From the NCBI RefSeq assembly GCF_000002865.3, contig NW_001865040.1:680905-744904 (forward strand): a stretch of DNA of 64,000 bases. The letters run 5' to 3'. A model generated the notes under the pieces. It saw only the letters and a program-made list of their open reading frames with translations. It ran no database searches and was not told the origin of the DNA. The position numbers were made by a program, and so were the translations under genes. Origin of the DNA: Monosiga brevicollis MX1 (lineage: Eukaryota; Opisthokonta; Choanoflagellata; Craspedida; Salpingoecidae). Position 1 is the first letter of the stretch. Every line of letters begins with the position of its first letter. This document shows positions 1-64,000 of this stretch, one piece after another.

Positions 1-6
1 ACTCAC

Positions 7-154
7 CAAAGCCGTTGTAGCGACCAGCGCCAAAGCCTCGTTTCTTCATGCCTAACAGCCGGGCACCATCTTGCCGCACGGCAAAGATGAGCGTCAGCAG
101 CTTACGTTTAAACGGCGCAGGCAGCTCCGCCAGTGTGTCTCGTGTCAGTGACAT
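7..154 (-). CDS. NUDT1: NUDT1/MTH1-like 8-oxo-dGTPase, first coding exon (rest lies left of the window)
   Basis: The exon reads from an ATG at 154 to a GTGAGT donor covering positions 1-6. It encodes about 49 residues, and the segment RLLGMKKRGFGAGRYNGFG is nearly the same as the Nudix N-terminal signature of animal MTH1 (LLGMKKRGFGAGRWNGFGG). MTH1 hydrolyses oxidised purine nucleoside triphosphates and so keeps 8-oxo-dGTP out of DNA. The Nudix box itself (GX5EX7REUXEEXGU) would lie in the next exon, outside the window, so catalytic residues cannot be checked. The first 20 or so residues (MSLTRDTLAELPAPFKRKLL) are not MTH1-like and may be an organism-specific N-terminus. The neighbouring receptor-like gene lies 244 bp upstream on the same strand. 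Confidence 0.75.
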
Positions 155-398
155 GCTGGGGTCAGCCCAAGATTCGTGCACACATGAAAAAGAAATGCAA
201 AAGAGCAAACTGCGGACAACAATGTTGACTTTTAATAATCGCAAACGAGTTGCATGCTCCCGAAATCGTCGTTTAGGGCAGTTTGACTGGGCTGTGAGAT
301 GAATCACTTTTCTCGTCTCCAACCACCATTGCCAGCACGTGCTGCTGTTCAAAGGTTCAATTAGTAAATGTGGGCACACGCATCGCAAGAACAACGCT

Positions 399-911
399 CT
401 ACGCCGATGATTCTTCTGCTACTGGCGATGCTCCAGCAAACGACATGAGCGAAGGGGGTTGCACAAACGTTGACGTGGTAGCTTGGTCAGCCGAGGGCGG
501 CAGCATAGCGAGTGGAGGCGCAGTGGCAGGCGGTGGTTTGGGCAGTTCCAAAGGGTCGTAACGCGCGTGCTCTTGTCGACCTCCACCATACACTGGATTA
601 ACGTGCATGCCTGATCACAAGACACATCGATACTGTCATCCATGCAAGGATCAAAGGAATGATTCAGATGATGCGATGCGACTCACCTCCACTGGGAGCT
701 GCCTGCACTCTGGGGCCCGGCCTTTTGTGCGTGAGGAAGAACACGACAGCAACAAGCAGGAGGACACCGCCAGCGATCCCTGCACTCAGACCTGCCACAA
801 GGCTGTGGCAGTCGAGCAAATTGAAAGGTGGCCCATGTCAGTTGAGGATTCTGTGGTGCGATTCAAACTCTGCCGCAAGCGTCCACCTACCCAGTTGACA
901 TGGCCTTGGAG

Positions 912-978
<67 letters not shown>

Positions 979-2135
979 AAGCGCTTGCTTGAGACCTACG
1001 TTGTACTCTGTCTGGAGCTCGGGGATCAGGCAGGTGCATTCGCCGTCAACGACCACAGGAACGCTGAGCCCGAAGCGGCAGCAGGGCATTGGACAGGCTG
1101 GCTCGGGTAGAATTTTGACCTGCACGTACAACAACTGCTTTTAGAGTGTATGGCAGATCCGAGCGTGGCCAGGGTATGCCGAGGGAAAACCAAAGGCAAG
1201 GCTTTGGGCGGTGCTGACCGTAAACTTGGTCTGATTAGCTTGACAAGTACCACCGATGGCCGGAAGCGTGCAGTCATTGCGACCAGTACACACGGTCGAA
1301 GGGTCCGTGCCTCCACAATTGTGGCCCAGAATACGTGTGGGCATGGTGTAGAGGCCTTGGGAGACGGACACGAAGTGATAGGTCTGGCCCACCTCAAAGC
1401 CCTGCATCAACCCACACGGCATGCGTAAGAAGCGGGAGCTCGAGGTGGCAAAGGCCAACTGACTTGTCAATGGCAAAATCAAGTGTTAGAAGACAGCGGC
1501 CACGCACCGAAAAAGCATACTCGTAGGCGACACCCAATTTGGGTGTGAGCTGCGCAGCAGCAGGCCACAAACGACGCGTGCGAGCAAACGTGACGCTGCA
1601 GTCCCAGGGTGCGTTTGAGATAACTTTATCACAGGTGTACAGGTTACAACCCGTATAGGCCGATTCGCTGGCCAGGACGGTGACACGAGACTGTGAGATG
1701 GCAGAGGCGGCGTGAGGTTCTCGCGCCGATATCGGAGCGCGATGAAGACAGCAGAGATGGGGCACCAAAAGAACAGCGCTTCAACAACGCGAGGGACTGC
1801 TCTCACCATGAAGCTTTCAGCACAGGTAACTTGTAGAGCTGAACCAACCGGAAGCTAACCAACACGAACGGCAGCACCAAAGACGCACTGAGCTCGATCC
1901 AGGCTACTATTTCTTCCATCCGACATGCACAAGTAGCGAGCGCTATCCAGACCTCGAAATGGCGACCATTCATCTCGAAAAACGGGATGGAGAGGGTGAT
2001 GTAGTCCTCGCAACGCGATAAGCTGACCGCAATCAAAACCAGCATCCATACCCAATGCCTTCGCCGATTTCCAAACCCATCACCCCGCTGCCATTGAACG
2101 CGGGGCAGCATCACACCCCCGATGCCCGCCGCCAT
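399..2135 (-). CDS. Single-pass membrane receptor-like protein with Cys-rich ectodomain and NPxY tail (family unknown)
   Basis: I do not recognise the family. Exons I can join in frame on the minus strand: 1690-1508, 1458-1219, 1134-978, 791-687 and 610-399, with stop at 399. The ectodomain has many cysteines (for example GCNLYTCDK, PACPMPCC, GECTC) and an N-glycosylation motif (NQT). One membrane helix follows (AGIAGGVLLLVAVVFFL), stopped by THKRPG. The cytoplasmic tail holds NPVYGGG, an NPxY motif of the kind bound by PTB domains, a second tyrosine (ARYDPLE) and a proline-rich stretch. A signal-like segment, MLVLIAVSLSRC, lies in an open frame starting at 2135, but the junction between that first exon and 1690 is not resolved. 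The intron 1507-1459 would be only 49 bp. The intron 977-792 begins inside a long (GT)n run. Start uncertain; exons from 1690 to 399 are better supported. Confidence 0.55.
913..977. repeat. (CA)n/(TG)n microsatellite, 65 bp, at an intron 5' splice site
   Basis: An uninterrupted CA dinucleotide run. Read on the minus strand it is (GT)n and starts exactly where the exon of the receptor-like gene must end (CTTG then GTGTGT...), so the donor is the first GT of the microsatellite. Confidence 0.95.
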
Positions 2136-2548
2136 CTTCTGTCCAAGCCGACTTCGCCGTTGTCAGACGAAAATGTAAGCCATGTTGGAGTTGTTGACGT
2201 GAAATTGTCAGACGTTTGAGCGTTTCGACGATACAAGTCGGCTTTACGATGATGCAGGTTGAGAAGATGACGAGATGGAGCATGTTCAAAGGGGGAAGAC
2301 GCTTGACCAATGGGCAAGATGTTGCAGTCCAAGGCGGTGCAAACACAGTGGTGTAGCTTGTTTTCTGACTTTTGTTTTTTGTGGCTTTCTCTCTCTTTCG
2401 CGCTTTCTCTCTCTCGAATCAGGGGGTTTTGTGACGGTAGCGGGGGCAGCGCGGTGTTACCCACCCTGATTCACAAGCAGGGAAGCACACGAGTGACAGT
2501 GTTGAAGAGGTGGACTGTGCTTGGGCAATTGGTAGTTTAGGTCGTGGA
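2136..2548. promoter_or_regulatory. Divergent intergenic region between receptor-like gene (-) and PDXK (+)
   Basis: About 410 bp with no convincing exon separate two genes transcribed away from each other. The position implies a shared promoter region. I see a pyrimidine-rich CT stretch near 2386-2418 but no clear TATA box. Short open frames here have no recognisable content. If the true start of the minus-strand gene is further upstream, part of this region is its first exon. Confidence 0.4.
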
Positions 2549-4438
2549 ATGAGCGACACTATGGCTGAGCATACTCCGCACATTCTCAGCATTCAGAGCC
2601 ATGTGGTCTCCGGCTACGTGGGGAACCGAGCGGCCACCTTCCCACTGCAGGTGCGCACACAGCAAGCCAGTAGTTCTTGCGCACCTTATCTGCTGCTTTC
2701 CAAGCTCTCACGTGCCCCATGCCGTGTAACCCTACAGGTTCTGGGCTGCAACGTCGACGTGGTCTGCAGCGTCCAGTTTAGTAACCACACTGGTAAGTGC
2801 GTTTGAATCAGCTCCGCCTATTGCACAACAGCTTGTCGCATCCTTGAACCGTTTGACTCATCAATGCGTGGCACCCAGGCTTTGGGCAATGGTCAGGCAC
2901 TCGCCTTTCTGCAGAGGAGCTCCTTGATTTGTACCAGGGTCTCGTCAAGAACAGCCTTAACGATTATGACGCCGTGTTGACGGGTACGCTGCACGTGTTT
3001 CTCCCCGCCATTCCTGCGCCCATTTGCAGCTTGTCAATGGCAGAACGCAATTCGCGCCCTTGCCACATCTTGACAAACCTTGCTCCATGTCACTCACCCA
3101 TAGGCTACGTGGGCTCAGCTGAGTTTCTACGGGCACTGGTGTCGATTGTGCGGGATATCAAGAAGGTGTGCATTTGCAGCCGTCTCGCAGCGCGCCCATG
3201 CCACTGAAGCGCGGGTGACATTGATGCACGCGTTCTCTGTCCGGCCCTAGATAAACCCGGCGGCACGTTATCTGTGTGATCCCGTTCTTGGAGACCGGGG
3301 CAAGCTCTATGTGCCTCAAAGTGTGTTGTGAGCACCACATCCACCCGCACTGAACGCTTCTATTGTGAACTTTCGCCCCTCTCAATGTCTGGTGGCATGC
3401 CGCACTTGCTTTAGCATTGGTTGATGTGTACAAAACAGAAGTGGTACCAGTGGCTGATGTTCTGACCCCAAATCAGTTTGAGCTGGAGCTGCTCTCCGAC
3501 TGTACCATCCAAAGCCCGGAGGACGCTCTATCCGCCATCGATAAGCTTCACGAGCAAGGCGTGCCCACTGTGATCCTTACCAGTCTTGATGGCGGTACGA
3601 GCAGGCTCAAAAAAAATAAAAAAAAATAATGGCTGCTGAAACCCGGATGTTGCTTTTTTTTTTTTTATCCGCCACTCAAGACTCACTCTCAAACCAATTT
3701 TGCTCTCTAGATGATGGATTTATCCACATCATCGGTAGCGACCGAGTACGTTGCCTGTCGCCTGGCTGTGCAAATCAGTGCAAAATGTTCACAAAGCTAA
3801 ACCCGCCCGCCCCTTTTTCCTTGACTTTTTGAATCATGCAGAAGAGCGGGGAGCGCTTTCGTTGCAAGGTGCCCAAAATTGACTTTTACTTTACGGGCAC
3901 GGGTACGTTCGTTGCTCTGCTTTATGAACCTCTCACTCCCAATCTGGCTTGTTTTGGTTTTTGTCGGGCTGTCGTTCCGTTTCCTACTTGGTTGTACACA
4001 CGCCAGCGCGTCTGTGTGGCCGACCACGCCTTCCGCCGTGAAATGGCCCGGGCCCCTTGATCAATGAACCACTTGGGCGAGAATATGACACGAACATCTG
4101 TGTGACCCTTGTTGACAGGTGATCTTTTTGCAGCGCTCATCTTGGCTTGGAGTGAAACGCAAAAGATGAGCGAGGCGGTGCGACTGGCCACCGCCACACT
4201 GCAAGCAGTGTGCCGGCGCACTTTTGAGGGCTGCACCTCCACCTCACCTAGTGTGCGCGAGCGAGAACTTCGCTTGATTGAGAGCAAGGTGCGGGCCACA
4301 TGAACCAGCTTGCTTGTGTTAGCTCTCCCGTTTGTCACGATGGCTCAGGCTCACACATGCAATTTTCCTTCCGTATTGCCCTCGCAGCGCGATATTGAGA
4401 CACCTCAAGCCGACACGGTGGAACTCACCCTGTTCTAA
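2549..4438 (+). CDS. PDXK: Pyridoxal kinase
   Basis: Ten exons join in frame: 2549-2650, 2738-2792, 2879-2983, 3104-3165, 3251-3320, 3415-3594, 3711-3745, 3842-3902, 4119-4288, 4388-4438; 296 residues against 312 in human. The enzyme phosphorylates pyridoxal, pyridoxine and pyridoxamine in the cytosol to form the B6 cofactor. Family marks in order: [19 protein letters not shown] at the N-terminus, [39 protein letters not shown], and the ribokinase-type site FTGTGDLFAA, whose aspartate is the catalytic base. The intron at 3903-4118 falls inside the glycine codon just before that aspartate. The C-terminal SKRDIE matches animal PDXK across the last splice junction. I chose the ATG at 2549; a second in-frame ATG lies four codons on (MSDTM). 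The gene ends tail-to-tail with BBS2, 272 bp away. Confidence 0.95.
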
Positions 4439-4710
4439 TTGTTTTTTTTTTGTTTTGTTTTGTTTTTCTTCTTGCTTTTGGCGTGCCTCATTATGCCCTA
4501 GAATAACTGCTGCTGCCCAAGCATCTTTTCGGCCAATCTTTCCCCTTTATTTTTACTTCTTCAATATTCGCATCCGCGAGCCAACGTGGCGCCTTGCCAA
4601 TTCCCAGACTGTAAGGTCGCCGTTGACGCCCAAATGTGTATCTAGCACCAGGGTTGCCATGAAGGGCTTCGCTTGCAAGCGTCTCCTTAAGATAAATTTA
4701 CTCTCAGGCA

Positions 4711-7700
4711 TCAGGCATGACTCGTAGTTCTTGCAGCGTGCAAAACATTGAACAGCTTGACCATATCGCTGTTGCGGATGCACTCACGACATTCAGCGAC
4801 AAACTCGGTTTGCAAGGGCCCATCTAATACAGACAGACACAGGGAGATGAGACCATCAATCAGGAATTGCAGCTCGGGGCACTGGGGCACCGGCAGATTG
4901 ACAAGCTAGTCGCTTACCGAGTAGCTGGGCCGTAGTTTGAATGAACATGTTCAAGGACTTAAGGCCCTCTAGCAGCTTGTTGTGATTGGTTGATCGGATC
5001 GTGTAGGCGTTCACCAGGTCCCTGTTGGCGGCATGCAGCTGCGCATACGTCTCGCGCATGTTAAACCTGACCATGTGTAACACCACACGCCCAAGAGGAG
5101 GACATTGGATTGTGAGCATTGGTGAGAGACCGGGATGATGAAAAGGCAACTCGCAACAGGATGGGCACATGGCTACACACGTATCTCCCATGAGTCGGTA
5201 GTCCTCGGCGCGCAGGAGAAGGCTTTTGACCAAGTTGCTCCCCTCTGCCAGCTCGGCAGAGAGGCGCTGGCGAACTCCGTGCAGGTCAGCAATCTCAGAG
5301 AGCAGGTTTTTGATGCCTGCAAGACCATTGTCGTGCTGACTATCGGTCTTGGCCATTGGCAGTGGTGGCGTGTGACGCTGCTTCTCATCTGAAGCAAGAG
5401 CTTCCGAGGAGCGTGGTGGGGATGCACTTGGAGCAGCGGGCAGAGGACTGGTATCATCACCTTCAGGCCTGCGTTGGGCCTTGTGCGTTCGGGGAAGCTG
5501 ACCTGGAGGCTGAGGCAAGCGCCTTGCCTCCGTGCGTGAGGCCTCACCCGCCTTGTCACCGCCACCCCCTCCGCTGGTCGGAGAGTTGAGATCGGATCGT
5601 ACTGGGATCTGGGCTGCTTGCCCCGGTGACCCGGGTTGTGAGGATTCCATCGCCACCACCGGTTCAGCGTCTTTCGAGCGACGCCGAGTACGCTCCTCCA
5701 GCGCGGTGGGGGCATCCGATAGATTTGGAAGGGGAACCGGCTGCAACAAAGAGCTGGTCAGAAAGTGGCGTTGCATCACTATTTTCTCTATTCAACGTGG
5801 GGTCATAGCCACATCGGCGCAGAAAAGAAGCATTACATACGCGAAGACGCAGGCGCTTGCGCATCATCCTCACGATCGGCGCGACTTGCTCCTCTGCATC
5901 TCCACAAACAATCAGCTATTGGTAGAGCGCAAGCAACGTCAGGCACAATGATTCCACAAGCGGAGCGATGAGCCGCCATAGCGGGTTGGACCGATACCCT
6001 TTTTCATTTCCTTTGATAGCGTTGCTGTCTTCCACACCCACCGTTTTGCGAAAGTAGCGAAAGGCGAGAACAGTATCCAGCGTCACATGTCGAAACACGA
6101 GTTCAGCGGGTAACCGCTCCAATTGCGCCTGGTTTGTCTGCTTGCTGAGCCACTTCAAAAACTAAATGCCATGCAAAAGTCGGGGCAAAAAGTACATGGT
6201 CGGTCCTTGTCAGGCAGGCTGGTGGCAAATCGTGCGCAACGACTGGACAACCCTGACCGGCCGACCAAGAGGGTGCCACAACTCACCACTTCGGGGTCAT
6301 CGAGGGCAAAGGCGGCTTGCTCACGAGGGGGCGCGACATCAGGAGCTGGATGCAGCATGAACAGGCTTGGCAATTGCGTGGAGATGTTTTTCACACGCCA
6401 CAAATTACTACCAGATCAGTCACATCACCGCACAAAACCCATGCCACACTTGAGCAATTTCAAGCTCTGCTTGCTTGAGCGCTGTGGAGCAGATCAAAGA
6501 AGGGCGGACCAGCCGCACCAATGAAGAGACAGCTCAAACATACGTGTTTCCAGACCCGCCAAGCAGCGCCAGCACACTAATGGTGTATGGGCCATATTTG
6601 GCAGGATGAAGGTCAAATTGCAAATTATCTGTGGCAGCATTGGCAGGGATGCAGATGGTTTCTGTATCATTGGCCACGAGTCCCGGCGCGTTAATGACCA
6701 CTGATCTGATGATGTGACCTGATGTCAGCCAGGGAAACGAGCCGCGTAGCACAGCGCATCGACATCAGCCACCGTGGACGCAGAATTCAGAGGGGTGCAG
6801 ACACAGGCTTTCATGGTCCTCACGTGTTTTACTGGAGACCACGCCAAAACAACGGTTGGGGTTTGTGCGAATGATAATTTCTGCATTGGCACGTCCAAAG
6901 AGCTCAATGAGTTCAAACAGTGTCGCCTCATAAAAGACGGGGTCAGGATGGAAGATGAGGCAAGGAAATGAACCAAAATGAACATCTTACCCAAGTGCAA
7001 GCTCGCTTCAGCCAACCCTTCCAGTGCCGCCGGGGTCGAGCTGTCCTTGTCCTACAAGGTCAGATGTTGAAGCAGAGCTCATGACAAGAGGAATGCGGGT
7101 GCCGGTTGCGTGCTCACGCAACGAATCAAGCGACACTTGGTCGCATGCATCCGACACACCTTGGCAGATTTCAAAAGGTGGAGTTGATGCTCAAGATCCT
7201 GCAGAATGGTGAACAATGTGGGTCAGAGTCTCTGCATTAACATTCGTGTCCTAGTTGTGATTGTCCTCACTCCCCGAAGAGCACGTGAAGAGAGCCAGAG
7301 CTGAAAACTCGCCTGTTTCCGCTTGCGCAAGTTGCGCAACTGTGCCGAGTCCATGGCCTGGATGACAGCGCCCTGGCTGACGCTCGCGGCGGCTGCAACA
7401 CCCAGGGGGTGGTACCCTCGCACGTGGCCAGCACCAGAGACAACCAGCAGCGAGTCGTGGCCTTCGCGGCGGTAATCAATCTACGGCCCCCCCAAACCCG
7501 TCGTGAAGCATCGCAAAACACTCGCAAACATCCACAAACAGTTGCACAAAAACTACCCGTTAAAAATTAAAAATCACGTACCACAACGCAACCGGCGACG
7601 GCATCCTCAAAGCGGTCCGTCAGAAGCACATGGCCCGCTTCAGCCTGATGCAGATTGAGGCTGCCATCGGCCTGTCCCACGACCAGCTCTTTGGCGCCAT

Positions 7701-9105
7701 CACGCGTCACATCAAAAGCACAAAGGCAATTTACAGCTGCTTTGCACTAAAAAAAGGAAAAGAAAAAAAAGAAGAAGAAGAAGAAATATGCTGGCACATG
7801 AGGCTACAACTTTGGGATGGGGGTGCTTGCGTTGCGAGCAAAAATGCGTTCAAGTCCAAAACAAACTTGTTGCGTCCAGAGAATCTTTGATCGTTCAATC
7901 ACGCCAATGGTGCCAGAGCGCAAGGCAAATGCAAATCGACCTGGACCAAGCTCGCAGAGTGCCGTCACACCCTGAGGGTATGCCGCAAAACACCAAACAT
8001 GAGAAGGTGCTCAAGTCTACAGAGGCAGGCATGACAGCAGATGACGGACCTCCTGTTCAGCAAACTCGTGCACCAACTCGCCGTCCTCGCTATACACGCT
8101 CAGACTTCGCTCGGCCAGGCCCACCACCAGCTGCGACCGGGAGCAAGGGGGACAACCGTCATGCCTTTCAGATCAGGAGCAGAGATGGTGCAGCTCGGGG
8201 AGTCAAGTCGAGGGTATGAATCAAATGAAGCTGTGGGGGCCAAGCATACCTGGCGATCTTCTGCGGGCGCCGAAGTATCGACGCTGGCCAGGATTAATGC
8301 ACAGATATCATCACCTGCGACCTACCACGCGCGATGAAATTATCAACGTGGCAAGCCGGCGTGAGTCCAGCCAGGATCATGTCTCAGCGATCAATCTCTT
8401 GGACCAAGAGATTATCCAAGAAGAAGCTGCTAAAGCAGTGGCTTGAACAAACAAGCACGGACCATCCAAAACAGGTCGTTGCCCTCCTCGTTGTAGCCAA
8501 ACACAGCACTGCCACCGCCCACAAACACCAACGGCTGGCTGCTGGCCGCGGCCTGGCCAATAACAATGGAGTTGACACCATCCGGAGCCTACACAACGCC
8601 ATCCCACAACGCATGATATCAGGGCCAGTCAAAGTGCGCGTGAAGCTCCAGGCGGTGGTTCCTCAAGGGGCGGCAAAAATTGTCCTTACATCAATGTGGA
8701 AAACATCCGAATTGTTGGTGACATCGTGAGCTGTCAGCGTACTGGCAGAGCCAATGTACAGGATGTCTTGTTGTCCAGCAGGGTCTAAGGATCCCGCAGT
8801 GAGCGCCGTGACCTACAAATCAATCGAGCAACACAGCATGAGCTGCCCCCACTCACCACCATCCGAGCGTCAAGGGCCAACGAGCACTACTGGCAATGTC
8901 GCCTTACATCACGATTGAAGTTGAGCAGGTTCACAGCCGATCGGGACAAGCCCGCATCATCGCCTTGGTGAGGATGATGTATAATGACCTTGCCACCCGT
9001 GCCGGCGCACGCGAGGGCAGGGTACTGGCCGTCAAAGCGGCCGGCGCACACGCGACCCGGTAAGACGCCATACCCCAGCTTGAACTGAAAGGCTGGCTTA
9101 AACAT
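4711..9105 (-). CDS. BBS2: BBS2, BBSome subunit
   Basis: BBS2 is a core subunit of the BBSome, the coat that moves membrane proteins into and out of cilia. The start (ATG at 9105) reads MFKPAFQFKLGYGVLPGRV and aligns with animal BBS2. Exons I can place in frame: 9105-8908, 8812-8690, 8588-8459, 8314-8250, 8130-8050, 7971-7867, 7746-7582, 7480-7313, 7198-7160, 7051-6991, then exons around 6950-5820 that I recognise only in part, then about 5790-5181, 5066-4918 and 4823-4711. The first eight carry the N-terminal beta-propeller (for example LTAGSLDPAG, AFDVTRDGAKELVVG). The last three give the C-terminal helical part (LAEGSNLVKSLLL, NRDLVNAYTIRSTNH, CRECIRNSDMVKLF). Oddities: a roughly 130-residue Pro/Ser/Gly-rich segment precedes the C-terminal helices, and the intron after 7313 uses a GC donor (CAG|GCGAGT). 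Confidence 0.93.
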
Positions 9106-9522
9106 GGCGCCCGGAAGTTTACACAGCACTGTTACAGCAGCACATATGACATACACCCCAGCGACTACCTATTCTCAGGCAACGTCGTCTGGAAGAGCCA
9201 ACGCCGCCCAGACGTTGCCGCTCTTGCTCCTCGCCCCTCACCCTCTCTCTGCTCACACTCACACACTTTCTCTCCTTTTGCAGTCAAGAGGATAAGAAAA
9301 AAAAAAAAAAAAGGAAAAACGAAAAATAATTCACTGGTTGTCAAGTCGTTGGCACAAGCAGCGCGATAACCTCTCAGCACCCGGCACAACGTTACACCAA
9401 GCTGATGTTGAAAACGACGAAAACAGCCAAACTTGCGACAAATACATCTACCATAACAGAACAAAGGCAATCTCAGTTTTTATCTGACATTCTACGGTTG
9501 CGCACAAAAATTCGTGTGTGTC
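9106..9522. promoter_or_regulatory. Divergent intergenic region between BBS2 (-) and EF-hand/coiled-coil gene (+)
   Basis: About 417 bp between two divergent start codons, presumably holding both promoters. It contains a run of A around 9298-9312 and CT-rich stretches near 9240-9280. No open frame here looks like a gene. Confidence 0.45.
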
Positions 9523-12255
9523 ATGGCGGCCTTTGAGCACGAGCTGGATGCCACGGCTGGACTGCGTGAGGCCTTGTTCCATGCCATCTCAACCGATCGG
9601 GCAGCCATCACACTTGAAGATTTGATGGGCATGCTGACAGCTCTAGACGCGGTATGTCCCAAAACCTGTGCTGGGATTGACTGGCAGCAAGCGCCGTAAA
9701 AATTGGGTTGACAAGTCGGCTCCTCACTCGCGCCTGATCTGGTCAGAGCAAGCCCCACGATGAAATTCAGGCCAGCGCGACACAGCTCATGGGCATCTTG
9801 GACACGAATCACAGTGGACAAGTCTCCTTTGCAGAGGTATGCCGCCATCCGCATCCGACTCCTTGAAAGAAAAACAGCATCCTTGCGCGCCCGTGACAGG
9901 AGCACAAGCGTTGGCGAACACGAGCGCCCTTCATCGCATGCGCCTGGACCCCGTGACATGCTTGTCTGTAGTTTGAAGCTGCGGTGGCCGATAACGAATC
10001 CTTGGTCCGAAATCTGGCAAGCTTGATGCAGCTTGACGTGGATGTAGCCAGCAACCCCCATACACCCACCGAATCTCAGCACTCGGGTGCAAATGCTACG
10101 CTGTGCAAATCAGAGTCATTGGAGCTCATGTTTGAAGCACGCGAGGTTGGTGACAGAGTGGCTGGCTAGTGGGTCATGTGCTCATCAAAGCCATAAACAT
10201 GGCATCCAAAGAAAGTTTTACATCACAGGTGCGCTTGGTGGTCATCTTAGGCTGAGCTTCGCGAGCAACTCGATGCTGCGCTCCAACAGGTGCGCATACC
10301 CCCTTTGGTTGGCCTCTCAAACAACAGACAGCGTCCATCAGGCTGATTTTGGCTCCGTGACAGATCCAGCAGGAGCGCACAGAAAACCAGGCTATACTGA
10401 GTACACAGAGCCAGCGGCATGACGTAGGTTCCTCGCCTATTCGCAGGCGCTGTGAGTTCATTCATTTCGTACACAAACATGACACGCCTTTCGATATCAC
10501 GCAGCGAGAGGTCACAAGCCTCAACCAACAGCTGACTGAGCAAGAGCAAGCAATTCAAGATTACCGACAGGAGATTGATGCATTACGGGATACCATCCGC
10601 GCCAATGAAGCGGTGCGCATTTCAGCCGGCTGAAAATGTCAAGTGACCCAGACGGGATTGCATCGCATCCACCCACTCACAGTACTCATGTAGGATCAAC
10701 GTGAACGTAATGCCGAAGAGGGCCGAGCTCTTATGGAGGAGCAGCAAGCTACGCTCGCGTCCCTGACGGACAAAGTCAAAAGTCTCAAGGTGAGGTGAGC
10801 TGCTGACGGCTTGGTGTGCATGTGCATGGTCTACTTGGGTCCTATGTCACATTACATAGCCCACGCCCTGATTTCTCAAATCGCGCAGCAGGCCATTCAG
10901 CTGTTTGACATTTGCGCAACGCCTTCTAATGTTGAGCAATTGACAGGAAAGCCATGCCCAAGAGCTTGCCGAATGCACCGATCGAGTGGCCGAGTTGGAG
11001 TCGGAGTGCGACAGGCTACACGGAGAGGTTGATTGCCTCTCAAATGAGCTCGCAGCTGCCCAGCGACAACACGTGGTTGATGTAGGCCGTGCAAACCAGC
11101 CCCCTCTCACCTCAACTGCCAAATCTTCTTTGACCTCGTTGGCATGGCGCGTCGGCATTTCATGCGCTTGATCTGTTCTGCTATTTCTAGGTTGACGTTC
11201 TACACAACCGCTTGCAAGTACAGGAAGAGTATGCCCAAACACTTGAGGTCCGGTGTTCAGAACGTCGCCGTAATGGGCCGATGCGAATTAGCCACGCCAT
11301 AGCCACCCAGCACTTGGCGCTTTCTGTACCCATGCAAGCCCTCATCTTTTTCTCTCTCCCCACACTCGTAGCAAAAGTACATACAACTTCAAGAAGCTGC
11401 AAATGAATTGGTGGACCTGCGAGCTGAGAATCGGCAGCTCAAAGACCGCCTGGACGAATTTCAGGCACCGGCTTCCACCACCGCAATGGAGAATGAAACT
11501 AGAACCAGCTCGGAGGAGCATGGCCGTGCTCTGATCACAGCTGATGCAGACCTAGAGGCTGCGCTCTCCCAGCAACGGGTACGGCCCTGCGCTCCATCTC
11601 GAGCGCATGTCAAGCTCTTGAGCAAACTCGGTTTTTTTTCCTTTTCCCCTTTTGAGTGAACGTGGACCTAATAATATTGCCTTCTTGTAGTTGAAAGACA
11701 TTATGACCGAGCATGACACTGCACTACTCGACTTGTCGCGCCGCCACCGACACGAGCGGGCTAGATTGCAGGTTTTACTGGTGGCGGCACGACTCAAAGG
11801 CCAAGCACAGGTGAGGTCAAAGGCTCCTTGATTGCATGCAGCCGAACCATTTTCCGGACATCACCTCAATGGCTGACTGCGGATTCAATATTAGGATACG
11901 AAAATGTCGCAGGTGGCTGAGACTGCGGCTCAACTTAGGTATGACAAGAAGCGCCTTCAACTTCAGGTAGACGCCCTCGGAGCATCTCTGCAGGCTATGA
12001 AGAACATGGTCGACCAGACAAGTGTCGTCAGCCGCAAAAAACACAATCGTATCCCGTCATGGTCGGGTGTTCTGGTGCGTCGCTCTGCCTGTTTGTGTCA
12101 TTTCAAGTCGGCACCTGCACTGGTCGTTACATCACCCCTTACGCTTCTCTCATGGGATCTTGGATGTCTTGTAGCGTCGGCGCTCCCAGACGTCTTCGCG
12201 CAGTGAAAGTCCTGCACCAGCCTCGCCAACGGGCCAACCTGAGGCTGCTTCGTAA
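9523..12255 (+). CDS. EF-hand protein with long coiled coil (471 residues)
   Basis: Twelve exons, all joined by phase-0 introns, give 471 residues: 9523-9651, 9747-9836, 9972-10145, 10251-10289, 10505-10612, 10694-10789, 10947-11081, 11191-11247, 11372-11578, 11691-11810, 11895-12074, 12175-12255. Residues about 55-70 contain an EF-hand loop, DTNHSGQVSFAE, with acidic and polar ligands at the expected positions. Nearly all the rest is heptad-rich coiled coil (EVTSLNQQLTEQEQAIQDY, RVAELESECDRLHGEV, LRAENRQLKDRLDEF). The tail is basic, then Ser/Pro-rich (RRRSQTSSRSES). EF-hand plus coiled-coil proteins often act at centrosomes or as membrane-traffic adaptors, but I cannot name the orthologue. 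A second ATG upstream at 9514 is in frame; I prefer 9523. The gene is head-to-head with BBS2. Confidence 0.85.
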
Positions 12256-12299
12256 TTTTACGTCGACGCTCACAGGGCGCTTACGGTTAGCGTAAAATT
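12254..12299. repeat. Inverted repeat at the stop codon of the EF-hand/coiled-coil gene
   Basis: Nine-base arms AATTTTACG (12254-12262) and CGTAAAATT (12291-12299) are perfect complements, 28 bp apart. The left arm overlaps the TAA stop. It could form a 3' UTR hairpin; function is unknown. Confidence 0.5.
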
Positions 12300-13024
12300 C
12301 TGACACTTACCCCATCCCGCCCTTTTTTTAAACAAGAATCGAGAGTGAGAAAGCATCAAAAGTGTCACTTGGCCTTTGTGTAAGTTATCAGCCAAGTGTC
12401 GTGCATTCTGAAAAGAGATATTGTCAGGCTTGGGAGTGCTCAAATGCGTGGAAGCACGGATTTGACGCTAACACATATTCGTGTCGCTGAATGATCGCTG
12501 TGGATTGGGAGAAACCTGTCAAGATGAATTGTCTCTGGCGGTTCTACCGGACCTCTCCCACATGCATGATGACGGGCAATGGCTGGGGGACTGGGCGCGT
12601 CAAGGCATCCAGGTTATCTGTGACACGGACCACCACAACATCAAGAAAGGCCCTGGCTGTTGCATTTCACGGCTTTCCTTTGATCGAGGACAGTTGCTTC
12701 ATCATCAGTCGTTCTCGGTCTTCAGGACAATTTTTGAGACAAGTTCTGGTGCGAGACCTGATGGTTCAAGATGGCTTCTTCTCATGGCTTTACCGTTGCC
12801 GCCAGGTGACTACTCGGAGATGGCATCGTGTCAAAAGATGGTTTCAGGCGTGATATGCAGCTTCCCCCTCGAAGGATGATTATCTCGGGGACGTGTTGAT
12901 CCACTTGGGCATCAAATATTGAAATCAATTCGCGTAATCACAAGCACGGCAGCTGGTCATCTTTCAACAAATCTCCGTGGCCAGGCTCAGCGCCTTGACG
13001 AAACTAAAAGCTACATTTAGGTCG
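12300..13024. other. Unresolved stretch with two overlapping plus-strand open frames
   Basis: Open frames of 132 codons (12481-12879) and 120 codons (12491-12853) overlap in different frames on the same strand. Neither shows a domain I recognise and the longer one begins at GTG, so at most one can be an exon. There is no clear splice partner on either side. This may be 3' UTR, an exon of an unrecognised gene or non-coding DNA. Confidence 0.3.
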
Positions 13025-13798
13025 CTAGTTTGGGTAGCCCATTGGCATGGAGGCTCGGCCCTCCTGCCAAAAAGAGAGAAACTCCCAGTTGCTACTGCAG
13101 GCATCAATCTCTTGATAACCCTTTCCAGCCGAAACGGGTTGTGCTGGTATTCCGTGGCAAGAGAGATTGGGCGTGAAAAGTTGAGCAGCCACGCCGATAT
13201 TGCGAGGCAGAGGCTGGCTCGTGGCTGGGACTTTGCTTGTTGCTGCCGTCGAGGGAGCGGTGCATATCTGCACTCGCAGCCGTGGCAGAGGCGTGGGGCT
13301 GGCGGCATCCAGATCCGATTTCATTCCGCCGAAGGCTGCCAAGGGCACACCTACCCAGCAAGGGCTGGGAGGGCGTTTTGCAGTGCGAGGGCAAGTTTTG
13401 GCCATTGTTACGGGCGAGTCGCCTCGTTTGGAGATCGGGCTGCAAAGCCCGGATATCATGTCGTCTAGCCAGTCGGAGGTGTCGGGAGATGCCTCTTGAT
13501 GATAGCTTTGCCCAAGGTCGCTTGCGCTCTGCTCTGCTAGATCCAGGGCGGATAGGGTGTGGAAGTCATCCGTCTCTGGCAGGCAAAACCATGGCTCACT
13601 TAGGATCTCTTGGGCAGGCCATACACGGGCCAAATAGGACGGCTCATTATTGGCGACAGTACCAAACACCCCCAGCTCTGGAGCAAGCGCCTCTAGGTGG
13701 GACATTTTGACAGAGTTCAACCAGTGAACCGTGGCTGGCCAAGCCTCGCTCGCGCTGCTGGAAAATGCACGTTTCCGCAACCATTGATTCCCCCACAA
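13025..13798 (-). CDS. Candidate hypothetical protein, 257 residues, acidic and Ser/Pro-rich
   Basis: A single uninterrupted minus-strand frame of 257 codons with an ordinary codon mix. It starts MWGNQWLRKRAFSSSASEAW. The middle is acidic (SALDLAEQSASDLG, then DTSDWLDDMISGL), followed by a Pro/Ser/Ala-rich low-complexity part. I recognise no domain. An acidic patch with bulky hydrophobics such as DWLDDMI resembles transcriptional activation segments, but that is only a resemblance. Introns are not evident, unlike most neighbours, so this may be one exon of a longer gene or a chance frame. The plus strand also has frames of up to 157 codons here, without recognisable content. Confidence 0.4.
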   Translation of the reverse strand: MWGNQWLRKRAFSSSASEAWPATVHWLNSVKMSHLEALAPELGVFGTVANNEPSYLARVWPAQEILSEPWFCLPETDDFHTLSALDLAEQSASDLGQSYHQEASPDTSDWLDDMISGLCSPISKRGDSPVTMAKTCPRTAKRPPSPCWVGVPLAAFGGMKSDLDAASPTPLPRLRVQICTAPSTAATSKVPATSQPLPRNIGVAAQLFTPNLSCHGIPAQPVSAGKGYQEIDACSSNWEFLSFWQEGRASMPMGYPN

Positions 13799-15084
13799 GA
13801 GCGAGAGCTTTGAGGGCGCTGCCTGGCGGCACAGCTGTGTTGCCTTCCTCTGTGCTTCGAGTTTGAGTGTAATGAGACAAAAACTCGGCTGAGAAGGAGG
13901 GGTGAGTCATTGCAGAGCACTTCAGTCACAGCCAATGCATCGGGGTACCCTGAAACAAACCCAAGATTGTGATGGTCGTACCCATTGGGTGGTGGGATCG
14001 AACGAGGTGTCGCATGCCAGCTATCAATAATTTACCTCCCTCCTAAATCTTCAGATGTTGCCACGACCGTACATGCTGATGCCTCAAGCTTGCGCTAGGA
14101 GGAGGGAAACACTTTCGCTTTAGGTTTTGCTATTTTACGGATCTGCTCCTTGATTTATCGTCAGCACGTGGCGAGGGTGGTTTTTTTTTTGGCTGTTGTC
14201 GTGTGTCGAATGCCAAGTGCACATGCTAGCTGACGCGAGCTTGTCCTGCTTCAGTAAAAAGCCTCATCCTGTTTGCCTCGGAGCAGTCCTTTCTCCCCTT
14301 CACGCCCGCTTCATCATAACGTCATCGGAGCAGTAGGGCGAGCGAGGTGCTGTGACGGTCAACTTGACCACAGGTACAATCTCACCAACTACCAACAATT
14401 CAAAAGGTTTCCATAGCAAGAGGCAAGATGTTCAGATCACCACAAGCACAAACGATTATCACATCATGGTGACCTTTGAATATGGGATTAAGTGCATACA
14501 TGCACCGATCAATGGGGGAAATTGTTTCCGAGCAGAGGAAGCTGTGTTACGGTTTGTTGTTCTTGCTACGAATAACACGTTCAAGGCATGTGCTGTTGGG
14601 CCAAAAGGCGCGGTTGGGTTGGTGATGAAGTCATTTGGCGGATAAATTGCATCGCGGCGCTCTCACGTGGATTTGGTGTTGAGATTACTTGGCGAGATCG
14701 GGGCACGATGGTGCACTTCATCACCTCTTGACGTACAGCCCCCAGCACGCGCCTTCCTCAGAAAACAATCAAACAATAAACCCAAAAACCGATTTATTAT
14801 CAACAAGTCATAAGTCGTTGGTGTGAGGCCTGCAGTGGTGATCCGGCATCGTGGACTTGTGTACGAGCATGAAAAAGGGTCCCTTTGTTGCAGCGCGACC
14901 GCCACACATTGGCCCAAGAACCAAACGCAATATTGTGGGGTGACATGAACTGGTTGGGTTGCGCTTCGTGTCACTTGTTTCCTTCAAAACTTACAATTGG
15001 GGGGTGGGGGACACTTGGTAAAATTACTTTGCGGCACCAAGACAAACGGAAAAATTCACGAGAGCTCGGCCCTGTGTTGCACAA
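13799..15084. other. Stretch without a supported gene
   Basis: Only short frames occur, including 97 codons on the plus strand at 14352-14645 and 103 on the minus at 14663-14974, with no recognisable content. The right part is probably 3' flank of katanin p80. A poly-T run lies near 14181-14190. I found no tRNA-like fold. Confidence 0.35.
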
Positions 15085-15124
15085 CTCTCTCTCTCTCTCT
15101 CACACACACACATACCCACACACG
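15085..15124. repeat. (CT)n(CA)n compound microsatellite in the 3' flank of KATNB1
   Basis: A CT run followed by CA repeats, ending directly beside the stop codon of katanin p80, so it is likely in the 3' UTR. Confidence 0.85.
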
Positions 15125-15126
15125 TT

Positions 15127-18100
15127 CTACATGACTTCAATGGCGCGCATGGCTTTGCGAATGGCCGAGCCAAGCTTGCCGCTTTCATCGCTGCGTGCTT
15201 GTAGAGCCTCCTTTACCACTTGCAAGCTCTCATAACAGGCACAGCACTTCTCATGGCGCTCTTCCTTGGACACGTCAACGCTGCGCCCTGCCGCTGCCGT
15301 CATCCCCGCTGCATGGATCATCGTCCCGAAGCTCTTGAGCAGAAAGTTGGTGGTTTGACAGGCAGCAATGACGTACCTGGTGGAAGCAAGGCATACAACC
15401 AGATGCGGTGAAGTGAGCCAGACGAGTTGCACACTTCCCAGACACGAAAAAAGACACGCGCATGCTCAGTGACGTAAAGCTTTGAACATGGATGGGTGTA
15501 TCTGTCTGGGAACTACCAGCCCAGCCCAGCCCATTATTGTGCAAGGCGCATGGCTCTCCTCGCTCAGCACATTGGACTTGTGAGGCGACACTCACGTTTC
15601 ATGCTTGCTATTGATGAGGTTAGCAAAGGCTGGAAGTACAGCCACCGCACAGTCCAGTGTCCAGACGTTTGGGTTGGCCAGCATCAAATTCTGTCATGGC
15701 GAGATGAATATCAGGCCACGGAGCAACATACAGATGAGGCATTCCATGATAGGGAACGAAGCAGACATGAAAGCAAGTTGACGGTGGATTGAACAAGACG
15801 CAAGCACAGGTATGGCAACAGCCTCACCAGAAGATCCACAAGCGCAGCATTGTCCTCAAGGTCTACCATCTGCTCTAGCGCTTGCTGCCTCACAGCAGTC
15901 CCCAAAAAAGAAAAAAAAATGAGATGTTGGGGATGCTGAGAACTCGGCGTCAGCCTGGTTTCACTCACCCTATGGCGGCCTTGCGCCCAAATCTTCTTCA
16001 CAATTTGAATGTTGCGAGCTCGCGTGCTCATGATGGTCATCATCGACGTATGGCCTGGCAACAGTCCAAGTCGCAAAAGTCAGGGGCAAGTAGGTGATGA
16101 GCTCTAGCTTGAGACACGGGAGAAGCAGCTCAGGGGTGGACCAAAACAGGCGGTGAACATGGGTTATACCAGAGCGAAGGCTCGCCAGCAATTCATCCTC
16201 TGTCTGACTTGCGTTCCGTTTCACGTCTTGAATCGGGGACTACAAAGCCATCACGGCGAGGGAAGAAGGACGAAAATTGCCACAGGTGAGTTCTTCACAA
16301 ATGGCAACCTCGCCAGCATGGCGGCTAGGCACATGAAGCACGAACCGGCAGAAACTCGGAAACGTCCAAATCCAGCGGTTTGTCGCGAGTGGAAGGGATA
16401 ACTGGGCGATCTGTCTTGTTCCAGGACCTCTTTAGGGCCTGGGTACCATTTGGCTCGGTCTTAGGCGCTGGAACATTCAGCTGAGCTGCGCCCGATGAGG
16501 CCGTAGTCGAGCTGGAGGAGGAGATGCGGGGTCGTGCGGCGTTGGCAGTCGCTGCTGGCGCGCGAGGCAGCGCCCGCGGTCGCTGTGCAGAGTCTGTGCG
16601 CCCCACAATCATTTCGACAGCGAGGTTTGTGAGCCAATGAATGAGCAAAGAAGGTGCTCGAGTCAGTGAGGGAATAGTTCATCGATCAAACAAGACAGCA
16701 CCTGCGTCCGAGGTCATCGTTGAATTGCGGTTGACCACTTGTGTTTCGGCACTAGATGGTGTGCAAACATTGGCATGGAGCAACGAGTTCAACAGCAGCG
16801 TGAGCCAAGCACAACCATTTGTTTTTGTGCCATTGGTGCTTAGTCGTGAGATGCTACCTTGCATTGGCAGCGCGTGGGGTTTCTGCTTTGCTGGGTGCTC
16901 GGGCTGCGGCAGCTGAGCGAGGTTCTCGAGCGTCCCTGACAGAAACACATTGACAGCGCACATCGTTGGCATGAGGCTTAAAGGACAACCAAGCAACGCA
17001 GACTGTTAAGCTAGGAGCAACAACTCCAAGAAACAAAGAAGCAAACCGGGGAATATAAACACACTCAGACACACAAGAGCAGGCCTTAATAAAATAGGTC
17101 GGAGCAGACAACGGAATGGCACACAGAGTGGAGATATCGTGCATCTTACGGTTTTGCGTTGTTGCGATCAAAATTGATATTCTGAAGATCAACAAGCCAG
17201 ACACTGACGCTCTCGTTGTGGCAAGAAGCAGCAACCTACGCAAGGCGAAGCGAGTCGCGCGAGATGAAAAAGTCAAAATTTGGTCGGATGAGTCGGTTGC
17301 GCCCATGCGAGCAGGCCGGAGGCTGATTCGGCGAGTTTGAGTAGCGCAAAGTAAAATAAAATTGTACCAGCGTTGTTCCCTCCGGATCTTTCACGTGCAT
17401 ATCTTGCAAACGGCCCCAGCCCATGGACAAAGAGTCGTACGTGACTTCTGGCTCCCAACCGTACACCTTGAATGAATCCTTCGAGCCACTGTACAGGGCT
17501 CGGCCCAAAGGATCAAAGCAGATGCGCCTGTGATGGACACATACATGCGCAGCAATGAGCAGGCGTGTTTGTGGAATACATGTACGACTAGTACACGGCA
17601 CATGTTCACAAGCGCTTGTCAGCAAGCGCACCGGACGCGCGACGATTCGGGGCGGGAGGTCGAGACACATTGAAAGGACTCCAAATCCCAGAATTTGACG
17701 GTCCTACCCGCACGGGTGCAGCGCGTTGCACAGGTGAGGCAGGTCAATCGAGCAAATCAACCGACAGGGCAAGGGTGGCTAGGCGTGGTGGCTGCTGAAC
17801 CGACCGGTCGGCGCTGCCTGTGGCCAGTAAAAACTCTGAAGGATGAAATTGCAGATCTGTGACGGGGCCGGCGTGGTCTCGAAACTCGGTCATGAGTTTG
17901 CCTGCTGTCAAGTCCCACAGCTAATCAAGGCAAGAGTGAGCTGGCAGTGGGCAGTGGGCAGTGAATGCGGGCAAAAGATGGGGCACACGCGTGCCTCAAA
18001 TCATACCTTGACAACGCCGTCCTCGCCACCAGAGACGACCCAATGGCCATCAGGACTGAAGCTGAGAACATTGATGGCCTCTGTATGGCCTTTGTAGGTT

Positions 18101-19007
18101 TGAATGCAGCCTTTGCGGCGAATGTCCCAGATCTAACGTCATTGAGAGCACGAGCCCCGAATCAGTGTCGGATGCCTTGTTCAGGCGAGATTCCGGGGAG
18201 ATAGGTGTATGCTTGAAGATCCATCTACCTTGAGATTGGTATCTTGAGAGCCCGAGGCGATGAAATCGCCATAGGGGTGAAAGTCAAGGCACCGGATATT
18301 GCTTTTGTGACCCGTGAGCGTTCGCACGGCTGCAGGAATATCGAGGGAGAAGGACCCGCGGCGAGGGTCGGGGGCGAGTAAGTAAAGGTGGCGTGGCAAA
18401 CAACAGAAGCGGCAAGCTTTGGTACAGCGCACCAACCTTTGCCTTGCTTGACGTCCCAGAGCTTAAGCGTGCCGGAGGAAGACCCAGCTACCACAACCTC
18501 ATCGGTGTTGTCAAAGCGCACACACTCGACCGGAGATGTATGGCCAGCAAGTGTCTGTGACGCAGTCAAAATTGAGGCGGTGCGCAGTACAGCAGATGCA
18601 AAAAGAAGTGGGTCTCAGCATCTTCACACAAGAGGGAGCGAGTGGATATGCGGTACAGAGAGCGCAAGACCGAAAGAGAGGGAGAGAGGAGAGAGTGAGA
18701 AAGAGAGAAAGAGAGTGAGGATTTCCTCTGCGGACTTACGGCCACGGCGTTAGGCTTGCCAATGTGCCAGATGTTGACCTTACGGTCCTCACCACCAGTT
18801 GCCAAGTAGCGACCGGCATTGCGGCCAATGGCGATGCAGTTGACCTTGTCAGAGTGGGCCACAAAGTCCTCTGCGTTTCATGACACGACCAAGCCGAAAA
18901 GCGTTTATCGAATGAGTGTGATTCAGCGTCACTGAGGCTTGGCCAGGTCGTTCCCAATGTTCCAAAGACACCCACTCACGAAGGCGAGACACGTTTTCAG
19001 TGGCCAT
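15127..19007 (-). CDS. KATNB1: Katanin p80 regulatory subunit B1
   Basis: Katanin p80 targets and activates the p60 AAA ATPase that severs microtubules at centrosomes, spindles and basal bodies. Exons placed in frame: 19007-18980, 18870-18740, 18554-18437, 18329-18229, 18132-18007, 17920-17805, 17703-17632, 17527-17368, 17235-17150, then a linker and C-terminal exons, with stop at 15127. The first exons encode WD40 blades that align one by one with animal p80: [74 protein letters not shown] Ser/Ala/Pro-rich linker follows (about 16600-16400), then the conserved [15 protein letters not shown]. The p60-binding con80 domain ends with [20 protein letters not shown] and [19 protein letters not shown]. 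Exons between about 16320 and 15680 are recognised only in part. The gene is head-to-head with ZW10. Confidence 0.93.
18657..18721. repeat. GA-rich low-complexity tract in a KATNB1 intron
   Basis: Imperfect GA/GAAA repeats. On the transcribed minus strand this is a CT-rich tract inside the intron between the first and second full WD40 exons. Confidence 0.8.
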
Positions 19008-19542
19008 GATTGAGAAAGCCAGTTAGCGACGCAGCCCAGAGAGGGCCTTGTACAGACTCGATCAAGTCAACGCGAGCTAGCAACGACGGTTGGATGCCGG
19101 CGCTGGCGCGCACAACACCTCAGGTCTAAAACGTCTAAAAGCAAAGGGATGGGAGGCGTGATAAGAAGACGAGTTTGCCAAATGAACGTTCATAAAGCCA
19201 GCCAACTTCGCCCTTGAACACGCACCTACTTGGGCCAACACGCTGCCGCCAAATTTCAAGGTGACGACTTGCCCTTTGCACAACAAAATTCCAAAAAGAA
19301 AACTCCTTTCTTTTCGACCTAATGTGAAAATTACATCTTCAGAATATAAAAACGTTCACCCTAACATAGACGAATCGCCCAAATTTAGAGTTTCGCGGCG
19401 AATTTCAAAAAAAAAAAAAAGTTGCCCCAAAAAACAAAAGAAAACAATGTCATGGTGAAGCCGTGTTACTCTTTTTGTGCATTTTCGTCATTTTGTTCGA
19501 CAGTTGCACTTTTGGACAAGCAGGTCAGCAGGGATGGCCACC
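19008..19542. promoter_or_regulatory. Divergent intergenic region between KATNB1 (-) and ZW10 (+)
   Basis: About 535 bp between the start codons of two genes for microtubule and kinetochore function. The right half is AT-rich with an A run at 19408-19420. No gene is visible inside. Confidence 0.45.
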
Positions 19543-23308
<3,766 letters not shown>

Positions 23309-24104
23309 AGAGGCCATATGTTCGGTGAATACGATGGCCAAATCTAGTCCATGTGCCAATTTCACTGCCAGCCGGCCTACCTTGGAAACAAGAGCCTCTG
23401 TTTGTTACACGTGTGTGTGTGTTTGATGCGCATTGCTTGCTGTTCAAAGATAAAATTTTTGTTCCTTTTTTTTTCTCCAATACGATCGTATCGTTTCCAT
23501 CTTTTGTGTTTTCTTCGCTGCCGCCCATCTGTACAAGAAAATAGAATAACATTGAGCATGCCCACGCCAGCTAGCGCTTCTCTATTTCTGTTTGTGAAAA
23601 GCCAGAGCTGAAGGGAGAAAGCAGTACGTTGACAACTTTGATTGAGCGAGCTCGGTCAAGAGTGCCGAAGAAGTAATCATGGTGGGAAAGCAACATTGTT
23701 CAAAAAAAAGCGGGTAAGTAAGAGGATGGAATGAGGCCTCTACGGAAACCATGAAGGAGCGTGCTTTCTTCTTTAAGAAAAAACAAAACAAAACAGCACT
23801 CGGTCATGAACCACGACGCATCGCATCAAGGAGGTATGGCAGAGACCACACTAGATCCATCCAATTCACAGGTGGTAAGCAAGAGTCAGCAGCGGCAGCA
23901 GCACCATCGGCCGTCTCCCGTGTTGTTGATTAAGTCTGTGATACAAACAAGCCAATGACAGCTCATGGGAGCGATGACAAGTCTGCTTCGCAATGGGCAC
24001 GAGTCTCATGGCAATCAACACTTGCAGGTGGCGGCAATGATGTTGTTTTCAGTGGGATGGGAAGAGCTTGGTAAGCACAGGCATGGCATTATGCAGCCAT
24101 CCAA
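23309..24104. other. Convergent intergenic region between ZW10 and the DAPIT-like gene
   Basis: About 800 bp that should hold two 3' UTRs. It is rich in T and A runs (for example near 23466-23473 and 23764-23790). I see no gene. Open frames of up to 126 codons on the minus strand overlap the last ZW10 exon and look like shadows. Confidence 0.5.
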
Positions 24105-24543
24105 TTACTTGGCCTCGCTCTTCTTGCCGCTCGTGGCAAGGTTGATGAGCACAACCCATCCAGCAACCACGGCAAAGGTCAACTATCGAGCAAGCGCGCA
24201 ACCGGGCATGAGTGCAGTGGCTGTAAAGCGAAACCAAGGCACGTCCTCGACGAGTAAAAAAAAAAAAAAAGCCGCAGGTTGAGCCCAATGGACTCGCGAT
24301 CAATTCTCGTGATTGTGTTTTTCTTCCTCATGGATCACAAATTCGTGCTGAGTAGCGGTTTCCCACCACCATGGAGGTGTGCATTCGGCAAAGGCTTTTG
24401 TGCGAGCTATGTGTGAACACCGACAAATCCCTTGAAAAAAAGCCTTCAAAACTCACGTTGCGGCGACCAGCAGTCGTGTGGTTGTTGAAGATGGCACCGA
24501 GACCCTTGCCGGCTTGAGAGGGGGGAACACCGCCACCAGCCAT
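24105..24543 (-). CDS. ATP5MK: DAPIT / ATP synthase membrane subunit k-like, 54 residues
   Basis: Two small exons join in phase 0: 24543-24457 (29 codons) and 24182-24105 (25 codons plus stop). The protein has a short polar N-terminus with AGKGLGAIFNNHTTAGRRN, like the KKYFNSYTLTGRMN segment of animal DAPIT/USMG5. One hydrophobic helix follows (FAVVAGWVVLINLAT), then a basic tail (SGKKSEAK). DAPIT is a small inner-mitochondrial-membrane protein of ATP synthase dimers, 58 residues in human. Length, order of parts and the G-R-x-N junction all fit. The intron contains a run of 15 A. The gene is head-to-head with PPIL6. It could be another tiny one-helix mitochondrial protein, since so short a match is weak. 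Confidence 0.72.
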
Positions 24544-24954
24544 TCTGTTGGTTCCTGAGTTGAGAAGATGAGCTAGACGTCGACGACACGAGAACACAAA
24601 AATAAAAACGCAAGGAGCAACAAAACCAAAGAAACAGCGACGGGCCGTGGTTGTTGAAAAGTCTATAACTTTTGACAGGGAAAACACCGTCAATCTCATT
24701 CATATTTGTATCGGTTGGCAACTGTCTGAACTCGTTCTTTGCGGACGGAGCGAGACAAGCAGATGCTCGATTTTTTTTTTTTTTTTGTGAGAATCCTTAT
24801 CCTTGATCGAGTATGTTCATGCGAGAAAACGACAAGGCACCAAATCAGAGGGAGGGAGGCGATGGTCACAAGTATCTACCACGCGCATCTAGCATGAAGT
24901 GTGCTTCAGGTTGCTTGCATTGACCTTGTTGCCATGTGTTCGCGTGACAGCATC
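24544..24954. promoter_or_regulatory. Divergent intergenic region between DAPIT-like gene (-) and PPIL6 (+)
   Basis: About 411 bp between two divergent start codons, with a T run at about 24771-24786. Both promoters should lie here. No other gene is seen. Confidence 0.45.
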
Positions 24955-26691
24955 ATGGCGGATAAGTTGACGATTGTGGGCTTTCGACGAAGCCCCGCCT
25001 TCCAGGAGCTGCGGCTGTGGGCTGAGGTCTGTCTGCTGCGCTAGCTGGATGACCTTGCATCCACGTCGATGCACAATTTTGGCACCCTCATCGCTGCGTG
25101 TCGGAACCTTTCTTTTGGGTGCCAAGGACTTTGCTGCGCCGCGCCGACGCGATGTCAATCTGACCATCGAAGATCACAACGAGTTGGACGCCATCGTGCG
25201 CATTGCCTCGCTGCGAAACGTAAGCAAGTTGTGGTCGACACATGCAATGGGTTGGCTCTACCGGCGCGATGGTTGACGCATTTCTTTCTATGCTGTCTGT
25301 CCTTCTGCATGCATTTGCCGCGCCTATATTGTAGAATAACGCTCACCTTGAGGAGCTGGCCATTGCCGTGCTCAACGACCAGCCGTTTGCTGACAAAGCC
25401 GCCTTCACGGACTGGCTGCGTCAGAAGCGCTTTGAGCCACCGACATAGTTGGTGTCGAAATGTACTGCACGCCGCGCACCTGTGTTCTCGACATCGTGTA
25501 AACTCACAAGGTGCTTGCCTCCTCTCTCCCTCTTGCGTCGGGGCGCCCCATAAATAGCGAACCGGCCAGCTTGCAAGCGGCGGCTCAGGCATACGACAAA
25601 AGTTACCGGAAAAAGTCCAAGGTACGTCGCTTGCGACTCGTCACCTTTGGGTGGCAGTGTACGGCGCCTGTGGCGGTGGTTATGCTTACGGCAAGGTCGT
25701 GGTGTCCACACCCAACTCACCCCAGCTTTGTCGCATCGCGTTTGCACTTGCGACAGCATGACTTTGTAACGATGGACGTGGCCATCGATGGCCGCGAGTA
25801 CACCATGACGTTTGAGGTGAGCTTGAGCACATCGCCTTTCAATTGCTAGCAGCTTGATCTCACGCCACCAACCTCCGATGCACCGACCCTTTGTGTCTTG
25901 TCTGCCAGCTGTTTAGCGACGTGGTGCCAAAGACTTGCCAGAATTTCAAAGGCTTGTGTGCAGGCACAAAAGTAGACGGTGGGTTTGGCGTGTTGTGCCT
26001 GCTCGTCAGCGCGGCTGGGGGGCCCCGACTTCTCACAAATGATGACGGAAACGACTCTTCACTACAACGCGCAGGCGAGACTCTGACTTACAAAGACTCG
26101 GTTTTCCATCGCATCCAGCCTCGTGGCTGGGTCCAAGGTGGAGACATTGTGGATGGTGCTGGTGATGGCGGCCGCTCCATTTTTGGAGACACGTTTGAAG
26201 ATGAAAACTTTGCCATCCTGCACGACCGCCGTGGGCGTCTGGGCATGGCGAATAATGGCCTTCATTCAAACGCTTCGCAGGTTTGTTGCTGCACGGCTCA
26301 ACAAAAACTAGCCCGTTGTCTACCATGTTTGCCCCAACTCAATTGTAATCACCTGGCCGGGCATTGTGACTTGATGGGTCATTTAGTTTTTCATCTCCTT
26401 CAGCGCACTGGAATGGATGAACACCAAATATGTGGCTTTTGGGTACGTTTGCTTGACACGGTTCGCAATGGACTTGGATTTTTATGGATTTGACTGTCTT
26501 TTTCATGCGCTCGGCGCATTCGAAAAATGGTGATGCCGCTGACAATGGCCCTCCACCAATTACACGGCGTTGGCTGCAGGCAACTGTATGAGGGCAGTGC
26601 GGCTCTTGACGCCCTGGAAGCCGTGGCAACCTACAACCAACGTCCTAAAGCAGATTGCACGATCGTTTCATGCGGCGTGCTCGCTGACTAG
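24955..26691 (+). CDS. PPIL6: Cyclophilin-type peptidyl-prolyl isomerase, PPIL6-like
   Basis: The N-terminal part (exon 24955-25026, then exons up to about 25620) is a PPIL6-type extension: FRRSPAFQELRLWAE resembles the FSCPNFQIAKSAAE segment of animal PPIL6, though the second exon's acceptor is unresolved. The cyclophilin domain starts with HDFVTMDVAIDGREY (ends 25816) and continues in 25909-25978, 26075-26280, 26387-26442 and 26580-26691. Catalytic and binding residues are present: the arginine of VFHRI, QGGD, FEDENF, MANNGLHSNASQFF, and a tryptophan in EWMNTKYVAFG that matches Trp121 of cyclophilin A. The last exon (GQLYEGSAALDALEAV) ends ISC-like as VSCGVLAD. PPIL6 transcripts are typical of ciliated cells in animals; its substrate is unknown. 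The gene is tail-to-tail with RAD51C, 143 bp away. Confidence 0.9.
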
Positions 26692-26834
26692 CTTCGGCCG
26701 CTTGGCCTCGGGGCCGAGCGTGCTGCTGCCTGCGTGCTCATCACGAATGCCACTGGTCTGCGCCCATTCATAACCAACCAATGTTAAAATCAGTTACCAA
26801 GCAGGCCTGGATGCATGTGCCTTGTCCAAGGGGT

Positions 26835-28771
26835 TCAGGAGCGCACCGTAACCGCATAGGGCGCTTCGCCATCTGGTAAAAACGATGACTTGTACAAGGT
26901 CGCGACCCTAGAACACCAGCCAGGATAAGCCTTGCAACAAGCGCTGCCACTAGGCTCGGACATTGAATTTCCGCGAAGGAAAAAAAAAACGAGGGTGTAA
27001 AACATTGCTGGCGCCGTGCGTCGAGTCACCCGCGGCCGTTGTTATCCAATCCAATCCCCATCTGTGTCACTTTGATATCCCCCCTCGAGGGTTCCTTTCT
27101 TCACCCAACAACTCTCAAAAACTCGTGACCATTCGAGCCAGGCACAATGCAGGAGATGCAAAGGGCATGCAGCACCACTCACCGCTGTCTGTCATGCCAG
27201 GCCAGGACTACACGGTTGGTGCAGTTATGTCCCCAACTGTCACCAAGGGCCGGGGCCAATGAGACTTGATTGTTTTCTGCAATCTTTGTGGTCATCTGAT
27301 TGATCAACACGACTGCTGCCCCGTGGGTGCGGGCGAATTTCATGAGCGTCTGGCACATATTGTTCAGCAAACGCGTGCGCATGCCCGCATCCCGAAAATT
27401 GATTCGAAAATGAAAGGCAGCGCTGTCCAAAATGACTAGCCGCGTCTACAAAAGAGACATCCAAGGTGTGTGACCTCATTGCAAGAACCTCAGCCATGGT
27501 AAAAACGGTTGCAGCACGTACCCCGCCAAGGCGCGCCGCCAATTCTGGTAGCTGGTGAACCACAGCCAACTGCTCTTTGTAGTTGAGCACTCGCGCCACA
27601 TGTACCTGCTCCAGCATCGTCTCAACGGCAGGGACCTCTGCCACAAGTGGAGTTGCCAGGTGAGTTGCTGCTCACAGTCAGCCTCAACCTTGATCAACTC
27701 GGGCGTGTATTTGCGGGCACCCACCCAAACGACTGTCCTGAAGCTCAGCTGCCAAGGCAACAGCCATCTCCCGCAACCTGACCGCGGAGAAGCTGCCTTC
27801 AGAATCTGATTTCCGCCCAGCATGGTCAAGCGAGTGGGTTGCTTGGTGAAACGGGCTTCGCGGGCAAAAGAATTATCATCCAAGCTCTCAAAATCTAGGT
27901 GAGCTTACCAATGTAAATGCAGCTTGGTGCGGGCATCTCGGGGTTGGCGCCCAAGGCTCCAGCAGAAGCGCACTGAGCCGTTAGAGCCAACTGCATTCTA
28001 CATCGTGGACAGCAGAAAAAGGCGGGTTAGGATGAATGCCTTGCAAGCCTGCTCTTTCAAAGATCATGTGGCTCACCCCAGCTGAGTTTTTCCCAACCCA
28101 GGGGCACCAGCCACCTCCGTCAAGCAACCACATGGCACGCCCCCTGTCAGCAACGCATCCAACGTCTTGCTCATCGTTGGAATGAAGGATAGGTGGCGCT
28201 CCTGTCGCAGCGCCTCGTATGCACTCTGCGTGGTCGATTCCAAAGAGCCCGGCCCCCCGCCCAAGAACACAGCAATTCAGAATCGTGAGGAGCCAGACTG
28301 CAGCGGAGATCGCCGAGAGATTGAGGCTAGTATGCAAAGTGCGTGCGCGCAGGCTTGCATTTCATGCATTTGCAGGCTTTACCTGAAAACCCACGGGCTT
28401 GCGTCCTTGTGCGGCTTGAAGCACAGCTGCTGCATCTTTGGCTTCAAGGCCCAGCTCTAGCCCAAGACGCCCACCAGCATTGCCCAGAGATTGATCAGAT
28501 GAGGTCGAGCCAGCGAAAACCCCAACGGAATCGAGCCGTTGCAGTTCGGTGGTCCAATGCTTACATACCTTGACTGAGTGAGGCAATGTCATAGCCACGC
28601 GCCTCCTGCAGTTCAAAGCCTAATTCATTCAACAAGCGTCAACCAGATCCTTGAGCAATTGACGTCGGTTCGATGCTGGAGTGGTCCAAGCAAGGCGACG
28701 CTTGCGACAAGCGGAACCCGCCGCTGACCTTGCTGCCTGAGCACGTCTCGAAGTCGAGGCGGCAAAGCCAT
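26835..28771 (-). CDS. RAD51C: RAD51C, RAD51 paralogue of homologous recombination
   Basis: RAD51C acts in the BCDX2 and CX3 complexes that help RAD51 repair DNA breaks. Exons: 28771-28729, 28619-28569, 28456-28383, 28225-28077, 27997-27909, one from 27805, then exons within 27700-26835, stop at 26835. The N-terminal helical domain starts MALPPRLRDVLRQQ. The ATPase core has Walker A GAPGLGKTQLG, then YIDSEGSFSAVRLREMAVAL and the Walker B stretch ending in LVILDSAAFHFR. LINQMTTKI and APALGDSWGHNCTNRVVLAW closely match animal RAD51C. The last exon reads VATLYKSSFLPDG. All key ATP-binding motifs are intact. The domain core is present in full; the C-terminus is shorter than the human protein, which carries a nuclear-localisation tail I do not see here. 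Head-to-head with the giant gene. Confidence 0.93.
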
Positions 28772-29377
28772 GTTTGGATTTTTTTTTTTCTGGGTCAAAA
28801 TGTCAGAAAGAAAGGGCTTCTTCTCTGCTCGAACCTTCAAAGCAAGCTGACGGTTGGTAGCGCAGGGTTCGCTGTCCAAGTCAAAGGATGAGCAAAGGAG
28901 CAACTTTGTGAAAATGTGAATGGGTTTAAATTGAAAAATCAGCGCGTTGACTTTTCACTCGTCGACAACGACTCTACTGGGTAGTTGAGTAGACGGCCCA
29001 ACAACCAACAGACGACATACAAAATAACGCGTCAATAAAGAAAGCTACACCCTGCACAATACAAAGAGCCAGCTCGTCCTGCAAGACTGAGTTGCAACTC
29101 AGTCAGCACCTCCTCCTTGGTCGCGGGAAGGGCATTCGTCAACTTCCCGCTGCCGAAGTCAACCAGGCTCTCGTGGACAAGATTTGTAGCTGATCCATTG
29201 TACCTGGCTTTGGCACTTTGTATAACCCCAACCGGTCTTTCACAGAGAATCAGCCTTTTTGCCGCGCGCTGCGCGATCGGTGATCGTGGCGCGCTTGGCA
29301 CAACCGTGTGCCAAGACCCAGGACGCAAGCGGGGTGTGCATCTTCTGACCCGCGGGGTTTTATCCATCCCGCGCAAC
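28772..29377. promoter_or_regulatory. Divergent intergenic region between RAD51C (-) and the giant repeat gene (+)
   Basis: About 606 bp. A T run lies near 28779-28790. Open frames on both strands (128 codons plus, 165 codons minus) overlap the first exon of the giant gene and have no recognisable content. Both promoters should lie here. Confidence 0.45.
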
Positions 29378-32300
29378 ATGCCTCGCCATGGCCTCCCCCT
29401 TCCCTGTGCTCGTTGGAACATCTTGACGTTTTGTATCTTGTCTCTTCTGACCACCACCGATGGTGAGCCTTGTGCCTGCCGACCGAGAGCCTGTGTTAGA
29501 TGAGAGCAAAAAGGGAGGGAATTATGCACTGCTGGGTCTTCATGTGCGGGCGCCTATTTTGGACTGAAAGACATCGAAGGCCTTTGAACTCACTTCTGAC
29601 GTCGGCATTCACCGCAGCTTCTCGTTTTAGCCTTACGGCCAACAACGACAACCCAACAGTCGGCACAGCTGTCACCTTGACTGTCCAAGCTCTCGAGGCC
29701 TCGGGCGTACCGCAAGCAGTGACAGGCCAGCTCAGGCTCATTGGCAATGGGTCCGTCATTCCGAGAACGACGACCCTGAGTTTCGATGGAGAATCCTCTG
29801 CAGCCTCCGTTGTGCTCGATAACACGGCTGAGAGGGTCTTCTTTCGTCTTGAGCCGTCTTCGCCTGATTCGTTCCCTGGTTATGATTATTCAGCGACGAA
29901 AACCATCGTGTATCAGCCCGGTATGCTCTTCTCTCTACCCATGACTTCTGTTTATGTGTTTTTTTCAAAATTTCCACGTTGAAATCTGAAATCTTGAGAC
30001 GAGTTTGTGCACCCTTGACCATTGACTGATTTATGGACGTATCCTCAGGTGTCGCTACAAGCATCGTGGTTCAGGACACACGCAGCGCCAGCAGCAAAAC
30101 TGTTGACCACGTACAATACTTTACTGTGGAGCTGCGAGATAGCTTTGGCAATCGGGCCAATGATAACCGGGTGGTCGATGCCTCCATCACAGATGCCGTT
30201 GGCCAAACAGTAGCCCAGTCTGTTTCGGTTGTAGCTGGAGTTGGTACAATCTCTTTTTCAACGATGAAGCCCGGCACAATCAGCATCAACTTTCCAAACA
30301 CTGCACTGACCTCCAGTTCGACACAATTCGCAGTTGCTGCAGGCAAGTCTTGCAAACTCAAGAAACTTGCTTTGGCTCACAACACTATCTGCCAACATTC
30401 ATCACCCCATCTCTTTTGCAATCGTCCCGTATTTTTGCATGGGTCTGTATTCTGTAGGAGCTGCGACGGCTGTGGCGTTTACCTCTGCTTCTGCAGCAAC
30501 GGCTGGTGAAATTTTTGCCGTTGCCCTGCAGCTAGTGGATCAGTTTGGCAATCAAGCGGCCGCTTCCGCTGCGGACGTTACATTGGCTATAACATTGCCC
30601 GGGTCTATAGTCGGATCCGCAACCACCACACTAGACCCTGATGCAACCGTGTCCGTGATTTCAACAACAGCGACAACCTTGACGCTCTCCCTCCAGCCAA
30701 CTGCGTCTTCAGCAGCCCTGAACCTATCTGCAACTTTCTTGGTCACAGTCAGACCGGCTGCTCCTGCCTCCGCTCATATTGAAAACGTGACTGACGGTTC
30801 CGTTGATGATGCCTTTGGAGCTCTTGTTGTCATCTACGATGCTTTTGGAAATCAAGCGGCCAGCAATGGCACGGTCAACGTCTCCATCGTCCTCGGTGGG
30901 GTCGCTGCGCTCCAAACAGTGGTTCTCTCCGCCGGTTCTGGTGCTTTTCCGTTTCAGGCGCGAGTGCCCGGCCAGTATACGTTGCGAGTGCTTGCAGGGA
31001 GCTCTCTACCCACTTCGATAGATCGACCTGACACGGTTGTCGATATCGAGGTTGGCAACCCCACTCATTTCAGCTTTGTCACTGCAAATAACGAAACCGT
31101 CGTGGCCAACGCTCTCTCCTTTACTGCAAGCTTGCGCGATCAGTTTGGTAACTTGGTGGCCGATCAGAGCTTTTTGGCCAGGGTTGCAGTGAATGGTACC
31201 GCAGTCACTGCAAGTGCAACCTTGCAGTTCACGAATGGCATCGGCACGGCCACAATTGGGACATTGGTCGCTCAAGCTACGTCTCTCACTTTGACTTGGG
31301 TCGACAGCCCCGTTGGGAACATTTCGTCAAGCCACATTTTCACATTTGTTGCTGGTAAGTCAAGTCTTCACGTGCGAGATTGTTTGCTCTTCTCGTTTCC
31401 TGCCTGCTCACTGACTCATACTTCCGTCGACCGCCTTCCTTGACTAGACACACCCGTTTCTTTGTCATTTGACACGGTCCCGACTCAGCTGGCTGGTGTT
31501 GGGTTTGAACTTCTTGGTCGGGTCCTGGATTCGTATGGCAATATCAACTCAAGAGTAAACACCCAGCTCAGCGCCTCGTTCGACGGTACAGCCATTTCCA
31601 ACACCTCTGTGGCTGGCATTATCTTGCTTCAAGTGTACCCCACCGTTGCGGGCTCCAACTTGATTGAAAATCTGCAGACATCTCCCAGCATTAGTCACCC
31701 TGTCACCATTGCTTTCGAGGTGGACCCGGCGCACGTGGCCAATTTTTCCCTGGCCATTAACGACACAAGTGCCGATGACAATGCTTCTTTGAGCATTCGA
31801 GCCGTGGACGCATACGGGAACCTGCAGCCTCAAGCTGATACCTACATTGAGACGCTCACTTTAACCATTTCGCCTCAAGGTAGTCTAAGCACGACCACGC
31901 CTCAGTTGGTCGCCGGTGAAAGCACAGTGATTATTCACTCATCCGTCCCCGGCATCAAGACGGTAATTCTTGACTTCACAATCCGTGACGCCGCCAACAC
32001 ACTTGTCTCCTCGTCGGCGACGAATACCTATCTTGTTCGGGCGGGCAATTGTACTGCCGTGACACTGCACACGGAGGCTACTTCAATCTCAGTGGATTTA
32101 CCGGCTCGGGTGCAAGTGAGCTGTTATGATCAATTCAACAATTTGGCCGACGCTGCGTCGTACACAGCAAGCCTGACTTCCAACAGCACAGAACTGCTTA
32201 ATCTGGGCCCCGTTTCAATCGTGGAGGGCTCAGGCGAGCGCTTCGTTCGAGCTCGCCATCCACTCGCTGCCGTCATTGTAGCGCAAGTGTTCGATTTCGT

Positions 32301-35300
32301 CTCTGAACCCAAGCTTGTTCTTTTTGAGCACGGCACCGCCACACATTTGGCTGTGACTACTTTCGGGCCTTGTGTGGCAGGCACAACGTGTGCCTTTGAT
32401 GTTGTTGCACTTGATCAATACGAGAATGTGGATATCACAGCCTCAGGGACCGTGCAGGTCCGGATTGTTGGGCTATCTTTGAGCTCGACCAACCTACTCG
32501 TCACTTATAGCAACGGCCGCGGGTCATTTGTTCTGTCATCTCCTGTTGCTCAAAGCGCGGCGTTTTACTTGTCAAGTCCCTCAGACGCGCTGCTTGCCAC
32601 CACCAATAATAGTTTCCCTGTCGTTGCCGGTAGGATATGTCTCTACCGATCCGCTTCTTTGGTTTCCTGAGTGTTTGCAGACTGCCACTGCCAACGCAAA
32701 AACTCACGCAGTTACCCTTTATATATAAACTTCCATAGACTCCGTTTCGCGTCTTGTGCTTGCAGTGCAGACAACCCAAGTGGCCGGCGAAACTTTCCTC
32801 TCAAACATCACAGCCGTGGATCAATATGACAACATCAACTATGATTTCAACGCTACATTGCTGCTTGCCGTCAACGACAGTGCTAGCACTCTGTCGCTTG
32901 CTCAAGGCGTTGCATCGTCCTCGCTCGTTTTGACTACAACCGGGTTGTACCAAGTAATCGTTGCGGTGCAAAACGCGAGCGGTGTTGCTGCTGCAACCGA
33001 AATAATACAGTTGTTGCCAAGTACGTGCTGTTGAATCGTTAAGACCGCTGTATTAACACCAAAGTGTTATGAGCACTGCGGATTTGCTCACCCACTGAAT
33101 TTCGCTTTTGCTTCACTGTATTTTCAGATGTGGCTGTGAAGCTGGCGCTTGCTCTGAACGATTCCGCAACGGTTGATGCACCTTCGTTTGTCGTTATTAC
33201 AGCCCGCGACGCATACGACAATTTTGTTCCCGACTTTGCCGACGCCTTGACTCTGCGGGTGGATGGTGACGCATGGCTGGCCAGCGCTCAGATTGCAATG
33301 CATGATGGCGTGGGCGTTGCTGTTGTACTGGCCACAACTCCAGCCGATGTCACAGCTGTCGTGACAGATTCTGTATTGAATCTAACCGCGTCCACAAAGC
33401 TTAGCTTTTCATTTGCACCAGGTAAGACAAAAATGCCCAGACCAGAAGTCAGGGCACGCAGTCCGCAACGAGGTTTTTTACGATTATCGAGGCGTCAATC
33501 GTATGTAAGCCCAACCCTTCGACTGCTCTGATGCGTAGGTGCAACGGTGGGGTACAAATTCAGTCTGGAGGCAAGCAATCCTGTCGCAGGTGTTTTTGTT
33601 AATGGCACTGTCATTGCTTACGATCAATACAACAACACAGCTACGGCCGAGCAGCGTGATATCCGCCTTCTGGCCGATGGAAGTCGCACAGGAGACAGCG
33701 TCATTTTAGACCTGGCTGCGTCAACCTTCTTCGGGGCAGCCACCCTGGATATCCAAAACGGAACAGGTCAATTTGCCGTCACGTCATTTAGCGCCGAGAC
33801 AGTCACTGTGTCGCTTGTGGATTCCTATGGCATCGGAGGCCTCAAGCTGGATTCAATCATCTTGCACTTTGTGCCTGGCACCCTGATCCAGTGTAACTTG
33901 AGAGCTCAACATTTTGTTCCTGATACCATTGCCCCTCAACTTCTTTCCTTTTCGTTTGACGGCAACGCCAGCCAGCTTCGGCTCACGTTCTCTGAAACGG
34001 TCAACAAATCTTCTTTGATCATTGACCACCTAACTTGCCAAAGTTTGGATGACATTGACGAGAACTTTGTCGACTATACCCTAACTACCCCCTTTGCTTT
34101 GCTGAATCCCACCATCGACGGCCCTGTCGTTCAAATCAGATTGAATGACTTTGACGCCAACAACATCAAGGCTCAAACTTCGCTATACACAGCGCGCAGT
34201 ACTACCTATCTCAGCGCCCAGGCTGATATGATTCGCGATATGAATCAAAATCCCTCAGTGCGCATCGAGCCAACTTCAGCCTTACGTGCCACAACCTATC
34301 AACGTGACGTCGTCGGGCCACGCCTTTTGGATGCTGCTCTCAATGCTTCATCGTCTGTTTTGACCCTAAGCTTTAATGAAGTGGTAGCCCTTGACTCGTT
34401 TGATGTTTCCAAACTGAGCATTATTAGTAACTCATCGAGCGTTGCATTATCTTCGGCTACTGTGTTGAATTCTGCAACCTCGACCTCAATCCAGCTCCAA
34501 GCCTCCAGCGCCGATCGCAACGCCCTTCTTGCGTCCAATATGTTGGGGCAGTATATTGGCCAGACCCTCAGTGCCGTGGCCAGTGTGGGCCTCGTGTCCG
34601 ACCTGACGCAGCCGACAGGAAATGACAACTTGTTGTCCCAAGCCTCGTTTGATCTTAGCTTCCCAGACGTTGTCCCGCCTACCGCATTGGGGTTTACTCG
34701 CCTCGATCTCTCCCAGGGCTCACTGCGCCTGAGTTTTGACGAGCCTGTTCAGCTCCCATCCGCAGAGGCTGTCATTAACTTGACTAGCAGTGTGACAAGC
34801 AATTATTCAATTCCTGTCGTCATTGCAAGCTCGTCGTATGTTGACTCTACCAAGCAGATTGTTGAAATTGTGACCAATCAGGCTACCTTGGACCAGCTTC
34901 GCGTCAGTGTCACGATTGCGACAGCCGAAGCTACTTCAGTTATCTATGTGGATCAAGCTGCCTTCCGCGACATTTTTAACAACACGTTGACAGACGAAGT
35001 ATTTCTCAACTTGGCAACAGGCGGCTATGTTGCCGATACGCAGGCCCCATCACTGGTCTCAAGCACGTTGGACATGAATGCTTCAACCATTACAATGCGA
35101 TTTGATGATGTTGTGGATGTGACAACCATTTTGCCACGTTACGCCAGTCTGCAAAGTGCTGCTACAGATGACAGTTTGACGATTGCTCTAACCAATTCCA
35201 TCGTTCTGACTGCAACACCCTCGTCTAGGATCATCTTGCAGCTCAGCAGTGCCGTGGTTGACAGTCTAAATGCCAATCCCGGGCTGGCAAGCAGTCTTGC

Positions 35301-38300
35301 AAATTCCTTTATTGCACTGGAGTCGTCCTTTTGCAATGATTTGTCTGGTCTAGCGGTTCTACCTGTGGCCTCCACAAACGCGCAGCAGGTGACGGACTAT
35401 ATTGCAGATGAAGTGGCGCCAGTCATTCTTTCAGCAGATCTAAACATGAACACTGATCGCTTTGTGCCTGTTTTTTCTGAGGTCATCAATGCCAGCATTG
35501 TTTGTGCCAGCGATATCACATTCAATTTTACCGGACACGTGGAGAATCTACAGACCACTTCGTGTACAACAAGCGAGCATGCCCGGAGTCTCATACTCAG
35601 TTTTTCAGCTTCGGAGTTTGGACGACTCAAAGTTGCATATGAGACGTGCAATGGCTGTACAGTTCAGGCCACCTTTCACGATGCTCCTCAGGATATGGCT
35701 GGGAACGTGGTGGCAACTGATACTCTCCAAGCGACAGTTGTTTCCGACGTGACGCCACCAACGTTGTTGGGTTACAACTTGAACATGGCAACCCGCGAGT
35801 TAACTTGCTCATTTTCCGAGCCAGTGTCGCTAAGCAGTGTTGAGCCGACACTTCTTGCCATCCAAAACCATCCAGGCACGGATATTCAGTTGCCGCTTTA
35901 TCGCATTCAACTGACCGGTGCTGCAAGTGTTGACAAGCCAGCACCAGCTGTCGTGCGTATTGTGCTGAACGACGCCGACTACAACGCTTTGTCCCTCAAC
36001 ACAGCAGTGGCCGTTTCTGGCACAAGCACATATATGACTGTCGCCGTTGGATTTATTGATGACCTCTTTGGCAACAGCATTCAGGCGATCTCAGCTCTTC
36101 AAGGGACGCACACAGCAGACACAACTGCACCCGTGGTCGTCTCCTCGACTCTGGACCTTTCGACGCGTGAAATCATATTGGTCATGCGTGAACCTGTAGC
36201 TGTGAGTAGCGTTGCGCCCACAGCAGTTACGATCAACGCCTCTGGCATTGAGTATAGTCTACAATACTCGAGTGTGGTCACGGCTGTAAACGGGATTTCA
36301 ATTACCATCAGTATTTCAAAGCAAGACTTTGATTCGTATGTGCTTCTTGCTTCTGGTACTGTGACTGCGCCAACGCTGCTGCTTGATTCTGGGTTTTGTA
36401 CTGATATGGCAAATAATGCCTTGATTGGTTACAATGAAGAGCCGAACACATACATCCCCGATATGATTCCACCGACTATGATTGCTGGGCACCTTGATTT
36501 GAGCTTGAACCAGATCAACCTGACGTTCTATGAACCAGTCAACATGGCCAGCCTAAACCTGAGTGGAGTGGCTATTGCGGATGTCGACAATGGCTCCCGC
36601 TATGCTTTGGCTTCAAGTCTGGTCACAAGCTCAGATGGCTTCTTTCTCGTCATTGCCATCTCTGAAGAAGACTTGCTGCCAATTAAGCGCTCTGTGAGTA
36701 GTGCACGAGATGCCGCATCAAGTCTCATTAGCCTGAGTGAGAATGCCGTGAGAGACATGACAGGTGTTGGTGTTCTCCTCACCACACAAACAGCATCTTC
36801 ATACGTTGTGGACACCGTCTCCCCCATTTTGAGATCGAGCACCCTTGATCTGAGCGCAGGTTCGCTAAAGCTGACGTTTGATGAGCCTGTAAATGGCAGC
36901 ACGTTGGATTTGAGCACCATTACTGTCGCTGTCAGCAACGATACAGTGGGGAGTGCCTCGCCTGACGCCTATGCCCTCAGCGGTACGGGGGCTGTGAGCA
37001 ACGTTATCAACGAGGTTATCACTGCTAGCCTGCTTGCTATGGATCTCAACGTGCTGAAGGCCTTGGTGCCCCTAGCTGATGACAAATCGACAACATGGTT
37101 GCGATTTGCCACTGCAACGGTTGCTGATGTTGAAGGCAACGATATGGAAGCCGTGACTAGCAATGTGCAGGTGACCACATTCGTGGCTGACTCTGTTCGT
37201 CCAGTGGTCACCCGTGTGGTGCTTGACCTGGTGGATGAGTACTGTGACCTCAACGTGACGTTTGATGAGACGGTGAACGCGGATGCCGTCGACCCTACTC
37301 GCATCAGCTTCCAGCGCTCGGCCACAGCCGACGTTGCAAGTGACATCTTCCTGGTGGGCGGTCAGGCCCTAAGCGCCAACAGCACTGACATTCGTCTGCG
37401 GCTGGTCAAGGCAGACTGTGACCGTCTGAAGTTGGACACGACTCGTGGCACCAACGAGAGCACAACGTTTGTGTCATTTGGCAACGGGGCAGTTGTGGAT
37501 ATGGCTCTTTCCCCCAATGCGCTGAGCGCGGTGGTTGAGCAAGCCGCAGTCGTGGCCCCGGATGTCACAGCTCCATACTTGACTGCCTTTATGTTGGACA
37601 TGAATGCAGGCGTGGTGGTGTTGAACTTCAATGAGCCTGTTAAGAGCGAGAGCATCAACGCGAGCCAGCTCGTGTTCCAGACCGGCGCCACATCGGGTGC
37701 CAGCGATCGCTACCGCCTCACGGGGGGAGTGGTTGAGTCTAGCAATGGGCTGCAGCAGACGTTGAATTTGACGCTGACGGACTTGAATGCTCTCAAGGTG
37801 CACGAGGGCCTGGCGGTCAGCAACTCGACCACATTTTTGAGCCTGGGCTCTGGCTTTGTGCTGGACATGGCCGACAATGCGGTGACGCCCATCAGCAACG
37901 GCCAGGCACGGCAGGTTGACGCTTACGTGCTGGACACCACACAACCTGTGCTCAGCCAGTTTGACCTTGACATGAATATTGGCCGGTTGGTGCTCAGCTT
38001 TAGCGAGACTATGAACACATCTGGCTTTCATGTAGAGCGCCTTCGCCTACAAGCAACGTCTGATGCCACTGGCAACGACGTTTTTGCTTTGACAAATGAA
38101 TCCACGCTTGTTGCAGGGCAGATGGATAGTCCAGTGATCTCCATTGTGCTGGGTCTGGCTGACTTGAATGAGCTGAAGCGTTTGGAGATTGGCAACAGTG
38201 CCGCACGCTCGTGGCTGACGCACGAGGCCAATTTTATGACCGATCAACGCCGACAGGAGCTGATCGGGCGAGTGACCGGCGTTAATGCTCTTGGTGTGGG

Positions 38301-41300
38301 CACCTATGTCGCGGATACCACTGAGGCCGTGTTGGAAGACGCACGGTGGAACGTCAACACAGGCGAGCTGACTTTGTACTTTAGCGAAACGGTGCGGGCG
38401 GTGAGCATGGATACCACGCTTATGCTTCTTCAGAACAGCAGTGCAGAGGGAGTGGGTGCCAGCGTGACACTTTCGAGCAGCAGTGTGGTTTCTTCGGGAA
38501 ATGGTGCCATCCAAACTATTCTGCTGAGTATGTCAGACCTGAATGCCATCAAAGCGCTGCCCACACTGGGCGTCGACATTGGCACGACGTTTGTGACCCT
38601 GCGAGCCTCAAGTGGAGTTGACATGGTGGGCAACGTCATCAACGGCACCACCGGACTGCAGGCTAGTGTGGTTGTGGTTGACACGACGGCACCACAGCTG
38701 ACTCGTGTGTGTCTTAACCTAGACACCTTGACGCTCACCCTCAGTTTTGATGAGACCGTGAATGCTAGTTCGCTTGATCTGGGACGTATTGTGCTTGCGA
38801 ACGGTGCAAATGATAGCGCCGTTGACTTTGCCTCAGTGCAGCTGGAATCAAGCGAACAGACGGATGGCGTGTACGACGCCGAGTTGGTGGCGCATTTGAC
38901 GGCACGTTCAGCAAACCAGGTTAAGCTACAGCCAAATCTGGGCACGAGCAGTGGCACCACTTTTGCTTACTTGCTCTCGGCGGCCGTGGTCGATATGAAT
39001 GGTAATGTAGCAAGTGCGCAGACAGTTGTGGACGGCATTGCCGATGCGGGCTGCTACACACCTGACACGACTGCACCGTTGTTGGAGAGCTTCAATGTGT
39101 CCCTCGCGGACGACGGCATCATTGTTTTGTCGTTCAGCGAAAGTGTGGATACGGGCAGCTTGGATGGTCTCAAGCTGCACATGCACGGCGCCGGTACGTT
39201 TGTTGCCAATCAAGCGGCTAGCACCACTGTTTCTTTGGCGGGACTCAGTGTGGTGTCTCAGGAGTTGGAGTTTGTGCGTGTTGTCTTGTCGCGTACATCG
39301 ATGGATGCCATCAAGGCGCTGCCTGAGGTGGCATCAAGCCTCGGAACATCGTTCATCAGCGTTGATGCCTCGGGCGTGACCGACATGGCTGGCAACTCGA
39401 TTCTTGCCACATCGACACCGGTCTCGGCAACGGCGTATGTGGCAGACGCCACTGCTCCTGAGCTCGATGGTTTTACTCTTGACATTAATGCCGGCCTGTT
39501 GGTGCTGTCGTTTAGCGAGACAGTGAATGTAAGCAGCCTAGATGTCCAGGGCATCCAGATGCAGAGCCAAGGCAGTGTGGTGACTGGCGAGGTCGTGACG
39601 CTTGTGGATTCACGAGCAGCCGTCGGGGCGCCCTACCGTCCTGTGGTCACCTTGGAGTTGTCTGATGCGGATCTCAACAATATTAAGGGTGCTTGGATGC
39701 TTGGGACGGAAATTTCCAATACTTTCTTGGCGGTGACTTCGGCGGTGATTGTTGACATGGTCAACGAGCCGCTTGTAGCCATTGCATCAACAGGAGCTTT
39801 GCAGGCAACGCAAGTGACTGGTGATCAAACGGCACCGGCATTGGTTGGCTTTGAGCTTGATCTGACCAGTGAAGTTCTTACGCTGAGCTTTGACGAGACT
39901 GTCAATGCCTCGAGTTTTGATGTTACCGGACTGGCGCTGCAGGCAATGGGCGATGCAACAGGTGCTGGTGTTTTGGACCAGTATCAACTGACGGGACATG
40001 CCGGCATCACCTCATCGCAGCTGGTGATTAATGTGACCTTAACGGTGACCGATCTGAACGAGGTCAAGCGCCGCACAGGGCTTTGCACCTCGGTGGCGGA
40101 CTGCTTTATCCGCGCCTCATCGGCAACCGTGGCTGATATGGCCGCAAACCAGCTGACGTTGATTGCGACTGATGGTGGCCTTGCCGCACTGGCATTTGTT
40201 CCTGATGCAACTTCCCCTCAACTTGTCAACTTTTCCCTGAACATGGACACCAACACCTTGACCTTGACATTTGACGAAATCATTTCGTATGCATCTTGCA
40301 ACATCACCTTTATCACCTTGGCAGGCGACGCAGCTGGAAACAACCCTGTGCCTCTTGGCGACGCTCAAACAGCTGTTACATCGAATGTTTTGTCAACAGA
40401 AATCACCATTGCTTTGGGCAAGGCCGATCAAGAGGCCATCAAGCTTCAGGCTTCTACGGCTACGTCCTCGTCTGATACCTTCATTTCCATCGGTTCTGGT
40501 CTGGCTACGGACGTGAATGGTAACGCAGTCGTTGCCATTGTGCACCCAATGACTTCACTTCTTGCTGTCAGTCAATTTACTGCCGATGCTACAGCCCCCG
40601 AGCTGATGCAGTTTGACGTGAACTTGACCGCTGCACGCGTGGTCCTGAGCTTCTCAGAATCAATCAATGCATCCAGTCTGGTTGCTTCGTGGATAACATT
40701 TTCCCTGAATGGGAGTGCAGCCAGCGTCAATTATTCTTTGACCGGCTATGCGCATGTTTCCGAATCATCGCCTGTGCTCACTCTTGATTTGAGTCGGGTG
40801 GATGCCAATGAGCTCAAATCACAGGGTATCCTTCTTGATGCATCCACCAGTGTGCTTTCACTGAGTGCAGGGGCTGTTGCGGATATGCAGGGCAATCCGA
40901 GCGTGGCAACGCTCCACCAGGCTGTTGGTGCTTATACCCCAGATGTGAAAGCGCCAGAGCTGCTATTCTCAATGCTTAACATGAGTGCTGGGTACCTCGA
41001 CCTGTCTTTTGAGGAAGCAGTAGTGGCTTCCTCTGTCAATGTCAGCAGGTTGCAATTCCTGGCTGGGCCTGGTGGATCCGTACCAAGCCATCGGCTTTGG
41101 GTCTCGGGTGCGAGTGTTCAGAGCTTGCATTCAACGCACATTCGTGTTGTGCTGGGAGATCTCAATCTCAATCAAATCAAGGCCATGTGGGAACTAGCGA
41201 CCAGCACGAGCACCAGTTACTTGTCGCTGGCTGAGGGCTTTGTGACTGATATGTCTGGTGTTGCAAACCAAGGGTTTGAAAGCCGCAGCATCAGCGTCTT

Positions 41301-44300
41301 TGTTGCTGATTCTGTTCGTCCGGTGGTCACCCGTGTGGTGCTTGACCTGGTGGATGAGTACTGTGACCTCAACGTGACGTTTGATGAGACGGTGAACACG
41401 GATGCCGTTGACCCTACTCGCATCAGCTTCCAGCGCTCGGCCACAGCCGACGTTGCAAGTGACATCTTCCTGGTGGGCGGTCAGGCCCTAAGCGCCAACA
41501 GCACTGACATTCGTCTGCGGCTGGTCAAGGCAGACTGTGACCGTCTGAAGTTGGACACGACTCGTGGCACCAACGAGAGCACAACGTTTGTGTCATTTGG
41601 CAACGGGGCAGTTGTGGATATGGCTCTTTCCCCCAATGCGCTGAGCGCGGTGGTTGAGCAAGCCGCAGTCGTGGCCCCGGATGTCACAGCTCCATACTTG
41701 ACTGCCTTTATGTTGGACATGAATGCAGGCGTGGTGGTGTTGAACTTCAATGAGCCTGTTAAGAGCGAGAGCATCAACGCGAGCCAGCTCGTGTTCCAGA
41801 CCGGCGCCACATCGGGTGCCAGCGATCGCTACCGCCTCACGGGGGGAGTGGTTGAGTCTAGCAATGGGCTGCAGCAGACGTTGAATTTGACGCTGACGGA
41901 CTTGAATGCTCTCAAGGTGCACGAGGGCCTGGCGGTCAGCAACTCGACCACATTTTTGAGCCTGGGCTCTGGCTTTGTGCTGGACATGGCCGACAATGCG
42001 GTGACGCCCATCAGCAACGGCCAGGCACGGCAGGTTGACGCTTACGTGCTGGACACCACACAACCTGTGCTCAGCCAGTTTGACCTTGACATGAATATTG
42101 GCCGGTTGGTGCTCAGCTTTAGCGAGACTATGAACACATCTGGCTTTCATGTAGAGCGCCTTCGCCTACAAGCAACGTCTGATGCCACTGGCAACGACGT
42201 TTTTGCTTTGACAAATGAATCCACGCTTGTTGCAGGGCAGATGGATAGTCCAGTGATCTCCATTGTGCTGGGTCTGGCTGACTTGAATGAGCTGAAGCGT
42301 TTGGAGATTGGCAACAGTGCCGCACGCTCGTGGCTGACGCACGAGGCCAATTTTATGACCGATCAACGCCGACAGGAGCTGATCGGGCGAGTGACCGGCG
42401 TTAATGCTCTTGGTGTGGGCACCTATGTCGCGGATACCACTGAGGCCGTGTTGGAAGACGCACGGTGGAACGTCAACACAGGCGAGCTGACTTTGTACTT
42501 TAGCGAAACGGTGCGGGCGGTGAGCATGGATACCACGCTTATGCTTCTTCAGAACAGCAGTGCAGAGGGAGTGGGTGCCAGCGTGACACTTTCGAGCAGC
42601 AGTGTGGTTTCTTCGGGAAATGGTGCCATCCAAACTATTCTGCTGAGTATGTCAGACCTGAATGCCATCAAAGCGCTGCCCACACTGGGCGTCGACATTG
42701 GCACGACGTTTGTGACCCTGCGAGCCTCAAGTGGAGTTGACATGGTGGGCAACGTCATCAACGGCACCACCGGACTGCAGGCTAGTGTGGTTGTGGTTGA
42801 CACGACGGCACCACAGCTGACTCGTGTGTGTCTTAACCTAGACACCTTGACGCTCACCCTCAGTTTTGATGAGACCGTGAATGCTAGTTCGCTTGATCTG
42901 GGACGTATTGTGCTTGCGAACGGTGCAAATGATAGCGCCGTTGACTTTGCCTCAGTGCAGCTGGAATCAAGCGAACAGACGGATGGCGTGTACGACGCCG
43001 AGTTGGTGGCGCATTTGACGGCACGTTCAGCAAACCAGGTTAAGCTACAGCCAAATCTGGGCACGAGCAGTGGCACCACTTTTGCTTACTTGCTCTCGGC
43101 GGCCGTGGTCGATATGAATGGTAATGTAGCAAGTGCGCAGACAGTTGTGGACGGCATTGCCGATGCGGGCTGCTACACACCTGACACGACTGCACCGTTG
43201 TTGGAGAGCTTCAATGTGTCCCTCGCGGACGACGGCATCATTGTTTTGTCGTTCAGCGAAAGTGTGGATACGGGCAGCTTGGATGGTCTCAAGCTGCACA
43301 TGCACGGCGCCGGTACGTTTGTTGCCAATCAAGCGGCTAGCACCACTGTTTCTTTGGCGGGACTCAGTGTGGTGTCTCAGGAGTTGGAGTTTGTGCGTGT
43401 TGTCTTGTCGCGTACATCGATGGATGCCATCAAGGCGCTGCCTGAGGTGGCATCAAGCCTCGGAACATCGTTCATCAGCGTTGATGCCTCGGGCGTGACC
43501 GACATGGCTGGCAACTCGATTCTTGCCACATCGACACCGGTCTCGGCAACGGCGTATGTGGCAGACGCCACTGCTCCTGAGCTCGATGGTTTTACTCTTG
43601 ACATTAATGCCGGCCTGTTGGTGCTGTCGTTTAGCGAGACAGTGAATGTAAGCAGCCTAGATGTCCAGGGCATCCAGATGCAGAGCCAAGGCAGTGTGGT
43701 GACTGGCGAGGTCGTGACGCTTGTGGATTCACGAGCAGCCGTCGGGGCGCCCTACCGTCCTGTGGTCACCTTGGAGTTGTCTGATGCGGATCTCAACAAT
43801 ATTAAGGGTGCTTGGATGCTTGGGACGGAAATTTCCAATACTTTCTTGGCGGTGACTTCGGCGGTGATTGTTGACATGGTCAACGAGCCGCTTGTAGCCA
43901 TTGCATCAACAGGAGCTTTGCAGGCAACGCAAGTGACTGGTGATCAAACGGCACCGGCATTGGTTGGCTTTGAGCTTGATCTGACCAGTGAAGTTCTTAC
44001 GCTGAGCTTTGACGAGACTGTCAATGCCTCGAGTTTTGATGTTACCGGACTGGCGCTGCAGGCAATGGGCGATGCAACAGGTGCTGGTGTTTTGGACCAG
44101 TATCAACTGACGGGACATGCCGGCATCACCTCATCGCAGCTGGTGATTAATGTGACCTTAACGGTGACCGATCTGAACGAGGTCAAGCGCCGCACAGGGC
44201 TTTGCACCTCGGTGGCGGACTGCTTTATCCGCGCCTCATCGGCAACCGTGGCTGATATGGCCGCAAACCAGCTGACGTTGATTGCGACTGATGGTGGCCT

Positions 44301-47300
44301 TGCCGCACTGGCATTTGTTCCTGATGCAACTTCCCCTCAACTTTCGGAATTCTCGATTGATGCCTCCTTGCGTCATTTACTTCTTACGTTCAACGAAGCA
44401 ATTCTTCCATCTTCACTGACCCCACAATGTCTGCAACTTTGCGATGATGCATGCTTTCCTCTCATTTCTTTGGACATCAGTCCTACCAACACTGTTTGGA
44501 CTCACTACAGCTTGACCCTCGATGACTTTGATCGTGTCACTTTCAATGGTGTGTGTACATCCTCGTCGACTTGTCATTTGCAAAGTAATTGCTCCTTTGC
44601 AAAGGACGCCAACTTCAACAGCGTGGGCGCTTTTGCTGGCCAGTCAAGCAATGTTTTCGCTGACACCACGCCACCCCGACTGGTCGAATGGTCTTCGATT
44701 GACTTCAATTCTGGAGCTCTTACACTCTCATTTGACTCAGCTGTCAATATCAGCACTTTCAACTTTTCGCGTCTCAAGTTGGCTTCGTTCGTTTACAACC
44801 CGGCTCAAGAAGAAGTGTTTTCTGGTGTGGATGCTTCAGCAGTCTCAATGTCAGATGATGGCTTGCTCATGACTCTTCAGTTGCCACACGAGGTCCTTTT
44901 TAGCATTGTTCAGAAAGTTCAATTGTGCACAAGTGCTGGTACCTGTTGGTTGCATTTGGAGACAGGATTCGTGCAAGATATGTACGGCAATAGTCTTTCA
45001 AGACTTGCCAGTTCTGTTGTGACACAATCCTTTACGCCAGATACGACTCCTCCTGTTGTTTTGAACGCAACAATGAGTGTCGAATCACGTCTTATCCAAC
45101 TCCATGTGACCGAGCCGGTGGTACCTCAGGCGATTGCAAAACCAGTTCAGCTTGCTTCGGAGAATCTTGCAACAATCCTGACGCTTTCATACGTATCACA
45201 GCAAAGCGACACGGTCTTTAGTTATCGATTCAGTGAAGCAGAGCTTCTGAGCCTCAAGAAAGACCCCGCTTTCGATACAGACGGCTTGCTCTTGCTTTTT
45301 GCTAACGCTTCTTTTGAAGATCGGTTTGCAAACGAAAATCTCGACCAGACGGTCGCTGTGCATATTGTGAGCAGAGATACCACTGCTCCTGTGGTCCAGA
45401 ACGCCGTCCTCAATTTGGATGAGAACATCTTGATTCTTGCGTTGTCCGAGCCGATTGTAAATTCTTCCTTTCCTTGCGATTCCCTTGCTCTGTACGATCA
45501 AACCTCCAAAGAATTCGTGACACTTTCGTGCGACCGAATCTTGTTTGGGTCAACTCGAATGGATGTTGAACTCGAGTTGACGCAAGAATCGCGAAGGCAG
45601 ATTTACAATCGAGCCTTGGACGTTGCCCCTCGCTTGCTTCGAGTGGCACAAGGTATCTTTGTGGATACCAGCGGAAATTTCAACGATGCAGAGAATGAGA
45701 CAATCTCGTCAATTATAGCCGATGCAACAAAGGCGGAATTCATTGCATTTGACTTTGATGCGGATGCCGGGCAAGTGACTTTGTACATGAGTGATCTTGT
45801 GACCACGGCCTCAGTCAAGCCGCGTGAGCTTTCCATATACTGCGAAGAATCAGTCATTTTCTCGCGCGAGGACCTCACTGTGCTTGATCAGTCAGGATGG
45901 TCATATAGTATTGTTCTCAACATGAGCATTGATCAACTGAACGCCATCAAGAGCTCTGATTGTTATCCCTATAATTCTTCCCTTCAAGTTGGAGCAACAA
46001 CGCTACTGGCTTCAGATACGGTCGGCACTGGCATTGCCGTTGAGCGCTCATATCTTAATGTTCAAACTATCGTTCAAGATCAAACTCCGCCGGAACTATT
46101 AAACGTGGTTCTGAATGTGGATCAGCTTGTATTGAGTTTGACCTTTAGTGAGCCAATTCGCGACAGCCTTGCAAATGCAAGCTCTGTCTCTCTTACCTTG
46201 AATCAGACGTCGACGATTGTGCTCAGTTCAGCAACGCTGACGAGCTACGATCACATGGTTGTGGATCTGAATGTCAGTGATTACGAATACCAACTCAAGT
46301 TGAATGGAGTTCATAGCGTTATGGTAACTGTCGCCTTTTTGTCAGATGCTTTTGTGGACTACGGCTACAACTCCTTTTCAGGCCCGACGTCCAAAGCGGT
46401 CACAGTGCTTCAAGACACAGCGGCACCTCGCTTAACAGATTGGGAGCTGAACATGACTGCTCAAACAATCACATTACAGTTTTCAGAACCAATCAATCCC
46501 CACTCGATCGATTCGTCCATGCTCCTGCTTCATGCAACCGCCTTCCCATCAGATGATACCTGCTCCTCTTGTGCAAGAACCGGCGCATCAAGTGGTGCAT
46601 GTACTGCTTGTAGCGACCCGGCGTCAATTGCTCAGGTCTCTTTAAACGAACTTGTGCTCACACTCTGGGAGGCAGATTTTGTCGTGCTGACAATGGATCC
46701 ACGCCTATTTGATGCCATCTCGAGCTCTGCAGCAGCCCGCTCGAGTGCAACTTCATTTTTAAGTGGGCAACAGTTTGTTCGTGATATTGCTGGAAATGCC
46801 GTTGAAGCTGTGAATCCGGACGCACCGATGCGCGTGGCCACTTACGTCCACGATTCGATTGCTCCCACCATTCTGTCTGCCATCCTTGACTTAAACTCAT
46901 CAACATTGACGCTCAACATATCTGAGGCTTGCAATTTGTCTGCAATTCAGGCGGATTATGCCGCCATCTCAGTTGGTGTCGAAGTCATCACATTGCTTCT
47001 CAACAACATGCGCCAAGTTGATTTTCGGCAAGTGAGCGCGACATTCACAGACGCGAACTTCAACGCAATTGCACTTGCCGATAGCTTGGACTTCAAGCTT
47101 TCTGTAGCAAGTGGACTTTTACAAGACTGGAATGCAAATCCAACGAATGCTCTTAGTAACATGACTTTCTCCAGCATTAAACAAGATGTGACTCGACCAT
47201 TTGTCACCAATTCGTCGCTAAATATGGCAAGTGGTGTCTTAATTCTGATGCTAAGTGAGCCAGCGAGAGCCACCTCGATTATACCAGCCAAAATAGCGAT

Positions 47301-50300
47301 TAAAAGCTCTGCAAGTTCAACAACACCATACTTTCTCTCAAGCAGCAATGCTCAGCACGTGAATGGACTTGAAGTTATCATCAGTCTATCGAATGCTGAT
47401 TCAAACAATATCAAACGTGTCACAGATGTTGCACGATCGATCAACAGCAGCTCATATCAACTACTGAGCAGCACGTTTGCAGACATGTATGGCAATACGA
47501 ATTTTGAGTTGAATGGAGATTTCTCATCATACACTGTGGACACCGTCTCCCCCATTTTGAGGTCGAGCACCCTTGATCTGAGCGCAGGTTCGCTAAAGCT
47601 GACGTTTGATGAGCCTGTAAATGGCAGCACGTTGGATTTGAGCACCATTACTGTCGCTGTCAGCAACGATACAGTGGGGAGTGCCTCGCCTGACGCCTAT
47701 GCCCTCAGCGGTACGGGGGCTGTGAGCAACGTTATCAACGAGGTTATCACTGCTAGCCTGCTTGCTATGGATCTCAACGTGCTGAAGGCCTTGGTGCCCC
47801 TAGCTGATGACAAATCGACAACATGGTTGCGATTTGCCACTGCAACGGTTGCTGATGTTGAAGGCAACGATATGGAAGCCGTGACTAGCAATGTGCAGGT
47901 GACCACATTCGTGGCTGACTCTGTTCGTCCAGTGGTCACCCGTGTGGTGCTTGACCTGGTGGATGAGTACTGTGACCTCAACGTGACGTTTGATGAGACG
48001 GTGAACGCGGATGCCGTCGACCCTACTCGCATCAGCTTCCAGCGCTCGGCCACAGCCGACGTTGCAAGTGACATCTTCCTGGTGGGCGGTCAGGCCCTAA
48101 GCGCCAACAGCACTGACATTCGTCTGCGGCTGGTCAAGGCAGACTGTGACCGTCTGAAGTTGGACACGACTCGTGGCACCAACGAGAGCACAACGTTTGT
48201 GTCATTTGGCAACGGGGCAGTTGTGGATATGGCTCTTTCCCCCAATGCGCTGAGCGCGGTGGTTGAGCAAGCCGCAGTCGTGGCCCCGGATGTCACAGCT
48301 CCATACTTGACTGCCTTTATGTTGGACATGAATGCAGGCGTGGTGGTGTTGAACTTCAATGAGCCTGTTAAGAGCGAGAGCATCAACGCGAGCCAGCTCG
48401 TGTTCCAGACCGGCGCCACATCGGGTGCCAGCGATCGCTACCGCCTCACGGGGGGAGTGGTTGAGTCTAGCAATGGGCTGCAGCAGACGTTGAATTTGAC
48501 GCTGACGGACTTGAATGCTCTCAAGGTGCACGAGGGCCTGGCGGTCAGCAACTCGACCACATTTTTGAGCCTGGGCTCTGGCTTTGTGCTGGACATGGCC
48601 GACAATGCGGTGACGCCCATCAGCAACGGCCAGGCACGGCAGGTTGACCTTTTTATTGATGACACTTCATTGGTCTCCCTGCAAAGCTTCAATCTTGATA
48701 TGAGCCGTGGCCGATTGACAATGTTCTTCTCTGAGGTTGTCAACCACCAGTCGGCCAATCTTTCAAGCATCGTTCTGAGCTCAAGTTCTTCCGGAGGCAC
48801 TTCTGTTCGCTTAAGCAACAGCGTGCATCTTCTTTACGCAAGAGATGCTGCTTTTTTAACATTCCTTTTGGCCGATCAAGACTTAAATGCTCTGAAGATG
48901 TCGGCTGTTGCTTTGACCAATGCAACAGCCTTCTTGCATATGACCGGTGACTTTATTGTTGATCAAAAGGGCAATCACATCCAGCCCATTGTTGTCGGAC
49001 GCCTTCCGGCAATTTTCATCCCAGATACTGTGAGGCCTTTCGTTCTGTCAGCAACTATGAACATGTCAAACATGATTGTATCGTTCACGTTTTCTGAGGC
49101 CATCGAAGCAAGCTCAGTGAATGTAAGCAGCCTAACTTTATTGAATGCGGAGAATCAGGCCGTATTTGTGCAGGCCACAGCCATTTCACCCTCGACGACG
49201 GAAGATGGAACAATTTTAAGCGTTGCTGTTGGGGAAGCTGATGCCAACTTACTCCGTGATTATACCCCCTTTGGCTTCAATACTTCATCCACGCGCTACA
49301 ACTTGCAAATGACCTTTACTCGTGATCATTCCGGCAACCTGGTGACTCCAAACGCGAGCACTTTTGATGCTGTGGTGCTGGACACCGTTCAGCCGGCAGC
49401 AGTGGACTTTGTACTGAACCTGACGAGCAATGAGCTGGCCGTTTTCTTCTCGGAGACCATGGACCCTGCTCGCTTCAATCTGTCGGCCTTGCAACTGTGT
49501 GGAGATGATCAATGTGTCTTCCTAAGCAATGCTTCTCTCGTTGAACGCATCAATCTCACTCAGGCTAGGATCACACTCGAAGGAGACGACTTGTTTGAAC
49601 TTGAACGACAAACCTCCACCTGCGTCAACGCAAATAGTTGCACCTTGTTGATGGAGACGCTTGCTGCACAAGACATGTTCGCCAATTTGGTCCAAGAAGC
49701 GGTCCTTCTTCAACCATCTATGTTTGTAGCAGATTCAGTTCGGCCACAACTCACGCGTTTGGCTATTAATCTGGACACGATGCAATTTACACTCTTCTTC
49801 ACAGAAGTCTTGAATCGCACAACCATTCAGTTGTCGCAACTCTTCTTGACTGGATTTGGCGCTGAGTTTGGATTTGAGGATACCGAGACCACGGTCGTAC
49901 AAGCGCGTAACGAGCCTTTCCTGCGATTGCAACTTTCGAACAATGCAGCTGCTGATTTAAAAAATCAGCTTGATGATGAGAGCTTGTCCAGCTTTTCCTC
50001 CTTTGGTGTGCGCCTCGCTTCTGACTTTGTCCTTGACATGGCGGGCAACCCGTCCTGGCCTGCAAGCATGAATGTGTCTGACTTTATAGCTGATAGCACT
50101 TCACCCGTTGTTGCATCGAGCATTGTTAACCTGACAAGTCGGGTGGTCACCTTGTGCATGTCTGAGCCGTTGGTGGAAGCAAGCCTCGATTCAAACGCCA
50201 TAAGCATTGGGGACGGTACGACAATGTACCAGCTGCCGCCTGGTCTCAGCATTGTGGAGCAACGACGCAGCTGCTATGAAATTGTGCTGAGTGATGGTGC

Positions 50301-53300
50301 TTTCAATTCGATTGCTGCAAGTGATGTCATTGGCCACTCGGCATTGACAAGCACGCTGAGCATTCAAGCTTCCTTTGGTGTTGATGTCTATGGCTATCAA
50401 GTATCTGCCTATGATCAAATTGCCGATATCTTTGTGCCTGACGAAGAGCAACCCAATCTGGTTCATGCCAGCATCAATCTGACCACTGGATTGGTGTACG
50501 CCACGTTTCACGAGCCAATGCGCTTAAGCTCAGTGAATACCAGCCTGATTTGTGTTGTGGGTGGCCAAGTCGAAGTTTGTTTGTCGGGCAGTGCTACAAG
50601 CCAGCCCCTCTCCGTCTTGAACTTGCAGCTGGACATGCCCAAAATCCACTTGGACGCGATGAAGCAGGCTGAACTATGCATCTCGTTGACTTGTTCTCTC
50701 CGCTTGCGCAATGCGGCCCTTCAAGATATGTATGGCAACCAGATTGCAGACGTCTCTCGCGTTTTTGACGAAGTCGGACCGGATCTGGTGGCACCTGTTC
50801 TCGAGAGCTATAGTGTCGATATGGACGCAAATATTGTCTCGCTCAGTTTCTCGGAGCCTGTTGTGTGCACAACTTTTGATGTGACACAGCTATATGCCCA
50901 AGTCGGCATGACAAATGTTCTGTCCCCCAGTGACCCGCGCTTGGCTTTGACCGACTCTGCCCCTGTAAACTGCAACAATACACTTGTTGTTGGCGTACAA
51001 CTCTCACGAACTGACGCAACTCGCATCAAATCTACTGACGTGAGTTTGTGGCGCTCACGGTCGAATGCTTGGCTCTTCCTCGATGCCCTGGCAGTTCAAG
51101 ATGTTAGTGGCAATCCCAATAATGTCTATGACCCCAATGTGCCGGCCACGAGCTTTTCTGCCGATGCTCGTGCGCCAGAGCTCGTTGGCGCCACTCTCGA
51201 CTTGCAGGCTGACCGCCTTGTGACTGTATTTGACGAGCCAATCGTGCTGTCATCCGTCACGCTACCTCGATTTGTGGTGTCAAATGGGACCCAGGTGGTT
51301 TATCTGTCCGCAAGTGGCACCGCCTTGCTCGGTCCCAACAAGACAGTGGTGTGGTGTTCACTGACTGCTGTGCGCGACACACTAGTTGGAGTGTATGACT
51401 TCCATCTCAACTCATTGTCAGTCTATGTTCTCAGCTCCGCTGTAGCAGATATCGCAAACAACGCAAACGCAAATAGCACAATGGCTCTTTCTGTAATCAG
51501 CGACAGTGTGGCACCACAGCTCGAGGCCAGCACCTTGGACTTGCACACCGACCGTCTTCGGCTAACTTTTGATGAGGCCGTACAATTGAATGCCTTGGAC
51601 GTTGTGATTCATGGCGTGAACTTGTCGACCTTGGTACCTGCAAACACGGCTGAGTATGGGAACGCGGCACGTACGGTTTTGGTCCTTAGCTTGACAAGCA
51701 CCAATATTCTGGACTTGGCTCAGGCTCGCCATGCTTACCCTGCTGACACACTTCGCGTTCAGCTGCCCGAGCATATGTTGATGGACTTGAGTGGGAACAA
51801 TTTGTCAGCAGCCAATCATTCTATAACAGCTATCACGGCGGATGCTCGTCGCCCTCAGCTTGTCAGCGCTGACCTAAATATGGAGCTGGGCTACCTCGTG
51901 CTCAGCTTTGATCGCCCTGTGGATGAGAGCACTTTAGACACGGCTTCTGTGATGGTCTTGGCAAGCCCTTCTTTGACGAGTGCAGAAGTTGTTCTGGCTT
52001 CTTCGAGTCCTGCATGGTTTGAGGGGTATAACATTTCGATTGCAATCTCCAGAAGTGATATGCTTTCTCTCAAAGATGCCGCAACGTTGGCAACAAAGCA
52101 GGCCAGCACTTATGTGCGCGTGCTGTCGTCGGCAATCCAAGGCCTCAATGCTCAACCAGTCATTGCCTTGACGCGAACTGCCGCCATCATGGTGTCGGAT
52201 TACGTGCCCGATAGCACCGGGCCAGCTCTGTTACAGTTGGCTGCCAATTGGAACTCTGGCGCCCTTGTGATGCATTTCGATGAGCCTGTCAATGTTACCT
52301 CTTATCTGCAAGCTGGTGTTTCGCTTGGCAATGCGTCGCAGACACTGATGGGCATTTCAACTGGCCCAATGACCAAGCTCAATGCCACAGCTTACCAAAC
52401 TACCATATCAACGGATTGGCTGAACGCCTTGAAAAGTGCTAGGCTGGCCACATCACCCTTTGGCTGGCAAATCGATTCGGTCTCATTCATTGCGGATGTG
52501 GCGGGCAATGCCTACCGCAGTCCACTCGGACAATTTGTGTTTGGCCACACCTTGGCACTGGATACGACTCGCCCGACATTTGTGAGCGCCGAGCTGGATA
52601 TGGATGCAGGCATTGTGGAAATAACTTTTAGCGAGGCGGTAGATGCCAGTTGTCTGCAACCAACGCGATTAACCGTTCAATCCACAGTTTTAAGCACTGG
52701 TACAAACATTAATCCGGAGCTGGCTTCCGTGCTACAGTTAACAAACTCAACGGTCTTATCCCTGGAGCTTTCGCGATCAGGATTGAATGCCGTGAAGCGA
52801 GGATTTGTGGCGCGTAGCATCTCCTCGGCTTGGCTCAATTTGTCGACAGCCTTTGTATGCGATTATGCGGGCAATGCACTCGCTCAACAGTCCGTCGTGC
52901 AACCAACCACCTTGATTCTTGATCAAAGCGGGCCTGTTCTGATTGGGGCCGAAGTTAACCTAAGTACGATGGTGCTGGTGCTTGAGTTTGACGAGCCCGT
53001 TCTGACTAGCCTTAATGGATCGGGCTTGCGAGTCAGTCAGCCGTCTGCTTCGGATTTGGTTGTTTACAACCCCGTCGTGGCCGTTAGTCACGAGGTGGTG
53101 AGCATCACTTTGTCCTCTGAACAGGTGCTCGCCTTTAAAACAGCGCTCAAACTCACACGCCCTGTGAGCCTTGCGCTCTATGCTGGCATGGCCCAAGATC
53201 TGGCAGCCGTTCCAAACCCCAACGCTATGCAGAGCCTTGCAACGACGGTTCATCCCGACGTGGTGCCTCCGACGCTACTCAATGCAAGCGTGTTTGCAGC

Positions 53301-56300
53301 AACGGGATACTTTGTGCTTACGTTTAGCGAGCCCGTTCAGCTTTCCAGCGTCAATCTTTCTGCCCTGACTGTTGAAAACGGCACTCTCGCCATGGCGGTT
53401 GAGGGAACTCTATCTTCCTCGACTGGTGTGTCACATTTGGTCGAGTTTACGTTGCTGACTGCCCAGCTCAATGCATTCCGCGCCTTTGAAGAGTTCTTCA
53501 ACGCTGCCTCCACAACAATACTCAGCGCGTCCGGAGCTTTAGCAATGGATACTTCAAACAACTCAGCTACAGTGACGCAGAGCTTGGTGCCTGGACGTTT
53601 TGAGCTGGACACGGTGCAACCCCATGTCCTTAGTGCTCAATTTGATTTTGACTCTCAAATCCTGCTTCTACGTGTCTCCGAGTACGTGGCCCGGGACGCC
53701 GTTACCGTGGCACATGTGGCTGCAGCCAGTCTTGATGGGACCCTATCAGTGCCGTTGACAGATGCGATTGTCGCAAACAACGCCAGTGCACCTCAGCTGG
53801 TGATGCTGCTCGGCAATCAGAGTGTCACCGCTATGAAATTTGCCGGACTTCAGACCTTTGTCCTATCATGGAACAGCGGCTTTTTCAATGATGTCTTTGG
53901 TCAACCGGTGGAGCCGCGTGCCTTTCCAAACGCGCTGATAGTCGACCCAATTGGAAGCGACACGCAGGTCCCGAATATCGTCACAGTTGAGCTGGACCTG
54001 AGCCGTGTTGTGCTGACTCTTGTATTCAGCGAGCCAGTCTCCATCACAGAAGCCCAATTGGCCTTGTTGCAGCTCCAGCGCTCGGATGGCAGTGCAAACA
54101 TCACAACAGGCGTCTTGTCCGAAAGCGCTGTTGGCTCAGACTACGATCGCCGCTGGACGCTGCCTTTGGTGCCTGCTGCTCATGACCAGGTTGTGAATGC
54201 CATTTTTGCAGGCCATGCGCACTTCGCAGCTGCGCTACCGGCCACCTTGGCGGTTGATCGGTTTGCAAACCAATTTGAATCCACCCTGGCCTCACTGGCA
54301 CTTGTGAATGACACTTTGTCGCCGCATCTGACCACAGTGCATCTCAACCTGAGTAGTAACGTACTCACACTTGAATTCAGCGAGCTCGTCGATGAGCGCT
54401 CTGTTAGCCTGGCTTCGGCTCGCTTATTCATTGCCCCATCACAGCCTGCTGTCCTCTCAGCAGCAACGATGCATCCTCCTGAGGACACACTCGTTCGCAC
54501 GTTGTCATTCAGTGTACCAGATGACGTTCTCAACGTACTGAAGCGACAGGGTGCAATTGATAATGCAACCAATGTGTGGTTCGAGCCGGGCCCTGCACTT
54601 GTTACAGATTTGTTCGGCAACAACTGCAATTCTTCTGTCCGGGCCGTGACGATCACAGCTGATGACGCCGCGCCTCTCGTCTTGGCGGCAGAGCTCAATC
54701 TCAATGATCCCTTGCGCCTGACAGTTCAATTCAACGAGCCTATCCTTCCAGGAACAGTTCAACCCGAGCTGCTGGCGCTGTACGACTCGTGGCTAGTATC
54801 AGTTGAGTTGGCAGACACGACGCCCCTGACATTGTCCAACGAGACCGTTGTTTTCACTTTAAGCGCTGTGCAGAGTAACATGCTTCAACGGCATGCTGTT
54901 TGCTACAACGCGAGTGATTGCATCTTGGAATTACTCGCGGCAGCTGTCCAGGACATGGCTGGCAACGCCCTTGCAGACGAAGACTTTTCGGGCAGTCAAC
55001 TCACTATTGTCAACGATACTACCGCACCCTCTCTCGATGCATGCGCTCTTGATCTATCCAGTGGCAACCTTACTTTGACATTTTCAGAGCCCGTGGCCAT
55101 CGCAACAATAATGTCCAACGGCGCTCACATTCAGAATGTGGCCAACCTGACAGAGCCTGTCCTTTTGGACTACCTCCTAAGCATGTCTTCTTCTGCGGGC
55201 GAGGTGATTGTAGGATTTTCGCTGCGGAATTCAACGCAGGCGCAACACATGGCTAGTGTGACAGCCGCCGTTTGGAACGGCGTGTCCGGCGAGTTTGTCT
55301 TGAGCGGTTCAGGTACCATGTTACTCGTGCAACCGGATGGCACTCTAAACGCACCTAGCGACAGCAATGGATTGCTGGTCTTCCAGTCAGCAGCAGGTGT
55401 ATATCCCCGCCGAACGCTGACACTCACGGTGGGCGAAGACTACATCTACGGCACTGTACAGACGCAAGCATCCGCAGGCAGCACCGTCTCCACCCAGCCG
55501 GGTCTTGTCGTCTCTTCAGAGTATCGCGTGGCTGTGATGGACGATTATCAGAATGAGCGCGTGGCCGTTGCGCTGACGCAATATCAGACGCTTGGCCAGC
55601 AGACAAATACAGAGGCTGTGCTCAAGTTGGGCCGTGACAACCTGAATGCACTCAAGTATGAACTTGGCGTAGCACGCTCCCCCGCAACGAGCTACCTCGT
55701 TGTGCCAGTGGGCTTTGTGCGCGACAACATGGCCAATGTTCTTTCTGAAGTGGCGCCTGCCAATGCAATGCTTTGCACGTTTACAGGCGACACTTCTGCT
55801 CCGTTGCTGGTCGAATTTGATGTTGACATGAACGACGGCTCGCTGCGCCTGCAATTTGACGAAGTCATTAATAGCTCCACCCTTAGCGTGGAGCATATCG
55901 CGTTTGGTACGCCGGCCGTGGGTTTTACCGGCATCGACACCACTTTGGCTACCCTAACCGAGGCCGTCAGCCTGGTCTTGGCTCACAATGTGCTTTCGAC
56001 ACTGAAAATTCAGGCCGGCACATTCCTATCAGCTGGCAGTAGTCTGCTCCAAGCCCAATCTGGAATGATTGTCGATGTCGAAGGAAATGCTTTTGTATCG
56101 CAGGTCCTGAACGCCACCTCTTTTGTAGCCGACGTCACAGCCCCCGCCCTTGTGGCTCTGCGACTAGACCTGACTGATCGCATTCTTCAAGCTAATTTCA
56201 GTGAACCCATCTTGTCGACAAATGTGGAGCACTGTCACTTTCAGCTACCAAATGGCGCGAGGATTAGCTCGCTGGCTGGGACTGTCGCTGCATTGGCATC

Positions 56301-59300
56301 GACGTTATACGAGCAGCTTGATATAGCCCTACCAGATTCGGTTATTGATAATTTGACGCTGAGTCACACTGTACTTCAAAGCCCGCTCACAATAGAGCTG
56401 GTCTGCAGCATGGGAGCCTGGACGGATGCTACAGGCAATCCGTCGCTGACGGAAACACATGCCGTCTCAGATTTTATCGCGGACAGCGTGGCCCCACTGG
56501 CCACCGATGTGGTGCTGGACTTGAACGCGTTGACGGTAACATTGACCTTTGCGGAGAACGTGAACGTCACCACGCTCAACATGACCCGTCTTGTTGCCAT
56601 CAACGAGGCCAACTTAGGCTCTGCCGTGGCACTAGACGGAACTGTCATGGCCCCCAATGATGGCCGTACGGTAGCAATTGCACTGAGCCGTATGACCAGC
56701 AACCAACTCAAGGCCGACACGCAGCTTTGCACGACTCTGGAAGATTGTCAGCTGCAGCTGCTTGCCGGCGCGATTCAGGACATGTCAGGCAATGGGAACC
56801 TTCAGAACACACTCAACGCAACTGCCCTCGTGCCTGACGTGTCACCCCCTGTCCTCATCAACAGCACCCTCGACATGCTACACCGCCGTCTTATCCTAGA
56901 GTTTGATGAGGTGTTAAACGCGTCTTCCGTCCTTGTGACCCAGCTCGGCTGGGATAATTTGGCCCCTTTTGCGGCTGTTCGCGTCGGTGATGCTCGGCCG
57001 TCAACCACCCTTGTTTTGAATCTAACTCATTCCTTGTTCAACGCCATGGCAATCACACGGGCGTATGTAAGCTCGGCAACCAGCGTTTTCACGCTCCCGC
57101 TGGCCTGGGCGCTTGATATGAACCAGAATGCTGTTAATGAGCTGGCCAACTTCACCGTCGCCCACTTTGTGGCAGACACTCAAGCCCCAGATGTGCTCTA
57201 TACGGTCCTCAACTTGACAGCAGAGCAGGTGACCATTGTTGTCAGCGAGGCAGTGGATGCGTTGACCTTGAATGCCTCGAGTCTCACTTTGGTGGGTGCG
57301 GCTGGAAGCACGCTGCGCTTGCTGGCTGAGCCACGTACTTTCAAAGCCAACGGAGATGCCACGGTTTGGGTGCTTGACCTCTTGAAGTCCGAAGTTGACC
57401 TTTTGCAGGCTGATCCTGCTTTGGCCGAGAACGCCAGTACGGCTGTGCTCCAAGTCGAAACAACTTTTGTGCGTGACTACGCCGGGAACCCAATTTTGCA
57501 CCACGAAGCGGAGGTGGATGTGTTTGTCGCCGATACCATTACGCCTCGTTTGAACGAGGTGGTGTACAATGCCACCGATGGTTTGATGACACTGAGCTTT
57601 AGCGAGGTCGTTTCTCCGACATCGCTTATCTTTGCTCAACTGACTTTCGGGGGTTTGTCGGTTGAGGCCGACCTTGTGACGACTATGCCTGCCACGCAAG
57701 TGTCAGTGAAGTTGACCGCCGACACCACTGACGGTCTCAAGTACGCAAGACGTTGCCTCTCCGGCATCTGTGAGCTAGTTGCCTCGTCTGGATGGGTCAG
57801 AGACATGGCTGGTAACCTTGCTAGTGGTTTGACCTTGGTGAACGCAACAGTGCTCAATGATACCGCTTTGCCTGAAGTACGGGCAGCAGTCGTGGATATG
57901 GCCCAGGGCCGCCTGACTCTCAATTTCTCAGAGCCTGTGCAGGTGCCCACAGCCAATCTGATTGGTTTTGCTGCTGGCGCCTTGTATCTTGAGGACGTGA
58001 CGCCCGTCACTTGCCATGACCTCAACCGCAGCTGCACCTGGACTTTGACGGACGTCACACTCTTTGCCGCGCAAGCGAATGTCACTCTGATGATCGACGT
58101 GGGCTCCTCGAGTATTTGGCTACTTGATGGGGCTTTCTGTGATCAGTCTGATCTCTGCAGCGTGGCGAGCAATTTCTCTGACGTGGTGTATCTGGCTGAT
58201 ACAGTTGCCCCTGCTATTGTGGGTCTCGAATTGAGCCTCAACTACACGAGTGTCGCTCGCTTAACGCTCGTGCTGTCGGAGGTCGTCAATATCAGTACCC
58301 TGGACGATGCATACATCTCTTTTCTGAACCACTCAGGTGCCTCAACGCCTGTGACTGCTGCAAGCGGTATCACCCTGATTGCGGGTTCTGAAAATGCTGC
58401 TCGACTAGAGCTTGAACTCGATGCAGATTTGACAGCCGCCATTAAGCTACTGTCGCCATTTGGCTTGCAGCTTAACTCGACCATTGTGCGCTTTGAGCCA
58501 GCAGTATTGCAAGACATGGCCGGAAACAGTCTCGCTGCTATGGTTGAGCTTGTACCGGAGCTTCTTGTTGTTGATGACGTGGTACCTACCCCCGTTGGCT
58601 TTTCCGTGGATATGAGCACTGGCGTGCTCAGCTTGACCTTTGTAGAGCCCGTGTCTCCTGGCATCGCCGTATACTCAGGCATTCGGCTCGGAGGTGCAGC
58701 TGGACAGTCACTGCCTTTGAGCCATGCCACTGCCAGCTTGGTGACCAACGCTACCCAGCGACTGCAGGTCTTGCAGCTTAGCGAAGCCCTCGTACAGACG
58801 CTCCAAGCCGATGCCACCATGTATAGTGATGCCAACTCCACCTTCCTCAGTCTTGATGCGGCTACCTTCGTGGATGTGGCTGGCAACGCAGTGCTTGCAC
58901 AGGCTATCGAATTGCTGGCTTACGCGCGCGACTCGATTCTTCCTCAAGTAGTGCAGGTGAACATGACAACTTTGCTCGACGGGAGCCAAGTCCTTCGCAT
59001 CGCACTGAGCGAGCCTGTGAATAGCACTCAGATGAACTTGAATGGAGTGGTTCTCAACGCCACAGAGGGCTGTGTGGTGGCCAATTGCACGTTTAACTTT
59101 GGCACGGACGCCTTGAGTGTGGCGGCACCGGCGGGCGCGTCCATGACTTTTGATCTGGTGTTGACGGATGCGGAAACTGATCGCTTGGAGCAAGCTCAGC
59201 TATTGCGCTTCCAGCCGCTCACGTTGCTTGTTGAACTCCCGCCCTCCTTCTTGGTTGATATGAGCGGCAATCCATCCATGGCGCAAGCCTTGGTGCTGGC

Positions 59301-62300
59301 GCAATTATCCAGCGAGGCACAGCCACCGTACTTGTCTGCATCAGCCTTTGATTTGCAGCGCGGGTCACTGCACCTGAACTTTGACGAACCAGTTGACTTT
59401 TCCACCTTGAACCTCTCCCGGGTCCTTCTCACAGACGGGCGTAACGACTCTGCAGCCCTGCCACTGACAGGTGCAGCGTATGCGCCGCGCGTTTCCTCGG
59501 GCATTATGCTGCAGCTGACGCAAGTTCAACTCAATGCCGTCAAAAGCCAGTGGCCATTGTGCTCCGAGCAGGGTGTGTGCCATGTTCAGCTTCTGGCCCA
59601 GGCAGTCTGGGATGTGGCGCTGCTGCCCAACTCCAACGTTCTGGGTATCTATGAGGTGTCCACTTTTGTGGACGATGAAGACCGTCCTCGTATCGCAGCT
59701 TTTGATGTGGACATGACGACACGCCGGGTGCATTTGTACTTCAATGAGTCAATCTACTTGCCATCTGTAAATCTGAGTGCCCTGCGTCTCGCCGCAGATT
59801 CGGCATCTGGAGCACCCAGTCTTGCGCTAGAGCAAAGCGATATTCTCACGACGACGAATGCTTCTGAGGTGATCCTGGCACTGCGTGCTCCGCTGTTTGA
59901 TGACATGGTCTTCAACGGTATTGCTGTGTCGTCAAGCACCACCTACTTGGCAGCCGAAGACGCTGCTTTCTTTGACACGAGCGAGAATCCAAGCGTGGCG
60001 GCTGCGTTGGGCATCAATTCCATTGCCGTTTCGACCTACACGGCTGATGCTGCATCGCCCAGCCTAATCTATAGCCGGCTTGACATGACCGACGAAACCC
60101 TTACGCTCGTCTTCTCCGAGACAATGTCTACGGCAAACCTCAATTTTTCCGCCGTCTATCTGGTCTCCAATGCCTCTGGAGGGGCGGGAATACCGCTGCC
60201 AGACTGCCTCAGCGCCTGCCAAAACCTGCCAGAATGCCTGATGGCATGTCCAAACAACTACAGCGGAGCCGCAGTACGACTTCGGGCCGAGACCACTGCG
60301 ACACAGACCAACGCCACTACGCTGGTGGCCTCGCTTCGTGTGCCCGACGTTCTCGACATTCAAGACTTTGCCAACCTTGCCACATCTGATAGTTGGACCT
60401 GGTTGCACTTGGCCGGTATTCCTTCCTTGGGCAGCGACGTGGCAGGCAACGCGGTTATTGATGGTAGCTGGCCTCTGTCGCTCGTCGTTCCGGATACGAC
60501 CCGACCCGAGCTGGTCGCTGCTGCTGTGAACATGACCAACGAGACGATAACGCTGACGTTTTCCGAAGTCATGACTGCAGAAGTAATGCCCAGTGAATTT
60601 GTGTCCTTCGTGCCCGGGGACACCGCAATGAGCAGCAGCTTTGTCGCTGTTCATCGTGGCCCGGCTCAGGCCCAGCTGACAATTGAACTAGCCCCGGCTT
60701 ATGTGCACCAGATCAAGCTGCAGGGTCCCTTGCCTGGGCGCCTCACACTGAACATGAGCAGTCAGAGTGCCCGGGATGCAACTGGAAACCCCCTGCTGCC
60801 CGCTTTGGATCATGTGTTTGATGAAGTTCATGCGGATACCATTCCCCCCACCCTGACTAAGTTTACGCTTGACTTGACCGCTAACCTACTTCACCTGACG
60901 TTTGATGAACCTGTGGACCTGTTGTCGCTGGATCCAGCTCACCTTGCACTGATCAGCAGCGCGGCTGGTCCTGTCTCTCTCGGCGGCAGCACGAGCGTTT
61001 CCGTGAGCGATGGCCTCGAAATAACATTGGCTTTGCCACAAACTGTCATTAACAACGTGACCCAAGATGACAGCCTGTGCACGTCAGCCGCAAATTGTGC
61101 TCTGGTATTCGGTGGCTTTGTCACCGATACCACTGGTGTCAGCATCGTGCCGGCCTTTGTTAACAATAGCGTCTTGGTTGGTGACACCGTGTCACCGGTC
61201 CTGCAGAGCGTTGCTTTGAACTTGGATGTACGCACCCTGGAGCTCACCTTTAACGAGGTTGTGCGCTGCTCAGCGTTTGTCATGAGTAATCTCACCCTTT
61301 GCTCGAGCATGAGTTGTGGTTCGGCTGTGCAACTGTCTTCCTCGCGTGCGCAGGCTGCGCCTTCCGTGCAATGCGCTGTCGATATTGGAAGGGCGGATTT
61401 CAATAACATCGCCACCACTCTTTCGCTTGGTCGCAATTTGAGCGGAACTTGGTTTGCAAGTACGCGCAGTGCCTTGCTTGACATGGCAGCCAATCCGCTC
61501 GACGTGAGCAATATCCCACTGCAAGCCAGCGGCTTGGTGGTGGATCAAACGGCTCCGAAGCTGGAAAACTTTTCGATCGACATGGAAGCCGGAGTCCTTA
61601 CGCTTTCGTTCGATGAGGCCGTGGACGTAGCCACGTTGGATGTGTCGCATGTATGGCTATCCAATGCAGCATCAAGCATTCCTCTCTCCGGGGGCAGCGT
61701 GGTGCAGTTGGACAGTGAACGCATTCGCGTCCTTCTCTCCAACAGCGACCTCAATGACCTCAAAGCCCGCACGATTTGTCGTTTCCCATCCTCATGCTTC
61801 ATGCACCTCAATGCGACTGCAATTGTGGATATGTTTGGCAATGACAATGCTGCTACCCCAGTGCCTTTGCCTGTGCAAGCCCACCAAGTGGACTCAACTC
61901 GCCCGATGCTGACGAGCTTTGGATTGGATCTGGATGCTTTGGAGTTGCTCCTCACCTTCTCCGAGTCGGTTAATGCAAGCTCTCTACGCATTGACCAGCT
62001 GACAATCGGCGACTTTTTTGAGCCGACCTATTCCTACACGCTGACCTCAAGCGCAGCCACAACGACAGCGGGCCCCATCTTAGTCGTCAGGCTTAATGAT
62101 GACGACGCCGCTGCTCTCAAGGTCAACGACCTGCTCGCCACGTCGCGCGTCAACACTTGGCTCAGTTTCCCAGATACAACGGTGCTGGATATGGCTGCCA
62201 ACCCCCACACGATCGTTGGCGTGCCTTTGATTGCCACGCTCTCAACTGCCAAGGCCGCACATAGCTTTGTGGCCGACCGTACGGCGCCCCTGCTTTTGGA

Positions 62301-64000
62301 CTTTACGCTGGATCTGAATGCACGCAAGCTTGAACTTAACTTTGATGAGCCCGTGCGAGCCAGTACGTTCCAAGCTACACGCTTCAGCCTGAGCAATGCC
62401 CACGGAAACCAGACGCTGACACTGAGCTCAAGCAGCACCATTTCGGCCCTCGACGCCCGTAATGTTACAATATCTCTTTCCAGCACTGACTTTGGCGCCC
62501 TGTCCGTGAGGCGGGATCTTGGTCGTAGCCTCGCTTCTTCGGCCCTTCTTATGGCCGACGGAGCGATCCAGGACATGAATGCCAACCCCATAGCCGAGCT
62601 GTCCCCAGCCCAAGTCGCCGTGGCCTTCTTGCCCGACATTAGCGCCCCTGTGCTTGTCAACGTTGCTTTGAACCTCAACGAAGGCACGCTCACGCTTTTC
62701 TACGAGGAGCCGCTGGACATGGCCACTGTGCGTCCATCGCTGCTCAATCTGACGTTGGCCAACTTCCAAACCATTGCTCTTGACAACTTCAGTGCCGTGG
62801 AAGACAAGGTCAGCGGGCGCTCAGCAAATGGGGAACTTGTCTTTGCACCCGATCCGGTGGCCTGGGTCGACACGACCGGCGTGGTTATTGCCCTTCGCAA
62901 GGCAACTATCGATGTGTTGCGCAACAACGCTCCAGTGTTGGAGGCATCGGGCTTTGTTCTGGGTGTTGGCGCAGGTTTTGCGTTCGACATGCACGGCAAT
63001 GTAGCACCCGCCCGCACTTTTAGCAGTCCAGATGTTGGGGTTGAGGTCATCGCAGATGTGTCCGCCCCAGTCTTGCTCAGTGCCGCTCTAAACTTTAGCA
63101 CGTTGGAGCTGACGCTGAGCTTTTCAGAGACGGTCAATGCCAGTTCGCTGGACGTCTCTAGCGTGCGGCTCTCCAACACACTACCGATTGCTTCAAGCGC
63201 CTACGAGGGACTGCTGTTGAGCGGTTTTGCCAATTTGCGTCATGACCTCGATGCAGTGAGCATCACACTGACCGCAGAGGATGGCTATGCTCTTGCACGT
63301 TTACGATCGCTCCGCAGCGGCACGGATCTTGTGCACGAGACCGCATTGATTGAAGACATGTCGCAAAATCAAGTGGTGCGCCATCCTGAATATGCACGAC
63401 TTACGCCCGTCAGCTTGGTCGCCGACACAGTTGCACCCCGCTTGCTGCAATTTGATCTCGATTTGCAAGCAGGTCGAGCCACGATTGTGTTGCATGAAGT
63501 TGTGCAATATGCTTTGGTCAACCTCTCCGCCATGGTTCTCTCCAACGGAGGTGTGGAAGAAGTTGTGCTCGGCGGCGAAATTGACGTGACGGCTGGCGCC
63601 ATGCCCAATGACCATGGAACCGATGCGCGTGACATGCACGTCGTGGTCGTGATTTTGGACCAAGCCACTCGTGATCAGCTGACCTCGGCCGATACCCTGT
63701 GCCGCAGCTCTGCCTCCTGTGAGCTGCGACTTGCGTCAGCAGCCGTGACTGACATTGCCGGCAATCCCAATGTTGCTGCTGGTGTCGCGGCCACGTCTGT
63801 ACTCTGGGATACGTCCCTACCCGTTCCCTTGGGTGCACGCTTGGACTTGGTGCAGGGTCTGTTGGTTCTGAATTTCAGTGAACCAATCAACGCTTCTGCA
63901 ACTCAGCTGGCCCACGTTGCGATTGGTAATGGCACCACGGCTTGGGTTAATCTCACTCACGCGTCAGTAGCTGCGACCTCCCATCTGGCGCGTACCTTGA
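29378..64000 (+). CDS. Giant secreted or surface Ig-like repeat protein, at least 11,266 residues, open at right edge
   Basis: Exons: 29378-29462, 29618-29920, 30049-30342, 30458-31354, 31448-32629, 32739-33020, 33128-33421, and one from 33539 to beyond 64000. Every intron is phase 1. The first exon is a signal peptide (hydrophobic core ILTFCILSLL). Exons 2-7 encode 101, 98, 299, 394, 94 and 98 residues: modules of about 98 residues, each with a DxFGN, DxYGN or DQYDN turn, the look of bacterial Big_1 or filamin-type Ig folds. Exon 8 opens with one more such module and then has 82 modules of a second type, about 123 residues each. Consensus: D-x-x-x-P-x-L linker, then LDLN or similar, L-x-L-x-F-[SDN]-E-x-V, a D-L-N-x-[IL]-K stretch and V-x-D-M-x-G-N. 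That resembles bacterial Ig-like Big_5/SwmB repeats. Many NxS/T sites suggest glycosylation. An adhesin or matrix role is inference. No transmembrane part is seen because the gene runs off the window. Confidence 0.9.
30343..30457 (+). other. GC-AG intron in the giant gene
   Basis: The exon ends GCTGCAG and the intron begins GCAAGT, the usual GC donor consensus. It ends TGTAG. Length 115 bp, phase 1. Joining here keeps the reading frame and the module pattern, and no GT at this position would do so. Confidence 0.8.
36807..37920 (+). repeat. Source of 3-module block recurring at 47535
   Basis: 1,114 bp that recur at 47535-48648 (offset 10,728 bp, 3,576 codons) with one difference seen (GAGATCG against GAGGTCG near the left end). 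It overlaps the start of copy A, whose base variants it shares against copy B. Confidence 0.93.
37189..40224 (+). repeat. Near-identical 8-module block, copy A
   Basis: Matches copy B at 41308-44343 with an offset of 4,119 bp (1,373 codons). I see four base differences, all in the first about 100 bp, and none in the remaining 2.9 kb by visual comparison. Both ends lie in the intermodule linker. Confidence 0.93.
41308..44343 (+). repeat. Near-identical 8-module block, copy B
   Basis: Second copy of the block at 37189-40224. It lies 1,083 bp after copy A; the three modules between them (40204-41307) are unique. After 44343 the sequence diverges at once (CAACTT then TCGGAA instead of GTCAAC). 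Confidence 0.93.
47535..48648 (+). repeat. Near-identical 3-module block, copy C
   Basis: Third occurrence of the modules at 37189-37920. The match stops at both ends within the V-x-D linker (left at VDTVSP, right just after QARQVD). It agrees with copy A rather than B at the four variant sites. Confidence 0.93.
55015..55788 (+). other. Oversized module with inserted segment inside the repeat array
   Basis: The linker-to-linker distance is 774 bp (258 codons), about twice normal. The start (SLDACALDLSSGNLTLTF) and the end (DNLNALKYELGVA ... GFVRDNMAN) are standard. Between them, about 55200-55570, lies material without the usual linker or F-[SDN]-E motif, including EFVLSGSGTMLLVQPDG and a tract ending YRVAVMDDYQNE. 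It may be a different beta-rich domain or a decayed module. Confidence 0.7.

Follow-up and report, generated by a model that had tools for sequence, protein, structure and literature searches.

On the forward strand of the analysed window (the whole stretch of 64,000 nucleotides from Monosiga brevicollis) we identified a gene with 8 exons and 7 introns, all phase 1 and 93–155 bp long in the splice model, which encodes a protein of 11,749 aa (1,235 kDa, or 1.24 MDa; pI 4.2). Its contig is 2.6 Mb long and places the gene between BBS2 on one side and LSM5 (identified by eye) and RPS25 on the other; 33,772 of its coding bases (11,257 codons) are inside the window. The sequence was extended by 60 kb rightward to find the stop of exon 8, and positions beyond 64000 are given in the extended coordinates. 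The features are as follows:

29378..29462, + strand: exon 1, with the start codon, a putative signal peptide (MPRHGLPLPCARWNILTFCILSLLTTTD) and the phase-1 donor GTGAGC (three-frame view, splice model)
29618-29920, + strand: exon 2 (splice model)
30049-30342, + strand: exon 3, with a GC-AG donor (splice model)
30458-31354, + strand: exon 4 (splice model)
31448-32629, + strand: exon 5 (splice model)
32766-33020, + strand: exon 6 (splice model)
33128-33421, + strand: exon 7 (splice model)
29618..33421, + strand: N-terminal region (exons 2-7), filamin/Ig-like units
33539-65478 (33539..64000 inside the window), + strand: exon 8, 31,940 bp, its AG acceptor ending at 33538
33913..64000 in the window, ending at ~64122 extended, + strand: tandem array of ~83 repeats, residues 1229-11298 (iterated profile search)
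36763-37971, + strand: duplicated block, copy at +10728 bp, 95.0% identical
37148..40264, + strand: duplicated block of 3.1 kb, in-frame copy at +4119 bp (41267-44383), 98.1% identical
41267-42090, + strand: duplicated block, copy at +6609 bp, 92.7% identical
64123-65475 extended (beyond the window edge at 63999..64000), + strand: conserved tail, residues 11299-11749, with TIG (three stretches) and Calx-beta
~65023-65253 extended, + strand: Calx-beta domain (Pfam match)

As the original prediction had claimed, exon 8 is a single exon of more than 30 kb; frame 1 runs without a stop from 33532 through the window edge and on to 65475, where TAA follows at 65476-65478. The rightward extension, proposed earlier as a check, thus placed the stop 1,478 bp beyond the window edge, at which the gene had rightly been said to continue, and the mass of the spliced product bears out the expected size of more than 1 MDa. 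The claim of at least 11,266 residues within the window held in size class but not to the residue, as the spliced model gives 11,257 codons; one or two small exon borders therefore differ between the two models. The remark that few predicted proteins are so large should be qualified: more than 41,000 UniProt proteins are longer than 5,000 aa (PMC11573180), and the same genome contains another exon of equal size, 31,946 bp.

No internal stop was found in the 10,646 codons of exon 8, while ~427 are expected at its own base composition (log10 probability of a stop-free frame, -189), which rules out a chance open frame as its origin. Stops were counted in the three reverse frames, which contain 293, 250 and 584, and in one other forward frame, which contains 560.

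The domain order is a putative signal peptide, judged by eye, followed by eleven filamin/Ig-like units, ~83 repeats, three TIG stretches and one Calx-beta domain. The N-terminal Pfam matches were all under the cut-off (Glyco_hydro2_C5 26.1 bits, SMP_2 18.9, Ig_GEX2_N 15.3 and Filamin 14.7). The D-x-[FY]-x-N motif occurs ten times in the N-terminal region, at intervals of 90-107 aa, and an eleventh time at residue 1132, early in exon 8. Since this unit runs on from the upstream exons into exon 8, it supports one joined gene.

The product is probably a secreted extracellular protein, judging from its sequence features. It has 227 N-glycosylation sequons, compared with 119 +/- 9 in 200 shuffles. 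No transmembrane helix was detected, as no 19-residue segment reached a mean Kyte-Doolittle hydropathy of 1.9; the test is a strict one, since it also missed the putative signal peptide. Inspection by eye showed no hydrophobic C-terminus. A membrane anchor was accordingly dropped, and "secreted" is a better fit than "anchored". The earlier hint of a cell-surface protein is therefore borne out in part, by the putative signal peptide, the sequons and the TIG and Calx-beta domains, but not by any anchor on hydropathy.

The iterated profile search gave 83 matches above 8 bits, each of ~120 aa, with a median period of 121 aa and linkers with a median of 10 aa, which leaves little room for hidden introns. 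Although the mean column identity is only 30% among 55 aligned repeats, the profile positions D4, E28 and D102 are conserved in 100, 96 and 99%, respectively, of the 78 of the 83 repeats that were covered well enough, and these acidic residues fall near both ends of each repeat. The same three positions are kept at 89-100% in the giant of contig C51 and at 96-100% in Dysidea P0001 and Corticium P0012. A glycosylation sequon is present in 77 of the 78 alignable repeats. It is possible, though less likely than the spacer rod, that the giant is a building block of matrix or theca, or a prey-capture glycoprotein, whose repeats bind ligands rather than form a spacer rod. The missing anchor, the 227 sequons and the scarcity of K (only 0.9% of exon 8 residues) would suit such a role, but conservation is highest at the acidic end positions and in hydrophobic or proline columns, which speaks against it.

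The best Pfam match of two long pieces of the array was Big_5 (PF13205), with 48.1 bits in 45541-57540 and 38.3 bits in 57541-63999 (cut-off 23.6), while the third long piece of the array (33541-45540) showed no Big_5 match at E<=1. CopC was likewise above its cut-off of 23.3 in both Big_5-matching pieces (27.3 and 28.1 bits). When taken singly, 4 of 55 repeats matched Big_5 at E<=0.01 (best 0.0011) and none of the 55 matched NCBIfam; a sequence search of the PDB gave no convincing relative (best E 0.59). As few single repeats match Big_5 and CopC also passes, the Pfam label is not firm, and the repeats may be described as remotely like bacterial Big_5 on sequence grounds.

The C-terminal tail scored above the cut-offs for TIG (77.5 bits against 20.9) and Calx-beta (43.4 bits against 27), and its 451 aa were matched by 22 of the 168 compared sequences. 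In 21 of these 22, the alignment covers 439-463 columns with 24.8-29.2% identity (E 4e-45 to 2e-29) and ends 2-16 residues short of the relative's end. The module is colinear in these 21 relatives, ten of them fully aligned, with a matching end and a similar length past the last repeat (456-463 aa versus 452 aa in the window protein). The order of the repeats was also compared. At the C-terminal register, the last 10 repeats gave a mean z of 0.25 over the 21 relatives; this register was the best in 6 of 21 (P0032, P0034, P0038, P0043, P0123 and P0140), third best for P0045 and not favoured in the other 14, so conserved order between the window gene and its relatives is not demonstrated by these registers.

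That undemonstrated order, along with the recent block duplications, is what a pseudogene or a freely drifting array might display, but we consider this reading scarcely credible with an exon free of internal stops, the key residues kept in nearly all repeats and a conserved C-terminus. It is somewhat less improbable, yet still unlikely, that the gene is real and the exon comprises two or more genes, stop-free introns or alternative ends, so that the protein is much smaller. Three gaps longer than 30 aa separate profile matches (42, 57 and 119 aa, the last being the longest) and could be read in this way. However, the gaps are smaller than one repeat or about as long, and the 119-aa gap is flanked by two half-matched repeats. 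Moreover, the relatives have uninterrupted frames of up to 7,987 aa, including the 7,574-aa P0010, whose EukProt name is styled like that of a transcript assembly, and the C-terminal end of the window protein matches theirs.

The offsets of the duplicated blocks (4119, 6609 and 10728) are all multiples of 3, and one 2,700-nt stretch of a duplicated block showed 6 differences, 5 of them synonymous and 1 nonsynonymous. As blocks in the array are nearly identical, the exact repeat number could be an assembly error. Five further repeat arrays, that of the second giant exon and four other long ones, were found on three other contigs of the genome; the second giant keeps a sponge-like repeat order near its C-terminus, and a cadherin gene adjoins a repeat paralogue on contig C41. 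Bacterial contamination was rejected on account of the introns, the neighbouring genes and these paralogues. More broadly, the exon would be an artefact if bacterial adhesin DNA had been included or repeats misjoined in one frame; the remote resemblance to bacterial Ig domains and the 3.1- and 1.2-kb near-identical blocks, prone to misassembly, give this some ground. It is nevertheless very improbable given the 2.6-Mb contig and its flanking genes, the joining of exon 8 to spliced exons, the five other arrays, the relatives elsewhere with a matching C-terminus and the in-frame block offsets.

Public annotation seems to miss the window gene, for which two length-limited searches found no protein model within the lengths searched. 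The only Monosiga model among the matches listed within those lengths was the paralogue MONBRDRAFT_33612, annotated with 4,982 aa against an open frame of 9,040.

Relatives were identified in the sponges Dysidea avara, Corticium candelabrum, Ephydatia muelleri and Amphimedon queenslandica, and in many further records. The sponge giants have the repeat profile in common with the window protein, with a median period of 122-125 aa in nine proteins, and Dysidea P0001 and Corticium P0012, the two checked for this, keep the acidic residues; P0085, an Ephydatia array, shows colinearity with arrays bearing the TIG/Calx-beta tail. On the other hand, they are shorter as annotated (1,870-7,581 aa), none of these nine protein models matched the tail, and no array order in common with the window gene was seen. 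When bacterial and archaeal genomes were scanned with a pattern, 2 of 168 stretches proved to be relatives (28% and 31% identity); the profile matched only one of these two, L031, and did so weakly and irregularly. Viral contigs yielded 17 pattern matches, none of which was confirmed as a relative. In the open-access literature on giant proteins of choanoflagellates and sponges, long exons and sponge aggregation factors, we found no description of a giant Ig-repeat family.

We give about even chances to megadalton extracellular Ig-repeat rods, each encoded mostly in a single exon of as much as 32 kb, being an ancestral family of choanoflagellates and animals, at least three groups of which would predate the split of sponges and choanoflagellates: TIG/Calx-beta-tailed, "GC"-tailed (like that of contig C51) and C36-like. 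The C-termini would have been kept in the first two groups and the repeat order partly in the last two, and the family may have been overlooked because gene predictors cut up such genes. With relatives in sponges, the giant may be an overlooked part of the surface machinery inherited by animals.

For the window gene itself, the likely explanation is that it is real and intact and encodes a secreted, calcium-stiffened, glycosylated Ig-repeat rod similar to the bacterial giant adhesins. Once expressed, the protein would enter the ER via its putative signal peptide, and ~83 bacterial-type (Big_5-like) repeats, presumably Ig-folded, would be stacked end to end after about eleven filamin/Ig-like units. 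The conserved acidic residues near the repeat ends may bind calcium at the joints, as suggested by their conservation and by analogy, and thereby turn the chain into a stiff, glycosylated rod of ~0.4 micrometre, calculated with the repeat length of MpAFP, 4.75 nm. Such a rod could space or tether the TIG/Calx-beta head away from the cell or matrix, possibly in adhesion, and the array would grow or change its length through in-frame block duplication inside one intron-free exon. If true, one of the nearest unicellular relatives of animals makes megadalton extracellular rods of a family shared with sponges, and the question of how animal matrix and adhesion arose would gain a concrete component that can be tested and has apparently been overlooked. 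A 32-kb coding exon also occurs twice in one 39-Mb genome.

The protein is comparable to the choanoflagellate cadherins as a large extracellular protein, although the cadherin domain PF00028 showed no match at E<=1 in five pieces covering the whole of it. As far as the available parts of the sources describe them, two bacterial giants also resemble it. SiiE, the Salmonella giant adhesin with 53 BIg domains and 595 kDa (PMC5466336), likewise has Ig-like repeats whose conserved acidic residues come from two adjacent domains; it is half the size of the window protein and uses type 1 secretion, and calcium is shown for SiiE whereas it is predicted here. Calcium sits at the joints of the Ig rods in both SiiE and MpAFP of Marinomonas primoryensis (PMC4083281, PMC5466336), the latter having ~120 tandem 104-residue Ig-like repeats and 1.5 MDa (PMC4083281). 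MpAFP resembles the window protein in its similar mass, about a hundred tandem Ig-like repeats, acidic residues at the joints and a functional domain towards one end. It is, however, a bacterial RTX adhesin whose repeats are described as identical, in contrast to the mean column identity of 30% here, and no TIG/Calx-beta head is described for it in the part of the source available, while the window gene is spliced, with spliceosomal-type introns, and begins with a putative N-terminal signal peptide.

The window (C55:680905-744904) lies in a 39.47-Mb genome of 57 contigs. The original prediction held that a single uninterrupted coding exon longer than 30 kb runs past its right edge, and this was borne out by extending the sequence 60 kb to the right, where a TAA stop was found at 65476-65478, giving exon 8 a length of 31,940 bp. 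A chance open frame was rejected for exon 8, with 427 stops expected and none present before its end. According to the splice model, the gene has eight exons and seven introns, each in phase 1 and 93–155 bp long, and the computed product has 11,749 aa (1,235 kDa, pI 4.2). Within 2 kb downstream we identified LSM5 (opposite strand, recognised by eye) and RPS25, which limits the room for further exons. The RPS25 (ribosomal protein S25) gene lies immediately to the right of the window; over 92% of the query it matches MONBRDRAFT_14336 of Monosiga brevicollis MX1 with 100% identity, the one other match at E≤1e-30 having 74%. Together with the match of a paralogue to MONBRDRAFT_33612 of this species (below), this identifies the genome as that of M. 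brevicollis, a choanoflagellate. Public candidates of about 5,400–17,190 aa and 1,650–5,250 aa, ranges derived from a 0.55–1.75 length rule, included no protein identical to the window gene. Side features of the window are as follows.

913-977: pure CA repeat, 32.5 copies
21691-21816: pure CA repeat, 63 copies
30343: exon 3 donor (G|GCAAGT) of a GC-AG intron, the other introns of the gene being GT-AG
57025-62699, minus strand: five antisense open frames of 201–226 aa within exon 8, taken as by-products of codon use

The protein starts with a hydrophobic leader that, by eye, resembles a signal peptide. Over the following 1,200 residues there are eleven D-x-[FY]-x-N motifs, spaced 90–107 aa apart. 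Since the Pfam matches in this N-terminal region were below cut-off (Glyco_hydro2_C5, 26.1 bits; Ig_GEX2_N, 15.3; Filamin, 14.7), 'filamin/Ig-like' is used as a label and not as family membership. The tandem array occupies residues 1229-11298, with 83 profile matches, a median period of 121 aa and a median linker of 10 aa. The array is remotely Big_5-like: two of its three long pieces passed the cut-offs of both Big_5 and CopC, and only 4 of 55 single repeats matched Big_5 at E≤0.01. The acidic positions D4, E28 and D102 of the repeat profile are conserved at 100, 96 and 99%, respectively, in 78 of the 83 repeats, the five with short matches being excluded from the count. In the C51 giant paralogue, Dysidea P0001, Corticium P0012, P0037 and P0010, the minimum at these positions is 85% (E28, P0010). 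In the final 451 residues there are matches to TIG, in three stretches (77.5 bits), and to Calx-beta (43.4 bits). We found no transmembrane segment in the protein, which has 227 N-glycosylation sequons vs 118.6 ± 9.2 in 200 shuffles.

Block copies were identified within the array at offsets of +4119, +6609 and +10728 bp, all divisible by three; the longest duplicated block is 3.1 kb at 98.1% identity, and one 2,700-nt block comparison gave 5 synonymous and 1 nonsynonymous differences. Such copies could come from a slip of assembly, which we consider the less favoured reading; we favour recent in-frame duplication.

Searching the Monosiga genome with the protein returned at least 92 matches, and five more arrays were found outside the window gene.

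Repeat arrays outside the window gene
C51: open frame of 10,718 aa
C36: open frame of 9,040 aa
C36, other array: open frames of 4,383 plus 1,563 aa
C41: open frame of 5,081 aa
C41, other array, minus strand: 4,017 aa

The C51 giant exon (C51:959726-991671; 31,946 bp) has 86 repeats and ends with a TAA stop, its acceptor being read as phase 1; its near-equal length to the 31,940 bp of the window exon is probably a coincidence. The NCBI model MONBRDRAFT_33612 is 100% identical to two paralogue stretches (1,915 and 875 aa) and has 4,982 aa vs 9,040 aa in the C36 open frame. At C36:97003-102447, TNFR-type cysteine-rich repeats (90.3 bits) come after a repeat array. In the EukProt protein P0066, an array is combined with a TNFR match slightly under cut-off. 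About 0.8 kb past the 5,081-aa open frame, on the same strand, begins a cadherin gene (C41:673200-680000; 15 cadherin stretches), which looks like a separate gene because it has its own leader (by eye). Other large Calx-beta genes, with open frames up to 4,861 aa, lie at C49:443-450 kb, C38:634-648 kb and C30:527-533 kb; none matched 1,365 aa of the array in the own-genome search. A Big_5 search of the genome missed the giant arrays, the matches listed being only C46:428577-428900 and C32:640070-640393 (53 bits; open frames of 622 and 609 aa).

Among the candidates sharing most words, two protein searches gave at least 51 related proteins from 470 scored and at least 114 from 2,903 scored. The 165 relatives listed have at least 10 repeats each, 56 reach at least 5,000 aa and the longest has 7,987 aa; those listed under a species name come from Dysidea avara, Corticium candelabrum, Ephydatia muelleri and Amphimedon queenslandica, apart from the Monosiga paralogue. 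Long uninterrupted frames on DNA contigs suggest giant exons in other relatives too. P0010, P0066 and P0125 are EukProt entries with transcript-assembly style names, and one of them has an open frame of 7,574 aa.

Of the 168 compared sequences, 22 matched the last 451 aa of the window protein. In 21 of these the alignment, displayed as a multiple alignment for ten relatives, spans 439–463 columns at 24.8–29.2% identity and stops 2–16 residues short of the relatives' ends; P0113 matched the tail only partially. No match to the tail was found in P0051, P0111 and P0167, which extend more than 400 aa beyond the array. Each of the five tail-bearing proteins tested proved colinear with Ephydatia P0085 in the order of repeats (z 13.0–22.9), and therefore the tail group includes a sponge.

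Order is strongly kept between the matching arrays of sponge pairs (z 18.4 for Dysidea-Corticium, 20.4 for Dysidea-Ephydatia and 23.0 for Dysidea-Amphimedon). P0010 and P0125 are colinear with Corticium P0008 (z 9.7 over 50 and 12.0 over 26 repeats, respectively). The Monosiga C36 model is colinear with several relatives over 29–35 repeats, the top eight of 163 having z 6.5 to 4.9 (Corticium P0008, 5.3); as z reached 3.6 in reversed and 5.1 in permuted controls, roughly the lowest two of these eight do not exceed the control level. The C51 giant has a C-terminus like that of Dysidea P0001 and of Corticium P0012, in which GC stands at the stop or close to it. Against eight such relatives, which are akin to each other and thus not independent, the C-terminal register was best in 4, 6, 3, 5 and 6 of 8 using the last 5, 10, 20, 30 and 40 repeats, P0002 and P0003 being the weak ones over long stretches. 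The best diagonal of the C51 giant among 164 relatives (P0033, z 5.2) lies exactly in this register, with controls of 4.2 reversed and 4.8 permuted. The window gene reaches a z of at most 4.7 (P0082, P0090), above the reversed maximum (3.9) and below the permuted one (5.0), and its z averages 0.25 at the C-terminal register; the order of its array is apparently lost or too diverged.

The all-phase-1 N-terminal exons are of the class 1-1 type discussed in a review (PMC8001218), a likeness that is suggestive only; the review cites a study that reportedly found no sign of exon shuffling in Monosiga. Between the window gene and its relatives, conservation is highest in the TIG/Calx-beta head, which would be the likely binding end of a rod; we estimate the length of this rod at about 0.39 micrometre from 83 repeats of 4.75 nm. 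We found no description in the open-access literature of such rods in a choanoflagellate with sponge relatives and 32 kb exons. In bacteria, the giant Ig-like repeat rod is an already known principle. MpAFP has about 120 Ig-like repeats, four of which measure about 190 angstrom, and the proposal is that calcium at the joints stiffens them into a rod about 0.6 micrometre long (PMC4083281); in the window repeats, near-invariant acidic residues sit near both ends.
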